A DNA stretch of 61,116 nt from a virus (IMGVR_UViG_3300030106_004626:1-61116); one strand, 5' to 3'; positions 1-61,116 are shown, numbered from the stretch's first letter. The notes: generated from the sequence alone by a model not told the origin. Numbers and translations: made by a program.

Positions 1-450
1 GCCCCCCTCGATCGGAGTCATAATGTCGAAGGGAATGATCCCCTGCCTTCGCATCTCCAGCTTGGCAGCTTCGTTCTCATCTTCCAGTTCGGCATTGATG
101 ACGAGATCGCCAGCAACATTACACGCATCCCATGTCTGGTCTGGGTTGAGCCATGGGATAAAGATCCTCGCGCCATTGAAGGGCCGGAACCTAGCAGGGT
201 GACAGTAAATGATATGCTTGTTCTCGTGACCAACTACATACGCCGCCTCGGAAGGCTTGCGCTTGTTGATCTCTTCCTCGTTGTAATACCCGAACCGCCC
301 ATCGGTGCAAGCCAAGGGAACGTCTCGCGTTGACTTAATCCCTCGGTAGCAAGGACGAGCAGTGAACCCGTTCCACTTGTGGAGGTCGCGGATGCCAACC
401 TCAAGGGGGGATTTCCCCCTTGGGTCTAGTTCAATGAATGATGACGGCAT
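1..450 (-). CDS. Metallopeptidase-VWA protein, N-terminal part (redundant copy)
   Basis: This is the first 150 codons of the gene described at 59575-61017, repeated because the ends overlap; it runs off the left edge. It contains the HENKH metallopeptidase motif but not the VWA domain. The ATG at 450 lies 6 nt after a -10-like hexamer, so the start is well supported. It should be read as one gene across the junction, not as a second copy. Confidence 0.9.
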   Translation of the reverse strand, partial: MPSSFIELDPRGKSPLEVGIRDLHKWNGFTARPCYRGIKSTRDVPLACTDGRFGYYNEEEINKRKPSEAAYVVGHENKHIIYCHPARFRPFNGARIFIPWLNPDQTWDACNVAGDLVINAELEDENEAAKLEMRRQGIIPFDIMTPIEGG

Positions 451-485
451 AGTTATAATGTAGGAAATGTTTTAGCAGGTTGCAA
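451..485 (-). promoter_or_regulatory. Leaderless promoter of the metallopeptidase-VWA gene
   Basis: On the minus strand: TTGCAA (480-485), 17-nt spacer, TACATT (457-462), then 6 nt to ATG. Transcription would be expected to start at the A of the start codon. The 18-bp element at 483-500 overlaps the -35. The same site is present at 61018-61052 in the right-hand copy. Confidence 0.65.
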
Positions 486-505
486 GACCTTTTAGAAATT
501 ATTTA

Positions 506-1447
506 TCACAGCCCCGCAGCAGCCATCCGGTCGGAGAGATTCTCGTAGGTCTCGTTCCATTCCTTAGCAGTCTCCTTTCGCTCGGCTGGATCGAGGTCAA
601 CCACATCCAGTCCATCAACCATACTGGCAACCGTGTTAGCCGCAGTCTCCAGCTCGGGGAGGTTCAAGAAGTTTCTCGCCTTAACATCAGCGACCAGATC
701 TTTCAGCCCTTCAAACTTCTCAGGGCGGAGGCGAGTCTTCTTGCCGTTGGCGGTCTTGCCATTAGCTGCCTCCAGTCTCTCGATGCAACTGGACACGGCG
801 TCAAGGAGGCTTTCAACTGGACGCCCGTGGGCCTCCATCATCTTTCGCTCGGTGGCTTTCTCGGCCATGCGTCTTACCCTAGTGGCAGTCTCGGCCAGTG
901 CAGTGTTCACCCAAGCTGAATCAGACAGAGTAGACTCAACATCGAAACCGAACTCGGTCCGCTTCATAAACTTCTTGAGGGAGGGGAACTTGAATCCCTC
1001 CCCGTAAACGTCAAGGTCATCCGCCCCGCGATCTTTCAACATCTCCCACTCATCGCTGATCCGCTTCACGGCTCGCTCGAAGCGGGGTTCAAATGACCGG
1101 ACCACTGATTCAAAGTGCTCAAACGAATCGAGCTTCACAATGTAGCCATTGGCACGGCCAATCTTGCTCAGGCCCTTGTAGCCTTTGTCGAGGTCTCTCC
1201 TCGTCGCATGGCGCTTGAACTCGGCGGACAGGTTGCGGAGATCTCCGATTGCAGTCCCAGCCGTGGGGACAAACTTGGACGAAGCATGAATGAGCTTCTT
1301 GATTTCTTCCCGCTTGTGAATGGGAACGTGCTTCAGGAGTTCCTTGACCATCGCATCGTTCTTCTTAGACACGGTGACGTTGGGAACTCGGAGGGATATC
1401 TCAACCACAGAGTTGAGATCGCTAGTGTTAAATTTCATAGTTGGCAT
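506..1447 (-). CDS. DUF3150-like protein, partner of the MoxR ATPase and VWA genes
   Basis: A 313-residue, mainly helical, charged soluble protein without signal peptide or membrane segment. Composition and position between a MoxR-type ATPase gene (1492-2688) and a metallopeptidase-VWA gene (61017/450) match the DUF3150-type proteins that often accompany such pairs in phages and plasmids; the family assignment is from recall and not alignment. Its role is unknown; an adaptor or substrate for the ATPase-VWA pair is an inference. The first ATG is preferred over the one three codons later because it lies exactly 6 nt after the -10 of a near-perfect promoter. Confidence 0.6.
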   Translation of the reverse strand: MPTMKFNTSDLNSVVEISLRVPNVTVSKKNDAMVKELLKHVPIHKREEIKKLIHASSKFVPTAGTAIGDLRNLSAEFKRHATRRDLDKGYKGLSKIGRANGYIVKLDSFEHFESVVRSFEPRFERAVKRISDEWEMLKDRGADDLDVYGEGFKFPSLKKFMKRTEFGFDVESTLSDSAWVNTALAETATRVRRMAEKATERKMMEAHGRPVESLLDAVSSCIERLEAANGKTANGKKTRLRPEKFEGLKDLVADVKARNFLNLPELETAANTVASMVDGLDVVDLDPAERKETAKEWNETYENLSDRMAAAGL

Positions 1448-1482
1448 AGTGGGATATTAATTTCTCCAGTTAAGGTTGTCAA
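1448..1482 (-). promoter_or_regulatory. Leaderless consensus sigma-70 promoter of the DUF3150-like gene
   Basis: TTGACA (1477-1482), 17-nt spacer, TAATAT (1454-1459), 6 nt, ATG. This is close to a perfect sigma-70 promoter, and the predicted +1 is the A of ATG. No Shine-Dalgarno can fit between the -10 and the start. Confidence 0.8.
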
Positions 1483-1491
1483 TAATTTCTA

Positions 1492-2688
1492 TCAGTTTTT
1501 TACGAGGCCGGTCAACTGCTTGGCATTCTCATGGAAAATGATTGGGTTGTCTTCCTCGGGATCGGACGGCGTGGAGTGGGCCTTGAGCGTGGAGAATGTC
1601 CACGCCCCCAGTTCAGCGGAGCACTCCTTGAAAAGGTCGAACGCCCAGTCCCAGAGACCGCTGACGATCGCCGCCGCCTTGTCATCTCCAGCCTCGTTCA
1701 GGCATACCCTGACCGCTGCGAACGCAAGGGCCGGATGCTTGTGCTTGGGGATGTTTGAAATCTTTTTCTTCCCCGCTCGGATAGCGGACAACTCAGGCCC
1801 TACCTCCAGCACGGTGTGAATAAGGTTGGCAATATCTTTGCAGATCATCTCGGGGATACTGCTGCTTGCTCGGCGAACGAACTCATCAGGGTCACCCTTG
1901 ATTGAATCGAAGGTGGGGTAGGCTTTCAAGACTCCCTCCCATGACCGACCGGAGCAGACAGGCCCGCCCACATATCTTCCTTCTGGTCCCTTCCATGGAT
2001 CAACCCCCTCGCCGTCGGTCTCCACGCCCTTGGAAAAGAACTCAAGATACTGCCAGATAGGACTGGCGGCATAGGCAGAGAAGTAATCGAGGAATTCTTC
2101 CACGGTCAAGACCCAGTTGAAGAGGGCGAGGCGAGCCGCTTCTGGCTTAGTGAACTCACGCTTCGCAGTGGTATCGGATTCTCTCCCGTTTGCAGTGAGC
2201 ATGATCTTGACGTTCGGCCCGAGAGCGTGAGTCCCGATATATCTCTTCACACCCTTGGGGGCATACCATGTGGGGCGGAGTGCGTGGAGCACGGGGTCTT
2301 CGTAGGTCAGGGCCTCATCGAAAACCCAGAGCACCTTCTTGTCCCCGATCAGGGCCTCGGTCGGTGCCTCCTTGGGCTGGGCTGGGCGGAGAACGAAGTC
2401 CCCTTTGCCAGTCGTATCGAAGGGCATATCAACTCCAATGAGCATCTCCTCATGGACACCCTTGAAATTAGAAATTAATATCCCGCCTTCACAGGCAGGG
2501 TCGAGAAGTTCGGGCATCGTCACCTGTCTCGGAGGGATGCCCAATTCTTTGGCAACGGTAAAGGTCGAGGTGGTCTTCCCGCTCCCCGTATCACCGAGAT
2601 AGGCGAGGGGCCGATCGGAGTCCCGAGAGAACTCAACGTCTCCTTTGACGGTGGAGAAGCCGGACTTAGCAAGTTTTAATGATGGCAT
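1492..2688 (-). CDS. MoxR-type AAA+ ATPase
   Basis: 398 residues. Walker A is GDTGSGKT at residues 32-39, and a Walker B of the form VLWVFDE follows near residues 118-124. A later stretch with TANGR resembles the sensor-1 asparagine region of MoxR/CobS-like ATPases. ATPases of this class act as oligomeric remodelling machines and usually work with a VWA-domain protein, which here is encoded two genes on (61017-59575), with a DUF3150-like gene between. Each of the three has its own promoter and not a shared operon leader. The target is unknown; CobS-type cobalt chelation is a common but unlikely label. The start is fixed by the promoter 6 nt upstream. Confidence 0.75.
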   Translation of the reverse strand: MPSLKLAKSGFSTVKGDVEFSRDSDRPLAYLGDTGSGKTTSTFTVAKELGIPPRQVTMPELLDPACEGGILISNFKGVHEEMLIGVDMPFDTTGKGDFVLRPAQPKEAPTEALIGDKKVLWVFDEALTYEDPVLHALRPTWYAPKGVKRYIGTHALGPNVKIMLTANGRESDTTAKREFTKPEAARLALFNWVLTVEEFLDYFSAYAASPIWQYLEFFSKGVETDGEGVDPWKGPEGRYVGGPVCSGRSWEGVLKAYPTFDSIKGDPDEFVRRASSSIPEMICKDIANLIHTVLEVGPELSAIRAGKKKISNIPKHKHPALAFAAVRVCLNEAGDDKAAAIVSGLWDWAFDLFKECSAELGAWTFSTLKAHSTPSDPEEDNPIIFHENAKQLTGLVKN

Positions 2689-2723
2689 AGTTGAAGGCTA
2701 AATTAGATTTTTAATTGCGTCAA
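2689..2723 (-). promoter_or_regulatory. Leaderless promoter of the MoxR-type ATPase gene
   Basis: TTGACG (2718-2723), 17-nt spacer, TAGCCT (2695-2700), 6 nt, ATG. The -35 surroundings (ATTATTGAC) match those of the DUF3150-like promoter, which suggests a duplicated promoter type. Confidence 0.7.
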
Positions 2724-2729
2724 TAATTT

Positions 2730-2924
2730 TTATATCTTTTTTTTCTCAAGGCGGTCAACGGTTTTCCAGACGGCGTGTGCCACCTGCTCGTCAGTCAGGC
2801 GCGGGAGTCCCTGCATCTCCAGTTCATTCTGGACAGTAGTGATGATCCCAAGTCCGAAGACGAGGGCATTGTTCACCGCGCTATCAAGTACGGATTGCTG
2901 GCTAGGGGTGAGGGGTTCAATCAT
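2730..2924 (-). CDS. Small hypothetical protein
   Basis: 64 residues, soluble and helical, ending in a lysine cluster. It overlaps the end of the preceding gene (2917-3111) by 8 bases, so the two are probably translated together. An AACCTGAA motif lies 17 nt upstream of the ATG, inside the upstream coding region. No family recognised. Confidence 0.6.
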   Translation of the reverse strand: MIEPLTPSQQSVLDSAVNNALVFGLGIITTVQNELEMQGLPRLTDEQVAHAVWKTVDRLEKKKI

Positions 2925-3111
2925 TATCTCGACTTTTAATATTCAGGTTAAGCATTCTCCGGTCGGTTCCTTCTGGAGGCAAGGTCGGTTCCAGTTCGTA
3001 GTCCATGTTGACCCCGTCGAAAGAGTCACCATTAACTGTGACCTCCGCATCAGATACATCAAAGATGGCACCGTAATACCGGAGGCAGTTGATCAAGTTC
3101 GGTATGTTCAT
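2917..3111 (-). CDS. Small hypothetical protein
   Basis: 64 residues, acidic, no membrane segment and no recognised family. It is the first gene of a two-gene unit with 2730-2924. The ATG sits 6 nt after a TATTCT -10, so its mRNA is predicted to be leaderless. Confidence 0.6.
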   Translation of the reverse strand: MNIPNLINCLRYYGAIFDVSDAEVTVNGDSFDGVNMDYELEPTLPPEGTDRRMLNLNIKSRDND

Positions 3112-3160
3112 AATTATAGAATAAGAATAATGGGTTTAAGCTCAAGAACTATTTTGTATT
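3112..3160 (-). promoter_or_regulatory. Leaderless promoter with conserved upstream element
   Basis: TTGAGC (3140-3145), 16-nt spacer, TATTCT (3118-3123), 6 nt, ATG of 2917-3111. The 18-bp element AATACAAAATAGTTCTTG (minus strand, 3143-3160) overlaps the -35 and is identical to the copy at 4607-4624. Confidence 0.65.
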
Positions 3161-3401
3161 AGTTGTAATTGGATTGGACATTGTCTCTTGCAACCCAACG
3201 TGAGGTAGCGGTAATAAGTAAGACTGGTTGCCCTCCCTCCTGATCAAAATCAGGATCATCATCGCGGAGTCTCGCAAAGCAATCGATAGATTCAAACGTA
3301 TCATCCACTAGGTTATGGATAGTCACGTTTGTTTTTCGTTGCTCGGGGGTCAAATTTTGTAACCAAGCAAGTAAATCTTGATAGGTTCTTTTCGGACTCA
3401 T
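3159..3401 (-). CDS. Hypothetical protein
   Basis: 80 residues. The N-terminal part reads like a small helical domain (KRTYQDLLAWLQNLTPEQ), followed by an acidic stretch. No family recognised. Four heptad repeats of TGAACCC separate it from the stop of 3433-3783, so translation depends on a short repetitive leader with no Shine-Dalgarno. Confidence 0.6.
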   Translation of the reverse strand: MSPKRTYQDLLAWLQNLTPEQRKTNVTIHNLVDDTFESIDCFARLRDDDPDFDQEGGQPVLLITATSRWVARDNVQSNYN

Positions 3402-3407
3402 TTATCG

Positions 3408-3437
3408 GGGTTCAGGGTTCAGGGTTCAGGGTTCAGA
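3408..3437 (-). repeat. Heptanucleotide tandem repeat in the leader of gene 3159-3401
   Basis: TGAACCC is repeated four times on the minus strand. The first copy includes the TGA stop of 3433-3783 and the last ends about 6 nt before the ATG at 3401. Copy-number slippage would change the distance between stop and start without altering a reading frame. Confidence 0.85.
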
Positions 3438-3783
3438 AAGGGGACTCAGCTTGGGCGAGGTCCGCGAAAGAAGCAGGAGTCGCGCCCTTCTTCACGGTGT
3501 AACCGTCCACTTCATCAAAGCTGGACACATCGTCGTTGTGGAACCACCGCTCACGACCGTCTTCCGCCGTTGCCCTAGTGAAGTGATCGATGACACTCTG
3601 CGATTCAAATCGCAGCGCAAACTCTAAAGCATCCTCCTCGCGCTCGAATTCATACCATTCATTGAACGGGGATGACCCGCTAGTGACGGCGTGGAAGAAG
3701 TGGCCAAATGACTTGTTGAAGACACATCCCCAAAACCATTCGGGCTGGTGGGATTGCTTTGCGTAGTTAAGTAGTTCACTCAT
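3433..3783 (-). CDS. Hypothetical protein
   Basis: 116 residues rich in aromatic residues (PEWFWGCVFNKSFGHFF), with no membrane helix long enough to call and no recognised family. It belongs to the closely packed set of minus-strand genes at 2.7-6.3 kb. An AACCTGAACC motif lies just upstream of its ATG. Confidence 0.6.
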   Translation of the reverse strand: MSELLNYAKQSHQPEWFWGCVFNKSFGHFFHAVTSGSSPFNEWYEFEREEDALEFALRFESQSVIDHFTRATAEDGRERWFHNDDVSSFDEVDGYTVKKGATPASFADLAQAESPF

Positions 3784-3815
3784 TGGTTTAGTGGTTCAGG
3801 TTTCGGGGTTCAGGG

Positions 3816-4001
3816 TTAGTGAGGAAAGCCTAGCACTGAGACATCAGAGACGTTTTTTCCTACGAAGCGCACGACAAATTCAAGAGGCTCCTCGGAGAGA
3901 AGATCCTTGGCTACAATTTCCCCATCCTTTACGGACAGGCTGAAGCCGCCGTCCACCGCCGCAGTTTCTAGGTGGGATAGGATTTGATCGATTCTATACA
4001 T
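3816..4001 (-). CDS. Small hypothetical protein
   Basis: 61 residues from the ATG at 4001; an in-frame start at 4046 would overlap the upstream gene. The internal start is preferred because it follows the stop of 4012-4233 by a normal gap and is preceded by AACCTGAAGC. Acidic, soluble, unknown function. Confidence 0.55.
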   Translation of the reverse strand: MYRIDQILSHLETAAVDGGFSLSVKDGEIVAKDLLSEEPLEFVVRFVGKNVSDVSVLGFPH

Positions 4002-4011
4002 CGTTAGTGCT

Positions 4012-4233
4012 TCAGGTTGCGTTACGTTCTTTGAGGATCTCATCAATGGCTTCTGCTTTCCCCTCCAGCCTGTTCAGTACGCCTCTGGGATCTTCAGGGA
4101 ACTCATCAAGGATCGCTCGCACACGAGTGATGTCCTCGTAGCATTTATCACGTTCCTTGCGGAGACGAGCAGTGGGGCACGAGTAAAGGAATTTAAGCAG
4201 CGACAAGTTTTCTTTTTCTTCTGTTGATAACAC
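4012..4233 (-). CDS. Small helical hypothetical protein
   Basis: 73 residues beginning with GTG. Charged and largely helical (probable coiled coil around LLKFLYSCPTARLRKERDKC). An AACCTGAACC motif precedes the start and forms the last codons of the upstream gene 4242-4574. No family recognised. Confidence 0.55.
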   Translation of the reverse strand: MLSTEEKENLSLLKFLYSCPTARLRKERDKCYEDITRVRAILDEFPEDPRGVLNRLEGKAEAIDEILKERNAT

Positions 4234-4241
4234 GGTTCTTC

Positions 4242-4574
4242 TTAGTGGTTCAGGTTGGGGTCATTGTCCATTGCCTCCCGAGCCTCGGCCTCACGCTCGT
4301 CGAACCATTCGTCAAGAGCGGGGTCGGGGGGAGTGACAGCTTCCAGCTTCGCGATCTCTTCAAAGACAGACCGCTCATCGTAATCGTTGTAGGCCCTCGG
4401 CCCATCGTCCAGCATCATGCGGAGATCGGCGGGGTCCATGGGCTTGAGGGATGGGGCCGGAGCAGAAGCCTCCCCCGATTCCTTGGGTGATTCGGAGGAG
4501 GCATGATGCCCAGTTCCACCTGTAAAGATTTTAGTGAGGGCGTTGTGAACTGAGAAGGGGGCGTTGTCAGGCAT
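4242..4574 (-). CDS. Hypothetical acidic protein
   Basis: 110 residues with a Ser/Pro/Ala-rich, probably disordered N-terminal half and a strongly acidic C-terminus. It starts MPD, as do the products of 5321-5614, 5994-6332 and 6435-7034. The start is 6 nt after a -10 hexamer. Function unknown. Confidence 0.6.
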   Translation of the reverse strand: MPDNAPFSVHNALTKIFTGGTGHHASSESPKESGEASAPAPSLKPMDPADLRMMLDDGPRAYNDYDERSVFEEIAKLEAVTPPDPALDEWFDEREAEAREAMDNDPNLNH

Positions 4575-4624
4575 GGTTTTAAGGTAAGAAATTAATGAGG
4601 GGATAACAAGAACTATTTTGTATT
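4575..4624 (-). promoter_or_regulatory. Leaderless promoter with conserved upstream element
   Basis: TTGTTA (4604-4609), 17-nt spacer, TACCTT (4581-4586), 6 nt, ATG at 4574. The 18-bp element at 4607-4624 abuts the -35 and doubles as the last codons and stop of gene 4613-5059. Confidence 0.6.
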
Positions 4625-5059
4625 TTTTTCAGAAAGAGAAAGACCCGCCGCTTTTACTGAGTCATCTTCGATGGCAGCGATCTCATCGTAGGCGTCACCC
4701 CATGGGCCGTAGGTCTCATGCTCTACCAGAGCCTCAAGCATCTCAGCGTAGGTGTATTCATAGAAGGGATACTTGTCAGGGTTCACACCACCGAGCTTAA
4801 AGTATCGGGGTGCAGGGAGCAGTCCGCCCCTGCCATTGGCAAGGTCAATGACCAGTCCCATCTCCCTGTTGAAAAGAAAGGCATGGCCGAATCGGACTCC
4901 CTCGATGGGGCCTCCCCCAGCGCACATTGTATGGACGAGGGTCCATGAATTGCGCTTGTCGGGGAGACCGAACTCAGTCCACCTGTTCTCCATGAAGGAG
5001 TTCACAGCAGACTCGTAGCAGTCGCCGAGATCCTTTGTATATTCGACGGCTACCGACAC
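4613..5059 (-). CDS. Hypothetical protein with possible Cys-His-Asp arrangement
   Basis: 148 residues, GTG start embedded in the end of gene 5050-5337 (GAGTGTCGGTAG), so probably translationally coupled. The order of conserved-looking residues (DCYES, later FGHAF, then VIDLAN) resembles a papain- or transglutaminase-like Cys-His-Asp triad, but this is only a pattern impression. No signal peptide. It could equally be a structural protein of unknown role. Confidence 0.55.
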
Positions 5060-5337
5060 TCGCTCAACGGTTTAGGGCTGAACCATCTGTCCCTCTCGAT
5101 CGGGAGACCGAGCGGACCACGGGCGGAGGCCAGTTCTGACAGGGAGAAGTAGCCGAGTTCCTTGTCGAAGCCATCGACAAGGCCGAAGAACCGATCCTCG
5201 CCATCGAACTCGGTCGCATACCAAGTCCAGTTGGAGTCCGGTGTGAAGAACTTGGCGACCGCAGTTGGGTCTTCGTCCTTCTCAGTTGAGTAGAGTGGGG
5301 GCAGCTTGGCCCTCAGTTCTTTAGTTAGCAGTTTCAT
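5050..5337 (-). CDS. Hypothetical protein
   Basis: 95 residues, soluble, aromatic-rich in the middle (NWTWYATEF). It overlaps both its neighbours (upstream 5321-5614, downstream 4613-5059), which indicates one transcription unit. No family recognised. Confidence 0.6.
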
Positions 5338-5614
5338 AAAGTGATTCGATGTGATCGTTCAGATGATCGAGAAAGTTTTCCAGCGCCGCCTCGTGATGAG
5401 ACCGCTCTCTCCGCGCCTCGCCCCACTCATCAGTGGTGAAGTAGTCACGGGGGTGGAACTCGATTGCCTCACTCGCGGTGAGGGCATCGGCCACGGCGTC
5501 ACGGGCGGCGAGGTATCCTTTCAGTAAAGTCTCGCGATGTGTCCCGCCCAAGTGGACAGTCGGGAGAGCGAATCGAAGGAAAGGGGGGTAATGGCAGTGA
5601 ACGTAATCAGGCAT
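5321..5614 (-). CDS. Hypothetical protein
   Basis: 97 residues with a His-rich N-terminal segment and a helical acidic remainder. Its ATG follows TACTCT by 6 nt as in the leaderless genes nearby, but no good -35 is visible at the right distance. First gene of the 5614-4613 unit. Function unknown. Confidence 0.6.
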
Positions 5615-5676
5615 GGTCTTAGAGTAAGAAAGGTTTTAACAAAAGGCGAGCATAAAATGAAATTATTTTACAGGAG

Positions 5677-5970
5677 TTAGTCCGGCAGTTCCTCCGGCTC
5701 AGGTTCACGGCAACGCTCCATCGCATCCCGCTTCAAGCCCCACTCATACTCATCCGCAATGGCGTCACGCTCTACCGTTGCTCGGCTCGGGGGAGCCAGC
5801 TCAGGCCAAGCCGCATCCCGTTCTTCGAGAGTGTCGTAGGTGAGAAGTTCAGCACCGGATCGAAGGGCGCGGAGGTAACGATCCGCCTCGGCCCTTTCGC
5901 GAGTAGTGAAACGGACGAACCGGATCGACGGGTCAGGATAGGTGGGGAAGGTAACTACGTAGTAGGACAT
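5677..5970 (-). CDS. Hypothetical protein
   Basis: 97 residues, beta-rich at the N-terminus (MSYYVVTFPTYPDPSIRFVRF) and Glu/Pro-rich at the end. AACCTGAA occurs upstream of the start, across the stop of gene 5994-6332. No recognised family. Confidence 0.6.
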   Translation of the reverse strand: MSYYVVTFPTYPDPSIRFVRFTTRERAEADRYLRALRSGAELLTYDTLEERDAAWPELAPPSRATVERDAIADEYEWGLKRDAMERCREPEPEELPD

Positions 5971-5993
5971 TATCTCAGTAATTGTTTTTCAGG

Positions 5994-6332
5994 TTAAAGG
6001 GCGAGCACTTCCCCGACACAGGACGGCGGGTCAGATCCTTTGTAGTGGGCCTCGCCTTTCTCGGTCAGGTAGAGCATCAGCTTGCCTCGGGTCGGGCGGT
6101 CGGCCTTGGCTCTCCTCTTTCTCTCTTTACGGTAGGCAAGCACGGCTTCATCGAACGTCTCGTAGTGTCGCAGCTTCGTAGGCTCTGGGTTTGGCTCGGG
6201 GAGATTGTCCGGCATGAACCACAGAACCGACACGTAGAAGTGTCCCGCCGCAGTGTAATAAGGGGCGGGATGTTCTGTCAGCCATCCGAACTCGGGGCGG
6301 TAGGCATTGGGGTGATTAAACATATCAGGCAC
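5994..6332 (-). CDS. Hypothetical protein (GTG start)
   Basis: 112 residues from a GTG at 6332. That start is chosen over an ATG five codons upstream because GTG lies exactly 6 nt after a -10 hexamer (TATGGT) and gives the MPD N-terminus shared with nearby genes. Soluble, basic in the middle, unknown function. Confidence 0.55.
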   Translation of the reverse strand: MPDMFNHPNAYRPEFGWLTEHPAPYYTAAGHFYVSVLWFMPDNLPEPNPEPTKLRHYETFDEAVLAYRKERKRRAKADRPTRGKLMLYLTEKGEAHYKGSDPPSCVGEVLAL

Positions 6333-6381
6333 GGTTACACCATACACGGCGGGGACAGGGGAGCAAGAACATTCTGGTATT
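6333..6381 (-). promoter_or_regulatory. Leaderless promoter with conserved upstream element
   Basis: TTGCTC (6361-6366), 16-nt spacer, TATGGT (6339-6344), 6 nt, GTG at 6332. The 18-bp element occupies 6364-6381 and is fused to the terminator at 6395-6421. Confidence 0.65.
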
Positions 6382-6394
6382 ATTTTTACCTACG

Positions 6395-6421
6395 AAAAAG
6401 GCCCCGCCGAAGCAGGGCCTT
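6395..6421 (-). terminator. Rho-independent terminator after gene 6435-7034
   Basis: On the minus strand AAGGCCCTGC, a TTCG tetraloop and GCGGGGCCTT form a continuous 10-bp stem (one G-U pair) followed by a T run. C(UUCG)G is an unusually stable loop. The downstream promoter starts within 15 bases. Confidence 0.9.
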
Positions 6422-6434
6422 GAAGGGGCTGGGG

Positions 6435-7034
6435 TCAGGCAGCTTTCGGGAAGGAGAAGAACCCGAAGTTCTCATCCTTGTCAGAGGCGCTCACCTTCGC
6501 AGTGAATCTCACCTCCTTGGCACCATCTTTAACCGCCGCGACCAGACGAGCGGGGACCGTTCCCCAGAGACGATTGCCATCGGGCAGGGCCACCGTCATC
6601 TTGAGGGTCGCGTCATTGGCGGACCCCCGCCAGCCGTCAGAATACCTCGGGCTGGGAGCGAAGGGGTTGTCCTTCCATTTCTTGGAAACAACCTTGCCCT
6701 CGATCAGGAACCTCCGCTCATCGAGCGAGAAGTTCTCAGTCTCCTCGGTCGGAACGAGGTGCCCCGACTCAAGGAGCGGGGTAGGGGGAGCAGGTTTCAC
6801 GCTATCACTGGCGATCTTGTGGAGCCAGAAGCGGCGAGCTTCTGAGAACTTGTCGCCCCACTTCTTGAGGTCGGCGACGAGACCCTTGGCGAAGACACTC
6901 GCTTTTGGATCGGCGGAAATCGCAGCGGCTGCATCAGCATCCGTTGCGAACTTACTTGTGAAGCCCTTGACCTTGCGGCCCGTGGAAGTGGTCACGGCGG
7001 CGAAGGTGAGGGCGGATTTAGTTTTATCAGGCAC
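6435..7034 (-). CDS. Hypothetical protein, possible OB-like nucleic-acid-binding fold
   Basis: 199 residues from a GTG that sits 6 nt after TAATAT. The C-terminal half is beta-rich, with the pattern GTVPARL ... EVRFTAKV.AS.KDENFGFF near residues 155-195, which I have met in uncharacterised phage proteins next to replication genes; an OB-like fold is an inference. It is a single-gene unit with its own promoter and its own UUCG-loop terminator. Confidence 0.6.
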   Translation of the reverse strand: MPDKTKSALTFAAVTTSTGRKVKGFTSKFATDADAAAAISADPKASVFAKGLVADLKKWGDKFSEARRFWLHKIASDSVKPAPPTPLLESGHLVPTEETENFSLDERRFLIEGKVVSKKWKDNPFAPSPRYSDGWRGSANDATLKMTVALPDGNRLWGTVPARLVAAVKDGAKEVRFTAKVSASDKDENFGFFSFPKAA

Positions 7035-7083
7035 GACTGCATATTAGCAGGACCGCATAGGGGGTCAAGAACTTTCTAGTATT
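7035..7083 (-). promoter_or_regulatory. Leaderless promoter with conserved upstream element
   Basis: TTGACC (7063-7068), 16-nt spacer, TAATAT (7041-7046), 6 nt, GTG at 7034. The 18-bp element is at 7066-7083. This promoter is the strongest support for the GTG start. Confidence 0.75.
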
Positions 7084-7096
7084 ATTTTTACCTACG

Positions 7097-7124
7097 AAAA
7101 AGGCCCCGCAAAAAGCAGGGCCTT
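7097..7124 (-). terminator. Rho-independent terminator after gene 7150-7527
   Basis: The stem is the same as at 6398-6421 (AAGGCCCTGC / GCGGGGCCTT on the minus strand) with a five-base loop, followed by a T run. The block 7066-7109 repeats 6364-6407 with two mismatches, so terminator and next promoter travel together as one module. Confidence 0.9.
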
Positions 7125-7149
7125 GAGAGAGTGTCCTGTGGAACGTGGA

Positions 7150-7527
7150 CTATGGCTTGTTTAGCTTGTTCACGACCATGTGGACCGGACGATCCTCGTC
7201 GCCATCAACATAGCCAACCTTGGCCATGACCTTGACCGAGTCCGTTCTTTCAAACGCTGGGAGAAATCCCATCGCATCGAAGAACTTGTATCGGGTCGCA
7301 TGGCTCAGGAAACCGTCACCAGAATCGATGTCATAGGTGCCATCGAGAATCACAGAGTGGTAGCTCGTGCCATAAGGCGCAATCTCGGTGATCCTGCAAC
7401 CCCATGGGGCCGCATCCTCGCGGAGATTAAGATGGCTCGGGTGGAGTCTCATCCCCTCTTCAAGGGCGGAGACCTTTTCGTCAACCCAAGCGATTTTCAG
7501 CGCGGCTGGAAATTCAATCTTGCTCAT
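7150..7527 (-). CDS. Hypothetical protein with a strong Shine-Dalgarno
   Basis: 125 residues, soluble, no recognised family. Unlike most genes here it has a near-perfect ribosome binding site, AAGGAGGT at 7536-7543, 8 nt before the ATG. That fits its place as second gene of a two-gene unit behind the kinase (7579-8079), where a leaderless start is impossible. Confidence 0.65.
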   Translation of the reverse strand: MSKIEFPAALKIAWVDEKVSALEEGMRLHPSHLNLREDAAPWGCRITEIAPYGTSYHSVILDGTYDIDSGDGFLSHATRYKFFDAMGFLPAFERTDSVKVMAKVGYVDGDEDRPVHMVVNKLNKP

Positions 7528-7535
7528 TTGTTAAT

Positions 7536-7543
7536 ACCTCCTT
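7536..7543 (-). promoter_or_regulatory. Canonical ribosome binding site
   Basis: AAGGAGGT on the minus strand, 8 nt before the ATG at 7527. It shows that the host ribosome presumably has an ordinary anti-Shine-Dalgarno, so the lack of such sites elsewhere is a feature of this phage's promoters. Confidence 0.85.
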
Positions 7544-7578
7544 TCTACTTGTTAGGGTTAATAATCAGGGCGGGGAAA

Positions 7579-8079
7579 TCAGTTGTTGTCAATCTCCTCA
7601 GAGGAGTCGGCGAGGTTAGTGAGGGCGGCGAAGGACTCGCGGACCACCTTGGCCTTGCCCTCGATAATGTGGACCGGCACCGTCCGCTCACGGGCCGCGT
7701 TTCTAGCGATTGAGGTTGCAGTGTCGCAGGTCACCATCAGGAGGTGGACCCGCATTCCGGCGGCATGGGCCTCGGAGATCCAGCTTGCGACCTTCTCAAC
7801 ATTGGTTGCGGTGGAATCGAGAATGTGGGTAGCGCCAGCATCTAAGGCCGCAAGGCGGCGCTTTTCGAACTCGGCCTTGCTCCAGTCATGCACCAACTCG
7901 GGGCGCTTGGGATCAAAATCGGGGTGATCCTTTTTTAGATCGTCACAGTCAAGGACTGGAAGATCAGGCCACAAGTGACGGCAAAGGGAGGACTTGCCAG
8001 CAGCGGGGAGACCAGCCGTCAGGATGACGGTCGGGGCGGTAAGATCAGCAGTGGAAGTGTTAGTGGAAAATCTGAGCAT
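7579..8079 (-). CDS. P-loop kinase (polynucleotide kinase / zeta-toxin-like AAA_33 type)
   Basis: 166 residues from the ATG at 8079. Walker A GLPAAGKS lies at residues 23-30, followed by a DCDDLKKDHP segment and a DSTATN segment, the layout of small AAA_33/zeta-like kinases that phosphorylate nucleic-acid ends or small molecules. The 54 open codons before 8079 begin with TTG and look non-coding. The chosen start is 5 nt from a weak -10. It heads the minus-strand early region next to the operator cluster. Substrate unknown. Confidence 0.65.
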   Translation of the reverse strand: MLRFSTNTSTADLTAPTVILTAGLPAAGKSSLCRHLWPDLPVLDCDDLKKDHPDFDPKRPELVHDWSKAEFEKRRLAALDAGATHILDSTATNVEKVASWISEAHAAGMRVHLLMVTCDTATSIARNAARERTVPVHIIEGKAKVVRESFAALTNLADSSEEIDNN

Positions 8080-8130
8080 GACCGAGTCTGATCGATGCCG
8101 GAGCTTATTGCAAGAACTATTTAGCATATT
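8080..8130 (-). promoter_or_regulatory. Near-leaderless promoter of the kinase gene
   Basis: TTGCAA (8108-8113), 17-nt spacer, CAGACT (8085-8090), 5 nt, ATG at 8079. The -10 is weak, but the 18-bp element (one base longer in the middle) is present at 8111-8130. Confidence 0.5.
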
Positions 8131-8161
8131 ACCGAACTTTTTTTCTGGGGGGAGCGGAGCA

Positions 8162-8340
8162 TCTAACAGAACCTCGTTCAGGATTGAATCTTGATGCTGG
8201 GAAACTAGCACACGTAATCGGCGCAACTTGTTGAAGGCCAAGGGGTTGTGGTCTAACAGAAACTGTTAGATTTGATTTCTAACAGAAACTGTTGGCCTGT
8301 AAAGTATTAACTGTCAATGAGTTGTGGCTTGCCTGTTAGA
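8162..8340. promoter_or_regulatory. Operator cluster: TCTAACAG-AAA-CTGTTAGA palindromes
   Basis: A perfect 19-bp palindrome is at 8252-8270 and a near-identical one at 8278-8296, 26 bp apart (between two and three helical turns). Isolated half-sites are at 8162-8169 and 8333-8340. The cluster lies between divergent transcription units, as expected for a dimeric repressor or activator. No obvious regulator gene was recognised. Confidence 0.75.
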
Positions 8341-8728
8341 GACAAAATGTCCCGAAACGTCCAAAATCATTTAACGTCCCAAGACCCTCGGGAGAGGTGC
8401 GACGCAGCACAGGCGATCCTCGGGCCATTGAGGGCCATGTTCCAATGAACACCTTTTAGGGCTTCAGGAGTCAGGGATCGGGGGGCAGGGAATCGGGGTA
8501 AGGCCCGCCCGACTCCCGATCCCCGATTCCGGTATCGCGAACCGTGCAGCCTGAGACCGGAAGCCGGAATCATGGTAAGGTGATCAGGATAGTCAGGATG
8601 CCCGAGCCATGCAGCCGGATTCATGGTAAGTGCAGCAAGATAGTCAGGATTTCCGAAGGACGCCACCCGTGGGTATGGGGGTTTTGGGCGGCGGCGACTC
8701 ATATAAATATGTATGCGTATGAAAAAAT
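8341..8728. other. GC-rich intergenic region with inverted and direct repeats
   Basis: No convincing gene. Overlapping inverted repeats occur at 8467-8530 (GGAATCGGGG at 8489-8498 with CCCCGATTCC at 8521-8530; GGGATCGGG at 8474-8482 with CCCGATCCC at 8515-8523). They are followed by an imperfect tandem repeat of period 51 (8563-8605 and 8614-8656, each with CATGGTAAG and TAGTCAGGAT). ORFs here on either strand owe their apparent repeats to these DNA repeats. A replication origin or control region is possible. Confidence 0.6.
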
Positions 8729-8763
8729 TTGACAAATTATCCTTCATTGCTTTAATCCACCCA
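8729..8763 (+). promoter_or_regulatory. Leaderless promoter, first rightward gene
   Basis: TTGACA (8729-8734), 17-nt spacer, TTAATC (8752-8757), 6 nt, ATG at 8764. This is the plus-strand counterpart of the minus-strand leaderless promoters. Confidence 0.7.
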
Positions 8764-9018
8764 ATGGAAAAGACGACCTATTATGATCGGAACAAGGAGG
8801 CGCGGTGTGCTTACCAGCGCGAGTATTATAAAAAAAATAAGGATAAGATTAATAAAAAACGTCAAATTGACGAAGCGGTAGACCCCGAAAAGGCAGAAAA
8901 AAGATTAAAGTATAACAGGGATTATTACCGCAAACACAGAAAAAAACTTTTGCGTATGCGAGCAGAGCGGTATCGAAAACTAAAAGCGCAACAAAACAAG
9001 GATACCGCAAAGGGCTAG
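8764..9018 (+). CDS. Small basic protein with Tyr/Lys repeats
   Basis: 84 residues from the ATG at 8764, chosen because of the promoter 6 nt upstream; an upstream in-frame ATG at 8713 lies within or before the promoter. Highly basic, with repeated YYxKNKDK and YYRKHRKK segments, probably a long helix that binds nucleic acid. Such proteins are common in phages and uncharacterised. A regulator role near the operators is possible but unproven. Confidence 0.6.
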   Translation: MEKTTYYDRNKEARCAYQREYYKKNKDKINKKRQIDEAVDPEKAEKRLKYNRDYYRKHRKKLLRMRAERYRKLKAQQNKDTAKG

Positions 9019-9045
9019 CCCCAATACCCAAACCAAAAACTTTTC

Positions 9046-9066
9046 TTGAGGGTGTATACTAAAAGT
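9046..9066 (+). promoter_or_regulatory. Probable promoter for gene 9115-9567
   Basis: TTGAGG (9046-9051) followed after about 16 nt by an AT-only stretch (TATATATATT). The -35 sits in AACTTTTCTTGAGG, which resembles the AGTTCTTG core of the minus-strand element. It leaves a leader of about 35-40 nt. Confidence 0.45.
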
Positions 9067-9114
9067 ATATATATTAATGGTATATAGAATCTCAGAGAAC
9101 TTTTCAACCGCGCT

Positions 9115-9567
9115 ATGAAACTACCCGAAGGATTTTTAAGAATACCCGATACCACGCATTATGCGTATTACCCCATCACGAACCTTGTGATGAACCTGCG
9201 AACCGAACAAGTGCTAACGCCCCAGTGGCAGGGAGGCTCGCTTCGGACAAAGATCGTTAATAAAGACGGGAAGCCATTTTACTTCCCCCATGATTTTTTC
9301 GAGCGGCCAAAACAGCCCACCCTGACTCGTGATTACGTGCTTCAGGATGAGGGAGCCAAGATCCTGCCCGACTACCCTCGGTATGCTATTACGGAGCTGG
9401 GGGTGATATACTGCATTGAACCGAAGAAGCGGGGGCGCAAGGCCAACTGTATACACGTTGTAGATACCCACGAACACCAAGGATGGGAGCAAGCGTCTTT
9501 GGCTACCCTTGAAGGCAAAACGCGCAGGGTCCGTGTGGATAAACTTATGTCGGAACTTTGGGACTAA
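9115..9567 (+). CDS. NUMOD4-like protein without HNH domain (tentative)
   Basis: 150 residues. Two similar halves are visible: residues about 10-60 and 75-150. The second reads YAITELGVIY ... KKRGRKANC ... RRVRVDKLMSELW, the order seen in NUMOD4-type DNA-binding modules of phage HNH endonucleases. No HNH nuclease motif is present, so if the assignment is right this would be a stand-alone DNA-binding protein. The family call is from pattern memory only. Confidence 0.5.
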   Translation: MKLPEGFLRIPDTTHYAYYPITNLVMNLRTEQVLTPQWQGGSLRTKIVNKDGKPFYFPHDFFERPKQPTLTRDYVLQDEGAKILPDYPRYAITELGVIYCIEPKKRGRKANCIHVVDTHEHQGWEQASLATLEGKTRRVRVDKLMSELWD

Positions 9568-9569
9568 AT

Positions 9570-9592
9570 CGACACGTAACAAGAACGTGTCG
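9570..9592. other. Inverted repeat
   Basis: CGACACGT (9570-9577) and ACGTGTCG (9585-9592) form a perfect 8-bp stem with a 7-base loop directly after the stop of 9115-9567. There is no T run on the plus strand, so it is at best a weak terminator, an RNA-stabilising hairpin or a protein-binding site. Confidence 0.6.
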
Positions 9593-9607
9593 AGGGGCCT
9601 AACCTGA

Positions 9608-9847
9608 ATGGTCTCTTTTGCTCTTTCGCTCCTCGTGTTACTATGCGTGGGGGTGAGATCCGCCACGACATTATTGGAAACCATTGTAGCTATGCTACTT
9701 GTGGCCATACTGTCTTTAGTAATTACAATAACGGCTTACAGCGTGTTCAAAGGGTTCATCGGTCTTAGTAAAGAGCACCAGCTCTTCGACCCCGACGCTT
9801 CGCATCCTTCGGGCAACACTAATTCTTTACTCGAACCCCCTCCTTGA
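9608..9847 (+). CDS. Small membrane protein
   Basis: 79 residues with two hydrophobic segments (about residues 2-16 and 21-47) and a short acidic, Pro-rich tail. The leader AACCTGA directly abuts the ATG. The role is unknown. It lies in the small-gene block before the portal gene, away from the lysis cassette, so a holin role is less likely. Confidence 0.55.
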   Translation: MVSFALSLLVLLCVGVRSATTLLETIVAMLLVAILSLVITITAYSVFKGFIGLSKEHQLFDPDASHPSGNTNSLLEPPP

Positions 9848-9872
9848 AATCCTCTGTGTAAAAACCTATGCT
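9844..9872 (+). promoter_or_regulatory. Promoter for gene 9894-10172
   Basis: TTGAAA (9844-9849), 17-nt spacer, TATGCT (9867-9872). It would give a 15-nt leader before the ATG at 9894. Confidence 0.5.
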
Positions 9873-9893
9873 TTTGTCTGGGCACAGAGATCA

Positions 9894-10172
9894 ATGTATG
9901 ACGCCACAAAAAGACCGAACAAATTTTTGCGGCGTAAACAGGTCGGCAAATGCTTAGTGTATTTGGAAGAATACGAATTCGACGACCAAAAGCGGTATTA
10001 TATAGAGGCTAACGGCCCCGACTTCAGAATTTGGCGGCGCGTAACGGGGGATTACCACAGAGCTTATGAGATATACATAATATACCGCTTCTGGGTTTGG
10101 TGGATCGAGGCTTGTTGTAACTGGTTCCCCACAACAAGATTTATTACGTGGCTAATGTTTAAAGTAATTTGA
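9894..10172 (+). CDS. Hypothetical protein
   Basis: 92 residues, rich in Tyr, Trp and Arg, with an aromatic C-terminal third (RFWVWWIEACCNWF) that may associate with membranes. No recognised family. It is the last gene before the minus-strand cassette at 10.3-10.5 kb. Confidence 0.55.
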   Translation: MYDATKRPNKFLRRKQVGKCLVYLEEYEFDDQKRYYIEANGPDFRIWRRVTGDYHRAYEIYIIYRFWVWWIEACCNWFPTTRFITWLMFKVI

Positions 10173-10241
10173 GCCTAGGTTTCACGCTCTTTTAGAGGTT
10201 CCCCCAACCCACCCCCGTGAAAACCTTGAGTGTCACGGAAA

Positions 10242-10275
10242 AGCCCGCCTCGGGAACCATGCTCCGAGGCGGGCT
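10242..10275 (-). terminator. Terminator of the lipoprotein/microprotein cassette
   Basis: A perfect 12-bp stem (AGCCCGCCTCGG 10242-10253, CCGAGGCGGGCT 10264-10275) with a 10-base loop; on the minus strand it is followed by TTTT. It ends the minus-strand unit that begins at 10543. Confidence 0.9.
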
Positions 10276-10286
10276 ATGCGTTGCCA

Positions 10287-10352
10287 TTACCGGCCCTTGG
10301 GTTTCCCCATCGGACGCGGTTTTGGTTTTGGTTTTGGTTTTCCGTAGGCCAT
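10287..10352 (-). CDS. Lys-Pro microprotein (21 residues)
   Basis: ATG at 10352 to TAA at 10287 encodes a 21-residue peptide made of Lys-Pro repeats with a C-terminal GKPKGR. Most of it is encoded by a four-fold GGTTTT-type DNA repeat on the plus strand. It starts 2 nt after the lipoprotein stop and is followed by a terminator, so it would be cotranscribed. Short basic Pro-rich peptides occur in other phages, function unknown. The repeat could also be non-coding. Confidence 0.4.
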   Translation of the reverse strand: MAYGKPKPKPKPRPMGKPKGR

Positions 10353-10354
10353 AA

Positions 10355-10543
10355 TTACTCAGTCGGAATAAGGTCCAGTCCGATACAGAATTTAGGAGGC
10401 ATCGGACGGAATTCTAGGTCCAGCTTCGCGCTGGTCGATGGGTCGGTGAACGGGAGGGGTAGTTCGCCACCCAGATCAGCCGTGGAGCACGATACACCAA
10501 ACAGGATGCATGATGCACTTGCTGCAATCAGGTTCAACTTCAT
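10355..10543 (-). CDS. Small lipoprotein-like exported protein
   Basis: 62 residues. An N-terminal hydrophobic segment (MKLNLIAASASCILFGVSC) ends in a cysteine at residue 19 that could be a lipidation site, though the lipobox is not ideal (G-V-S-C). The rest is Pro-rich, as in outer-membrane spanins or superinfection-exclusion lipoproteins. It is encoded against the surrounding late genes with its own promoter and terminator, a layout typical of an independently expressed moron-type gene. Confidence 0.55.
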   Translation of the reverse strand: MKLNLIAASASCILFGVSCSTADLGGELPLPFTDPSTSAKLDLEFRPMPPKFCIGLDLIPTE

Positions 10544-10583
10544 AGCCCCCCTTGTATGAACGTGCCCCCTGCCTGTCCAGCGA

Positions 10584-10612
10584 AATATACATAATTGACT
10601 ACGGGCCTACAA
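10584..10612 (-). promoter_or_regulatory. Promoter of the lipoprotein cassette
   Basis: On the minus strand TTGTAG (10607-10612), 17-nt spacer, TATATT (10584-10589). It overlaps the rightward portal promoter (10595-10623), so the two polymerases would compete. Confidence 0.5.
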
Positions 10613-10630
10613 AAAGGTATCAACTTGACA
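10595..10630 (+). promoter_or_regulatory. Near-leaderless promoter of the portal gene
   Basis: TTGACT (10595-10600), 17-nt spacer, TATCAA (10618-10623), 7 nt, ATG at 10631. It explains why the reading frame is open upstream: the TTG at 10595 is a -35 element, not a start. Confidence 0.65.
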
Positions 10631-12853
10631 ATGAGCGACACCACGCTTGAGGCTTACGACACCCTGAATCTTGGCTCTTTGGACGAAAAGGGCAAGCCAG
10701 TAGAAACCAGACTAAAAGACGTAAAGAGTGCGCTTGGTATTTACACCACCCTGCGTCAAGCTGACGAGAAGTCTGCGCTCAACCGCGCCCGCATCGATTC
10801 GATGTTCGACGGAGCGGCCCCCTACAACTCGGTGGCTCTTGCTACGAGCGGTCAGGGGTTAAAAACAAACTTAAATTTTGGAGATGCACAACGACTCTTG
10901 GATGTGGCTCTTAGTGCTTACGTTGACCTTTACAGTTCTCTTGAGAGACTCGTTGAAGTGCGCGGAACGCAGGGAGAAGCGAGCGAAATCAAACCGGCGG
11001 AAGAGATTGTCGCGGAAGAGCTAACGCACTTGATGCGTAACTGGCCTGAGTTCCACAGCGCCTATCTGCGATTATGCACGACGTTTATCAAACACGGCGT
11101 GGCGGTTGCTTACTTTGATTCGCCGGACGACTGGCGATTCCGTGTTGGCGGGTTCACGGACATACTGATTCCTCGCCAGACTCCTGCAAGCGAGGAGTGT
11201 ATCGATGTTGCTATTGGTCGCCGCAACTATCTGTTGCACGAATTATTCGCCTACATCAAGAATCCTGAAGCAGCGGCCAAGGTTGGGTGGAACGTGGAAG
11301 AGGTGAAGCGCGTTATCTTAAAAAACGCAACCACTAATACCAGTTACAAGCAATACAATGATTTTGAATCGCTGCAACAAGAGCTGAAGAACAACGACCT
11401 CTACACTGGCCTTGAGAACCCGACAGTTTCTGTGTTGCACTTCTGGGTGAAAGAGATGGATGGGAGTGTCAGCCACTACATCTCTGCCGAAGACACCCCA
11501 AAAGATTTTCTGTATAAGAAAGTTTCTCGTTACGAAAAAGCCGAACAGGCGTATGTGATGTTCACATACGGCGTCGGCAGCAATGGAACATACCATTCGA
11601 TTCGGGGCTTAGGTCAGCGCATCTTCGCCCATGTCCAGACCAGTAACCGATTGCGTTGCCAGCAGATCGACGGAGCTATGCTCGCCTCTGCGGTGATGAT
11701 CCAACCCGAAACCCAAAGGTCTCTGGACGAGTTGCAGTTTACCTACTACGGCGCATACGCCGTGTTGTCCCCGAACGTAAAAATCGTTGAGAAGGCGATC
11801 CCGAATCTTGGCACCGCTGTTCAACCTGCCTTGCAGGATCTGACGCAGCAGTTGCAGTTGAACACGGACACCATCAGCACGTATGGGCCTCAACAGAGTT
11901 CACCTTACCGGAACCAGATGCAGATTGTGGCCGACATGGATGTCACCACCCGCCTGTCTGGTGCGAGCCTCAACCTGTTCTATTCTAGTTGGAATCGCCT
12001 CCTCCGAGAAGTGGTCCGCCGCGTAGCTACTACCAAGAAGCCGGATAAGGCGGTTAAAGACTTCTTTGACCGATGCGAAGCCCGTGGGGTTCCCAAGGAG
12101 TTCGTTAAGACTCTTGATGTCGCCCGCACCAAGGCTGTTAGATCGATTGGAAACGGAAGCCACGCGAACCGCATGGTAGCCCTGAAAGAACTTCAAGGGA
12201 TAAGCGGACAGTTCGACGATGTTGGCAGACGCAACCTGACCCGCGACATTGTTTCGACCCGAGTGGGCCACGACCTTGCTGACCGTTACGTTCCGGCTGA
12301 GATCGAGAAGCGGCCTACCGTGGATCTGAAGATTGCATACTTCGAGAACCAACAGCTCACTGCGGGCCAACCTGTTCCGGTCGTAGGAAACGAGTTGCAC
12401 GGAACACATTTGGAGATTCATGTTCCGGCTCTTAACCAGATAATAGAACAACTGAATACGGGTGCGGCTGACCCGATGCAGGCACTTCCTGTTGTGCAGG
12501 CATTCTACCAGCACATTAGCGAGACTCTACAGTTCGCGGCTGGAGACCCGGCCCTTGAAGGAATGGTATCGCAGACTAAACAAGTTTTGCAGTTCGCCGA
12601 GGAGGTTATTAACAACACCACAAAAGCGGTGCAAAAAATGCAACGGGATCAAGCACAGCAGCAAGAGCAGCCTCAAGGTCAAGAGCAGCCCTCACAAGCT
12701 GATGCTAAGATGATGGAGCATCAGATAAAGATGCAGATCGCCCAAGAAAAAGCTGAACTTGATCTAGCGATCAAACAGAAAAAACATGACCAAGAAATGG
12801 CTATACGTGACGCCAAGGCTGCGCTAGAGTTCCGCCAGAACAGTGACATCTAA
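10631..12853 (+). CDS. Portal (head-tail connector) protein, T7-like
   Basis: 740 residues from the ATG at 10631. Size, position before the scaffold and capsid genes, and the overall pattern match podovirus connector proteins that form the dodecameric portal through which DNA is packaged and ejected. Recognisable segments are the N-terminal region with ARIDSMFDGAAPYNS and the later GASLNLFYSSWNRLLREV region. The C-terminal 90 residues are Gln/Lys-rich and probably coiled coil. The next gene overlaps its stop. Confidence 0.75.
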   Translation: MSDTTLEAYDTLNLGSLDEKGKPVETRLKDVKSALGIYTTLRQADEKSALNRARIDSMFDGAAPYNSVALATSGQGLKTNLNFGDAQRLLDVALSAYVDLYSSLERLVEVRGTQGEASEIKPAEEIVAEELTHLMRNWPEFHSAYLRLCTTFIKHGVAVAYFDSPDDWRFRVGGFTDILIPRQTPASEECIDVAIGRRNYLLHELFAYIKNPEAAAKVGWNVEEVKRVILKNATTNTSYKQYNDFESLQQELKNNDLYTGLENPTVSVLHFWVKEMDGSVSHYISAEDTPKDFLYKKVSRYEKAEQAYVMFTYGVGSNGTYHSIRGLGQRIFAHVQTSNRLRCQQIDGAMLASAVMIQPETQRSLDELQFTYYGAYAVLSPNVKIVEKAIPNLGTAVQPALQDLTQQLQLNTDTISTYGPQQSSPYRNQMQIVADMDVTTRLSGASLNLFYSSWNRLLREVVRRVATTKKPDKAVKDFFDRCEARGVPKEFVKTLDVARTKAVRSIGNGSHANRMVALKELQGISGQFDDVGRRNLTRDIVSTRVGHDLADRYVPAEIEKRPTVDLKIAYFENQQLTAGQPVPVVGNELHGTHLEIHVPALNQIIEQLNTGAADPMQALPVVQAFYQHISETLQFAAGDPALEGMVSQTKQVLQFAEEVINNTTKAVQKMQRDQAQQQEQPQGQEQPSQADAKMMEHQIKMQIAQEKAELDLAIKQKKHDQEMAIRDAKAALEFRQNSDI

Positions 12854-13211
12854 AGAGCTACTAGACCTCCACGATGCTACTTGCGTTGAGTGCAAGGCCA
12901 TCATGCGAGCAAAAAATTCTGATTATACGGGAGGCAAAACCGCTACTGACCCGTTTGCTAATTTTAAAACTAGCGCGGTGATTGGCATCCACCCAGTTCA
13001 TGGGCTGTTGATGCGTGTCCTCGACAAAATTCAACGCATACGCTCATTTGTAAACGACTCTGAGCTTCAAGTTCCTAACGAAAGCGTCGAAGATGCTTGC
13101 CACGATATTATAAACTACGCAATTTTGGCCAAAGCGATGCTAAAAGAAGAGCGCGAACACCATGCCCAACAAGCAGATAACCCCACCAGTCCCCCTCGAC
13201 CACTGGTTTAA
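12843..13211 (+). CDS. Nucleotide-modification-associated domain 1 (DUF1599/Nmad1) protein
   Basis: 122 residues, GTG start overlapping the portal stop. The order KNSDYTGG ... DPFANF ... DKIQRIRS ... ESVEDACHDIINYAIL is the signature I associate with the Nmad1/DUF1599 family, found in phages with modified nucleotides and in all-alpha nucleotide-handling proteins. Its place inside the head gene cluster is unusual for a nucleotide-metabolism protein. No modifying enzyme was recognised elsewhere in the window. Confidence 0.7.
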   Translation: MTSKELLDLHDATCVECKAIMRAKNSDYTGGKTATDPFANFKTSAVIGIHPVHGLLMRVLDKIQRIRSFVNDSELQVPNESVEDACHDIINYAILAKAMLKEEREHHAQQADNPTSPPRPLV

Positions 13212-13458
13212 AAACGCGGCTGCAATAGCAGAGCTACGCGCAATCCTTGAATCTGATGTTTTCCAAAAAGCAACAGCCACTTTAAAAGAAATCGCTGGAC
13301 CTTCGTTTAATACTTTGCAAGATGAATCGGGAAACGCACAGCGTCACGCTTGGTATGCGGGTTACCGAGACGCATTAAATGATTTGCATAAACTTGCACA
13401 TCCGCCCGCAGACAAACAAAATACAATAATCCCAGATGAGTGGACCCACATCGAATGA
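13162..13458 (+). CDS. Small head-cluster hypothetical protein
   Basis: 98 residues, overlapping both neighbours (by 50 and 23 bases). A central helix contains HAWYAGYRDALNDLHKLA, a pattern seen in small uncharacterised proteins between portal and scaffold genes of podoviruses. Function unknown. Confidence 0.6.
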   Translation: MPNKQITPPVPLDHWFKNAAAIAELRAILESDVFQKATATLKEIAGPSFNTLQDESGNAQRHAWYAGYRDALNDLHKLAHPPADKQNTIIPDEWTHIE

Positions 13459-14680
13459 AGTAGCCGAAGTGTCGGCAGCAGACCCTGTAGTAGAAGTAAC
13501 CGCTAACGTCCCTGACGCTGGTGAAGATTCAGGAACTTCTTTTATGGATGCGTTGGACGCTGCTTTTGCTGGTATGGAAACGGGCGGATCACAGGCCGAG
13601 ACTACTCCAGATCCCGCGCCGGAGCCGGAGCCGGAGCCTGAAATAGAAGCTGCGGCAGAACCAGAACCAGAACCAGAACAAGAAGCAGAAGCCGTGCCAG
13701 AGCCAGAAGCTGTTGAAGACGACACTCCTGATCCTCTCGCCGATCTTTCTGAAGATATCGGGGACGACTGGACCCCGAAAGCTGCATCTCGATTCAAGCA
13801 ACTTAAAGAAGAATTAAGATCTAGTAATACCGAGCTTCAGACTCTTCGTCAGCAGCAGCAAGAGTATGAAAAAAAAGTGCAGGAACTTACTGGTCTAGCT
13901 GAAAACAATGATGTTCAAGCTCTTCAACAAAAAATTGAAAAATATGAACAAGCCCAGATGTTCAGTGATTTGGAACAAACTGAGGCTTATCAGCAAGCCG
14001 TAGCCGAACCTCTGCAAATTATTGTCGAACAAGCCGCCGAGATCGCGGAAAAATACGGCGCGGATGCGGACGCTTTGATAGATGTTATGTCTATGTCGGA
14101 TCAAGACGAGCAAGACAGCGCCTTGAATGATATTTTGCATGAGGCTAATGACAGGGACCGTGCGAGCATTTACAATCTTATTAACAATATTGACCCAATA
14201 CTTTCCCGTCGGAACCATATGTGGGAAAATGCGGAAGCCGCTTTTAAAGAAGCCGAACTCCTTGCGGAGCAAAAATCTCAGCAAGAAGCCGCAGAAAAGT
14301 TACGCGTCCGGCAGGAAGTGGCCCAGAACGTGGCCGAGCGGGTCCAACAGAAGCTCCCATTTCTTTCTGGGGTAGAGGGGCTGGACATGAAGGCTATTCA
14401 GGAAAAAGCTGCGGAAGTAGACCCCTCTGTCATGCACCCTGTAGATTTTACCTTCAACTCGATTTCTGCACAGCTTCTTCCCACGGTGGTTCGTGAGTTT
14501 ATTGCGATGCGGGCTGAAAATGCCGCCCTGACTGACAGGCTGGCGGAATACGAAGATGCGGAGCCTACGATGTCTGGCAATGCTCCGACCTCTGGGCAGG
14601 TTGTTAGTGGCGCTGGGGCAGAATCTTCTTTTGAAGACGCCATCAATGCTGCGTTTGGATCACGCAATCTGAACAGATAA
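13436..14680 (+). CDS. Scaffolding protein
   Basis: 414 residues, very acidic. Residues about 55-90 are Pro-Glu repeats (PEPEPEPE), followed by long coiled-coil regions, and the ends carry similar short motifs (FMDALDAAFAG near residue 36, FEDAINAAFGS at the C-terminus). This composition and the position between portal and capsid genes are typical of phage scaffolds that nucleate procapsid assembly and leave before maturation. The C-terminal motif probably docks to the capsid protein. Confidence 0.75.
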   Translation: MSGPTSNEVAEVSAADPVVEVTANVPDAGEDSGTSFMDALDAAFAGMETGGSQAETTPDPAPEPEPEPEIEAAAEPEPEPEQEAEAVPEPEAVEDDTPDPLADLSEDIGDDWTPKAASRFKQLKEELRSSNTELQTLRQQQQEYEKKVQELTGLAENNDVQALQQKIEKYEQAQMFSDLEQTEAYQQAVAEPLQIIVEQAAEIAEKYGADADALIDVMSMSDQDEQDSALNDILHEANDRDRASIYNLINNIDPILSRRNHMWENAEAAFKEAELLAEQKSQQEAAEKLRVRQEVAQNVAERVQQKLPFLSGVEGLDMKAIQEKAAEVDPSVMHPVDFTFNSISAQLLPTVVREFIAMRAENAALTDRLAEYEDAEPTMSGNAPTSGQVVSGAGAESSFEDAINAAFGSRNLNR

Positions 14681-14702
14681 ATCTGTTATTGACCTTTTTA
14701 TA

Positions 14703-14837
14703 TTTCTTGTTAAAACAAGAAGCATAACGACGAGGTTGCTCTAGCCAAAAGTAGTTCTACAAAGTTGTTATTGGGCTGCGTTCCAAACCATACTACCCGA
14801 ATCTGCTGGTTGCTCTAGCCATAAATAGTTCTATGTA
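14703..14837 (+). promoter_or_regulatory. Twin promoters upstream of the capsid gene
   Basis: A 26-bp imperfect repeat (14734-14759 and 14808-14833, period 74) contains in each copy TTGCTC, a 16-nt spacer and a -10: TACAAA (14758-14763) and TATGTA (14832-14837). An AT-rich hairpin (TTCTTG / CAAGAA) lies at about 14703-14720. The rest of the 247-bp gap 14681-14927 contains no gene. The repeats share an AAATAGTTCT-like core with the minus-strand element. Confidence 0.6.
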
Positions 14838-14927
14838 GGCAGTGTTCATCAACCAACTTTGGCCGCTTTTAGCCCCAAACAGGGGGAGTGGTCTATCCTC
14901 TCATTTAACTTTTTACTTTTTTAAATT

Positions 14928-16277
14928 ATGTCCGCAGATTTTGTGCTACCGCACACTTTTGAGACTGATGCCGCAGCCGCAGTTGACGCAGTGTTGACTG
15001 CTGAAGCTGGACGCATTGGTTCCGATATTCACAAGTCCACCCTCCACACCTCCCCGTGGATGGATCTTGTTAAGCAGTCCACCTTCCCTGAAGGGATGGG
15101 CTATCAACTGAGCACCCTCGTTTACGACCGCGCTCTTCCTCTCCAAGCCGAAGGAATCCACCTCCACGACACTATTGCTGGAGTTGGTGCAAATTTCCGC
15201 GCCATGGGAACCACCCATGGTTCTGCCGTCAACGGCATGTCCGCTGGTCAGCTCGACCAAGTTGGAGATGTTGCTAACAGCAAGTTCTACGGTTCTGGTG
15301 ACGCTTCCGGCGATGTCAACCTGATTGACTTCACTCGCGTTCAGAAGAGCTACAGCCTTGAGCGGGCCATCATCGAATCCCCTCGGATCAATGTCGAGGA
15401 ACTTCGTTATGCCGTCCACAGGACTGAGCAGCTTCGGGCTATCATGGACCTCCTCAAGGAAGCTACCCGCAACGTGTGGGAGAACCGCTACCGTGATGAG
15501 TATTCCAAGCTCTGCGACAACTTGGTTCTTTGTAAGACCGCTTCCTCCAGCACCACTACTGGTCAGGAAGGAACATTGGTTACTGCTGTTGATGTTGATG
15601 CTAGCGCCGATGATGGAACTTGCGACATCAACGCCAACATCTCCAACAAGATCCTTGACGATGTTTACTTCAAGCTCGTTCGGGCTGGTGCCGGAGCTAA
15701 CGCTTACGGTCGTGAAAACGGTCGCCCAGTGTTCTCTATCGTCCTCTCATCTGAGGCATCCTATCAGCTTATGACTGAGTCCGGCTTCCGCGATGATGTT
15801 CGTTACAACAACGCTAAGGTTTCTGACCTCATTGCTCCGCTCGGAGTTGAGAAGAGCTTCCGTGGTTTCTATCACTTGGTTGACGATCTCGCTCCTCGGT
15901 TTTCGTTCAACTCTTCCACTGATTTTCTGGAGCGGGTTGATCCTTACACTGTCAGCAACACAAGTGGTGCAGATGACAACAAAGTCATCGTCAACACCGC
16001 ATACGATACCGCTGATTTTGAAGCCGCCTTCGTTCTCGTTGACAACGTAATGGAGTCCCTTATTCCTGCTCCTGTGAGCAACGTAAGTGGGCTGACGTTC
16101 GACCCTGTCAACTACAAGGGCGAGTTTAAGTGGACAAACATTCCTGATGTTAGCCTCAACCCTGATGGCACCATCGGATTCTTCCGTGGTATCCTTGCTT
16201 CGGCTTCCAAGCCAATCAAGACTAACTTCGGTTACGTCATCATCTTCAAGCGCACGAGCACCACGCCCGCTGCGTAG
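14928..16277 (+). CDS. Major capsid protein
   Basis: 449 residues, directly after the scaffold gene and twin promoters, with unusually regular codon use of a highly expressed gene (many GCT, GTT, AAC and TCC codons). The sequence has the mixed alpha/beta look of podovirus HK97-fold capsid proteins, with features such as DDVRYNNAKVSDLIAPLG and a C-terminal beta-rich region. The start lies in an A/T-only leader without Shine-Dalgarno. A hairpin follows at 16292-16322. Confidence 0.8.
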   Translation: MSADFVLPHTFETDAAAAVDAVLTAEAGRIGSDIHKSTLHTSPWMDLVKQSTFPEGMGYQLSTLVYDRALPLQAEGIHLHDTIAGVGANFRAMGTTHGSAVNGMSAGQLDQVGDVANSKFYGSGDASGDVNLIDFTRVQKSYSLERAIIESPRINVEELRYAVHRTEQLRAIMDLLKEATRNVWENRYRDEYSKLCDNLVLCKTASSSTTTGQEGTLVTAVDVDASADDGTCDINANISNKILDDVYFKLVRAGAGANAYGRENGRPVFSIVLSSEASYQLMTESGFRDDVRYNNAKVSDLIAPLGVEKSFRGFYHLVDDLAPRFSFNSSTDFLERVDPYTVSNTSGADDNKVIVNTAYDTADFEAAFVLVDNVMESLIPAPVSNVSGLTFDPVNYKGEFKWTNIPDVSLNPDGTIGFFRGILASASKPIKTNFGYVIIFKRTSTTPAA

Positions 16278-16291
16278 GTTTCATAGCTAGT

Positions 16292-16322
16292 GGGGGCGGC
16301 GGTTTATAATCCCGTCGCCCCC
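16292..16322. other. GC-rich hairpin after the capsid gene
   Basis: GGGGGCGGCGG (16292-16302) pairs with CCGTCGCCCCC (16312-16322) through one G-U pair. No T run follows, so it probably stabilises or partially terminates the capsid mRNA and is not a full terminator. Confidence 0.75.
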
Positions 16323-16341
16323 GCATAACCAACTACATATT

Positions 16342-16929
16342 ATGCCTACTCTTGATGATTTATCCACCTTGCCTACTATGGGCAACCCCAGCCCGCGTAT
16401 CGCTTCCGATGACCTTTTAGTTTTGCAAGATGCTGATGGAGCCGGTGGAAGTAGAGTTAAACAAGTTCCCGCTGGTGTTATTGCCAAGGGGTTCACCGAC
16501 GCTTATGTTGTTAATTTTAATAACTCAGAGCTTGTAGCACAAACTGGAGCCAATACAGATGAGTCAATAACTCTTTTTACTACCCCCGCAAATGCGGCGG
16601 TAACTAGAGTTAGAGTCGTGGTTACCAAACCGTTTGTTGGGCTTACTGCTTGTAACATTAATGTTGGGGATGCTGATGGCGCTGACCATTTTATCGCCGC
16701 CACATCAGTTTTGGATGAGCTAGTTGTTGAAAACACAGGTGTTCGACTTGATACCAAACAAGAAATTGAGTTCAATACTTCTAGTAAGACGTTCAAAATT
16801 AACTTTGACCCTGCTAGTAACGGAGAAGATATGGCTGATCTTACCGCAGGACAACTGATTGTTCTTGTTGAGATTGTTGATGCTGCCGACTACGCAAATC
16901 TTGCTTCTCTAATTGAAGCGACAACTTAA
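16342..16929 (+). CDS. Probable virion protein (head decoration-like)
   Basis: 195 residues, beta-rich, Asp/Thr/Val-rich, without membrane segments. It lies between the capsid gene and a strong terminator, where decoration or stabilising proteins are often encoded. The first 60 residues contain a segment (SDDLLVLQDADGAGGSRVK) like the N-terminus of trimeric virion proteins. Not assigned to a family. Confidence 0.6.
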   Translation: MPTLDDLSTLPTMGNPSPRIASDDLLVLQDADGAGGSRVKQVPAGVIAKGFTDAYVVNFNNSELVAQTGANTDESITLFTTPANAAVTRVRVVVTKPFVGLTACNINVGDADGADHFIAATSVLDELVVENTGVRLDTKQEIEFNTSSKTFKINFDPASNGEDMADLTAGQLIVLVEIVDAADYANLASLIEATT

Positions 16930-16951
16930 TTCCACCCGCAATCCTAACCCT

Positions 16952-16995
16952 AAATCCCGAACCCCTGAGTAACCCTTCGGGGTTCGGGATTTTCT
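16952..16995 (+). terminator. Strong rho-independent terminator
   Basis: AAATCCCGAACCCC (16952-16965) and GGGGTTCGGGATTT (16979-16992) form a perfect 14-bp stem followed by T residues. It closes the capsid transcription unit before 17006-18694. Confidence 0.9.
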
Positions 16996-17005
16996 CTTTA
17001 CGATT

Positions 17006-18694
17006 ATGTCTGAACACACATCTACAAGAAACCGCACCAAAAGAGGAAGAAGAGGATATAGGGCGCAGGTAGCCGCCGCGAAACCTAAAAAGCCTAAATT
17101 TAATGTTTCGGTGGGTGCGGAAACGGAGCCGTTAGCTCCGGTCCCTACTGCTCCGGTCCCTACTGCTCCGGTCCCTACTGCTCCGGCAGCAGCAGAGCCA
17201 GCGCCAGATCCTGTAGCCACGCTACCCAACGCTTCTTTTTCTAAAGGTGGCATCCCTTTGCTTCCCGCAGACGCGCCTGACTCACTTAACACCCCACCTT
17301 CCGAACCCGAGCCAGCCCAGCCCAAAGGCCCTGTTTCTCTTGCGGGCGGGCTTGCTGTTGGCAGTGGTGCCCCCAATGTAGACATGGGAAAACTGGCCGA
17401 GTCTCGCGATGGTATCCCGTATAGTTTTGAGGAGACTGAGCAAGATCCTGTTACGGTTAAGTTCCCTGTGACGCAAGATCAGTTTGATGCGCTCTCTACT
17501 CGCCAGCAAATGCAGGCAGAGCAGAAATTAAACCAGACGGGCGTGGATCTGAGCAAAATGCTTCTGCCTACTCAGGCTGATGTAAACTTGTATCAGAGTC
17601 GTGAAGGCAGACTTCTGGAAGGTGGCGCACCAGAACCAACATTTGAAATCGAGGCCGACCCTCGTAATTACGTTGACTCCAGACGCCCTAACGAAGGCCG
17701 CTGGATCGACCCACAGACTGGAGATCAGTATAATGTCACGGAAGCCTACGGCAGACTGCTCCGGCAACGTATGCCCCAGCTTGTTCGTCCTGAAGTAATG
17801 GACCGCATGATGGCCATGGGCATGGCTCCTGAATTCATGAAATCAAAAGGCGATGAAGGCCCAGACCGCGATAAGTCTCAAGAGTTTAGGGAGCGGATGG
17901 CCAAGCAGAGGCGGGTTGAAGAATTTCCTCCCGCCGAAGGCTTTAACCGCGATAAGGCTCTTGCCGAAGCCAATGAAAGAGCTGCTGAACAAACTAGGGG
18001 CCAGCAACGTGATGCTGGCCAGACGGTGGAAAGGGAAGGTCAGCGCGATCTTCCGGGTAAAATCAAACGTGAAGAACCCTACTTTGGGCGAAGCAGTGAC
18101 CCAGAAAATCGTCCTAGTCCCGAAGAGATTGCGGCTGCTGGGCCTGAGTATACCAGAAGACAGGAAGAGCAGGAGTTTTTAGCCGCTCCTCTCCCTGATG
18201 TTTCGGATACCGTGCAACGAGAGTTAGCGCGTAGAAGTGCCCCGACCGACGCCGATGCTTTTCCTTTAGAAGCAACTATGCCGAATTATTCGGGTATGTT
18301 TTCAGCAGCAGTAGAAGACCTCCCCGACGCAATGGATGTTAGTTCTGACCTTAACCGGCCTGAAGCACAAGGAACCGCTCCTGAAGTAGACATCCCCATG
18401 GATGACGACGGCGAACCTGACGAAGGGTTTAATGTTGAGATGGACTCTGACGACGTATCTTCGTTTAGAGACGCCGTAGAGGCGAATTTTGCACAACCCA
18501 GAGTAACTCCTGAATTGTCTGACGCGGATCTTGGTCCCTTTATCGAGGCCATCTTTGGCGAAGGGACGGAAGCTACTGACGAAATTGTTGCTCAAGTGCG
18601 CGAGATACTTAGCGAAGAAAGCTACCGAGGAATGACTCCTGCACAGGTCCGTGCCGAAGTTCGCCGCCGCGCTAATGCGTCTACAGATCGATAG
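17006..18694 (+). CDS. Large disordered, Pro/Glu-rich virion-associated protein
   Basis: 562 residues, low complexity and mostly disordered. The N-terminus is very basic (RNRTKRGRRGYR) and is followed by APVPT repeats. The middle is rich in Arg/Glu/Gln, and the C-terminus has a short acidic helical domain (about residues 500-560). No enzyme motif. Location suggests a head or neck protein. The start has no Shine-Dalgarno. Confidence 0.6.
   Translation: MSEHTSTRNRTKRGRRGYRAQVAAAKPKKPKFNVSVGAETEPLAPVPTAPVPTAPVPTAPAAAEPAPDPVATLPNASFSKGGIPLLPADAPDSLNTPPSEPEPAQPKGPVSLAGGLAVGSGAPNVDMGKLAESRDGIPYSFEETEQDPVTVKFPVTQDQFDALSTRQQMQAEQKLNQTGVDLSKMLLPTQADVNLYQSREGRLLEGGAPEPTFEIEADPRNYVDSRRPNEGRWIDPQTGDQYNVTEAYGRLLRQRMPQLVRPEVMDRMMAMGMAPEFMKSKGDEGPDRDKSQEFRERMAKQRRVEEFPPAEGFNRDKALAEANERAAEQTRGQQRDAGQTVEREGQRDLPGKIKREEPYFGRSSDPENRPSPEEIAAAGPEYTRRQEEQEFLAAPLPDVSDTVQRELARRSAPTDADAFPLEATMPNYSGMFSAAVEDLPDAMDVSSDLNRPEAQGTAPEVDIPMDDDGEPDEGFNVEMDSDDVSSFRDAVEANFAQPRVTPELSDADLGPFIEAIFGEGTEATDEIVAQVREILSEESYRGMTPAQVRAEVRRRANASTDR
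17136..17181 (+). repeat. 15-bp tandem repeat within gene 17006-18694
   Basis: GCTCCGGTCCCTACT is repeated three times and encodes APVPT three times. It is in frame, so copy number changes only the length of a disordered linker. Confidence 0.9.
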
Positions 18695-18698
18695 TCAT

Positions 18699-19082
18699 AT
18701 GTATACCGACGACAACAAAAAAGGAGACATGGTCCCTGTAGATTCCCCTGATGCTAAGGGGATGTCCCCTGACAAGCATGAAGGGCACAAGATGGGCGAC
18801 GACCACAAAATGATCATGCACCAGCTAACCAACTTGAAGCAGAATGCTGAAGAGTTACTGGATCATTTGTCTCATTGCTCTACCAACCATATGGAAGAGG
18901 GATGGATTAAAAAAAAGATCACTTTGGCAACGGATTATCTCGATTCAGCACGAGACTACGTGATGAGCGGGCACGAGAAAGATCACGGCGAAAAGCCCGC
19001 CGAAGAGCACCATGACGAGAAAGAACACGATGACGGCAGTGGATTTATGGTAATGATTGAGAAGCGCCTGTCTCAGCGGTAG
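18699..19082 (+). CDS. Small virion-associated protein of aquatic-phage type
   Basis: 127 residues from the ATG at 18699, five bases after the previous stop; an upstream in-frame start lies inside the previous gene. The N-terminus is His/Asp/Met-rich. The centre contains EEGWIKKKITLATDYLDSARDYV, a helical motif common in short proteins of marine phages. The C-terminus is again His/Glu/Asp-rich and may bind metal. Function unknown. Confidence 0.6.
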   Translation: MYTDDNKKGDMVPVDSPDAKGMSPDKHEGHKMGDDHKMIMHQLTNLKQNAEELLDHLSHCSTNHMEEGWIKKKITLATDYLDSARDYVMSGHEKDHGEKPAEEHHDEKEHDDGSGFMVMIEKRLSQR

Positions 19083-19084
19083 CC

Positions 19085-19112
19085 TTGCACCTTAATTAGA
19101 AATCTGTAAACT
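19085..19112 (+). promoter_or_regulatory. Promoter for gene 19123-19557
   Basis: TTGCAC (19085-19090), 16-nt spacer, TAAACT (19107-19112), then 10 nt to ATG at 19123. The transcript would have only a 4-nt leader. Confidence 0.5.
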
Positions 19113-19122
19113 TCTTTAACGT

Positions 19123-19557
19123 ATGGCAGCTAAAACGATAGCCCACACAGTCCAGCTAGCTGTTGGCGACATTTCCCTTAATTTTTCTGATTCAATCACT
19201 TCAGGGGACACGGCCACCAGTTTTTCTGTTCAATCACAAGTCATTGCTGATTCTACCACAACAAGCACAGGCTTGGTTACTGGAGAAGTAGATACGAGTA
19301 ACTGTAACGCAATGATTTTAATTCGTAACGACGAAGCGGTTCAAACAGGTTCTAATGACTATTACAAAAACTTAAATGTTTCTTTAGACGGCGGGAGTAA
19401 CTTTCATTTGATCGTTAAACCTCAAACCACAGTTCTTTTTTCAATTGGATCAAAAAACGGGGGGTTTGGTAATTTAAGCAACGTAAGGGTCCGTAGTGGG
19501 GGCAATAACGAGAGCGTAGAGTTTCGCTATCTCCTTGTTCAAACTGAAGCATCATAA
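19123..19557 (+). CDS. Hypothetical virion protein
   Basis: 144 residues, beta-rich (Ser/Thr/Val/Asn), no signal peptide, preceding the adhesin gene. Likely a fibre or baseplate accessory. No recognised family. Confidence 0.55.
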   Translation: MAAKTIAHTVQLAVGDISLNFSDSITSGDTATSFSVQSQVIADSTTTSTGLVTGEVDTSNCNAMILIRNDEAVQTGSNDYYKNLNVSLDGGSNFHLIVKPQTTVLFSIGSKNGGFGNLSNVRVRSGGNNESVEFRYLLVQTEAS

Positions 19558-19569
19558 CAACCAACAATC

Positions 19570-19830
19570 ATGGCAACCAATAACATCGAAAAACAATCCT
19601 TCGGGCAGGCCGGAGCGACTTTTGAATCTGGGACTACTGCTGTAACAGGTGAGTTCTGTGCTATCTTCTTTTTAGAAGACACAGTGTTTACCTCGCTTAC
19701 ATGGCCAGAACTAGACGGTGACACCGTAGCGTCAAGTTCTGTCACCTTCCCCGCAGGTTCTTCTATCTTCGGCCAGATCACCGCTTTCCAACTGTCTAGC
19801 GGAAAAGTGCTAGCTTACAAAGCTGTTTAA
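19570..19830 (+). CDS. Small hypothetical virion protein
   Basis: 86 residues, beta-rich, with VFTSLTWPELDGDTVASSSVTFPAGSSIFG, a pattern seen in small beta-sandwich phage structural proteins. Its stop TAA overlaps the ATG of the adhesin gene (TAATG), so the two are translationally coupled. Confidence 0.55.
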   Translation: MATNNIEKQSFGQAGATFESGTTAVTGEFCAIFFLEDTVFTSLTWPELDGDTVASSSVTFPAGSSIFGQITAFQLSSGKVLAYKAV

Positions 19831-22800
19831 TGCGCTTAGGATTGATAAATAGCCAGAGCGGAAGCAAAAGCCTTCGCAAATTCCTAACTCGTTCTTCCAT
19901 GAAGTTCGACGGGACGGACGATGTAATCACCACTAGCGCCGACAGCACGCTGGCCACGAAGACCTACAGCTTCTGGGCAAAGAGCACGGATACTGGTGGC
20001 AATGTAATCTTTGACCACGGTGGTGCGTTTAGCGGAGCGTTACAGTTTCATTACGGCAACAGTCACATTTTATGGATGAATGGCGGGTATGTCTTTTGGC
20101 CTAAAACACCAGAATCATCTGACGGCAACTGGCACCACCATTTGTTTGTAGTAAATACCGTTTATGCCAATTCCAAATGGTATCAAGATGGGGTGCTTCA
20201 AGCACAGACGTCTAACTCTGCACACGGTGCGTCATCTACATCTTACTCCACCGGCATCAGAATAGGGCGCGGCGGAAGTGCTTACTTTGACGGCTCCCTA
20301 GATGAGTTTGCCATATTTAATGGGGACCAATCAGCACTAGCCGACGAACTATACAACAACGGACGCCCGACAAACCTCAGCAGTTACTCCACGCTTGACC
20401 ACTGGTTCCGCATGGGTGAAGGCAAGCTGGGGTCTAAGAGTGACGGGGAGAGCAACCTTCTGTTTGACCAAGGACCGAATGGTGGAGTCGGAAGCGAGCT
20501 AATAACCAACGGAGATTTCTCAAGCTCATCTGGTTGGACTCTTGACAGCAACGCGAGCGTCAGTGGCGGCAAGCTAGTTCTCGCAAGCTCAAGTGGTATT
20601 TCGTATCAAACACTCGACCTAGATGACGGCGCGGCGTATGAAGTTACATTTACTATTGAAAACCTTACGTCAGGAACCGTAAAGCCATACCTGAACGGAA
20701 CTAATGGCACGGTGCGGAACGCTAATGGCACCTATAAAGAAATAGTTCTGGCAGGTTCATCTAACACGCTCGTTGGAATCAATCCTTCGGGCACCATGCA
20801 CATTGATAACTTCTCGGTTAAGAAGCTAACCAACGTGGGCACCATCAATGGCGCTCGGATTCAAGCGGACGGGGGAAGTGAATTAATTGTTAATGGCACG
20901 TTTGATTCAAATGTTACGAGCTGGCCTGCAAGTTCGTCAGGGACAGTAACGTGGAGCAACGGCACAGCTATTACTGGCGCAGTAGGGACAGATGACCGAG
21001 GAGGGATGTCTCAAACATTTACTACGGTCAATGGAGCAACGTATCAGTTGACCTTTGATGTCATTTCCAGAACATCAACAAAGTGGGAAGTTTACCGCCA
21101 AAGCTCAGGTGGTCCGGGAACAATTATTGAGGGGACTGATTTAGGTTCGCATTCAACCTTTTTTACTGCTGCTGCAACAAGCACGGAGCTTGCGTTCTAC
21201 GCAAAGCAAGCAGGAACAAGTGATGGCACCGTTGCTTGGGATAACATCTCCGTCAAAGAGGTCACCGAAAGCGTCCCCAAGCAGACCCAGAATCTGCCCA
21301 GCGGAGCGAGCAAGAAGAGCCTGTCTTTTGATGGGACGGACGATTTCGCAACGATTCCGTATCAACTTCCTACAACTACCTTTACTGTTAGCCAGTGGAT
21401 AAGGATTAACGAAGATAGCCTGACGAGCGCAGCAGTTTACATCTGGGATTCAAGAGACGCTTCCTACACCAACGCTAACATTTTTTTGCCCGTTAAACAT
21501 TCGGCAACGGAATACAAGTTGCGGTGGTGGAACTCGGGTACTTACCGCATCAACGATTCCACAATCTATCCCATTGGTGTCTGGCAGCACGTTGTCTTAG
21601 TAAAAGATGGGACTACGGGGACTATGTATGTTGATGGGGTCAAACTAACCGAAGGACTATCTTTTAGTAACACGACTAATGGCGCAGCGATAACTGTGGG
21701 GCGGCGGTATGCTGCTACTTTTCAGTATGCGGAAGTAGACATCGATGAGTTTGCCGTTTGGGACACCGCATTGGATGGTGACGCCGTGAAGGCCCTCTAC
21801 AACGCAGGGTTACCCACGCCTGTAATCACAAATACTGGGGCTTACGACATCTACAGGGACAACCTCAAGGCGTATTACAAGATGGGGGACGCATCGGACC
21901 CAGCGGCTGACGGGACGAGTAACCTGCTGTTTGACCAAACGAGTCCGGGAGTGGGTCCAGAAGTGGTGACCAATGGAGACTTTTCAGATAATTCTGTCCC
22001 TGACACGTATGACGGTTCGTCGGCGGTAAATTTAGTGGGATGGACGAGCGGAGGAGCAACTTTCACCGCCGATGCTCATTTTGTAATTACTGACGGCAAG
22101 TGCAGATTGATTTCTGATGGAACGAACACCGTTATCAATTCAGGAACGACCGTTGCAGGAAGAACGTATCAGTATTCAATCGACTTATTAGATGTCACTT
22201 CTGGGGGACTAACGCTCATTGGTGGTGGTGTTGTGCTTGAATCAAACGCAACCTCACCGGGTACTTACACTGGCTTCTATACCGCAGCATCTGCTACTAG
22301 CGCGATATCAATTAATCGGCAATCAGGCGTTACAGATTTTACTTTTGACAACGTCAGCGTCAAAGAGGTCAACGGAAACACCGGCACCATATCGGGAGCC
22401 ACAATCCAGACAGAGGCACCCAAGGCTATCTATGCGCTTGCCCCAGTTGACAACACAAAGAGCCTGAACTTTGACGGGACGAATGACCACTTGGTTACTC
22501 AGGTGGACGCAACAGCTCAACCGAACAACGAGAGCAGATATTATAGCTTCTGGTGTAAGGCGTCACTAACTGGGGCCACAGCAAGACAGGCAATATTTTC
22601 ACACGGAGGATTTCAAGTCGGAGCCTTTTATTTCAATTATAGCTCAAGCCGCCCACTACTTTATATGGCTCCATCGGTTTATCAATTTTGGGCAGACACC
22701 CCTACGGGCGCACAAGATGACGGCAACTGGCACCACTGGGTGGTAAAAATAAAATACAACGATATCACAGGATGCGAATTGTGGTGTGACGGAGTAAAAC

Positions 22801-23972
22801 AAACAAAATCGGATGTTGTAAATTCTGGTTCAATGAACACTTACAGTTCAGGGATAATATTTGGCGGAGAACCGGGTGGTTCCAAACGACTAGAAGGTTC
22901 CCTTGACGAATTCTCCATCCATGAGGATCTAACAGAAGAGGGAATTCGGGCGCTTTTCAATCGCGGACGCCCCATAGACATCTCTAAGTCTCAAGGAGCA
23001 TACGACCTGAGTGACAACGCGCTGCACTGGTGGCGCATGGGGGACGCGACAAGTCCTTCCGCTGATGGCACCAACGATATTATATTTCAAGGGTTCTCAC
23101 AAACAGATGACGAGCTAATCATCAACGGTGACTTTTCTTCTGGGGATTCAGACTGGACCAAGGGAACTGGGTGGACCATCGCTAATGGCGTTGCTAGCTG
23201 TGATGGCACTAACGGCAGCGAAAGCACAATAAAGACGGAATTAGTAGTCCCCAATGGTCAAAACAATGTGCTCTACGGCAAGACCTTTCAGCTTCAGTTT
23301 GACATACTAAATTATAGCGCGGGCACTTTAGCTGCTACCCTAGAAGGAACGGGTGGACTTGAACTTTCAGGACTTAACTCTGATGGCAGCTATACCGCGT
23401 TCTGCACTACAACGAGCACCAATCCACGGCTAAATTTTAATGCCAGCGCTGGGTTTGTTGGCTCAATTGACAACGTGTCTCTTAAGCAGCTCCGTGGGCA
23501 ATACATCGGTCCAGAGCTGGTGAAGGCAGACGCATACGCTTCAGGCAGTTGGCAAGGAAGCAATACAGCAGAATTCGGCAGTAATTTTGCAAAGTTTACG
23601 AGACCTTCGTCTGGGGGAAGCACTAACGCCGCAACCAGTTATCTAGGAGGAGCAAACACAAGCATTACCTCTGCTGCCCTTACAATAGGAGCCACTTATA
23701 AAATATCCGTCGATGTTGAAACAGATGACTCTGACGTTGCCGTAAGAGTCTATGATGGGTCAGCATACACAGTAGCAACCAGTGGAAACGGAACAAAGGT
23801 TTTATACTTTGTGCCAACTCACGCCACTAACCCTATCCTTCGCACGACTAGCGCGTTAGACGCTACAAAGTTCATTAAATTTTCAAACATCTCACTCAAA
23901 GAAGTCGGAGGCGCAGCAGTAATGACCAATATGGACAGCGCCAGCGACATACAAACAGATACCCCTTATTAA
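19830..23972 (+). CDS. Giant LamG/concanavalin-like adhesin (tail fibre)
   Basis: 1380 residues with at least three repeats of a LamG/concanavalin-A-like module that begin with the signature FDGTDD or FDGTND (near residues 27, 497 and 878) and continue through SFWAK or SQWIRI, NWHHHLFV or WQHVVLV and DEFAIF or DEFAVW. Between them lie carbohydrate-binding-like modules starting with (E)LI.NGDFSS..GW (about residues 225, 350, 715 and 1095). Such proteins bind host surface glycans. The alternation suggests module duplication and exchange. There is no trimerisation domain that I recognise. Confidence 0.75.
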   Translation: MRLGLINSQSGSKSLRKFLTRSSMKFDGTDDVITTSADSTLATKTYSFWAKSTDTGGNVIFDHGGAFSGALQFHYGNSHILWMNGGYVFWPKTPESSDGNWHHHLFVVNTVYANSKWYQDGVLQAQTSNSAHGASSTSYSTGIRIGRGGSAYFDGSLDEFAIFNGDQSALADELYNNGRPTNLSSYSTLDHWFRMGEGKLGSKSDGESNLLFDQGPNGGVGSELITNGDFSSSSGWTLDSNASVSGGKLVLASSSGISYQTLDLDDGAAYEVTFTIENLTSGTVKPYLNGTNGTVRNANGTYKEIVLAGSSNTLVGINPSGTMHIDNFSVKKLTNVGTINGARIQADGGSELIVNGTFDSNVTSWPASSSGTVTWSNGTAITGAVGTDDRGGMSQTFTTVNGATYQLTFDVISRTSTKWEVYRQSSGGPGTIIEGTDLGSHSTFFTAAATSTELAFYAKQAGTSDGTVAWDNISVKEVTESVPKQTQNLPSGASKKSLSFDGTDDFATIPYQLPTTTFTVSQWIRINEDSLTSAAVYIWDSRDASYTNANIFLPVKHSATEYKLRWWNSGTYRINDSTIYPIGVWQHVVLVKDGTTGTMYVDGVKLTEGLSFSNTTNGAAITVGRRYAATFQYAEVDIDEFAVWDTALDGDAVKALYNAGLPTPVITNTGAYDIYRDNLKAYYKMGDASDPAADGTSNLLFDQTSPGVGPEVVTNGDFSDNSVPDTYDGSSAVNLVGWTSGGATFTADAHFVITDGKCRLISDGTNTVINSGTTVAGRTYQYSIDLLDVTSGGLTLIGGGVVLESNATSPGTYTGFYTAASATSAISINRQSGVTDFTFDNVSVKEVNGNTGTISGATIQTEAPKAIYALAPVDNTKSLNFDGTNDHLVTQVDATAQPNNESRYYSFWCKASLTGATARQAIFSHGGFQVGAFYFNYSSSRPLLYMAPSVYQFWADTPTGAQDDGNWHHWVVKIKYNDITGCELWCDGVKQTKSDVVNSGSMNTYSSGIIFGGEPGGSKRLEGSLDEFSIHEDLTEEGIRALFNRGRPIDISKSQGAYDLSDNALHWWRMGDATSPSADGTNDIIFQGFSQTDDELIINGDFSSGDSDWTKGTGWTIANGVASCDGTNGSESTIKTELVVPNGQNNVLYGKTFQLQFDILNYSAGTLAATLEGTGGLELSGLNSDGSYTAFCTTTSTNPRLNFNASAGFVGSIDNVSLKQLRGQYIGPELVKADAYASGSWQGSNTAEFGSNFAKFTRPSSGGSTNAATSYLGGANTSITSAALTIGATYKISVDVETDDSDVAVRVYDGSAYTVATSGNGTKVLYFVPTHATNPILRTTSALDATKFIKFSNISLKEVGGAAVMTNMDSASDIQTDTPY

Positions 23973-23977
23973 TAACC

Positions 23978-24295
23978 ATGAGTTACGAAAATAGAAAATG
24001 GGTTATAATGACCTTAGCAGATATCAACGCCGGAGACATTACCGAAGAACAGGTAGTCATCGACGAAGAAGGAGAGGAGACTACGGAGCAAGTGGTGGTC
24101 GGCAATACGTTTATTGATGCCGCCATTGAATCCTCCAAGGCTACCCTCCGTCTATCGGTAGATGGAACCAAGACCATCCTCAAGTGGGACAACGAGACAC
24201 CTGAGCCTTTTGAAGGCATGGACACCTACACCCACGCAGAGATTCTCGCGGAGCTTGCAGGACCAGACTGGACTTCTCAGGTAGACACCCCGTAA
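23978..24295 (+). CDS. Hypothetical acidic protein after the adhesin
   Basis: 105 residues, very acidic centre (EEQVVIDEEGEETTEQVV). It could be a small fibre-assembly factor, as tail-fibre genes are often followed by one, but no family is recognised. A second in-frame ATG at 24008 is also possible. Confidence 0.5.
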   Translation: MSYENRKWVIMTLADINAGDITEEQVVIDEEGEETTEQVVVGNTFIDAAIESSKATLRLSVDGTKTILKWDNETPEPFEGMDTYTHAEILAELAGPDWTSQVDTP

Positions 24296-24303
24296 CCTGA
24301 ACC

Positions 24304-25950
24304 ATGGCTCTCCGCCGCAATCAACCGTCGCCAGAACGCCAGAGCGTCCTTTCGTTCGTTTCACCGAGCGTTGCGGACCTGTTGTTCTTTGAGACGGTTG
24401 ATGCGAAGACGGTTGGGGCTGGGGCGGCTACAACAATAACGAGTACGTCAAAGGCTACTCAGAACTTAGCAGTATCCAGCGGGTATCACGGTCCCGATCA
24501 TGACGGGGTCGGCTCTGTTGTCGGTGAATTGTTGACGTTGACTGCCGCGTCCCATTCATTGGCCGTCGATGATGTTGTCGTTGTTGAAAACTTGGGATTC
24601 TCGGGCATAAGCCCTAACGGTTCTTACAAGGTAGTCAATGTCCCCGATTCTAATAGCTTTAAGATATTTGTTCGTTCAATTAAAGACGGTAGTGGGTATG
24701 CGGGCGTGGGAACTTTATCCACCACAAGCACATCTCGTGTTTACAAATCTCACCCCAGTTACGGAACAGCTCACCCCGACACAGAAAATTTCCCCAAACA
24801 TAAACTGTGCTTCGTTAAACAAGCAGACGGAGAAGGGTTGTACTTTCAGTATTACTACGCTGCGGAACGTGAGTTCCAAGACGATTACAATTTTGAATAC
24901 AGTCAGGCCGATCTAGGTGGCAATAAATATGACACGGTTGTTCGGACCTATGTTATCCCGAGATCTGATTTCACAGATACCGACTCAGAATACCAAGCGG
25001 GTGACGCTATGCCCGACCCGACGAGTCAGTTTGCCGCCGAAAGTATAGTGGAATACCACGACGGCGCGGGGTCTACGACCGACGAAGAATTAGTTTCAAC
25101 TGATTACATCCTGATGACGCGCCAGCAAAAGCGCATTGGGGACCAAGAGCTAGACGGCCTGTTTGTTGTTGAGCAGCGTGTTTATATAAAGCGAGTTGAT
25201 ATTGTTACGCAGTCGTTAGATCCTGCTACTGGGGGTATGTTAAAAACAGTTGTGAAGCTAGTTCATCGGGGGGAAACCTTTACGACTCCTGCGGGAGCTA
25301 GAGAAGCCGGAACTACCGCTTACGAGGCTGAAGCTAATTGGGGGTTGAGCACTGCGGGTCAAAACTTTGAAACCCAGCAACTCAGCCACGACTGGTGGCG
25401 GATTACCATTCAGGATGTTATACCACAGGAGGGGCTTTCGGATCTGTATAGCGGAAAAGTTGTACGCGATTACGACACATGGCAAAATTTTACATGGCCC
25501 GCTGTTGTTGACAAACTTCATTTTAACAAGGCCAACAGAAAAGACGGAGCCAGCAAGACCACGGTGACTGTTCGAATGAAGGAGGGCAAGGACGGCTTCA
25601 GCATACCGACCAAAATGACTGTAAAACAGGTGTGGAAAAAAACGAAGTTTACGGGGAGCGACTTACCTGATCCTACAATTTTTAAGACTGTCAGCGCACA
25701 ATACAGTGGTGTTCAATACAACGTGAGCGTTAGAAATGTTCTTACTCAGGCGATTACCTTGATTGACTTAATCGGAACGGAACACCCGACTTACAAGCTG
25801 GGGGACTATGCATTTCCCAAACCTTGGTGTAGGGCGTCTGACCCGACTGATTGGGGGAACCTTTCTAATCCTTTTATTGGATCTGTTAACCAGAGACCTT
25901 TCCGTGGTGGGTATCTTCTTGAAGTTGTTTCAGTCTACCATCCGTCCTGA
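24304..25950 (+). CDS. Tail-associated structural protein
   Basis: 548 residues, beta-rich. Long region of Asp/Thr/Tyr-rich sequence without catalytic motif. The leader AACCTGAACC abuts the start codon. Its stop overlaps the ATG of the next gene (TGATG). Position between adhesin and adaptor-like genes suggests a tail or fibre-attachment protein. Confidence 0.55.
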   Translation: MALRRNQPSPERQSVLSFVSPSVADLLFFETVDAKTVGAGAATTITSTSKATQNLAVSSGYHGPDHDGVGSVVGELLTLTAASHSLAVDDVVVVENLGFSGISPNGSYKVVNVPDSNSFKIFVRSIKDGSGYAGVGTLSTTSTSRVYKSHPSYGTAHPDTENFPKHKLCFVKQADGEGLYFQYYYAAEREFQDDYNFEYSQADLGGNKYDTVVRTYVIPRSDFTDTDSEYQAGDAMPDPTSQFAAESIVEYHDGAGSTTDEELVSTDYILMTRQQKRIGDQELDGLFVVEQRVYIKRVDIVTQSLDPATGGMLKTVVKLVHRGETFTTPAGAREAGTTAYEAEANWGLSTAGQNFETQQLSHDWWRITIQDVIPQEGLSDLYSGKVVRDYDTWQNFTWPAVVDKLHFNKANRKDGASKTTVTVRMKEGKDGFSIPTKMTVKQVWKKTKFTGSDLPDPTIFKTVSAQYSGVQYNVSVRNVLTQAITLIDLIGTEHPTYKLGDYAFPKPWCRASDPTDWGNLSNPFIGSVNQRPFRGGYLLEVVSVYHPS

Positions 25951-26972
25951 TGGCCAAACTAGAAGACATCCCCCCTACCATTTACCCTGAAGGATCTGTT
26001 ATTGGGGATTTTGATGCTGGAACTATCCCTCCTGAAGACCCTGAACTTTTGCACCGCCCCCATGCGTTTGCCCTTATGCACGGTGACGGCGGAGCTAAAG
26101 TTGCTTACGGGGAACTTCATTGGCGTGTTGACGTTTTAAAGTTCAAGTTTGAAACCAGCACTATTGCCGTAAACGCGCACTCTGATCACTCTCACTCTTC
26201 ACATACAACGACCAACCACCAGCACACAACTGGGTCTCACACCCATAACATAGCTGAAGATACTCACGATGGTCATACACATTCTGATACTGCGACCGCT
26301 AGTTATGGCAAAGAGGGTAGTGGAGGGAACACGGGAGATATCTACACAAGTGCAGCAGATAGTTCGGGAACTGCCGCACAAGGATCTGCCTACACCCACA
26401 AGCACGGTGGTTTTACAACTGGTCAAAGTTCATCCAACACAGGGTCTGCTGGCTCAGAAACATTAACACACTCAGGTGTTAAAGACGCTTCTGACCCATC
26501 ATCCTCCGCGCCAAGCGGGGTTCTGAACCATACAGTAACCGGACAAATAACTTATTGTGCTCAAGTAGGACAAGAATCAGTCGGTAAAATTAATCAACAA
26601 GTTCCCAAAGTTGACGCGGAAGACGGCGACTTTATGGACGCTATTATTCCTAATATATACCACCAACTAAGTTCTTACGGAGATGTGTATCTTTGTTGGA
26701 AAGCGGACCTTGAGCAAGGGGCAGGGAGCGAAGTTACTCATTGTTGGGTTCAAGTGGGAGAGCCAGCTAATGACGACATCGACGAGGTTCCACTGGGAAA
26801 TTCGACTACAAACAGGCGAAACGCAAGTGGGGACGACGGGATAACGGGCGCTAATGACAATGGAATTTATTCTATTAAGCTAGGAACTGTAAATGACGGG
26901 GGTCAAATAACGCAAAAGGTTTCTAGCGATGTCGTTTGGTCTCCTACGGTTATAGATAGAATTGGGGCATAG
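25950..26972 (+). CDS. Receptor-binding-type protein with His-rich metal-binding repeat
   Basis: 340 residues. Residues about 76-152 contain dense H-x-H pairs (HSDHSHSSH, NHQHTTGSHTH, HDGHTHS, THKHGG) separated by Gly/Ser/Thr. Short tail fibres such as T4 gp12 and other tail tips chelate iron through interlaced H-x-H motifs in a trimeric needle, and this looks like the same solution. The flanking regions are beta-rich. Start overlaps the preceding stop. Confidence 0.6.
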   Translation: MAKLEDIPPTIYPEGSVIGDFDAGTIPPEDPELLHRPHAFALMHGDGGAKVAYGELHWRVDVLKFKFETSTIAVNAHSDHSHSSHTTTNHQHTTGSHTHNIAEDTHDGHTHSDTATASYGKEGSGGNTGDIYTSAADSSGTAAQGSAYTHKHGGFTTGQSSSNTGSAGSETLTHSGVKDASDPSSSAPSGVLNHTVTGQITYCAQVGQESVGKINQQVPKVDAEDGDFMDAIIPNIYHQLSSYGDVYLCWKADLEQGAGSEVTHCWVQVGEPANDDIDEVPLGNSTTNRRNASGDDGITGANDNGIYSIKLGTVNDGGQITQKVSSDVVWSPTVIDRIGA

Positions 26973-27002
26973 TTACAAATCATTTGCCCATCGGCCTGAC
27001 TC

Positions 27003-27036
27003 TTGACCCTTGACCCCTATTCTGGTAGCGTCAGTC
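27003..27036 (+). promoter_or_regulatory. Near-leaderless promoter of the adaptor-like gene
   Basis: TTGACC (27003-27008), 17-nt spacer, TAGCGT (27026-27031), 5 nt, ATG at 27037. It supports the internal start over the one at 27010. Confidence 0.6.
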
Positions 27037-28065
27037 ATGGCCACATTGACTGTTCAAGGCGTCGAGGATGCCCTGCTAGACGTATGCGGGTCCAAGGGCG
27101 CTAACTCCGCCCAGTTCCTGAAGGAGCTTAATCTGGCCCTACCCAGACTTTACAATATGGGTATGTGGCGAGACCTTGTTTTTGAGGATGTCGTCACCAC
27201 TACGAGCAGCACGTTTACTATCCCCGACAACGCTGAATCAATTATTTCGGCTCTTTCCGATAGCGATGGGAGCAGCACCGATTATTCTTTCCCGAGAACT
27301 GTCCGCAGCCAATACCACGACTACCGACTGCTTGGTCGGGACGACGATGCCGGAGAGCACACGCTTGGGTCTATGGGCATTATTGACGACGGCTACTCAG
27401 CCACTGTCGAGGAGCCTGTAGATGGTAAGACCTATAGCTTGCGGCTGGCTCCGATTAGCCCTGATGGAAACCTTCCTTCCTCTGGGGTTGTCTTTGTTAC
27501 TTACTCAGACGGGACTGATACGTCTAATCCTGCGGTAGACGAAGATTCATCTTCTCCTACTAACGGGGGCAAATTTACTTTGTCGAGTGCGTCCGCGATG
27601 AACACGCATGCTACCGACATTACAAGCATTAGTGAAATCAGGGTAGACACTACCGAGCTATCCAAGCCCGTTCAACTATTGTGGGTTGAAACAGGCTCGT
27701 CCCCCGAAGTGACGCTCGTAGCAGCTAACGCGCTCCAACAAGCCAATCAAGTTACCCGTTATCGTCGTTACCGCATTGATAACCGGAACAACAAAACCCT
27801 AAAACTTCGGTTGTTGCTTAAACGCAAGTTTCAAAAACTTCTTAGCAGCACGGACGTTGTCTACATCTCTAGTCTCAACGCGATCAAACATTCGCTTCTT
27901 GGTTCTATTGCTGAAGAAAACGCTGACATTGAGCGAGCTAATTACCACTGGTCCGTGTGCCGCGCTTTGCTAGACGAGCAACTAGACGCCCACCGTGGAG
28001 CAGCCAAACCAGTATTTCGTGTTTCGCCTGCTGGAGCAGGCGGACGCACAATCAACATAATGTAA
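27037..28065 (+). CDS. Head-tail adaptor / tail-tubular-protein-A-like
   Basis: 342 residues from the ATG at 27037. The N-terminus (VEDALLDVCG ... LKELNLALPRLYNMGMWRDL) and the basic C-terminus with RYRRYRIDNRNNKTLKLRLLLKRKF resemble the adaptor proteins that sit under the portal in podoviruses (T7 gp11 class). Family-level identity not confirmed. It is the last structural gene before the lysis cassette. Confidence 0.55.
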   Translation: MATLTVQGVEDALLDVCGSKGANSAQFLKELNLALPRLYNMGMWRDLVFEDVVTTTSSTFTIPDNAESIISALSDSDGSSTDYSFPRTVRSQYHDYRLLGRDDDAGEHTLGSMGIIDDGYSATVEEPVDGKTYSLRLAPISPDGNLPSSGVVFVTYSDGTDTSNPAVDEDSSSPTNGGKFTLSSASAMNTHATDITSISEIRVDTTELSKPVQLLWVETGSSPEVTLVAANALQQANQVTRYRRYRIDNRNNKTLKLRLLLKRKFQKLLSSTDVVYISSLNAIKHSLLGSIAEENADIERANYHWSVCRALLDEQLDAHRGAAKPVFRVSPAGAGGRTINIM

Positions 28066-28073
28066 CCCCTACT

Positions 28074-28253
28074 ATGATCCAATACATCACAGATAATGTA
28101 GACACCCTGTTACAAATCGCAGCGAGTGTAATCGCCGTGGCGTCTCTTGTCGCTACATTGACTCCCAACGAAAGCGACAATAAGTGGGTATCCCGCGCTT
28201 CGTCTGTTATTTCGTGGCTCGCGCTCAACGTGGGCAAGGCTAAAAGCAAGTGA
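28074..28253 (+). CDS. Holin-like small membrane protein
   Basis: 59 residues. One membrane segment (about residues 12-30, IAASVIAVASLVATLT) is followed by PNESDNKW and an amphipathic C-terminal helix ending LNVGKAKSK, a pattern common among small phage holin-like proteins. The ATG at 28074 is 6 nt after the previous stop. First gene of the lysis cassette. Confidence 0.65.
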   Translation: MIQYITDNVDTLLQIAASVIAVASLVATLTPNESDNKWVSRASSVISWLALNVGKAKSK

Positions 28254-28468
28254 GCCATTTTTTTAAACTTTTAACCGCAGCTCTACAGGCTTATGTCGAA
28301 CATGTCCGACTGCAAAGAGACCGACATCTCGACGCTCTCGAAGATAGGCTTGATGGCCTCGCTGCCGTTGGCGATGCTCATAGCAAGCTGCTCATCGAGC
28401 GCGTACACCAACGCATCGAGCGCGAACAACAGCGCGTTATACGATCCGCCGACGATCACGTTGATTAA
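28250..28468 (+). CDS. Inner spanin-like coiled-coil protein
   Basis: 72 residues, GTG start overlapping the holin-like stop (GTGA). A short hydrophobic start (FFKLLTAALQAYV) is followed by a charged helix (LQRDRHLDALEDRLDGLAAV). Its reading frame overlaps the lipoprotein gene 28293-28571 in another frame, as in Rz/Rz1 pairs. The membrane anchor is weak for a typical i-spanin, so this remains tentative. Confidence 0.5.
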   Translation: MSHFFKLLTAALQAYVEHVRLQRDRHLDALEDRLDGLAAVGDAHSKLLIERVHQRIEREQQRVIRSADDHVD

Positions 28469-28571
28469 AGGTAGATCATATCAATTCAAAGAGGGTGTCC
28501 TTGTAGGACGCGACGAGCACAGATTTCACAGCGATTATTCCTATCGTCGTGCGATGATTATCGGCAAGTAG
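28293..28571 (+). CDS. Outer spanin-like lipoprotein, nested
   Basis: 92 residues. The signal ends at a good lipobox, I-A-S-C with Cys33, followed by SSSAY. The body is short and Tyr/Arg-rich. Most of its first half is encoded in a different frame of 28250-28468. Small lipoproteins nested in an upstream gene next to holin and endolysin genes are the hallmark of o-spanins, which span the periplasm and help fuse the membranes; this would imply a Gram-negative type host. Confidence 0.6.
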   Translation: MSNMSDCKETDISTLSKIGLMASLPLAMLIASCSSSAYTNASSANNSALYDPPTITLIKGRSYQFKEGVLVGRDEHRFHSDYSYRRAMIIGK

Positions 28572-28574
28572 CAA

Positions 28575-28742
28575 ATGATCTTTAACACGCGAATATTCGA
28601 TTCTTTGGTAGGGATGGCCGCTCCGGTCATCGGTCTGATTACGAGTATGCAAGAGCAGTTTGAATACTGGTTGCGTGTCGGTTCTCTCATAGTTGGTATC
28701 GCAGTGGGTGTCGCCTCTCTCTATCGGTTACTTAAAAAATGA
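28575..28742 (+). CDS. Second small membrane protein (holin or antiholin-like)
   Basis: 55 residues between the lipoprotein and endolysin genes, with TGA overlapping the next ATG. It has a mildly hydrophobic N-terminal half (VGMAAPVIGLITSM) and one clear membrane segment (residues about 36-51, VGSLIVGIAVGVASLYRL). Two holin-type proteins in one cassette suggest a holin/antiholin pair. Confidence 0.6.
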   Translation: MIFNTRIFDSLVGMAAPVIGLITSMQEQFEYWLRVGSLIVGIAVGVASLYRLLKK

Positions 28743-29296
28743 AAATTGGTTTGGCAGTAGGGCATTCCCGTTTAGGGGACCAAGGTGCTTACAGCGCGGG
28801 CGTTTATGTTTTGTCGGAGTGGGATTTTAACCGTGATCTTGTCCGTAGAGTAGCTACTCCCCTTAAAGGGCACGTAGATTTTGTAATCTACGATCAGTAT
28901 CCAGTTAAAAGCTACGTTGCTGGGATTAACTATTTAGCTAAGAAGTTAGAAGAAGATCAGGTGGACGCGGTCATAGAATTTCATTTTAATTCAGCCGGTG
29001 CTAAATCTACCGGCCACGAGTGGCTATATTGGCATTCAAGTAAACTAGGCAGCAAATTAGCGTATCATTTGAGGGATGAAATGAGCGAATCGTATCCTGA
29101 TTTGACATCGCGAGGAGCGAAGCCTAGAGTTTCTAAACAAAGGGGTTCGTATTTTTTACGAAAAGTCAGACCTCCGGCAGTCATAGCCGAACCATTCTTT
29201 GGTAGTAACGCCGACGAGTGGGCGATGATAAATAATAATCGGGGCAAATTAGCAGGAGTCTTTGCCCGTGCGATAAAGAAATATGCCGAAGAATGA
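28739..29296 (+). CDS. N-acetylmuramoyl-L-alanine amidase endolysin (Amidase_3-like)
   Basis: 185 residues. The arrangement GHS (His9), E27, EFHFNSAG (His82) and EPFFGSN (Glu151) matches the zinc ligands and catalytic Glu of the Amidase_3 family, which cleaves the bond between muramic acid and the peptide. No signal peptide and no separate cell-wall-binding domain, so it needs holin for export. It overlaps genes on both sides. Confidence 0.85.
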   Translation: MKIGLAVGHSRLGDQGAYSAGVYVLSEWDFNRDLVRRVATPLKGHVDFVIYDQYPVKSYVAGINYLAKKLEEDQVDAVIEFHFNSAGAKSTGHEWLYWHSSKLGSKLAYHLRDEMSESYPDLTSRGAKPRVSKQRGSYFLRKVRPPAVIAEPFFGSNADEWAMINNNRGKLAGVFARAIKKYAEE

Positions 29297-29613
29297 GTAT
29301 CCCTAAAAGCATAACAGTAGGCGGTGTTCGGGTCCGAATTCGTCTAGGAGATTTAGGTGACGACGATTGTTACGGGATGTATTCCCACAGAAGAAAACTT
29401 ATTACTATTGATAAAACACTCAGAGGAAAAGAACTTCACGACACCGTTCGTCACGAGATGCTTCACGCAGCACTTGCTATCTCTGGGCTTAGTTATTCAG
29501 AGTCCTACGAAGAAGAAAGTATAGTGCGTTGCATAGACGAAATATATTTTCCAGCGTGGGAGCGATTTTCAAAAAGATTCCAAGCCAATGTCAAAAAAGA
29601 AATCCAGAGTTAA
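29293..29613 (+). CDS. Small zinc metallopeptidase-like protein
   Basis: 106 residues with HEMLH at residues 54-58 and a later acidic segment (YEEESIVRCIDE, residues about 76-87) that could supply the third ligand. The pattern TVRHEMLHAAL is that of small gluzincin-like phage proteins related to SprT/IrrE peptidases. Its target is unknown; the position right after the endolysin may be incidental. Confidence 0.65.
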   Translation: MSIPKSITVGGVRVRIRLGDLGDDDCYGMYSHRRKLITIDKTLRGKELHDTVRHEMLHAALAISGLSYSESYEEESIVRCIDEIYFPAWERFSKRFQANVKKEIQS

Positions 29614-29767
29614 CGAAGCGGGTAATTACACTAAGCCCAGTATGCGTAAACGACTTTTTGAACGAATTAAAGCCGGATCAAAAGGGGGACGCAGTGGTCA
29701 GTGGTCGGCGCGTAAAGCGCAGATGCTCGCCCGTGAATACAAAGCTAAAGGAGGAGGATACCGATAA
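29588..29767 (+). CDS. Small basic conserved phage protein
   Basis: 59 residues, from the ATG at 29588 inside the end of the metallopeptidase gene. Sequence MSKKKSRVNEAGNYTKPSMR through SGQWSARKAQMLAREYK is a pattern I know from many aquatic phages, where it precedes a DUF5872-like gene. Strongly basic, presumably nucleic-acid-associated, function unknown. Its stop TAA overlaps the next ATG. Confidence 0.65.
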   Translation: MSKKKSRVNEAGNYTKPSMRKRLFERIKAGSKGGRSGQWSARKAQMLAREYKAKGGGYR

Positions 29768-30012
29768 TGGCCCTGAAGAAGTCACAAAAGTCGTTGAAAA
29801 ATTGGACAAAAGAAGACTGGGGAACCAGCTCTGGCAAAAAGTCTTCTGAAACAGGGGAGCGTTACTTACCCCGAGCGGCTAGGAATATGTTGACTTCTGC
29901 ACAAAAAGCAGCGGGCAACCGCAAAAAACGCGAAGCTACTGCAAAGGGAAAACAGCGTGCTAAATACACAGAAGCAGAGCGACGAGCTTTTTTAAAATCC
30001 TCAAAACGATAA
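29767..30012 (+). CDS. DUF5872-like basic protein
   Basis: 81 residues, Lys/Ser-rich start (SLKNWTKEDWGTSSGKKS) with GERYLPRAA and a basic C-terminus. The opening 40 residues match the DUF5872-type proteins of marine phages as I remember them. A purine-rich AAAGGAGGAGGA upstream could act as ribosome binding site. Confidence 0.65.
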   Translation: MALKKSQKSLKNWTKEDWGTSSGKKSSETGERYLPRAARNMLTSAQKAAGNRKKREATAKGKQRAKYTEAERRAFLKSSKR

Positions 30013-30017
30013 TTAAC

Positions 30018-30251
30018 ATGAAGAAAAAAGATTTTAAACCACATAACATGTATGACCCGAAAACGGGAAAGGCTGTAGCCGCTAAAACCTACGAGCAGCA
30101 TCTTGCGCTCAAGAAAAAAGGATATGGCCATTCAGCCCCTAAAAAGAAAGCAGCCAAAAAGAAAACCGCTAAGAAAGCAGCTAAGAAAGCAGCTAAGAAA
30201 GACGAGTCTTTTATGGAGGCAGTAGAAAGGCAAATGGGGGGTGGCTACTAA
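30018..30251 (+). CDS. Lysine-rich histone-tail-like protein
   Basis: 77 residues. The central part is KKKAAKKKTAKKAAKKAAKK, like the C-terminal tail of histone H1. Probably binds DNA, either packaged DNA or the host genome. It overlaps the next gene by 11 bases. Confidence 0.6.
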   Translation: MKKKDFKPHNMYDPKTGKAVAAKTYEQHLALKKKGYGHSAPKKKAAKKKTAKKAAKKAAKKDESFMEAVERQMGGGY

Positions 30252-30534
30252 AAAGTTCAAACGGTTGCCGTCTGGTAGAATACAATACCATGGGGAAACC
30301 TTTGCGGGTTTTAACAAACCAAAACGCGCCCCTAAAGGGAGTAAAAAGAAGTTTGTTGTTCTTGGAAAACAAGGGGATAAAATTAAAAAAGTTTCCTACG
30401 GACATCGTGATTACTCTGATTTCCGAAAGCACAAAAACCCAAAACGTCGGGCTAACTTCCGAGCGCGGCATAATTGTGCCACTGCAAAAGATAAAACATC
30501 AGCAAGATACTGGGCGTGTAAACATCTTTGGTGA
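30241..30534 (+). CDS. Small basic conserved phage protein
   Basis: 97 residues, GTG start. The C-terminal block YGHRDYSDF, KNPKRRANFRARHNC and TSARYWACKHLW, with two Cys and several His, recurs in aquatic phages and may form a small zinc-binding domain. Part of the basic-protein cluster at 29.6-30.5 kb. Confidence 0.65.
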   Translation: MATKKFKRLPSGRIQYHGETFAGFNKPKRAPKGSKKKFVVLGKQGDKIKKVSYGHRDYSDFRKHKNPKRRANFRARHNCATAKDKTSARYWACKHLW

Positions 30535-31070
30535 TGAAGAAAAAACTGCCGCGTCAGTTTTCAAAAGACAAACGCGGTAAGCTCATAAGGTTCACCCCGA
30601 ACTCAGAGAACGTAAAGCAAGCGTTCGAAAGAAGCCAAAATCTTGGTATTCTCCCCAATTCGTTTACTCGTGGTGCGGGTCGCATGACCGGCTTTCTTGG
30701 CGAGATAGGCTTCGAGCTTCTTTTTTCTAGTGCGAAGTATGTTGGTAATTACAGCCTCACTCACGACTACTTATTGGGGAATAGAAAAATTGATGTAAAG
30801 TCAAAGACCTGTCACGATAAACCAAAGCCTCATTACACAGCTTCTGTTGTTTGCCCTGAAGGGAAACCCCTTAAAGCTAGCCATTATTTCTTTGTCCGCG
30901 TCCGTAAAGATCTGACTCGCGCTTGGATGTTGGGCTGGATAACTAAGAATCGTTTGCTAGAGCAGGGCGAGTTCAAGCGCAAGGGGGAAGAAGACGACTA
31001 CGGCTTTGCTTACAAAGTGTCAGGCTATCACATCCCTATCTCTGCTCTCCGGTCCCCTATGTCTTTATGA
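30534..31070 (+). CDS. PD-(D/E)XK nuclease-like protein (tentative)
   Basis: 178 residues from the ATG overlapping the previous stop (TGATG). The order GFLGEIGFE ... YLLGNRKIDVKSKT fits E ... D-x-K motifs of restriction-endonuclease-like folds. No partner or methylase is nearby. Its end overlaps the convergent primase-helicase by 6 bases. It could be a small homing- or repair-type nuclease. Confidence 0.5.
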   Translation: MKKKLPRQFSKDKRGKLIRFTPNSENVKQAFERSQNLGILPNSFTRGAGRMTGFLGEIGFELLFSSAKYVGNYSLTHDYLLGNRKIDVKSKTCHDKPKPHYTASVVCPEGKPLKASHYFFVRVRKDLTRAWMLGWITKNRLLEQGEFKRKGEEDDYGFAYKVSGYHIPISALRSPMSL

Positions 31071-33224
31071 CGCCGAGACTAAATCGGGAATAATATCATA
31101 CTTTTCTTCGATACTGATCGACCACACTTTACCCCCGCCATGTCCTACCGACCTTACCGGACGAATATTATCGTTAGCTTTACCCGCTTCCTCAAGAGTG
31201 GACATCCCCCGTCGAACGAATTCAAGGTTGTTAGACATGCCAACGCATCGCCCGTTATTAAAATCGTGAAGAGTTACTTGGAACTCGGTCAATGTTCCTT
31301 CCCATGTCCTGTGAGCCGTATTTAGAGCGCGGCATTTTTTTGCAAAGAACTCGACAAGCTCCGCAACCGCCGACCGGCTGGAGTTGTCATAAGCGGCTGA
31401 AGATACTGAATTGTCAATGAATCCAACTATGCCAAAGCGCCCATAAGATTCGATTTCTTGCGGGACTGTCCAATCTACCAACCATTTCCCAAAATAAGGT
31501 AGCTCGTCCTTGATTGTTTTCTCCAAAATTTTGTTGGGGGGAAATTTGCTGGTAGCAGTATCTCGTACCTTTAGAGCCATGAGTTTGTCACGGTTGCTAC
31601 TGTCTAGGGCGGGTATCACTGACAGGCTATTAGCATCCATGTTTAGGCTCAGGATTACCCGCCCTGCCCACGGAATAGAAAGGGCATCCGCATACTTGGC
31701 CATGTATTCAATACGCGGGTTGGCTACGGCCCGCTTAATTAGCTCCGTTGCCTTTCTTTGGTCCTGAAATGAGCTGGCACTTGTCGTGTCATCGATAACC
31801 CAAGCCGCCACGCGCCCCAGATCTTTGTTAAATTTGGTATGCCCCGACAGGTAATCGGAAGCGTCGGAAAAACCGCCGACAAGACCGGAGATAACTCTGT
31901 TAGACAAAAGGCTCTTTCCCTTGTTGGTTGGTCCGACCAGAATAAGCGCGTGTCCTTGCCGTGACTCCCTGTCTAAAACGGCTTCGTAAAACCGCTTCAT
32001 CCATGCAAAAAAATATTCAATAGTTGGGCGTGGAGTAGAATCCTCGAACAACTGATGTAGCCATGTGTGAAGGAAGGGCCAGTTCTTCGGGTCTCCATCG
32101 TCTGCTGGCTCGACTGGCTCAATAGTGGATGTGTTTAAAATTCGGTTTCCGCTACACTCGACTATACGGTCCTTAGAGAAAACCACGGGGGCGATTTCGT
32201 GAACTCTGTTCTGGTTGCTTATAACAAGGATTGCTGACTCCACCTCAGATAACGGCTTGCCCTTTTGTTGCTTCGGAGAAAATCCCATTTGTCGCAGTTC
32301 CAAGACGAGTTGTTCTCGGGGGATCTCAACCGCCAAGTTATTCAACAGTTTGAAGAATCGTTTGCCGTTGAACCAATACTCATCGAGCAAGCTGCCCATT
32401 TTCTTTTGTTCAAACGCCTCTACAAATCCCGCTCCAAAAATGTCTCGCCACGACATGAACCCCCTACCCGCTCTATCGCTGTAGCAAATTATTCCGTCTT
32501 CGCTGACCTGACAGCCTTCACGATCAATTCCGTCATCAATCCAAAACAACGGTCCCCTGCTCCCGATCTCAAATGCGCCCATCCATCGATGACCATAATC
32601 GGCTCTGACTTTTTCTGCTACAACGTCGATAGGAATCGAAGTGTCCCCCGATTGTGGCGCGTTTGTCTCCGCAGATTTTAGTAACGCCGTGTGAACGACA
32701 TTCTTGCCGAGTTGTGGGCCGACTGATGTCCACTCCGTCCCTAACTCAAAATACTGCGATGGGTTTAAGGAGGTCTCGTCGAACCCAGCAAATATTTTAT
32801 TTAGCCGGAGAACTCGTTTCATCTCCTTAGCAAACGGCCCTACCATTTCTGGCGCAATAGGAAGCCCCTCTGCAAACTCCCATACGAGTCGTATATACCC
32901 ACTGTACGTTTTAGATCTCCACGTAGGCAATGCTCCGGCGCAGACAGTTGATATCTTTCCGTCCACCATGCTCCAGTTTACTGGCGCGTCGTAGTCAGCA
33001 ACTATCCCATATATCTTGTTAGGAGGGTTCTCCGCTGAAACTCTTTTTGATGGGGCGCGTCCTTCTACAGTCGAGTAAAATACGTGCTTTGTTTTGTTAT
33101 CCGCACACCACGCTCGGTATTCAGCTTTTGATGAAAACTTAGGGACGTTGTAGGGTAGTTTAGAAATATCTACTGCTTTACTCGCTGCGGCAGACCGCAA
33201 ATTTTCAATGTGTCTGTAAATCAT
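31065..33224 (-). CDS. Primase-helicase, SF3 / D5-like
   Basis: 719 residues. The C-terminal half carries Walker A GPTNKGKS at residues 431-438, then AAWVIDDTT as Walker B, and a later SLNMDANSL that could be motif C, the set of superfamily 3 helicases. The N-terminal part (KIYGIVADYDAP, followed by GYIRLVWEF) resembles the archaeo-eukaryotic primase domain associated with such helicases. It overlaps the PolA gene by 4 bases, so the two form the core replisome. Confidence 0.75.
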   Translation of the reverse strand: MIYRHIENLRSAAASKAVDISKLPYNVPKFSSKAEYRAWCADNKTKHVFYSTVEGRAPSKRVSAENPPNKIYGIVADYDAPVNWSMVDGKISTVCAGALPTWRSKTYSGYIRLVWEFAEGLPIAPEMVGPFAKEMKRVLRLNKIFAGFDETSLNPSQYFELGTEWTSVGPQLGKNVVHTALLKSAETNAPQSGDTSIPIDVVAEKVRADYGHRWMGAFEIGSRGPLFWIDDGIDREGCQVSEDGIICYSDRAGRGFMSWRDIFGAGFVEAFEQKKMGSLLDEYWFNGKRFFKLLNNLAVEIPREQLVLELRQMGFSPKQQKGKPLSEVESAILVISNQNRVHEIAPVVFSKDRIVECSGNRILNTSTIEPVEPADDGDPKNWPFLHTWLHQLFEDSTPRPTIEYFFAWMKRFYEAVLDRESRQGHALILVGPTNKGKSLLSNRVISGLVGGFSDASDYLSGHTKFNKDLGRVAAWVIDDTTSASSFQDQRKATELIKRAVANPRIEYMAKYADALSIPWAGRVILSLNMDANSLSVIPALDSSNRDKLMALKVRDTATSKFPPNKILEKTIKDELPYFGKWLVDWTVPQEIESYGRFGIVGFIDNSVSSAAYDNSSRSAVAELVEFFAKKCRALNTAHRTWEGTLTEFQVTLHDFNNGRCVGMSNNLEFVRRGMSTLEEAGKANDNIRPVRSVGHGGGKVWSISIEEKYDIIPDLVSAS

Positions 33225-34996
33225 TTAGTGTATCTGGTAAGCGTGGTCCCTTCAGCGTCGAGGGGAATATCTGGTATCCATTCCGGCGGGGTAGACATTA
33301 TTTTTATAACGTCTTCCAGCACGGCATCCGCGTTGTCCGCATCCGCCTCCACAACAATCTCATCGTGAACGTGCATTATGACGTTATGCCCTGCGGCTGC
33401 AACCCTGACAAGCATATCACTAAAAATATCGCGGGCGAGTGCCTGAGAAGCGTTTTCGGCTACAAAACCACCCCATAATTTTATGGGGACCATCTTGACC
33501 CCTTTTGGAAAATGAGCCGTGTATTGAATCCGGCCCCCTTCAACTTTGTCCGCAGAAATCAACCCGTAGTCCAGCACCCGTCCGCTTGGCAAGTCCACCG
33601 TGAATGGGGTGGGCATCCCCTGTTGTGACAGATTATAAGCTCCGTTAATGTCCATGTTATACTTTTTCCATAAACGGACCACACTTTCCATCGTCCTTCG
33701 GTAACGAGTAACAGCGGCATCTGCTTCAAATTCGTCCATACCTGACATCTCACCAAACCGTTTATACCCCGCCCCGTATCCGCAACCTAAGACCATAGCC
33801 TTTACCTTATGTCTAAGTTTGGGGTCTTGTTTAAGTGAGCCATCCTCTTTTTTCCACCTATGAAAGCGGATCGCAAAAGCCTCATAGATATCATCGGTAG
33901 CTTCAATTTCTTTAAGCATCTCCGTGTCTCGCGCCAGCCAACACAGCGTTCGGACTTCAATCTGACTCAAGTCTACCACCACTAACCGTTTATCTTTTTT
34001 TGTAGATATAAGGTGACGAAGATTGACCCCAAACATTTCGTCACGAGGCAGATTCTGAAGGTTAAGGTTTCCTCCGCTCCCACTGAACCTCCCTGTATGC
34101 GCCCCGAAATACATACAGCCGCCGTAGTATCTTCCGTCAGGCATGGTCGCTACATCGAAACTCTCTACCTTTTTCTTGAGTGCATTGATCCGCCTCCAGT
34201 TCTGAGTAGCTTCAATCCAGTCGTGCTTCTGACTATTATATTCAATCCACTTCCTACTCTCAGGGTTGGTCTTTGCCAGACTCGCAGGAGGCTCCAGCCC
34301 AACCTTCTGGCATTCCTCGTCAAATGCCGCACGGCTCAAGAGTGGTTTATTCCCGAGCCATGGGATACGAGATTCTGCCTCGAACAATTTCTCATTTATC
34401 GTCTCCAGTTGTTCTTTTAGGAGATCCGTGTCGATAGGGATTCCGCCCTGACAAATCCTCCTGTTCAAGATGCTTATTGCTCTCTCTTCTTCCGGCCAGC
34501 GGTCACTAAACTCTTCCCACAACCGTAGACAAAGTTCGGCATCTTTAATCGCGTAGGCGCTAACCTCTTCGCGGAACTCTTCTGTCATCGACTCCCACCG
34601 CTTGCCACTCATGTTGTCGCGAGTGGTCTTGTCAATTTCTAATCCAAAAGCTGCATGAGACGCTCCTTTAAGCGACCGAGGCAAGCGAACATACGCCGCC
34701 AAATCGGCTGTACAGTGCCAGACAAGCGGCCTGACTTCCGGCCACCATCCTTGGGTAGCGCCATATAGATATAAGGTTTCATCGAACGATGCGTTGTGGC
34801 TCAGTGCTGTATTACCAATTAATAACTCCCAGTTAAACTTTTTTGGGTGGCCAACAAATTCGGTTCCGTCAGTTCCTTTTACGGTTAGCAGGTAAGCGTC
34901 AAAGTCGGGGTGAGAAAAATACCCCATTGGGCCGAGTGTTTTTATGCTGCATCTTTTGTCGTAGTAAGTCTCGTAGTCGAGAGCGTAGATTTTCAT
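33221..34996 (-). CDS. Family A DNA polymerase with 3'-5' exonuclease
   Basis: 591 residues. The exonuclease region starts with DYETYYD (residues 5-11) and has HNASFDE. The polymerase region has motif A VVVDLSQIEVR (Asp342), motif B with KAMVLGCGYGAGYKRFG and motif C MHVHDEIV (His544-Asp545-Glu546). No 5'-3' exonuclease domain, as in T7. Its start lies directly after a strong minus-strand terminator (35009-35042), so expression may depend on readthrough. Confidence 0.9.
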   Translation of the reverse strand: MKIYALDYETYYDKRCSIKTLGPMGYFSHPDFDAYLLTVKGTDGTEFVGHPKKFNWELLIGNTALSHNASFDETLYLYGATQGWWPEVRPLVWHCTADLAAYVRLPRSLKGASHAAFGLEIDKTTRDNMSGKRWESMTEEFREEVSAYAIKDAELCLRLWEEFSDRWPEEERAISILNRRICQGGIPIDTDLLKEQLETINEKLFEAESRIPWLGNKPLLSRAAFDEECQKVGLEPPASLAKTNPESRKWIEYNSQKHDWIEATQNWRRINALKKKVESFDVATMPDGRYYGGCMYFGAHTGRFSGSGGNLNLQNLPRDEMFGVNLRHLISTKKDKRLVVVDLSQIEVRTLCWLARDTEMLKEIEATDDIYEAFAIRFHRWKKEDGSLKQDPKLRHKVKAMVLGCGYGAGYKRFGEMSGMDEFEADAAVTRYRRTMESVVRLWKKYNMDINGAYNLSQQGMPTPFTVDLPSGRVLDYGLISADKVEGGRIQYTAHFPKGVKMVPIKLWGGFVAENASQALARDIFSDMLVRVAAAGHNVIMHVHDEIVVEADADNADAVLEDVIKIMSTPPEWIPDIPLDAEGTTLTRYTK

Positions 34997-35003
34997 AGCT
35001 TCA

Positions 35004-35042
35004 AAAAACCCCCCACTGGAAAAAATGAAAACCAGTGGGGGG
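35004..35042 (-). terminator. Terminator/attenuator immediately before PolA
   Basis: CCCCCCACTGG (35009-35019) and CCAGTGGGGGG (35032-35042) form a perfect 11-bp stem with a 12-base loop; on the minus strand it is followed by TTTTTT and then, six bases later, the PolA ATG. It would end transcripts from the 38.9-35.1 kb genes unless readthrough occurs. No gene is seen in 35043-35146. Confidence 0.85.
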
Positions 35043-35146
35043 CGTTATAGCCGCTTTTATGTGATTACGGCTAGGGCGATGCTTTAACCAGAACAGCTTC
35101 GGATACACTAATTAACCTTAACTGCCCCGCCACAATACCCAATCTT

Positions 35147-35383
35147 TTAGTCCTCGTCTTTCTCCACCTCAGTTTTCTTCCCGTCCACGACAAAAGTCAG
35201 GTCTAACTGATTGTTGTCTTCGGTTGGGAGGTCCACCCCGATTGCACCTGCTAATGCTTTTCGGACGGCCACAAGTTTGCGCTTACTTTCGTGAGCTGAA
35301 GCGATGGATTTTTCGATTTCGTCAATCATGCCCCCAAGCATGGTCACTTCCTGTTCCACTAATATTTCGTCAAAGTCCGCCAT
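35147..35383 (-). CDS. Small hypothetical replication-module protein
   Basis: 78 residues, helical and probably coiled coil in the first 45 residues, acidic. TAATG overlap with the upstream gene. No recognised family. Confidence 0.6.
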   Translation of the reverse strand: MADFDEILVEQEVTMLGGMIDEIEKSIASAHESKRKLVAVRKALAGAIGVDLPTEDNNQLDLTFVVDGKKTEVEKDED

Positions 35384-36018
35384 TATCTTGCAAAGTTGTT
35401 GGCGAATTTCTGCACGGCCTCACTCGTATTTTTGTCAGTAAAAGTGAGGCTTGGAGCGTACCAAGAATATTTCCCCCTGCTAATTACCGAAGATGCAAAA
35501 TTCCAGTAACGAGTAGACGGAGGGGTCTCGGGGTTGAACAAGGTAAACGTAGCCAGACGTTTGAAAGTCTGCCTATACGCATCCTTAGCAACATTAATAC
35601 GACCAAGTGCGTAGAACTTGTCCCCAATAGGGAACGGAAATGCAGCATCTACTTCCGTATCCTCCGGCTTTTCAATAGCCAAAGTAATGTCAGCAAATTC
35701 TAACATTGGATAATCCGAGGATGCGGCAATCGAATCGCGCTCTTCTTGCGAATACGCAATTCGAGGAACCTCATCATCGTCATACGGGATGTCCTCGCGC
35801 CATCCCTTAGTTACCGAGACTGGCACAGCCAAAACATTCGTCTCCGGTTCTGCGATGACGAATTGTTTGTCTACGACAATGCTTCCAAAAGGGGCATCAA
35901 TCTCAGATGTTTTTTGCACCACATTAATCCTTGGGATCTCGATGTCGCTTGGTTCAATCATCATGCTCGCGGGAGACATGATTTCCGTAGTGGTGGCTTC
36001 TTTAAGTTTACCTGCCAT
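35383..36018 (-). CDS. Candidate single-stranded DNA-binding protein
   Basis: 211 residues from the ATG at 36018; the longer frame to 36117 overlaps the nuclease gene and contains a leader repeat. The segment IEIPRINVVQKTS (about residues 26-38) and the general beta-rich makeup resemble phage proteins proposed to bind ssDNA, often next to a RecB-like nuclease and a polymerase as here. No confirmed OB signature, so the call rests mainly on context. Confidence 0.45.
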   Translation of the reverse strand: MAGKLKEATTTEIMSPASMMIEPSDIEIPRINVVQKTSEIDAPFGSIVVDKQFVIAEPETNVLAVPVSVTKGWREDIPYDDDEVPRIAYSQEERDSIAASSDYPMLEFADITLAIEKPEDTEVDAAFPFPIGDKFYALGRINVAKDAYRQTFKRLATFTLFNPETPPSTRYWNFASSVISRGKYSWYAPSLTFTDKNTSEAVQKFANNFAR

Positions 36019-36021
36019 TGT

Positions 36022-36050
36022 GTTTCTTGTTTCTTGTTTCTTGTTTCTTT
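36022..36050 (-). repeat. Heptanucleotide tandem repeat in the leader of gene 35383-36018
   Basis: On the minus strand the heptamer ACAAGAA recurs about four times and ends 3-5 nt before the ATG at 36018. It is the second leader with a four-copy heptamer (see 3408-3437). The two repeats differ in sequence, so they arose independently or by slippage. Confidence 0.85.
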
Positions 36051-36052
36051 GA

Positions 36053-37183
36053 TTAGGAGAGGGTGTGCCTCGCCTGAGATGTTGTGACAATACCCGCGTC
36101 TTCACAGGCGTCAACAAATTCTTGAGATATTTTTTTCCGCTCTCCCTTTTCTGCTTTGTCGCCGAGCGTTTTAGCTATTTTTGCTAGTGGCAAATTAACT
36201 GCCTCAATAACTTCTTCTGCGCCCATCCCAAACTGTTCGGCGATTTCTAACAGTTTAATGTTATCCTCCACTTTCTTTGTGGTCCCCATATTTTTAAGGC
36301 GTAAGCTAGGAAACTCAGTCCCATTTTTTGCCATGGCTACGGCGCGTTTCTTTAGTCTGTCGGCCCAGTTAGAAACCATCTTCGCGATTACCCATAACTG
36401 TTCAATTACTTCGGGGTCTTCTACTTCATCGAGATCAACGTCTGGTAGATCCGTATTTATCTTTTTTGCTACTGAAACCACTACCCCGCCTAAAGCTGGA
36501 CAAGCGTCTTCGTGACGGCAGAACCGGCAATTAACTGTAGGTGTAAGGTCAGCAAGTTCTGGGGTTCCGTTTTCCCACTTGGGCCTAACAGACTCTCCCC
36601 TCTTAATCACTTCTGTTAGTCTTCTAACAAGAACCGGAATATCTTCTCTTTTAAATGTGTGGAACAAAGTCTCGTTCCTTACAGGAACATAGAACACAAA
36701 CGTAATTTCTTTAATCTCAGGGAACTTTTGAAAAGTCCCAACGGTATACGCTTGGGCTTGCCAGTTCTTTTCTGGTGGATCGATCATGGAGATCCCTGTC
36801 TTGTAGTCGGCCTGAACAGCCGTATCGTCGTTAAAGACAGTGAGTCGATCACAAGTGCCCCAAGTTTCTGTTCCTTCTAACTCGACAGTCAACTGAATCT
36901 CTTTGAAATCTTCTTTTAACACCCTCTTGCTTTGCGCGTAGTTAGCAAGAAATGCTTTTTCCTCTTCCATGATTTGCTCATAGATTGAAATTTCTTCTTC
37001 GCTTTGAAGGTTAGAAGAGTCTTCGACTTCCAACGCTTCGTGTATCCTTGTGCCTTTTTCAGCAGCAGCGTTTGTTCCGCTTCTTCCGTGAAACCCAGCA
37101 CAGCCCGCTATATACTTCAGGGCGGAAGGAGAAAATTCAGCGTGGTCTCTATCTGAGTGAGAATCGGGCATAGCCTCGATCAT
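36053..37183 (-). CDS. RecB/Cas4-like PD-(D/E)XK nuclease with Fe-S cysteines
   Basis: 376 residues. The nuclease motif is Q-A-D-Y-K near residue 126 (Asp126, Lys128) after GTRIHEALE at about residue 45. Four cysteines, Cys28 and Cys219/222/228 (CRFCRHEDAC), are arranged as in Fe-S-containing Cas4/RecB/AddB-type exonucleases. It likely processes DNA ends in replication or recombination. Start overlaps the RuvC-like stop (ATGA). Confidence 0.8.
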   Translation of the reverse strand: MIEAMPDSHSDRDHAEFSPSALKYIAGCAGFHGRSGTNAAAEKGTRIHEALEVEDSSNLQSEEEISIYEQIMEEEKAFLANYAQSKRVLKEDFKEIQLTVELEGTETWGTCDRLTVFNDDTAVQADYKTGISMIDPPEKNWQAQAYTVGTFQKFPEIKEITFVFYVPVRNETLFHTFKREDIPVLVRRLTEVIKRGESVRPKWENGTPELADLTPTVNCRFCRHEDACPALGGVVVSVAKKINTDLPDVDLDEVEDPEVIEQLWVIAKMVSNWADRLKKRAVAMAKNGTEFPSLRLKNMGTTKKVEDNIKLLEIAEQFGMGAEEVIEAVNLPLAKIAKTLGDKAEKGERKKISQEFVDACEDAGIVTTSQARHTLS

Positions 37184-37671
37184 ACATCCTTAGACCGCTC
37201 TGTCAAAATATATTTAGCAATTAAATACGCATCAACCATCCCGTCGTGTGGAGTGCGGCAACGCTTGTTTTTTAGCCAGTTTTCTGCGGGGGCAAGTCGC
37301 TCCGCTACGTTTAGAGCTGCAACTTTAGACATTCCTTTTGGCACGTTACCCAACATTTTCTTCTGCCACTTGTGGACCGAAACTCTAACAAGATCGTAAT
37401 CTTTTACTTCTGCTATTCCTACGATTTTGCCAAAACTTAATGCCATTGAGCGAACTGCCTGTGAACTCTTTGCGTGAGCGAGGGGTTCTTCTACAGCTAA
37501 CGTAAACGGCGTGTGCAGGTTTATTAACCACTCATTGATTTTACGCGCATCAACTTCACGCTTTTTACTCCTCTGCATTGTAGGCATCGGGATTTTATCA
37601 ACCACCCCACCGTCAAAGTCTGAAATTGCACAAAGCCCCCCGTCTAGTCCGTTGTCTACGCCGATTATCAT
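37180..37671 (-). CDS. RuvC-like Holliday-junction resolvase
   Basis: 163 residues from the ATG at 37671, which overlaps the preceding stop and gives a canonical start with IIGVDNG (Asp6). The further acidic residues appear in AVEEPLA and HDGMVDAYLIA, the layout of the RuvC RNase-H-like fold. It resolves branched DNA before packaging. Belongs to the overlapping minus-strand replication operon. Confidence 0.8.
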   Translation of the reverse strand: MIIGVDNGLDGGLCAISDFDGGVVDKIPMPTMQRSKKREVDARKINEWLINLHTPFTLAVEEPLAHAKSSQAVRSMALSFGKIVGIAEVKDYDLVRVSVHKWQKKMLGNVPKGMSKVAALNVAERLAPAENWLKNKRCRTPHDGMVDAYLIAKYILTERSKDV

Positions 37672-37916
37672 TGTGCATATTCTTTTAAACACGGAGGAGA
37701 AAGGATCAGTCCATTGCCTGAATCAGGAGTGAACACCGTAATGTTTTTAGCTAGTCCTTGAATAAAAAAAACTTCCTTTGCAGTATTAGGAATCACGCGA
37801 AAAAAAACCCCAACTAATTTTCTTTTGGTAAACGCAAAGTCATTTTTGTGCGGATAGTCTTCACGAATTAAAACAGTAGGATTAGTTTCCACTTCTCTTT
37901 GCTTAAAGAGTTTCAT
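37668..37916 (-). CDS. Hypothetical protein
   Basis: 82 residues, basic N-terminal half with KRKLVGVFFRVIPN. Overlaps both neighbours by a few bases. No recognised family. Confidence 0.6.
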   Translation of the reverse strand: MKLFKQREVETNPTVLIREDYPHKNDFAFTKRKLVGVFFRVIPNTAKEVFFIQGLAKNITVFTPDSGNGLILSPPCLKEYAQ

Positions 37917-38281
37917 CCTTCAAGGGCGGTAGAATCAAGAAAACACGGGGTATGCGGTCCTAAGTCACACGACTTTAGTTGATCTAAGGCCAGCTCAATT
38001 TCTTCTTCGTTAAGGCCATGTTCTTTTTTGAGGATTATGCGGGTTCCCGCGAGGGAATAACATGCGACAGTAGGATTGCGCGGATGTTCTATAACTCCTA
38101 CATACGCCTCTTTTAGTTCGCTAAACAACATGATCCCGTTTTTCTTTTCTTTGTTGTCGGGTTCTTCAATAAACGAAGTCCAACAAGTTGGGTCATTTTG
38201 CCTGTAAAAATACGGGTCGTCTGATGGCTCATATTTTGCTCCTTCAAATTCAGGAGCGCCGGAATCAAGGTTAAAAATCAT
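37913..38281 (-). CDS. Hypothetical protein
   Basis: 122 residues, acidic, with a Cys-containing C-terminal end (SCDLGPHTPCF). The ATG overlaps the TerS stop (TAATG). No recognised family. Confidence 0.6.
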   Translation of the reverse strand: MIFNLDSGAPEFEGAKYEPSDDPYFYRQNDPTCWTSFIEEPDNKEKKNGIMLFSELKEAYVGVIEHPRNPTVACYSLAGTRIILKKEHGLNEEEIELALDQLKSCDLGPHTPCFLDSTALEG

Positions 38282-38880
38282 TAGTCTAAATCAATAATCG
38301 GTTTAACTGCTCCGCCCCCTCGGTCAGCTTTGGTATTATTAAGGATAGAAATATCAATTTGCATTTTACCACTCCCTCCTGACTTGGCGTTAAGGCCAAG
38401 ATTTCGGCGTATGAATTGGTCAAGTTCAGAAAGTTCACGGACAGTTTTAGCTGGGCGTAAGTTCTTTACACTGTCGCGCATAAGTTTAATGCCCGTAGCC
38501 GCAGCGTAGTGCTGATATTTATCAGCGGGGCTTGATTGACTTTCTGCTATTTCTAGAATTGCTGCGTCTTCTTCTTTGCGGGCGTCGTGGCTCGCTCGAA
38601 GAATTGCTTCGTCTGTAGTAGCCTCTAGTTGATGGTCTATTGCGTCAGCCAGTTCATCAACAGGTGTTTCTTCTGGAACCTCTTCTCGTGGGTGTAGCCC
38701 ATTCTTTTTAGCGGGGATACCCATTTTTTTGAACCAACGACGAACTGTGCCGGGGTGAACTCCAAGCTCTCTAGCAATAGAGACTGTCTTCCAGTCTGCT
38801 TTATACAACGTCAAGGCTCTTTGTTGGAGGCTATTTTCTTTAGGTTTGTCAGACACTTTGTTGGGGCGTAATCTACGCAT
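38281..38880 (-). CDS. Probable terminase small subunit
   Basis: 199 residues. An N-terminal helix-turn-helix (WKTVSIARELGVHPGTVRRWFKK, about residues 30-52) would bind the packaging site. The rest is helical, with an acidic middle. It sits head to head with the large terminase gene, the two start codons being 6 bp apart on opposite strands. That separation of the two subunit genes is unusual. A transcriptional regulator is the alternative. Confidence 0.6.
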   Translation of the reverse strand: MRRLRPNKVSDKPKENSLQQRALTLYKADWKTVSIARELGVHPGTVRRWFKKMGIPAKKNGLHPREEVPEETPVDELADAIDHQLEATTDEAILRASHDARKEEDAAILEIAESQSSPADKYQHYAAATGIKLMRDSVKNLRPAKTVRELSELDQFIRRNLGLNAKSGGSGKMQIDISILNNTKADRGGGAVKPIIDLD

Positions 38881-38886
38881 CTGATT

Positions 38887-40674
38887 ATGGCGGTAAGCAA
38901 TCCTTCCATCAAGCAGATACTCGAACCACGAATCGACGGTAAAACAAAACGCATGGATGTAGGGGGATTGTTAATCCCACCGACCAGTCTTATCACCGCT
39001 TTGTTGTATGGTTTTGCAAACCACGAACACTTGCGTGCAAAAGAATATTATTTTTGGCGCGTCTGCGATGAGCTGTGGAACCATGATGATCTTCCTGAAA
39101 AGTTAATGATCCGACATCCGTGGGCAGAACACATGGTATGGGCAGCTTTGAATAATAAGTATCTGGCTATCGGAGGGTCTGCATCTTCTGGCAAGTCACA
39201 TACAATGGCCGCTTGGGGGATAATTAACTGGCTTTCTAAGCCCAAGGATACGCTTGTTCTTATGACATCAACCACGTTACGCGAGGCTCGCAAGAGGATC
39301 TGGGGGTCGGTTATGTCTTTATTATCCGTAATCGACGGAGCGCCGATCAAGATCCGCGACTCGATCGGTAATGCTGCCTACATCGATGAAAAAGGAACGC
39401 TTATTGAACGAGCGGGGATTTCACTCATTGCTGCGGAAAAGTCAAAGACACGCGAGGCCGTAGGTAAGTTTATTGGTATTAAACAAAAAAGAGTAATCCT
39501 GATCGGGGATGAGCTTTCTGAACTGTCAGAGGCTATTTTGCAAGCAGGGTTGTCTAACTTATCTAAGAACCCTGAGTTCCAGCTAATTGGAATGTCGAAC
39601 CCCAATAGCAGATTTGATGCCTTTGGAGTATGGTCGGAGCCGATTAATGGGTGGGACTCAGTTGACACCAGTATGGAAGATGGATGGCCGACCAAATGGG
39701 GCGGCGATTATATCCGGTTAGACGGAGAACGCTCTCCCAACATAATTGCGGGAGAGGTTCTTTATCCTTGGCTACCTACTCAGGAAAAGATTGACGAGGA
39801 TAAGGGGCTACTCGGCCCCGAGTCTCGTGGTTATATGCGGATGATTCGCGCTATCTTTTTTGACTCGGACGAAACGACAGGAATCTATGGCGAGAACGAA
39901 CTAGCCATGTCAAAAGCGATGAACAAAGTTGAGTGGCAAGGTTCTCCCGTCAGAGTAGCTGGGGTTGACCCTGCTTTTACAAACGGGGGAGACCGGACAA
40001 TTCTTTATACTGCTTCAGTGGGATACGATACTACGGGCCAATACGTCATTGAGTTTGGAGAAGCAATCCACTTGAATGACGACGCTACTAACAAGGCGGT
40101 TCCTCGGACTTATCAGATTGTTAAACAGATTAAAGACCACTGTGAAAAACGACATATTTTACCTGAGAATGTTGCCGTTGATGCCACTGGTGCAGGGGCA
40201 CCTTTTTGCGATGTGTTATCTGGAGAATGGGGGAGCGGGTTTTTGCGGGTTGGGTTTGGTGGAAAAGCCAGCGACAAGCGGGTAAGCGCGAACAGTCGGT
40301 CGGTAGGCACGGAGTTGTATGTGAACAGAGTTTCTGAGCTTTGGTTTGTCGGGAAAGAATTGATGAGAACCCGTCAAGTATTTGGAGTCAGCACTGATCT
40401 GGCTCAAGAGATAACTAGCCGAAATTATGACATGGTAAAAAGCGGAACTTTGCGGGTAAAAATCGAGTCAAAACCTGAATTTAAGTCTCGTTTCGGACGC
40501 AGCCCTGACCTTGCTGATGCCGCTTTTTTGGCATTAGATTGTGCCCGACAACGGCTTGGTCTTGTAGCGGTTGATCCCCCTGAAGAAAGAAAGGATGGTC
40601 GCCCCCACCGTCGGACTACAATTAAGCAGTTGGGACAAGCATTACAGAACCAAGATGCGGTTTTGCTGGATTGA
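38887..40674 (+). CDS. Terminase large subunit
   Basis: 595 residues. Walker A GSASSGKS lies near residues 96-103, Walker B ILIGDELSE around residue 204, followed by the RNase-H-like nuclease with AGVDPAF (about 358), AVDATGAGAP (about 429) and DLADAAFLALD (about 540). The ATPase domain drives DNA into the procapsid and the nuclease cuts concatemers. First gene of the rightward 38.9-56.5 kb unit. Confidence 0.9.
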   Translation: MAVSNPSIKQILEPRIDGKTKRMDVGGLLIPPTSLITALLYGFANHEHLRAKEYYFWRVCDELWNHDDLPEKLMIRHPWAEHMVWAALNNKYLAIGGSASSGKSHTMAAWGIINWLSKPKDTLVLMTSTTLREARKRIWGSVMSLLSVIDGAPIKIRDSIGNAAYIDEKGTLIERAGISLIAAEKSKTREAVGKFIGIKQKRVILIGDELSELSEAILQAGLSNLSKNPEFQLIGMSNPNSRFDAFGVWSEPINGWDSVDTSMEDGWPTKWGGDYIRLDGERSPNIIAGEVLYPWLPTQEKIDEDKGLLGPESRGYMRMIRAIFFDSDETTGIYGENELAMSKAMNKVEWQGSPVRVAGVDPAFTNGGDRTILYTASVGYDTTGQYVIEFGEAIHLNDDATNKAVPRTYQIVKQIKDHCEKRHILPENVAVDATGAGAPFCDVLSGEWGSGFLRVGFGGKASDKRVSANSRSVGTELYVNRVSELWFVGKELMRTRQVFGVSTDLAQEITSRNYDMVKSGTLRVKIESKPEFKSRFGRSPDLADAAFLALDCARQRLGLVAVDPPEERKDGRPHRRTTIKQLGQALQNQDAVLLD

Positions 40675-40699
40675 CACTTTACCGCTTAACTAATATTCT
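40671..40699 (+). promoter_or_regulatory. Promoter after the terminase gene
   Basis: TTGACA (40671-40676, overlapping the terminase stop), 17-nt spacer, TATTCT (40694-40699). It would start transcription about 18 nt before the ATG at 40724 and drive the virion gene block with the giant gene. Confidence 0.65.
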
Positions 40700-40723
40700 T
40701 ATCCCGCACTTTAGTCGTTTTGT

Positions 40724-41176
40724 ATGTCTGAATTTAAATTTTTTGGTCCCCTTGATCCGTTTACGGGCAAGCCAGTAACGCAAGCCGATATTGACGCACA
40801 GGTCGCCAGTTATGGTCAAGACATGACCGATCCGTTTACGGGCAAGCCAGTAACGCAAGCCGATATTGACGCACAAGTTGCCAGTTATGGTCAAGATGAT
40901 GAAGAAGATGATGACCCTTTTGTTGAGGAGCCTGATTCACGTAGAACGCTTCAACAGACACAAATGGTAAATCCTGATAGGCAAGCTGCACTGAGAGACG
41001 CAAAAAAAAGATCCAACATCGAAAAATCAGAACCAAAATCAGGTCTTAGTGCCGGAGACGATGGCAGGGGGCTTCAAACTGGTGGTGTGGGGGATTCAAC
41101 TCTTCCTAGCACATCCCCAATGGCTCCATACCGTGGTCTAGGCCGCAATCCGAATACACAGTTCAAGGAAAAATAA
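40724..41176 (+). CDS. Small repeat-containing virion-type protein
   Basis: 150 residues. Two nearly identical 25-residue repeats (DPFTGKPVTQADIDAQVASY at about residues 11-30 and again at 36-55) are followed by an acidic, disordered region. No family recognised. The repeats are also near-identical in DNA, so the duplication is recent. Confidence 0.6.
   Translation: MSEFKFFGPLDPFTGKPVTQADIDAQVASYGQDMTDPFTGKPVTQADIDAQVASYGQDDEEDDDPFVEEPDSRRTLQQTQMVNPDRQAALRDAKKRSNIEKSEPKSGLSAGDDGRGLQTGGVGDSTLPSTSPMAPYRGLGRNPNTQFKEK
40754..40896 (+). repeat. 75-bp tandem repeat inside gene 40724-41176
   Basis: Two copies begin at 40754 and 40829. They share GATCCGTTTACGGGCAAG and most of the remaining bases, with small differences near the ends. 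In frame, encoding the 25-residue repeat. Confidence 0.9.
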
Positions 41177-41182
41177 TAAGTT

Positions 41183-42526
41183 ATGGCCGCAAAGAAAAAA
41201 GCGCCAAAAGGACGGGTCTACGCGGATAGCCCACAAAACAGAAATTTTAAAGGGGCGGGCGGAAAAATATACAATCGAGTAGGTAAACCGCACGGCTCCA
41301 AGCCATCTACGTGGCCGGAGGTAAAGAAGCCTACTGCTGCGAAGCCTACCCCTGCTGGTGGTTTGGGACGGGGTTACGGCGGCACTAAAAAACCTAAGGC
41401 CACTACGTCAAAGCCTATCCCTGCTGGTGGTTTGGGACGCGGTTACGGGGGCACTCGAACACCGAAAGAAAAAGCAAAGGTTATTAAAGAAGCGGGGCGG
41501 GCAAAAAAACTGGGGAGCGTTTTGAAAAAAGCTCCGTATGCCCAAGCATTGATTCAGGGAATCTCGGGGATAAGGCAAGCAACTAGCGAAGAAGCCCGCA
41601 AAAAGGCGTTGCAACAATACGGTGAAGATCTTGGGCTTGCTGGTAACGTAGGCCGTGCGCTTGCAGGTGGCTTTCTTGACCCTGCACGGGCAACGTCTGC
41701 TGTAGTGCAGGGACTCGCAGAATTAGGGAGGGGACCAGAAGAAATGAATCTCCGAACAAAAGAAGAAATAATAGCTACTATGGCCCCCGAGGATTTAGCG
41801 CGGCGAAAAGCGATGCTCGCTGCTTTTAAATCTCGTAAAGCTGCTAAAACCTCAGAAGCCCCTGAAGCTCCTGAAGCTCCTGAAGCCCCTGAAGTTGTTG
41901 AAGCTCCCGAAGTTTCTCAAGAACCTTTGACTGGAAGAACCTTGGCGCGGGCCATGCGGGTTTCTTTTGAACAGCTACAAAATGATCCTAAAGCTCTTCG
42001 CGCAAGTATGTCTGGTTTGAGGCAAGCTGCTATTGACGCGGGGATCGCGGATGCAGACAAGTTTAACCGCGTAGGCCGCAAGATGTATGCGGACTTTAAA
42101 AGACAGCAAAAAGCCGCCCCTACCGTAGACCCACGGTCCCCTGAAGCGAGTGCCTATGTAAAGACGCCGGGACTTGATGCCCTCGCAGAAATGCAAAAGC
42201 GAGAGTTTGGGACCAGCACGGCGCTTCGTGGTTCTGTAGGCGGTTTAAAAGATCCTTCTCGCAGACTTGGAACGAGGGCCGGAGACGCTAGACGACGAGC
42301 ACGGGAACTTGAAAGAAGAGGCTACCGAAAAGAAGCAGGGGCGTTACGCGCAGCCGCTGCTGCTAGTGGAGAGCCACGTTTACAGACGCAAGCCTATCGT
42401 GAAGCTGTTCGCGCTGAAGAGGAAGAAGCTCGTAGAAAAGCTGCGGCAAAAAGAGCAGAGGACGCTAGGCGAAAAGAAGATGCGGCTATAGGGCGTCAAT
42501 TTACAGATCAAATGGATCAGACTTAA
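41183..42526 (+). CDS. Basic, low-complexity virion-associated protein
   Basis: 447 residues, highly basic and mostly disordered. Features are two GGLGRGYGGT repeats (about residues 59-95), an EAPEAPEAPEAP stretch near 230 and an Arg/Glu/Ala-rich coiled C-terminus. Position before the giant protein suggests an internal head or ejection protein. Confidence 0.6.
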   Translation: MAAKKKAPKGRVYADSPQNRNFKGAGGKIYNRVGKPHGSKPSTWPEVKKPTAAKPTPAGGLGRGYGGTKKPKATTSKPIPAGGLGRGYGGTRTPKEKAKVIKEAGRAKKLGSVLKKAPYAQALIQGISGIRQATSEEARKKALQQYGEDLGLAGNVGRALAGGFLDPARATSAVVQGLAELGRGPEEMNLRTKEEIIATMAPEDLARRKAMLAAFKSRKAAKTSEAPEAPEAPEAPEVVEAPEVSQEPLTGRTLARAMRVSFEQLQNDPKALRASMSGLRQAAIDAGIADADKFNRVGRKMYADFKRQQKAAPTVDPRSPEASAYVKTPGLDALAEMQKREFGTSTALRGSVGGLKDPSRRLGTRAGDARRRARELERRGYRKEAGALRAAAAASGEPRLQTQAYREAVRAEEEEARRKAAAKRAEDARRKEDAAIGRQFTDQMDQT

Positions 42527-42537
42527 CGAACGTATAA

Positions 42538-43506
42538 ATGGCTGAGTTTTCTTACAGTGACGACATCGCCCCGCTCAAGGGCGACTTTTTTGGAATGAGA
42601 CCGCTCTCACAACGGGAGAGTGATTATTTGATGGCCCGCCAACGAAATACGCGGGCTGAAGAACGAAAAGAAGAAATTGCAGAATTAAATTATCAACGTG
42701 CTGTGCTTGCTTTTGACAGTGCGCGTGAAGAAAGTGCGCGTCAAAAACAAGAAGCAGATTATTTAGGGCAAGTATCAGCTAATCTTTCTCAGATTGCTAA
42801 GTCAAATATGTCTTCTTTCGATAAGGTGCGGAGTATAAACGACACCCGTGTCAGTTTGTTTGCCGACAAGCCTATGCTGGCAAAAAGCGCAATGACAAAT
42901 AGTTTGTTTAGTTCTGCATTGTCTTCAGTGCAAGCTCAAGACTCTCAAGATAATCGTTATCTGCCGCAGATACAGACACTCGCTCAACTTGGAGACGCGG
43001 AAGCTGCAAAGCGCATGGCCAATGTTGATGGCCTAGTTACTGAGCAAGAAGAAGGAATGATTGAAATAGCGGAAGCGCAAGCCAGAGCTAAACAACAACA
43101 AACTAGATCTCAATACGGAGCTAAACAGATACAGAGTCAAACTGCGGCTTTAAAATCTGACATTACACTTGTAAGAAATTTTGGCGACGAAACAGCTTAT
43201 ATGCCTGACTCTGATGGAGGAGACGACGACGGGGTTAGTGTCGCCTCTCAGCTCGTTCTGAAGGACGACGAAAAACAACAAATGCGGGGCATCGCCCAAC
43301 GGCAACTTAAAGGGCCTAAATATGAGAAGGTGTTAAATACATATCTCACATTTAAGTTTTATGATGATGCTTCCCGTAAAAATTATCTTATCAATGCCCT
43401 TAGTGAAAAAGCTATCGACTTGCTAGATTCTGTGTACCCAGTAGATTCTGATTCAGCTATTACTGGGTCATCTGAAATAAATGCTGGCACAGGTTTTTTT
43501 AAATAG
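42538..43506 (+). CDS. Probable internal virion / ejection protein
   Basis: 322 residues, mostly coiled coil with Gln/Ala/Glu-rich helices (residues about 30-80 and 155-205). It is followed by the giant polyvalent gene. Helical proteins at this place are T7 gp14/gp15-type ejection proteins in podoviruses, though no sequence similarity can be claimed here. Confidence 0.5.
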   Translation: MAEFSYSDDIAPLKGDFFGMRPLSQRESDYLMARQRNTRAEERKEEIAELNYQRAVLAFDSAREESARQKQEADYLGQVSANLSQIAKSNMSSFDKVRSINDTRVSLFADKPMLAKSAMTNSLFSSALSSVQAQDSQDNRYLPQIQTLAQLGDAEAAKRMANVDGLVTEQEEGMIEIAEAQARAKQQQTRSQYGAKQIQSQTAALKSDITLVRNFGDETAYMPDSDGGDDDGVSVASQLVLKDDEKQQMRGIAQRQLKGPKYEKVLNTYLTFKFYDDASRKNYLINALSEKAIDLLDSVYPVDSDSAITGSSEINAGTGFFK

Positions 43507-43541
43507 TTCTCTAAATAACTACATATCCCATCGCATCTGCT

Positions 43542-46500
43542 ATGTCAGAGCAAACTGATACCCAACCCACTGTCAATCCGTTAGGATTCTCCGAATGGTC
43601 ATCTGAAAATAATTTTAATGACCCACTTGAAAGTAGAGTAAAATACGGAGATTATCTGCGAGAGCAGTATATTAACGCCGAGGCGTATAATCCTACAGTA
43701 GAACAAGAAATCTCTACGGCGTTTGCACAGTCTTTGCAACAAGAAGGGTTGCTGACAGAAGAAAATGTTGGTGATGTAGAACAAAGGATATCAGCCATTC
43801 AAGGTAGCGTTTCTCTTGATCAAGAAGCTCGCAATATGCGCGACTCTTTGTCGTCTACCGAAGACGCACAGACCTTGTCGGACTACTTGTCTGCCGCAGA
43901 CGTAGACGCCCCGTCGCCAGAATACTTGGAAGAATTACAGCCTCTCAAGAGCAAGGCGACGGAGATTGTAAACAACGAAAAGGATGCGCGGGCGCGGGCA
44001 ATGATAGACGCGGGTGAAATCCCCATGGCTAAACTGTCTTCTGGAGAGCTTTTAGTGGGCGAGGCGGCAGAAAGAATGGGGATCGTTGCCGCAATCAAAT
44101 CTTCTAAATCGGGCGGGGTTACTATGTCCGATGCTATAGCGGCTAAAGCGCAACTGAATACTCCTGATGGGTGGGAGATTCCGCTGTATAAAATTAAAAA
44201 CTTAACAGATATTTATCGTCTACTTGAAGTAGAGCAAAAAGCAGACGAAGACTTTTCTCTTATTATAGACGGGCTCTCAACAGAGCTTGCGGAGTCTGAA
44301 TATGACGCCGGAGACCGTATGGAAAAATGGCTCGATGGTTTGGGCCGTTCTGGAGTTAATTTTATCAGACGGATTTCAGGTAAAGGCGAGGATGTTGACA
44401 AAGAGAACGCTCGCCGCAGAGCAATAGAAGAAGCTAGAGGAACTAACATCAGGCAACTTGCTGCAAAGTATGCGCTAAAGTTTGATAAACGACCTGAAGA
44501 TGTCGAGAGGGCTCTCAAACAGTTGTCTGTTGATAATGCGAACAAAAAACAAATGTTTGAGTTCCATGATGAAGATGACGAGATCGGTAAAAACATTAGG
44601 TTTTTAGGATTCGGCCTTCCTTCGGTTTCACCGCAAGCGTTGGTAAACAAAGACGTTTTTGACAAGGCTATCGCTGCCCACCCCGACATGAGCCAGAATG
44701 TTAAAGACGCTCTGGACCGGCAACGGGTCAATTACCTTCAATCGCAGTTTGTAGATTACAACAAACTACTTTCTCAAACCAGTGTTGCGGATGAATGGAG
44801 CAAAGCCTTAATCACAGGCAGGGCATCGGGTGTTGAAGACTACCGGATTCTTGAAGCCTTTGTTGCTGATGAGGATAACTACAATGAGTTTAAAGAGCGG
44901 TTGTCTGGGCTAGGAGCATCCGTGTGGCACGGATTTGGTCAAATAATCCATGCGATTCCTGCTGGTTTTGGATTGCAGATGTCAAAAGATTACTTGGCTT
45001 CAGTGGCCCAGAAGAACTCAAACCGCCGACAACTGGCCGAAGTGTTTGGTGAGGAGTTTGGATTTTTGCAAGACGTTGGGGAAACTGCCTTTCCTATGCT
45101 CATAGATGTGGGGCTTACTGCCTTGCTCGCAGCGGGAACGGCTCCTTTGGGAGGCTCTGGTGCTGTAGCTTATGCTTCTATGAAAGCGGGGGGCCGCGCT
45201 TCGGCCTCCTTAGCAGGTAAGGGAGTTACAAAAGCGTTATTTTCTAATGTCTTCAGAAGAAAAGCGGGGAAGAGCATTACCGAACAGGCCGACGAACTTC
45301 TTGGCGAAGGGTTGATTAAAGGAACTAGATCTGGCGCGGTTGATATCCTTAAAAACTATAACGGAAAACTAGCGTCTAAACTTGGTATCGCCCCCGCTGT
45401 TTTTGTCCCAGCAGCTACTAGGTCGGGATCAGCAACTTATGGTGCGGTGTATAACCAGTTACGGCAAAACCCTGACATAACTGAAGAAGAGGCCCACGAC
45501 AGGGCGCTTGGTTCCATGCTTTTGGCCGGAACTTTTACAGGTATTATTACCTCCTCATTTTCTCTTATTGGAAAAGGAGGTCTTGAAGACGCCTTGTTAA
45601 AGGGACTGACCTACAAGCAGATGAATACGGTTGCTAAAAGTGTAACCAACATGGTTGAAGGAGACCTATTCGAGACGGCTCAAAAAGCCATCTCTACCAC
45701 CATGAAAAAATATGCTTTCGGTGGGGTAAAAGGACTAATGAAAAACTTTGCAGATGAAGGCGTCGAGGAGGGCATCGATGAGTTTGTCAATGGGCTAATA
45801 ACTGATGCTGCCCTGAATGAAAACACACCGTTTTTAGAACGGCTGCAACAAACATGGCATGCTGTTGTTTTGGGCGGCACAATGGGGGCGGGTGTCCCCG
45901 TAGCCCAATTTGCTCTACGCCCGCTAAAACCGGCGGCAACAAGTAGTGCTCAAATGGGGGCGATGTTTGATGAAGTTTTAACAGATATGGCGCGTGATCT
46001 TACTGACAACGGAGCGCCTATAACCGCAGAAGTGCTTTCTGCAATAGCATCAGACACACGAAGAAAAGACGCAAGGTTGTCAGTAGTTCCTACGCCGCAA
46101 GAACAAGAAGACATTCTCGAAGAACAAAGAACACGAACGCTTGTCCCTCAAGATAGCGGTGTCCCTCTTGCATCAGGTATTACTTCTGACGAGAAGTTTA
46201 GCCAAGAACTAGAAACGTCAGTTAACCCTGACTCGGTCGCCGAAGCTGTAGCCGAGACATTAGCAAGTAGCACCCCAGTTGTGTCTGGGGCAGACCCTAA
46301 TACGGTTGAAACTAAAGGTAGCCTGATGCGGTCGTTAGGGATGCAGGTTCGAGAAGCAAGTTCAGTTGAAAACACAGACCATCAGTCTGTTCGTGATCTT
46401 CTTGTTCCCCCTGTTGCAGGTACAGAACCTGATTATTTTGAAGGCGCTCGTCCGCTTGCGCGTCAACTGGTGTTAGACCCATCTCGTCAAAGTGAGGCTG

Positions 46501-49500
46501 ACGCTATTGAGGCTTCCTATACTGAGCGGATTCAAAAAGTTAACGAAGCCGAGGCCCGCTACAGAAAAATGGACCGAGAAGCGCAGCCATTTGAAATGGC
46601 GGCGGGTCTTGAGTCTCCTGTCAGGAAAGGACTTCGGCGAGCGGTTCAAGAAGGTAAAGCAATAAGCCCTGAAAAAGCTGCTGAATTACGGGGGGATGTT
46701 TTTAAAGACAGGATTCTTGCGCTCAAGAAACTTAAAATTGAGCAGTCGGTAGAACAAGAAGAGCAAGAGGCACAAGAGTTGCCAGCATCTATTGAAGCGC
46801 CGGTTAATTTTCTTATTAATAGTGGGTTCCAGCACATCGTTACAATCCCCAAGCTAAAAAGACTAGGCATACCTGTTAATGCGAGGACTACCTCCGAGCC
46901 ATTCTTACGTTCTGTAAACCGACGTATTGCTAAAGAAGTAACAGAAAAATTTCCCAAGCTAAAAATTACCAAGCCAGCAAACGGTTCAGCAATCAAGTCT
47001 GTTTACGGGCAAGGCCAAGTGTTTGTTGACCAGAACCAAGTAGGTCAGTTTGACAACGATCCGGTAGCCATGCTGACTTTGTTAGAACTCGGAACGCCGA
47101 TCGTAGTTTCTGAAGAAGCTCTCTCATCCCCTACCTTGAACCCCGCTTTCCGGTTTACACAAGTTGGGGAGACCACTGTGGTTTCTAACATTATGGTTCC
47201 CGAGTCACGGGGCCTTGTTTCTGCACTCACTCCTGCTGAACGTGCGCTTGCACTTCGTCCAGATTATAGCCCGCTTAGTGAGTTAGTTAATACGGTCACA
47301 TCTCTCCGTGGAGAAGGTATCCAAAACCCTGACGCCTTGATTTCTTCCCCGTTCAACCCCGACGAAAAAATTACCGTCGAGGAAGCTATGTCAAAGTTAG
47401 AGCAGAGCGCGGACGTTACTGAATTTTTACAGCCAACACGGCGGGGCCTGACTGAGCCTTTTGCAGCTACTGCGGCTATCGAACTAAGACTCAGGGCGCA
47501 GGAAGCCTTGTTCAGGGGTGACACCGTATCTCTTGAAGGACTCGGCAATCAAGTTGCTAACCGCTACCAGCAAGAACAGGAAGCTCGTTTAAATCATCAG
47601 AAAGAAGTCTTTATGTCTACGGTCTCTCCTGAGAACGCGGCGGAACTTCAGGCGGACCCCGACTTTAACCCAGAATCTGAAACTTCAGATACCTATACGG
47701 CTTACCCCGAAGAAGATCCTATCCTGTTTTCTCCGTCTGAGCTTTCAGGTTTACTCAAAGACGCCCAATCAAATGCGATAGCGGCTATCACTGGTGACCA
47801 AGAACTAAAAACTCGGGTTGTAAATCTGGTTCAAAACGAAGTCTTTACCTCAACCACTATTGATTTCGACCGTGTATCCAACAAAGCATTGTGGGGTTAT
47901 CTAGTTCAGTGGATGGCGCAGGGAAACAGCAGGGCACATCCGGCCAGCATTACGTTTCAGAAAGAACTAAAAGGTAACAGGTTCGACATGGGTCGCCCTG
48001 TCAGGGACGCCCTCCGCATAATGACTTTGTCGTCGAACTCTATTGAAGGGACAATTCAAAATAATTCTGAATATAGGTCTTTCTTAAAAGATCAGATACG
48101 CTCCCTTAGAGGAGTAGAGGCTTCTGATGGTCAAGTAACCGAGTTCTTTAACTTTATACGCCGGTCTATTGGCGAGCTTCACCTTCGTTCGCAACCCACT
48201 GCAATGTCTCTTGCTGAAGTCCAGCAAGTTAATCTTGAGGCCATCGCTGCGCTGGGCTTAAAAAGCGGGGATTCGTCTTCGATTATTGAAGCCCTTCGTC
48301 GTATTGCCGGAGTGTCTTCTCGCACACAGAAAAAATACGACAAGAATCTAGTTGCACTGGCTCGGCTTCTTTTGAAGTCGCCAGACTACATCAATACAAT
48401 TGAGCTTACTATTGATGAGACAAACCAAAATTACGCAGGTAATTTTGACATTCTTAATGATGGCACCCCTGCTATCTCAATAAACATTAGCGGACATAAC
48501 CCGCGCGGGGTCGCCGACACGCTACTGCACGAACTTACTCATGCTTTTGTAACTAATGTTACCCGCAAATCTCCGGCTCAACAGACTCGCCAAGAAGCCA
48601 ACGCGATTGGTGTTCTGGAACAAACGGTCCGAGGGATACGCGAACGCCTTAACGTGCGCGGCTCTCAGTTAACTAAGGTTGGTTACACGAACAACGACCC
48701 TCGTGTTCTCGACGGGGTAGAAAATATAGACGAGTTCGTGGCTCATTTTCTCACCTCGACCGACTTTCAAGCGGTAGTAAAAGTAATTTCTGACCAACAG
48801 AATAATTTCTTTCAGCGAGCTATTGATGCAATCGTCGCGTTCTTTAATCCTACCCAAACTGAAATTCCTCAGTTCACAGAAATATTTTCTTCTGTGCTCG
48901 ACCTGTCTCAAGCGGCTATTGCCACGGCAGGTCCAAGAAAAAAGAAAGCAACCATCTCGATGGATGAGTTTGTAGCTTTGCAAGATGAAGGCAGAGTAAA
49001 CTCTGAATCTCTTTCCACAACCGCAGCAGACTATATTGCAGATAAGGTATTCCCCGCGTCTCCCGCGACCAACAGCACGATTCGCAAAGAACCTGTCACG
49101 GCCAATTCGTTAGCAAATAAAGTAGCTCACGACATCATTCAGTCGCAGCAAGAACAGGTCCGCCTTGCATCGAACGTCCAAGCCGCAACGGGAGTTGATC
49201 CAACTACCCAACAAGAAATAATCTCGCGTATCGAAGAAACTGTTTCTTATGTTGAAGGACTTGTTAGTCCTGAAACACAGATAGAAATAAACAACGAGAT
49301 CCCCGTCATGGCCGAGGTGGACCCCAAGACTGGAGTCCTGACGATAAATCCTTTGAAATTGTCTGGCCTTGTCTTAGAGCTTCAACAACGCAATGGAGGT
49401 CGTCCTGTCCCTGTGCATACTCGTCGGGGGATATTGGCGGTAGTGATTAATGAGGAAGTTGCTCATGCCGCTTCTGTTTCCGCGCTTACTACTACAGAGA

Positions 49501-52500
49501 TCCAAGAAATCATGGACTCCATGACTCTTGCAGATGCTTATCGGGCGATTGATGCCTACGGAGATGATTCAGCAAAAGCAGGGGAGGTTCGCGAGAGCAT
49601 GAAAATGGGTTGGCGGACTGGCAACCCCGAAGTGAAATCACAAGTTGTTGAAGAAATGCTACGGCAACACGCCCAACGGGTCACCCGAGGTTTCACTACC
49701 GAAGAAGATGTAGCCTTCCTTAGATCTAACCCGAGCTTGTTGCAGTATATCATTCGTTACTTCAAAAGTTTCTTGAAGAAGTTGGGCTACTACAGGTCTC
49801 GTGGAGATATCACCCCGCAGTTGCGTGTGGCTGTTGACCGAATGGTCAATGAAATCAGGGCCATGGAATCAGGGTTCAGGGTTCAATCTAACTTTGCCCC
49901 GTTCGATGCAAACAATCCTGCGTCTGCTGTAGAGAAATTCAGAAAGCAGATCAACATGAACAAGCCTATCGAGCGGCCTGATGCAGGCGTGCCTGCGCTC
50001 GCTTCAGGGATCACAACGCTTGATGATGAAGCTCAACCAACAAAGTATCAAATCATAGACCGTCACACCGGACTGCAAGTTGGTGCGGATTACACCGATA
50101 AGAAACGCGCACGATCTAGAAGAGAGCGCCTTGATTTGGAATACGGGGGCTACCGTTATGGCGTAAGGGAGGTTTCCTCGGGGAGGATGTTGTCTTCAGG
50201 CATCACGGCTGATGCTTTATCTCTTTCCCCTGTAGACGCACCACTAGATCTGTCAGGCATCGGAGTCACCGCCGGATCGAGAGTCAACACAGCACAAGGC
50301 CGCGAGGCAGAAGACAGCACGTTTGAAGCCTACGAGCAGCAGGATAGCTATGTAATCAACAGCGTTTCTGTCGCCAAGTATGTAGCGTTCCAAGGGCGCA
50401 AGAACCTTAGAGGCCGACCTACTCAGGTTCGCGGCAAGGATACTCTTGTTTATAAACAACTGAAGGCTCTGGACGACCGCAGGGTGGAGATGTTTCCTGC
50501 CACTGCAATAAAAGCAACGCTTATCAAAGAAATTAATTCTGCGAGTAGAGTCAGTGACGCCCTCGTTAAGCGTATAGCCAACAAGCTATACACTGGGGAA
50601 GCCGGATTTACTGGAACTGAAGCACAGATGGCCAACGTAAAAGGTCTTATTGATTTTGTCAGAGGTGCGGACAGAACAACATTAGCCGCTGCAAAAGAAT
50701 GGAGATCGCAAACAAACAAAGATATTCTTGATGAGATGCGTCCTCTGGCGGACGAGGTTTACGACACCGTAAGTGCTTTCGCCGTCGATAACTTGGTTCA
50801 TCTTTATGACTCCATGCACCCCGTTATGAGAGAACGGGCCAAGCTGTGGTATGAAGGAGCAAACAGGATCGCGCAGGATATGGCGAAGAGATATAACATT
50901 ACTCTTGAGCAATCCTCAACCGCACTTGCAGTTCTAAGCCCGCAGAAGGATTGGTTCCAGAACGTGTCCCTCGCGGGCCGTGTCATGGAAGTTGTCACCA
51001 AGAACAAACAGAATAAGTATACAAAGTCCATGGCAGATAAAGCACTGCAAATGGCTGAGAACATTTCTAAAAGTGCCGCTGAAACAGCGGGTCAGTTCCA
51101 GAAGCGGAAGAAAGAAGTTATTTACGATACAAAGAAGTTCAACGATATGATGCTCGGCAAGACTTTGGGGCAACTAATTAAACAGGCCAAAAAAGGAACC
51201 GAGTCTGAAACCCTTCCTGCCAGATACGTCCGCATATTTGATCAACTAAACCATCCGCGTGGTTATGCCATCTTATCCCCAGAAGGAGACAGGCTAGGGT
51301 TACAGGTAACAAAGAAAAACACCATCGCCGCAGTAGGATGGGGGTCTTACAAAGAAATTCAAAAAGCAATTGACGCTTTGCTGACTACTGATGAAGCCGT
51401 TCATAGTGATCTTCTTGGGGAGCAACACAAGGTAAGAAACTTTAGAAACAATATTGCCGACCCTGCTAATTCAGATGACGGGACTATTGACACTCATGCA
51501 GTGAGCGCACTTTACTTTATTCCTGTTGCTGGTGCGGACACTGAGGTAGCGCACAATTTTGCGTCCTCTAAAGGAGAGGACAAGATCAGCAGTAGTGGTT
51601 CAAAACAATTTGGTATTAACGGGACGTATGCCTTGAATTTAAAGGCGCATCAAGATGCGGCTGCGTTTATCAACGAACGAGACGGGACTAACTTGTCTAC
51701 CCGAGAAATCCAATCAATAACGTGGGAGCAAATACGGACATTGTTCTTGCCAGAACAAAAACGCGAGAAAGCCAGCTACGCTAAGAAAGAAGACAAGGAA
51801 ACAGTCCTTGATGAATCTCGTCAAATATGGGATAAAACAACTGACGATGGCGAAGCGAGACAACTTATTGAGGAAAGATTTGGAGGCTATGGCTTCCCAG
51901 ACTGGGCCACACCAAGGGAGCTGCGCTCTGTTGCTGAAGATACGGCCTACGCAGAAAAAGTTCGACTCAAGCGACTTCCTTCGAGTTCTGCATCCGGACT
52001 ATCCGATCCCGACGCCAGCGGAGATCCTGACGGAACTAGTTCCGCCGGAGTTACTGGATTAAAATCCGGCATTTGGAGTCCGGCAGCGCATATGCTGGAC
52101 GTTTCTTCTAATGAGGCAGCCGAGCTTTTGTCAGACATCCGGTTGGATGGAGCTAAAGAATCTTCTAAAAATAGATTCTTAACTGCCGCTGAAGAAGCTA
52201 ACAAGAGTTTAGACGACTTTGATTTAGAAGGGGCGAGTATTTTCTTGGCCGAAGATAACTCGGCTGGAGTTGCAGTCAGTCCTGTTACTGAATCTGAAGG
52301 GGGAGATCTTTTCATCTTTGATTCCCGCGACGATAATAAAAATGTCATCGGTATATTAGAGTTGCTAGAGGTAGCAACATCGCAAGAGGCAATAGCAGAT
52401 TCTTCAGGGAACCCGATCAAAGTAGCTACGGTAAAGGTCAAAGATATTAATAATTTACCGACCGTAATGCATCAGACATTTGGGTTCAGCCCATACAGCC

Positions 52501-55500
52501 GCGTCTTGAGCGAAGACGCACCGGAAACTGTGTTCATGGGGAGAGATTCGATTGACGGGTTTTATAACTCTGTAGCGCACCCATATGAAAATCAGAGGGA
52601 AACAATACCTACCTTTAACTCTGAAGAACTTGCTAGTGATTACCGTGCGCGGCGTATGGCGGACATAGGTATTTCTCTTGTAAGGAGACCCATGACCACA
52701 CGGGAAAAAATACGCAAGCAGACAGAACAAGAAGAGCCAAGCGTAACTCTTGGAGATATTATCAAAGGGCTTCCGGCGACACTTGTGTCAGGTGGCTTGG
52801 CAACAGACACAAAAAGAAATTTGTTTGGCACGACAATTAAAGAGAACGCAAGAATGCGTATCAGTGCTAAAGCTCTTGATAGAATTCGCCAAGAGAAAGC
52901 CAGAATCGCAGAAGAAGAACCTATGTTCCGCGAAGAAGGCGCGATTGAAACAAAAGCGTTACGGTCGGGTGTTCAAGTAGAGAGCGCAAAGATTCTTACT
53001 TTGAGTGAACTGAGAGGGCTTGATAGTTCTGTTAACGAAGCGGTTCAGGATATTGAAAATGATCAGGGCCGTCCTCTCGACGAGGGGCAGCAAGCCTCTA
53101 TTATGTCCGGCATCTTCGGGGCCGTGTCTGATCTTCCGTCTGAGTTTAATGACGCTGGTGTAGACTATAGCGAGTTTATCGAATTGTTGGAGCTGCCCCT
53201 TATCGAAAAAAGTGTTGGCTTCAATAAGATCGGCGGGACATTCAAGAAGCTATTCCTCGGGGAGACTGACCCCACAGTTCAGCGGTTCTCTCGGCAAAGG
53301 GATGCGTTCCTTAGATCAGGAGACAAGATAGTTGAGGAGTATCATTTGAAATATAAGAGGGCGATCGAGAAAGACTACGACCCCGACAATACCCCGTGGG
53401 AAACAATCCAGACAGCTAGCGGAACGACCAATAACATTGACCCTGACCCTGACGGAGCGATAGCTGATGCTAGGGACAAGGCTAAGATTGATATCCAGAG
53501 GAAGTATGCCGCCGAGTTATCAAATAAAATAACGCAGATAGAAGATGCGTATGACAACGCACGCGCCAACATCAAGGCTACAGAACCTGATGCAGGTAAG
53601 CGCAGGCAGCTTCGCAATCAAGAGAGGAAAAAGAAGAATGAAGCGATTACGCGAGAGACTGAGTTGAATAAGGCAGCTAAAGGAGCTGAAGAGGATCTAG
53701 CCGACATCAGTTATAAGGCCGACATAAAGAAAGCGTTCGCGGCTAGAAAAGATAAAATGATGCGTGACCGTGACGCAGCCTTAAAACAAATACAAGTAGA
53801 GTCCCCAGACTTATTCAACGTCCTTCTTGATCTCCGGCGGCTCACAGACGAGCTATCCGTAAAAGCAAGAGACCTGTTCGGGCGGCATGATAAAGGGGTG
53901 CTCGTTAAGTTTGATAACAATCTTGGGCTTTACGTCACCCGTAGATACCGGATGTTCTCTGAGACAGACTACGTCGATCGCATTCTTAAATCCAATGAGG
54001 AAGCGGACGTTGCCGTCAGGTCTGCGGCGATTGATTTTATGCACGACCAGTTTATCGAGAACGAAACTCGACGGCAGATAGCTGCCAACCCCTCGATATC
54101 TGAGTCAGATGCACGGGCAGAAGCAGAGAGGGTATACAACTCCAAAGAGCTAGGAGGACAGTCACTGGGGTATCAGATGATCACTGAGTTTCTCTCATCG
54201 TATGATACAGAAACGGGGCCGGAGGATTTTGCTTCCGCCTTTGCATTGGCTGGAATGCCCAAGACCAAAGAGCCACAGGCTACAGGAGCACTCCGCGCAA
54301 TCGTTAAGAACCTGCAAGGCAGGGCGGAAATACCCAAGCCGCTCGCGGACCTTATGGGCGCGAACAACATTCCAGAAGACAGCGTAGACAACCTGCTTTA
54401 TGCCTTCTCTACCGTAGCCAAGATTGCATCACATCAGCATTTCCTTGAGTCGATGCGGCAACAAGGAATAGAGAACGGGTGGCTCTTTACAAAAGAAAAG
54501 TATAACGACCTTCTAAAGGAACCCGATGGGTATACAAAATACGCTAATCGTTTCAGACAGATACAAAATTCTGGGGCGGACAGTGGGCTAAATCCTCTGG
54601 CTGGTTTGTATGTTGAGAAGGATATCTACAATAGCATCTTGCCAATGTTCCAGCAGACAACGAGGGCGGGCAATGACGCCGCGTCTTCCGTGATGGGCAC
54701 TTCCTTGGCGGTAGCGCAGAGACTTACCGGAGCAGCAATGGCTGCGAAGACTCTGTTCTCATTAGGATTCTACCTCCGAAATGCACTCGGTAACGTGCTC
54801 TTCTTCGGCCCCGCGCAGGGATATATCCATTCGGCTAAGGATATTTTTTCTGGTAACCCGATGTCTGGCACGGGGATGAGTATGTTCTCTGCGATTAAAC
54901 GGGCCGTTCAAGGCAACAGGGCCGAGACTAGCGCATACCTCAGATCGCTTGAGGGGCTTGATGTCTTCGGAAACGAAGTCCGTTCGGAGATTATGATCCG
55001 GCTGCTTCGGGGAGAAGAAACAACTGATGGAGTTCAAGCCCAGCTTTCAGATCTAGCGTCTAAGGCATCCAGCAAAAAGACACCTGCACACGCTAGAAGA
55101 GTCGCAGCGGATACGATGGCGCGTCTAGCAGGGGCCATGGATACCTTCTACAAGATTGGTTACTTTGAACACGAACTAGCCGTGCTGCGAAAAGCATACA
55201 AAGCAGATCTGGCTGCGGGTAAAATCTCGGAAATAGATCTAAAGCGTGAAGCAGCAGAGATCATAGGGGACACCGCGCAGTCATATTCTCGCGCCCTTCC
55301 GATTATTAAAAAGTTCACTGGCTCCGGCGCTGGGTTGCTCATCGCACCTTTCGTTCGGTTCACGGCTGAAGTCCCACGGATTGCGGTCAATACAATCAGA
55401 CGAGGAGTCAAAGAGATGGGGTCGGACAACCCCGTCATCAAAGCGAGGGGATATCAACGGCTGGCAGGGTTCGCCGCAGTCACTGGGGGCCTCAGTATGG

Positions 55501-56453
55501 CGGTGCCTACGCTCTTGCGAGTCGTGCTCTCTGGGATGGGCGAGGAAGAAGATGAAGCGTTCCGTATGTCTTTACCTCCATACCTTCGGAATCATACTTT
55601 CTTCATTCAGAAGTTAGACAACGGAGACATCAAGTCATGGGATCTTACTTACTTAAATCCTTTTTCAGTTATCGCGGACCCGATGTTGCGGACCCTAGAA
55701 CACGCCGTGCGGGGAGAGCCGCTCACTGCCGCTACTAAGCTAGTCACATCCAGCTTCGTTGATCCTTATCTCGGCGATCAGATCTTTGCCGGAGCGGTCT
55801 TTGATATTAGAGAGAACCGGAATGCGCGTAACGATAATCCTATTTGGGAGGAGACAGATACATTACCGCTTAGGATTGCTAAGATGGCTAGGTATCTAGG
55901 GGAAGAAGCCTACGGGCCGAGGACTCCCCTGAAGTTAATCGAGGCTTACCAAGCACTCGGGCGGGACGAGCAGAGTTTTGATAACTCAGCGTTCGGCATT
56001 ATCTTTAACGAAGCAATGCCCGTGGTGCCTAAGACCAAGGCCCCCATCGATATGTTTGAGCGAGTCGTGTTTAAGATGCGCGACGAGCAGACAAGAGCGC
56101 AACGTAAGTTTGGGGAGCTAAAGAAAACCGCAGGGATGACCGAGGGTCAAGTGGCAAGAATCCACCGAGACATCAGGAAGAGCAGGATGCGTATCAACAG
56201 CCAACTGTCCCGCGCCATGAAAGGTTTCAGGGGGATGGGCGTCTCGAACAATGATATGTATCAGGCAATGAAAGGGGCCAGATACGGGAAGCGGAGATCC
56301 CAGCTTCTGTTCACAGGGTTCATGGAGAACCCTGTCCCACCCAAGAATCTGGTAGATGATTTAATGTCTACTGAAGTGGGGAGGGAAAGACTGAGAATAC
56401 TCATGGAAGAACACGCTAATTACGCAAGGTTCCTCCGGCTGGACGATGATTAA
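43542..56453 (+). CDS. Giant polyvalent ejection protein (4303 residues)
   Basis: One uninterrupted 12.9-kb frame. Visible parts: an N-terminal helical region with hydrophobic stretches near residues 518-560, 655-675 and 770-790 that could insert into membranes; a zinc-peptidase motif HELTH at 1663-1667 with E1731 in EFVAHF as likely third ligand; a degenerate second motif EEVAH ending at His1975; a region with AVLSPQKDWF (about 2463) and DTHAVSAL (about 2650) typical of large polyvalent-protein domains; Lys/Glu coiled coils around 3280-3430; and a C-terminal region with LGFYLRNALGN (about 3737) and LIAPFVRFTAEVPR (about 3935). Such proteins are packaged and injected with the DNA to protect it or disable host functions. 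Confidence 0.75.
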   Translation: MSEQTDTQPTVNPLGFSEWSSENNFNDPLESRVKYGDYLREQYINAEAYNPTVEQEISTAFAQSLQQEGLLTEENVGDVEQRISAIQGSVSLDQEARNMRDSLSSTEDAQTLSDYLSAADVDAPSPEYLEELQPLKSKATEIVNNEKDARARAMIDAGEIPMAKLSSGELLVGEAAERMGIVAAIKSSKSGGVTMSDAIAAKAQLNTPDGWEIPLYKIKNLTDIYRLLEVEQKADEDFSLIIDGLSTELAESEYDAGDRMEKWLDGLGRSGVNFIRRISGKGEDVDKENARRRAIEEARGTNIRQLAAKYALKFDKRPEDVERALKQLSVDNANKKQMFEFHDEDDEIGKNIRFLGFGLPSVSPQALVNKDVFDKAIAAHPDMSQNVKDALDRQRVNYLQSQFVDYNKLLSQTSVADEWSKALITGRASGVEDYRILEAFVADEDNYNEFKERLSGLGASVWHGFGQIIHAIPAGFGLQMSKDYLASVAQKNSNRRQLAEVFGEEFGFLQDVGETAFPMLIDVGLTALLAAGTAPLGGSGAVAYASMKAGGRASASLAGKGVTKALFSNVFRRKAGKSITEQADELLGEGLIKGTRSGAVDILKNYNGKLASKLGIAPAVFVPAATRSGSATYGAVYNQLRQNPDITEEEAHDRALGSMLLAGTFTGIITSSFSLIGKGGLEDALLKGLTYKQMNTVAKSVTNMVEGDLFETAQKAISTTMKKYAFGGVKGLMKNFADEGVEEGIDEFVNGLITDAALNENTPFLERLQQTWHAVVLGGTMGAGVPVAQFALRPLKPAATSSAQMGAMFDEVLTDMARDLTDNGAPITAEVLSAIASDTRRKDARLSVVPTPQEQEDILEEQRTRTLVPQDSGVPLASGITSDEKFSQELETSVNPDSVAEAVAETLASSTPVVSGADPNTVETKGSLMRSLGMQVREASSVENTDHQSVRDLLVPPVAGTEPDYFEGARPLARQLVLDPSRQSEADAIEASYTERIQKVNEAEARYRKMDREAQPFEMAAGLESPVRKGLRRAVQEGKAISPEKAAELRGDVFKDRILALKKLKIEQSVEQEEQEAQELPASIEAPVNFLINSGFQHIVTIPKLKRLGIPVNARTTSEPFLRSVNRRIAKEVTEKFPKLKITKPANGSAIKSVYGQGQVFVDQNQVGQFDNDPVAMLTLLELGTPIVVSEEALSSPTLNPAFRFTQVGETTVVSNIMVPESRGLVSALTPAERALALRPDYSPLSELVNTVTSLRGEGIQNPDALISSPFNPDEKITVEEAMSKLEQSADVTEFLQPTRRGLTEPFAATAAIELRLRAQEALFRGDTVSLEGLGNQVANRYQQEQEARLNHQKEVFMSTVSPENAAELQADPDFNPESETSDTYTAYPEEDPILFSPSELSGLLKDAQSNAIAAITGDQELKTRVVNLVQNEVFTSTTIDFDRVSNKALWGYLVQWMAQGNSRAHPASITFQKELKGNRFDMGRPVRDALRIMTLSSNSIEGTIQNNSEYRSFLKDQIRSLRGVEASDGQVTEFFNFIRRSIGELHLRSQPTAMSLAEVQQVNLEAIAALGLKSGDSSSIIEALRRIAGVSSRTQKKYDKNLVALARLLLKSPDYINTIELTIDETNQNYAGNFDILNDGTPAISINISGHNPRGVADTLLHELTHAFVTNVTRKSPAQQTRQEANAIGVLEQTVRGIRERLNVRGSQLTKVGYTNNDPRVLDGVENIDEFVAHFLTSTDFQAVVKVISDQQNNFFQRAIDAIVAFFNPTQTEIPQFTEIFSSVLDLSQAAIATAGPRKKKATISMDEFVALQDEGRVNSESLSTTAADYIADKVFPASPATNSTIRKEPVTANSLANKVAHDIIQSQQEQVRLASNVQAATGVDPTTQQEIISRIEETVSYVEGLVSPETQIEINNEIPVMAEVDPKTGVLTINPLKLSGLVLELQQRNGGRPVPVHTRRGILAVVINEEVAHAASVSALTTTEIQEIMDSMTLADAYRAIDAYGDDSAKAGEVRESMKMGWRTGNPEVKSQVVEEMLRQHAQRVTRGFTTEEDVAFLRSNPSLLQYIIRYFKSFLKKLGYYRSRGDITPQLRVAVDRMVNEIRAMESGFRVQSNFAPFDANNPASAVEKFRKQINMNKPIERPDAGVPALASGITTLDDEAQPTKYQIIDRHTGLQVGADYTDKKRARSRRERLDLEYGGYRYGVREVSSGRMLSSGITADALSLSPVDAPLDLSGIGVTAGSRVNTAQGREAEDSTFEAYEQQDSYVINSVSVAKYVAFQGRKNLRGRPTQVRGKDTLVYKQLKALDDRRVEMFPATAIKATLIKEINSASRVSDALVKRIANKLYTGEAGFTGTEAQMANVKGLIDFVRGADRTTLAAAKEWRSQTNKDILDEMRPLADEVYDTVSAFAVDNLVHLYDSMHPVMRERAKLWYEGANRIAQDMAKRYNITLEQSSTALAVLSPQKDWFQNVSLAGRVMEVVTKNKQNKYTKSMADKALQMAENISKSAAETAGQFQKRKKEVIYDTKKFNDMMLGKTLGQLIKQAKKGTESETLPARYVRIFDQLNHPRGYAILSPEGDRLGLQVTKKNTIAAVGWGSYKEIQKAIDALLTTDEAVHSDLLGEQHKVRNFRNNIADPANSDDGTIDTHAVSALYFIPVAGADTEVAHNFASSKGEDKISSSGSKQFGINGTYALNLKAHQDAAAFINERDGTNLSTREIQSITWEQIRTLFLPEQKREKASYAKKEDKETVLDESRQIWDKTTDDGEARQLIEERFGGYGFPDWATPRELRSVAEDTAYAEKVRLKRLPSSSASGLSDPDASGDPDGTSSAGVTGLKSGIWSPAAHMLDVSSNEAAELLSDIRLDGAKESSKNRFLTAAEEANKSLDDFDLEGASIFLAEDNSAGVAVSPVTESEGGDLFIFDSRDDNKNVIGILELLEVATSQEAIADSSGNPIKVATVKVKDINNLPTVMHQTFGFSPYSRVLSEDAPETVFMGRDSIDGFYNSVAHPYENQRETIPTFNSEELASDYRARRMADIGISLVRRPMTTREKIRKQTEQEEPSVTLGDIIKGLPATLVSGGLATDTKRNLFGTTIKENARMRISAKALDRIRQEKARIAEEEPMFREEGAIETKALRSGVQVESAKILTLSELRGLDSSVNEAVQDIENDQGRPLDEGQQASIMSGIFGAVSDLPSEFNDAGVDYSEFIELLELPLIEKSVGFNKIGGTFKKLFLGETDPTVQRFSRQRDAFLRSGDKIVEEYHLKYKRAIEKDYDPDNTPWETIQTASGTTNNIDPDPDGAIADARDKAKIDIQRKYAAELSNKITQIEDAYDNARANIKATEPDAGKRRQLRNQERKKKNEAITRETELNKAAKGAEEDLADISYKADIKKAFAARKDKMMRDRDAALKQIQVESPDLFNVLLDLRRLTDELSVKARDLFGRHDKGVLVKFDNNLGLYVTRRYRMFSETDYVDRILKSNEEADVAVRSAAIDFMHDQFIENETRRQIAANPSISESDARAEAERVYNSKELGGQSLGYQMITEFLSSYDTETGPEDFASAFALAGMPKTKEPQATGALRAIVKNLQGRAEIPKPLADLMGANNIPEDSVDNLLYAFSTVAKIASHQHFLESMRQQGIENGWLFTKEKYNDLLKEPDGYTKYANRFRQIQNSGADSGLNPLAGLYVEKDIYNSILPMFQQTTRAGNDAASSVMGTSLAVAQRLTGAAMAAKTLFSLGFYLRNALGNVLFFGPAQGYIHSAKDIFSGNPMSGTGMSMFSAIKRAVQGNRAETSAYLRSLEGLDVFGNEVRSEIMIRLLRGEETTDGVQAQLSDLASKASSKKTPAHARRVAADTMARLAGAMDTFYKIGYFEHELAVLRKAYKADLAAGKISEIDLKREAAEIIGDTAQSYSRALPIIKKFTGSGAGLLIAPFVRFTAEVPRIAVNTIRRGVKEMGSDNPVIKARGYQRLAGFAAVTGGLSMAVPTLLRVVLSGMGEEEDEAFRMSLPPYLRNHTFFIQKLDNGDIKSWDLTYLNPFSVIADPMLRTLEHAVRGEPLTAATKLVTSSFVDPYLGDQIFAGAVFDIRENRNARNDNPIWEETDTLPLRIAKMARYLGEEAYGPRTPLKLIEAYQALGRDEQSFDNSAFGIIFNEAMPVVPKTKAPIDMFERVVFKMRDEQTRAQRKFGELKKTAGMTEGQVARIHRDIRKSRMRINSQLSRAMKGFRGMGVSNNDMYQAMKGARYGKRRSQLLFTGFMENPVPPKNLVDDLMSTEVGRERLRILMEEHANYARFLRLDDD

Positions 56454-56638
56454 TCCCCGCCCTCGACGCAGAGTTGAGCAGCCTCCCACCCGTGCCGCAT
56501 CCCCATCATGTAAAGGGCATCGAGGTTTTTAGAGAGAGTGTCCTTCGTCCACTTGCGGTTGGCTACGTTCTTGACGATCTCGTCGGTTCGCTTCTGATGC
56601 TCGGTAGCTTGGCGGCTTTTCAGTTTGTCTAATGTCAT
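56450..56638 (-). CDS. Small hypothetical protein
   Basis: 62 residues, helical, basic, ending near a Cys-Val-Glu-Gly-Gly-Asp tail. It converges on the giant gene, overlapping its end by four bases. No family recognised. Confidence 0.55.
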   Translation of the reverse strand: MTLDKLKSRQATEHQKRTDEIVKNVANRKWTKDTLSKNLDALYMMGMRHGWEAAQLCVEGGD

Positions 56639-56639
56639 T

Positions 56640-56855
56640 TTAATTTTTTAGAATAATGTTGGTGAGTCGGAGGGCGATATTATTGCGGGTCTTGTCATCA
56701 AGCATGGGCGAAGCGGGGAGCACCTTGTCATCAAAGACAGGATACAAGGCGCAGGTATCAGGGTTCACGGTAGACTCATTCGGCTGAATCTCCCCCTGTA
56801 TCATCATGGGCATTCCGCTCGGGTATACTTCCCTGACTACGTGTCTATACTCCAT
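56640..56855 (-). CDS. Small hypothetical protein
   Basis: 71 residues, soluble, beta-rich start. It overlaps the helicase stop and is probably cotranscribed with the helicase. No family recognised. Confidence 0.55.
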   Translation of the reverse strand: MEYRHVVREVYPSGMPMMIQGEIQPNESTVNPDTCALYPVFDDKVLPASPMLDDKTRNNIALRLTNIILKN

Positions 56856-58146
56856 GGAGTGTGTGAAGGTTATCCAGACGCCGGTTGATCGAAGTCATAA
56901 CGTGTTCTTCAATAGAGTTCGTTGCAACTAAAACTTTCTGAACCGCATCGCTCTTGCCGCCGTTGCGGTGGATCCGCCCCAGCACTTGCTTGTAAACTTT
57001 GCAGTTGAATGTCGGAGAGATCAAAGAGGTTCGGGGTCTGTTGCCCACCGTGTCGTGAAGGGAGATGCCGGTCCCACCCGCCGCTGCATTCACCACAAGA
57101 CAGTGTGACTTGTCCTCCTGAAAGTCATCGATAACTTGCTGACGTTTGTCACCAGTCTGGCGACCGTCAATCCAATCACACTTGAGTCGGATACGGAGAG
57201 CGTCAACCGTGTCCTTGTAGTTGACAAAAAGAACAACGGACTTGCCACGGGCCATGAGGTCTTCCGCCATCTCGGCGAGGTCAACGACCTTAAATGATTC
57301 CGCCAACTGACGGGCAGCAGTGATGTTAGCCAGAACGTGATCTCTATCTGTGACCGTTCCCTTTTCGATAAACTCTTCCACAATCTGAGGTGTAATGCCT
57401 AGACTATCATAAGCCTTGATGATCTTCTTGTTCTCTCTGAACTCAATCGGGACAGTGAATATCCGGTTCAGCTTAAAAGATGCAGGGAAGTCATCGACGG
57501 TGAGGCGCATGGTGTTTGTGGAATACATCTCTGCTCGTAGCCGTGGAAGATGCGCGGGGTTTTCAAGCACCCATGAACCCCACTCGTTCTTGACGCACCC
57601 GTATTCCTTCATCCAAGGCCACCATCTCTTCAGACCAGCTACCTTCTGATCTCCAGAGTGGAGACCGAGAGCCATCCCGAGGGGGCGCATCTCGGTCGGG
57701 TCTTCACAGGAGGTCGCACTCATGCAGTGGACACTGAAGCCTTGCTTGATTAATGCTATGAACAAAGCCGCGTTCTGAGTAAACGGCCCCTTGCACTGGT
57801 GGACTTCATCGACAAGGAACAATGTGTCAGGGTCCATGTGCCATTTGAAGGACTTCTTGCCTACCTTGGTAAGGAACTGAGTCTTGCCCGTTCGCAACCG
57901 CTCAAGGTTCAGGATGAAGGTAGCAGTCAACCCCTGTTCTTCCAGCTCCCGTTCCCATGAGGGGATGACAGACTTAGGGCAAATGATCGCAACGGGCCGA
58001 CCAAGTTTCTTGGCCATGAGTATGGCCATGAGGGTCTTGCCAACTCCGGCATCAGACTGGTCACAGGTATTAAATCCGGCGGATTGCCTCCGGTGAAAGA
58101 AATCAATCGCCGAGCTTTGGATTTTGTAAGGCTTCTTTTTGCTCAT
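56845..58146 (-). CDS. SF2 (SNF2/DEAD-like) DNA helicase or translocase
   Basis: 433 residues. Walker A is DAGVGKT (residues 32-38), motif II is DEVH (113-116), and the C-terminal helicase lobe has VVNAAAGGTGISLHD and LGRIHRNGGKSD (motifs V and VI). A short helicase of this kind may remodel DNA or remove bound proteins early in infection. The predicted transcript would begin 6 nt upstream of the ATG, at ATT. Followed by two small genes. Confidence 0.8.
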   Translation of the reverse strand: MSKKKPYKIQSSAIDFFHRRQSAGFNTCDQSDAGVGKTLMAILMAKKLGRPVAIICPKSVIPSWERELEEQGLTATFILNLERLRTGKTQFLTKVGKKSFKWHMDPDTLFLVDEVHQCKGPFTQNAALFIALIKQGFSVHCMSATSCEDPTEMRPLGMALGLHSGDQKVAGLKRWWPWMKEYGCVKNEWGSWVLENPAHLPRLRAEMYSTNTMRLTVDDFPASFKLNRIFTVPIEFRENKKIIKAYDSLGITPQIVEEFIEKGTVTDRDHVLANITAARQLAESFKVVDLAEMAEDLMARGKSVVLFVNYKDTVDALRIRLKCDWIDGRQTGDKRQQVIDDFQEDKSHCLVVNAAAGGTGISLHDTVGNRPRTSLISPTFNCKVYKQVLGRIHRNGGKSDAVQKVLVATNSIEEHVMTSINRRLDNLHTLHGV

Positions 58147-58201
58147 TTCAATACTGGCAGTATGGCCTAATGGGGCAGGATTACAAGAACTTTCTGGTAT
58201 T
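58147..58201 (-). promoter_or_regulatory. Helicase promoter with conserved upstream element
   Basis: TTGTAA (58181-58186), 16-nt spacer, CATACT (58159-58164), 12 nt to the ATG. Six nt after the -10 is an in-frame ATT two codons upstream of the ATG. The 18-bp element is at 58184-58201. Confidence 0.55.
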
Positions 58202-58287
58202 TTTTAAAGCGGTCGCCGCTCGGGTGTTTCATTAGGAACTAGCTAAACCCGTTGCAGGATCTCCCTGCATACCATGCCCGAGCGGCG
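58202..58287 (-). terminator. Structured RNA / terminator before the helicase gene
   Basis: An 11-bp stem (CGCCGCTCGGG 58214-58224 with CCCGAGCGGCG 58277-58287) closes a region containing a second hairpin (TGCAGG 58253-58258, CCTGCA 58264-58269). On the minus strand the 3' arm can instead pair locally (AGCGG-CGA-CCGCT) just before TTTAAAAAA. The region contains no gene. A terminator with an alternative structure or a small RNA are both possible. Confidence 0.6.
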
Positions 58288-58291
58288 AAAG

Positions 58292-58405
58292 CTATTTAGT
58301 AAGAAATTGCAACAGCGCAAACCCTACGTGGATAAAGAGGAATGTAGCTACGAAGGAAGTGAGCACGAGCGTAACCGTTTCGTAAACTGCTAATTCTTTT
58401 TTCAC
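58292..58405 (-). CDS. Small membrane protein (37 residues)
   Basis: From a GTG at 58405, one base after the preceding stop. Almost all of it is a single membrane segment (VTLVLTSFVATFLFIHVGFALL). An upstream extension of this frame to 58534 is open but overlaps the gene 58407-58568, which looks the better coding frame. Unknown function. Confidence 0.5.
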   Translation of the reverse strand: MKKELAVYETVTLVLTSFVATFLFIHVGFALLQFLTK

Positions 58406-58406
58406 G

Positions 58407-58568
58407 TTAAAGCGCGTGATCGAATTCAACTTTTTCTCTGACTTCCGATATCCGACATCCAAAAGAGAAGTCCAACTCGCCGTCTTCTTCAGCTCTCGTG
58501 AGTATCGACAAGATGAGACGGGCTTGCGTTTCATTATCGGTAGTGATGTTTAAGGTAGCTCCTTCCAT
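58407..58568 (-). CDS. Small acidic hypothetical protein
   Basis: 53 residues from the ATG at 58568, one residue pattern TLNITTDNETQARLILSIL followed by an acidic helix. The ATG is directly preceded by CCTGAACC. This frame is favoured over the overlapping 80-codon frame for its protein-like composition and its tight spacing to both neighbours. No family recognised. Confidence 0.5.
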   Translation of the reverse strand: MEGATLNITTDNETQARLILSILTRAEEDGELDFSFGCRISEVREKVEFDHAL

Positions 58569-58583
58569 GGTTCAGGGATCGGG

Positions 58584-58739
58584 TTACATTTGTTTGAGCA
58601 GGTAGAGAATAGCGTCAATCCTCGGCTTGAGTCCTGCGCGTTCTTCGGCGATGGCTTCTAGTTCTTTCTGAATTACGTATCGGGTTGACCCTTTACGCAT
58701 GGCAGGAAACCAATGCCGAACATCAATTATCTTACTCAC
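58584..58739 (-). CDS. Small helical protein under an operator-controlled promoter
   Basis: 51 residues from a GTG at 58739, helical and charged (RYVIQKELEAIAEERAGLKP). The GTG lies exactly 6 nt after TATAAT. The promoter spacer carries a copy of the operator half-site CTGTTAGA, so this gene is predicted to be co-regulated with the 8.2-kb control region. Function unknown. Confidence 0.6.
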   Translation of the reverse strand: MSKIIDVRHWFPAMRKGSTRYVIQKELEAIAEERAGLKPRIDAILYLLKQM

Positions 58740-58774
58740 AAAAGAATTATACATATTTCTAACAGAATGTCCAA
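58740..58774 (-). promoter_or_regulatory. Leaderless consensus promoter with operator half-site
   Basis: TTGGAC (58769-58774), 17-nt spacer, TATAAT (58746-58751), 6 nt, GTG. The half-site CTGTTAGA (58758-58765 on the minus strand) lies in the spacer, so a protein bound there would block RNA polymerase. Confidence 0.75.
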
Positions 58775-59056
58775 TTACTTTTTGGCGAGCACTCCAGTCG
58801 CGTTAGCATGGGCGCTGCCGAACCGGAACTGCTCGGCGGTTGGACGCCGGACCCCGCTTGGTTTCTCGTCAGCAGTCTGAACTGCGAGCGTCCAGAAAGA
58901 AGCGCAGAAGTTCACGAGGCTTTTCTTATCGGTGCCTACATCAAAGGACACCACATCGTCGTTCGTTTCCTTGGCTGCTTTGTTGGCTGCTGCTTTTGTT
59001 CCAAAGAACTCGCGCCGCCACGGCTCTTGCTTACTTATCACTTGATATAATTTCAT
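58775..59056 (-). CDS. Hypothetical protein
   Basis: 93 residues, basic, with an N-terminal beta/alpha pattern (LYQVISKQEPWRREFFGTKAAA). Its start overlaps the end of 59053-59379. No family recognised. Confidence 0.6.
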   Translation of the reverse strand: MKLYQVISKQEPWRREFFGTKAAANKAAKETNDDVVSFDVGTDKKSLVNFCASFWTLAVQTADEKPSGVRRPTAEQFRFGSAHANATGVLAKK

Positions 59057-59379
59057 GCGTTATTGTTAATTTTGTTTTTTCTTTTTAGTGGGCGGTCGTG
59101 CCCTTCCCAGTCGCCGCCTTTTTCAAGACGCTTCTTATAGATTCCACACAAATCAAGGTGACAACTTTCGATGTCAACCTCACCTGCGATACCTGCAATC
59201 CTAGTCCCTGCATAATCTCCCACACCATCAATAATTTCTCGGTAGGCAACGGTGTGATAGACATCGACTTGCGGATTTTCAATTTCCTTACCCATATACC
59301 TAGTGACCACATAAAAGTAGTCTCCTATCTTTGTCTTAAATATTATCTCATTCAGTTCCATTGCTTTTTCTGTGTTCAT
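59053..59379 (-). CDS. Hypothetical protein
   Basis: 108 residues from the ATG at 59379; a later ATG at 59358 is an alternative. Beta-rich with a CHLDLCGIYKKR segment. It overlaps the previous gene by about 30 bases, which is longer than its neighbours show, so the later start may be correct. No family recognised. Confidence 0.55.
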   Translation of the reverse strand: MNTEKAMELNEIIFKTKIGDYFYVVTRYMGKEIENPQVDVYHTVAYREIIDGVGDYAGTRIAGIAGEVDIESCHLDLCGIYKKRLEKGGDWEGHDRPLKRKNKINNNA

Positions 59380-59575
59380 TATATTTCTCAACCATTTCGT
59401 CAGCCAGTCGCGCCATGTCTCCCATGGCATCGATGGCCTGTTGCCTGAACTCGTGGAACGTAGCGTGTTCTAGAACGTAAACGATCATCTTGCTCGCATC
59501 TTTCCAAGTAGCGCAGACTTCGATTTCCTCGGCCATTGCTTTTTCTGTAGCGTATAGGGTTGGTTTTTCGTCCAT
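59348..59575 (-). CDS. Small helical hypothetical protein
   Basis: 75 residues from the ATG at 59575, which overlaps the TAA of the VWA gene (TAATG). Helical and acidic. Probably cotranslated with the metallopeptidase-VWA protein, so it may be part of the same module. Confidence 0.6.
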   Translation of the reverse strand: MDEKPTLYATEKAMAEEIEVCATWKDASKMIVYVLEHATFHEFRQQAIDAMGDMARLADEMVEKYNEHRKSNGTE

Positions 59576-61017
59576 TATACTTTCTTTCCAAGTGTGACGG
59601 GGACTCGATCCCCGAAGTGAAACTTCCTTGTCCCGATGTCTGAGGGCTTGTGGTAACCGTAATCGAGCCACAGCACGGGCCAGTCAGGTGCAGTGAGCGA
59701 GTCCCAATGCTTCAGGGTGCAGTGTCCATCAGTAAGGAAGACCATCCCGTCAACCCATGGCACGTTCTCCTCAACCCACTCGAATGCAGGGGCGAAGCGA
59801 GTTCCACCACCACCACCGAGAAAGTCAGGCAGGGCCTCGCCAGCGTAGACCGTAGTAGTCTCGTGAACACGCACATCGATCGGGATCACATGGACTGCCT
59901 TGGGATTGAACTCATCGAGAACCTCCTGAATCTTGACGATCATCTCAGGTATCCGGTCGATGTTAGAGCCAGAGGTATCAACGGCAAAGGCCAGTTCAGC
60001 CGCAGCCATACTCCCGCGAGCGCGTTTTACCAGTCCCCTCCGGTTATATGTCCGATGGCAGAAAGGTCGGTTGAACCCCTTAGTGTCACGGTTGGTGAAC
60101 CAGTTACGGAGATGGGTATCCCATGCCACGGGGTCAGATGTTCTGGCTAGGTCGCGGTCCACCTTGGAACCAGCACCGGAGCCAAGAACTCCCTTGGTCT
60201 CATTCAAGCGGTCCTCGAAAGCTGCCTTCCGAGAAGACTCCTCATTAGCGGCATCGAACTCTTTCAGGGTCTCACCCTCATCCAGTTCAGGCTCGATGAA
60301 ATCGTTGTGCCCCCCACCGAACTCGCCGGAGGTAGCTGGCTCGCCGTCCACATCAGGAGCCGGAGCAGCAGCGTCACCGTCACCGTCACCGTCACCATCA
60401 GGAGCAGCAGCGTCCTCGTCAGAAGGATCGCCGTCACCAGACTCAGGCGGCGGGGTGGAGCCTATGATCGCAGGAGGAACAGGGTAGAGCTTGAGGAGCT
60501 TGTCCGCTAACTGCTCGGCGGAAATATCCTCCTGATCCTTATCGTAAAGTTTTTTTAAGTTAGTAAAGCACCCCTCGATCGGAGTCATAATGTCGAAGGG
60601 AATGATCCCCTGCCTCCGCATCTCCAGCTTGGCAGCTTCGTTCTCATCTTCCAGTTCGGCATTGATGACGAGATCGCCAGCAACATTACACGCATCCCAT
60701 GTCTGGTCTGGGTTGAGCCATGGGATAAAGATCCTCGCGCCATTGAAGGGCCGGAACCTAGCAGGGTGACAGTAAATGATATGCTTGTTCTCGTGACCAA
60801 CTACATACGCCGCCTCGGAAGGCTTGCGCTTGTTGATCTCTTCCTCGTTGTAATACCCGAACCGCCCATCGGTGCAAGCCAAGGGAACGTCTCGCGTTGA
60901 CTTAATCCCTCGGTAGCAAGGACGAGCAGTGAACCCGTTCCACTTGTGGAGGTCGCGGATGCCAACCTCAAGGGGGGATTTCCCCCTTGGGTCTAGTTCA
61001 ATGAATGATGACGGCAT
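59575..61017 (-). CDS. Metallopeptidase-VWA protein (DUF2201-like)
   Basis: 480 residues. The N-terminal domain has HENKH at residues 75-79 (GHENKHIIYCH), the pattern of the putative metallopeptidase domain found in DUF2201-type proteins. An acidic, Asp/Gly/Pro-rich linker follows (about residues 180-235). The C-terminal VWA-like domain has DTSGS (Asp347, Ser349, Ser351), GGTRF and LTDG as metal-dependent adhesion site residues. This architecture is known as a partner of MoxR-type ATPases. It is intact here; the start codon is 6 nt from a -10. The gene crosses the window ends. Confidence 0.85.
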   Translation of the reverse strand: MPSSFIELDPRGKSPLEVGIRDLHKWNGFTARPCYRGIKSTRDVPLACTDGRFGYYNEEEINKRKPSEAAYVVGHENKHIIYCHPARFRPFNGARIFIPWLNPDQTWDACNVAGDLVINAELEDENEAAKLEMRRQGIIPFDIMTPIEGCFTNLKKLYDKDQEDISAEQLADKLLKLYPVPPAIIGSTPPPESGDGDPSDEDAAAPDGDGDGDGDAAAPAPDVDGEPATSGEFGGGHNDFIEPELDEGETLKEFDAANEESSRKAAFEDRLNETKGVLGSGAGSKVDRDLARTSDPVAWDTHLRNWFTNRDTKGFNRPFCHRTYNRRGLVKRARGSMAAAELAFAVDTSGSNIDRIPEMIVKIQEVLDEFNPKAVHVIPIDVRVHETTTVYAGEALPDFLGGGGGTRFAPAFEWVEENVPWVDGMVFLTDGHCTLKHWDSLTAPDWPVLWLDYGYHKPSDIGTRKFHFGDRVPVTLGKKV

Positions 61018-61116
61018 AGTTATAATGTAGGAAATGTTTTAGCAGGTTGCAAGACCTTTTAGAAATTATTTATCACAGCCCCGCAGCAGCCATCCGGTCG
61101 GAGAGATTCTCGTAGG
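60568..61116. repeat. Terminal redundancy, right copy
   Basis: Repeats 1-549. It contains the first 150 codons of the VWA gene, its promoter (61018-61052) and the last 44 bases of the DUF3150-like gene. Confidence 0.95.
61074..61116 (-). CDS. DUF3150-like gene, 3' end (redundant copy)
   Basis: The last codons of the gene at 506-1447, repeated in the terminal overlap (bases 507-549 of the left end). The same gene, not a second one. Confidence 0.9.

Follow-up and report, generated by a model that had tools for sequence, protein, structure and literature searches.

Leaderless genes in phages and bacteria

The cI gene of phage lambda is the textbook leaderless gene; its transcript from PRM begins at the AUG, whereas lambda otherwise uses Shine-Dalgarno (SD) sequences. 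Lambda is cited as the first leaderless example (PMC3160421). In bacteria, TA-led leaderless genes are a recognised class (Zheng 2011, PMC3160421), and a '-10 region adjacent to ORF' has been described in Deinococcus-Thermus (PMC12340547). A multi-gene phage case is phiYS40 of Thermus thermophilus, in which most middle and late mRNAs are leaderless (Sevostyanova 2007, as summarised in PMC3594737); the same review reports that phiYS40 shifts IF2/IF3.

The phage described here is marine and uncultivated. It is represented by an IMG/VR virus record of 61,116 nt, and this whole stretch of DNA is called the window; genes are named by the coordinate of their start codon. A set of its genes is very probably expressed leaderless or near-leaderless (0-1 nt) from sigma-70-type promoters which place +1 on the start codon. 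The candidate set comprises 1447, 2688, 450/61017, 3111, 4574 and 7034, probably also 6332 and 8764, and elsewhere 27037 and 37171. Host RNA polymerase with a housekeeping sigma-70-type factor would bind TTGACA and TANNNT boxes, and a discriminator of 5-7 nt would set +1 at the first base of the ATG or GTG. The mRNA would then begin with the start codon and be translated without SD pairing. From the sequence we infer the exact +1, the use of the host polymerase and the recognition of a 5'-terminal start codon by the ribosome.

Like phiYS40 as presented in that review, where the messages are used by host ribosomes, the window phage appears to have many leaderless genes in one genome. The initial annotation had called this unusual, which is fair, although phiYS40 is a precedent. 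In the review's account, the phiYS40 genes are middle and late genes in a thermophile, whereas those in the window are mainly of early type (a label based on gene position and content), with 27037 and 37171 in addition. The window promoters also have full -35/-10 boxes, unlike those of phiYS40 as reviewed.

With TA-led bacterial genes the window phage shares a TANNNT some 10 bp before the start and the lack of an SD. The TA-led and Deinococcus-Thermus cases are chromosomal; here, near-identical promoter-start stretches occur on several early genes of a phage lineage, which, unlike those cases, has kept a clear -35 box. Lambda has one leaderless repressor gene, whereas here a gene set is involved, in phages without SD enrichment. 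The leaderless class is known; what is new is a well-conserved example in another phage lineage, in which the promoters have both -35 and -10 boxes and most of the genes are of early type. It provides a clean, conserved and testable multi-gene case in an uncultivated lineage whose environmental relatives are numerous. It is also a warning that start codons in phages of this kind can be placed wrongly by gene callers that rely on SDs.

The window and its relatives

The window has a terminal repeat of 549 nt with two mismatches, and its proteins include a family A DNA polymerase, a helicase, an exonuclease and a terminase. No carrier of this terminase was found among 50,697 annotated phage records, so no cultured relative was usable. 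Terminase relatives were taken from viral contigs, and 80 were kept (75-96% identity). The comparison set consists of 17 related contigs and the window, 18 in all. Genes were called in each with a coding-potential model which is blind to upstream signals; the starts are computed and draw on no protein data. A viral-contig scan with 59575-61017 gave one distant relative and a scan with 6435-7034 gave none; orthologs of both are nonetheless present within the related contigs. One ORF of 4303 aa (43542-56453) is matched in 17/17 relatives at 24-55% identity.

Promoters adjacent to start codons

The initial annotation described a phage-wide set of sigma-70 promoters in which the -10 hexamer ends 5-7 nt, mostly 6 nt, before the start codon. 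The 6-nt spacing holds for 450/61017, 1447, 2688, 3111, 4574 and the GTG starts 6332 and 7034; a -35-like hexamer is found 16-17 nt above the TANNNT at each of these and at 27037. The p values below come from a promoter matrix (see the next section), and the number between two boxes is the spacer.

On the minus strand, TTGCAA-17-TACATT (457..485) lies 6 nt before ATG 450 (p 4e-4). The second copy, before 61017 (61024-61052), is in the terminal repeat and is the same site. Further 6-nt sites on this strand are TTGACA-17-TAATAT (1454..1482) with CCCACT before ATG 1447 (p 5e-5), TTGACG-17-TAGCCT (2695..2723) with TCAACT before ATG 2688 (p 2e-4), TTGAGC-16-TATTCT (3118..3145) with ATAATT before ATG 3111 (p 9e-4), and TTGTTA-17-TACCTT (4581..4609) with AAAACC before ATG 4574 (p 3e-3). 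The -35 region of 4574 is a repeat common to 3142, 6363 and 7065. Its start region is repeated at ATG 5614 (minus strand), which the initial annotation missed; here TACTCT (5621..5626) precedes the start by 6 nt (AAGACC), lacks a good -35 and scores weakly (p 0.03). The GTG starts 6332 and 7034, also on the minus strand, follow TTGCTC-16-TATGGT (6339..6366) with GTAACC (p 0.03 alone) and TTGACC-16-TAATAT (7041..7068) with GCAGTC (p 7e-5), respectively.

At 8079, for which a 5-nt gap had been proposed, there is no TANNNT in the proper place (p 9e-3). On inspection, the second gene of this unit (7150..7527, minus strand) has a canonical SD, AAGGAGG, of which there are few; the annotation was right that an SD (AGGAGG before 7527) is found where a gene is second in a unit.

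On the plus strand, TTGACA-16-TTTAAT (8729..8756; p 1.5e-4) lies 7 nt from ATG 8764 (TTTAAT-CCACCCA-ATG) and not 6 nt as first described. The 8764 start was added by hand and is supported by the relatives' proteins, which start at about the residue it encodes. The gaps given for the other two plus-strand sites are correct: TTGACT-17-TATCAA (10595..10623; p 4e-4) is 7 nt from ATG 10631, and TTGACC-17-TAGCGT (27003..27031; p 1e-4) is 5 nt from ATG 27037 (TAGCGT-CAGTC-ATG). A minus-strand site overlooked by the annotation, TTGACA-16-TATGAT (37179..37206), lies 7 nt before ATG 37171. Most of the sites are in the early-type block; 27037 is in a block taken as structural, and 37171 is the exonuclease gene. 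Taken singly, the sites at 4574, 5614, 6332 and 8079 are weak.

The promoter proposed for 58739 (TGGACA-16-TATAAT, 58746..58773, minus strand; p 6e-4) fits the layout formally, yet it was rejected because the stretch lies inside the coding sequence of relatives. In four of these (G001, G002, G026 and G027), the orthologous ORF starts 11-13 codons further upstream and reads through the '-35' and 'TATAAT' as coding sequence (MIKTIGxSVRxxYN...), so the match is probably coincidental. In the window ORF (58584-58754), the ATG and first codons of the relatives are absent, and the stop of the upstream gene overlaps that region.

Frequency of the layout

The layout counted was a TTGACA-like box, 16-18 nt, TANNNT, 5-7 nt and a start codon. 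The control with shuffled sequence suggested in the initial annotation favours it. In the window, 7/58 called genes have the layout, against 0.41 in shuffles (sd 0.62; at most 3 in any of 200 shuffles); in the 17 relatives, 67/767 genes have it, against 5.8 in dinucleotide shuffles (max 15 in 200). Moving the test 8-18 nt upstream gave 0-2 in the window and 2-7 in the relatives. Among the relatives, the distance (d) from TANNNT to the start peaks at d=6 (45 against 7.3 per position). TANNNT at -12 occurs 51 times against 25 expected from column composition. As in TA-led genes, the motif sits some 10 bp before the start codon more often than in the shuffled control. TTGACA-like boxes peak at -35 (39 against 6.8 expected, z 12), which corresponds to a 17-nt spacer. 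This peak was obtained without demanding a -10, and a -35 box at 16-18 nt spacing is as expected of sigma-70-type promoters.

The matrix was trained on relatives only (spacer 17 in 47/58 training sites, these having been chosen for their -35 match) and then scored on 69 window starts. Ten had p<0.002, against 0.14 expected; 58739 is among them, and as 450 and 61017 are terminal-repeat copies of one site, nine of the ten are independent. The majority of the sites in the initial annotation had p<0.001. Only 13/69 starts had p<0.01, mainly in early-type blocks, and 'phage-wide' was therefore an overstatement. When positions 1-10700 were searched with a generic promoter scan, 14 sites came up where 6.7 were expected; as only two of the listed sites were among them, the scan is an insensitive test. 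The excess of the layout is real and not due to chance. Judged by sequence, about 8-11 genes in the window would be leaderless.

Transcription start and ribosome binding

With a discriminator of 6 nt, +1 is predicted to fall on the A of the ATG. Sigma-70 start points may lie 1-2 nt before or after this base, and leaders of 1-3 nt are therefore possible on some messages. Initiation usually prefers a pyrimidine at -1 and a purine at +1. At genes with d=5/6, base -1 is a pyrimidine in 92% and A in 6%, against 49% and 39% at other genes; two successive pyrimidines precede the start in 76% of the former and 33% elsewhere. In the window, two pyrimidines directly precede 450, 1447, 2688, 3111, 4574, 5614, 6332, 7034 and 27037. 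The bias at -1 fits the initiator preference and is therefore independent support for +1 on the A.

SD cores are not enriched before starts in the phage group and were absent before the listed starts inspected, as in TA-led genes, which have no SD before the start codon. Leaders of the non-leaderless genes are A-rich and G-poor. Before these other genes, the enriched hexamers are for the most part G-runs resembling terminators; none is a clear candidate for another kind of ribosome site. The helicase gene (56845-58146) has a promoter-like site 12 nt before its ATG (14 nt in G026), which would give a short leader without an SD.

It is unlikely that the messages instead have short leaders of 1-4 nt and are translated by the A-rich, SD-independent route of the other genes. 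The character of those genes' leaders would suit this, as would the 7-9 nt gaps with purines directly upstream at 10631 and its relatives, and the 12-14 nt gap with an A-rich end at helicase gene 58146; the pyrimidine found before the ATG in 92% of d=5/6 genes favours a start at the A. Leaders of 1-3 nt may occur at 8764 and 10631, which have 7-nt gaps. Such a leader is suggested for 10631 because several relatives have about 9 nt; for 8764 it could be 0-1 nt.

Intrinsic-terminator-like hairpins precede the promoters of 7034 (7098..7126, minus strand) and 6332 (6395-6423, a twin of the former); their energies are -19.7 and -20.2 kcal/mol, with a z of about -3.3. The 85-nt terminator-promoter-start cassette is duplicated, and the 6332 copy is 79% identical to the 7034 copy. 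Because of the hairpins and the duplication, 6332 and 7034 look like separate leaderless units. It is conceivable, if rather doubtful, that leaderless early mRNAs form a deliberate programme, with promoter-start cassettes duplicated ahead of early genes for an initiation route different from that of the A-rich leadered genes; translation of the early genes would then be under separate control in a host where SDs are scarce.

Tandem GGGTTCA (TGAACCC) repeats are found at 3403-3436, 3787-3820, 4004-4018 and 4242-4256. They precede several minus-strand genes which have no start-adjacent promoter.

Conservation

The best conserved of the candidate promoters, and the strongest evidence of all, is that of 27037. 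TTGAC[CTG]-17-TANNNT-5/6-ATG is found in 17/17 genomes where the start is visible; it is kept with protein identity as low as 36%, although the spacers have diverged and the 17 genomes have 14 different -10 hexamers between them. The layout of 450/61017 is common to three orthologs (G002, G026 and G027). Orthologs in the same three genomes keep that of 1447 (42-44% protein identity), four orthologs keep that of 2688 (40-49%), and two (G002 and G027) keep that of 7034. For 1447, 2688 and 61017 together, the layout is kept at 40-49% protein identity. In G002, G026 and G027, several early genes have a nearly identical promoter of the type TTGACAACTTAACACCTATCTGATACACTACCACC-ATG. At 37171, TTGACA-16-TATAAT-like-7-ATG is found in six relatives whose proteins begin at the equivalent ATG; 37171 is most likely the start of the exonuclease gene.

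The promoters could be real and the called starts wrong, with translation beginning further inside the gene, at a codon that follows an SD or an unstructured leader, so that the mRNAs are leadered. Start positions are computed, and a close in-frame ATG exists in some cases (ATG/ATG at 1447 and in the 27037 orthologs of G025 and G023). This reading is nevertheless very unlikely: in 14 genomes, at identities down to 43%, the alignments of the 27037 orthologs start with residue 1 of both proteins, the called codon stays 5-7 nt from the -10 from genome to genome, and SD motifs are not enriched. That the spacing simply reflects AT-rich sequence upstream of genes and a TANNNT excess due to chance is scarcely credible, for although TANNNT alone is loose and chance matches do occur (5614 and 8079 are weak, 58739 is coding), the column-composition comparisons at -12 (51 against 25) and -35 (39 against 6.8), the dinucleotide shuffles (67 against 5.8) and the 17/17 conservation of 27037 refute it for the set as a whole, though individual weak sites may be due to chance.

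Leaderless initiation from start-adjacent promoters is thus well supported for a subset of genes by shuffles, shifted tests, the matrix, orthologs and the -1 pyrimidine; it fails for two to three of the starts first listed.

Host

Terminase relatives occur in metagenome-assembled genomes (MAGs) labelled Opitutae (two contigs), Blastopirellula and Altibacter, and there is one distant match in addition; MAG bins of three phyla are unreliable as host evidence. Beyond the Opitutae MAG itself, no close copy was found in 188 genomes of its class (the name Verrucomicrobiae is taken from the label of that MAG). In 113 genomes of this class, TTGAC-18-TANNNT-5-Y-ATG has 388 matches, against 64 when the ATG is displaced by 8 nt and 17 for the reversed pattern. 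The count is 65 against 17 reversed in the class of the Blastopirellula MAG, and 30 against 52 reversed in that of the Altibacter MAG. A reading frame is opened by 18/20 inspected Opitutae-class matches and by 16/20 shifted ones; the latter count is what real leadered promoters would be expected to give. The promoter layout may aid host assignment, being strong in the Opitutae MAG's class, weak in that of Blastopirellula and absent in that of Altibacter.

Akkermansia and the verrucomicrobial strain IMCC26134 are listed as SD-scarce (PMC10783764), and the phage may infect a member of the Verrucomicrobiota. The initial annotation had offered a tolerant host or an early phage-modified ribosome. 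The first is enough and the second unnecessary, because Verrucomicrobiae-class bacteria, a candidate host group, use the same layout on chromosomal genes of their own; a putative verrucomicrobial host would account for all findings without a modified ribosome. Pfam scans of 40 window proteins, including nearly all early ones, found no translation factor and no ribosomal protein, and the modified ribosome was set aside as unsupported.

Other genes

The gene at 1492-2688 encodes an ATPase-like protein (PHROG, weak match) and that at 59575-61017 a DUF2201 VWA/metallopeptidase-like protein. The pair resembles MoxR/VWA modules, and each gene has a leaderless-type promoter. The gene at 7579-8079 encodes a protein with a Zeta-toxin/AAA_33-type kinase domain.
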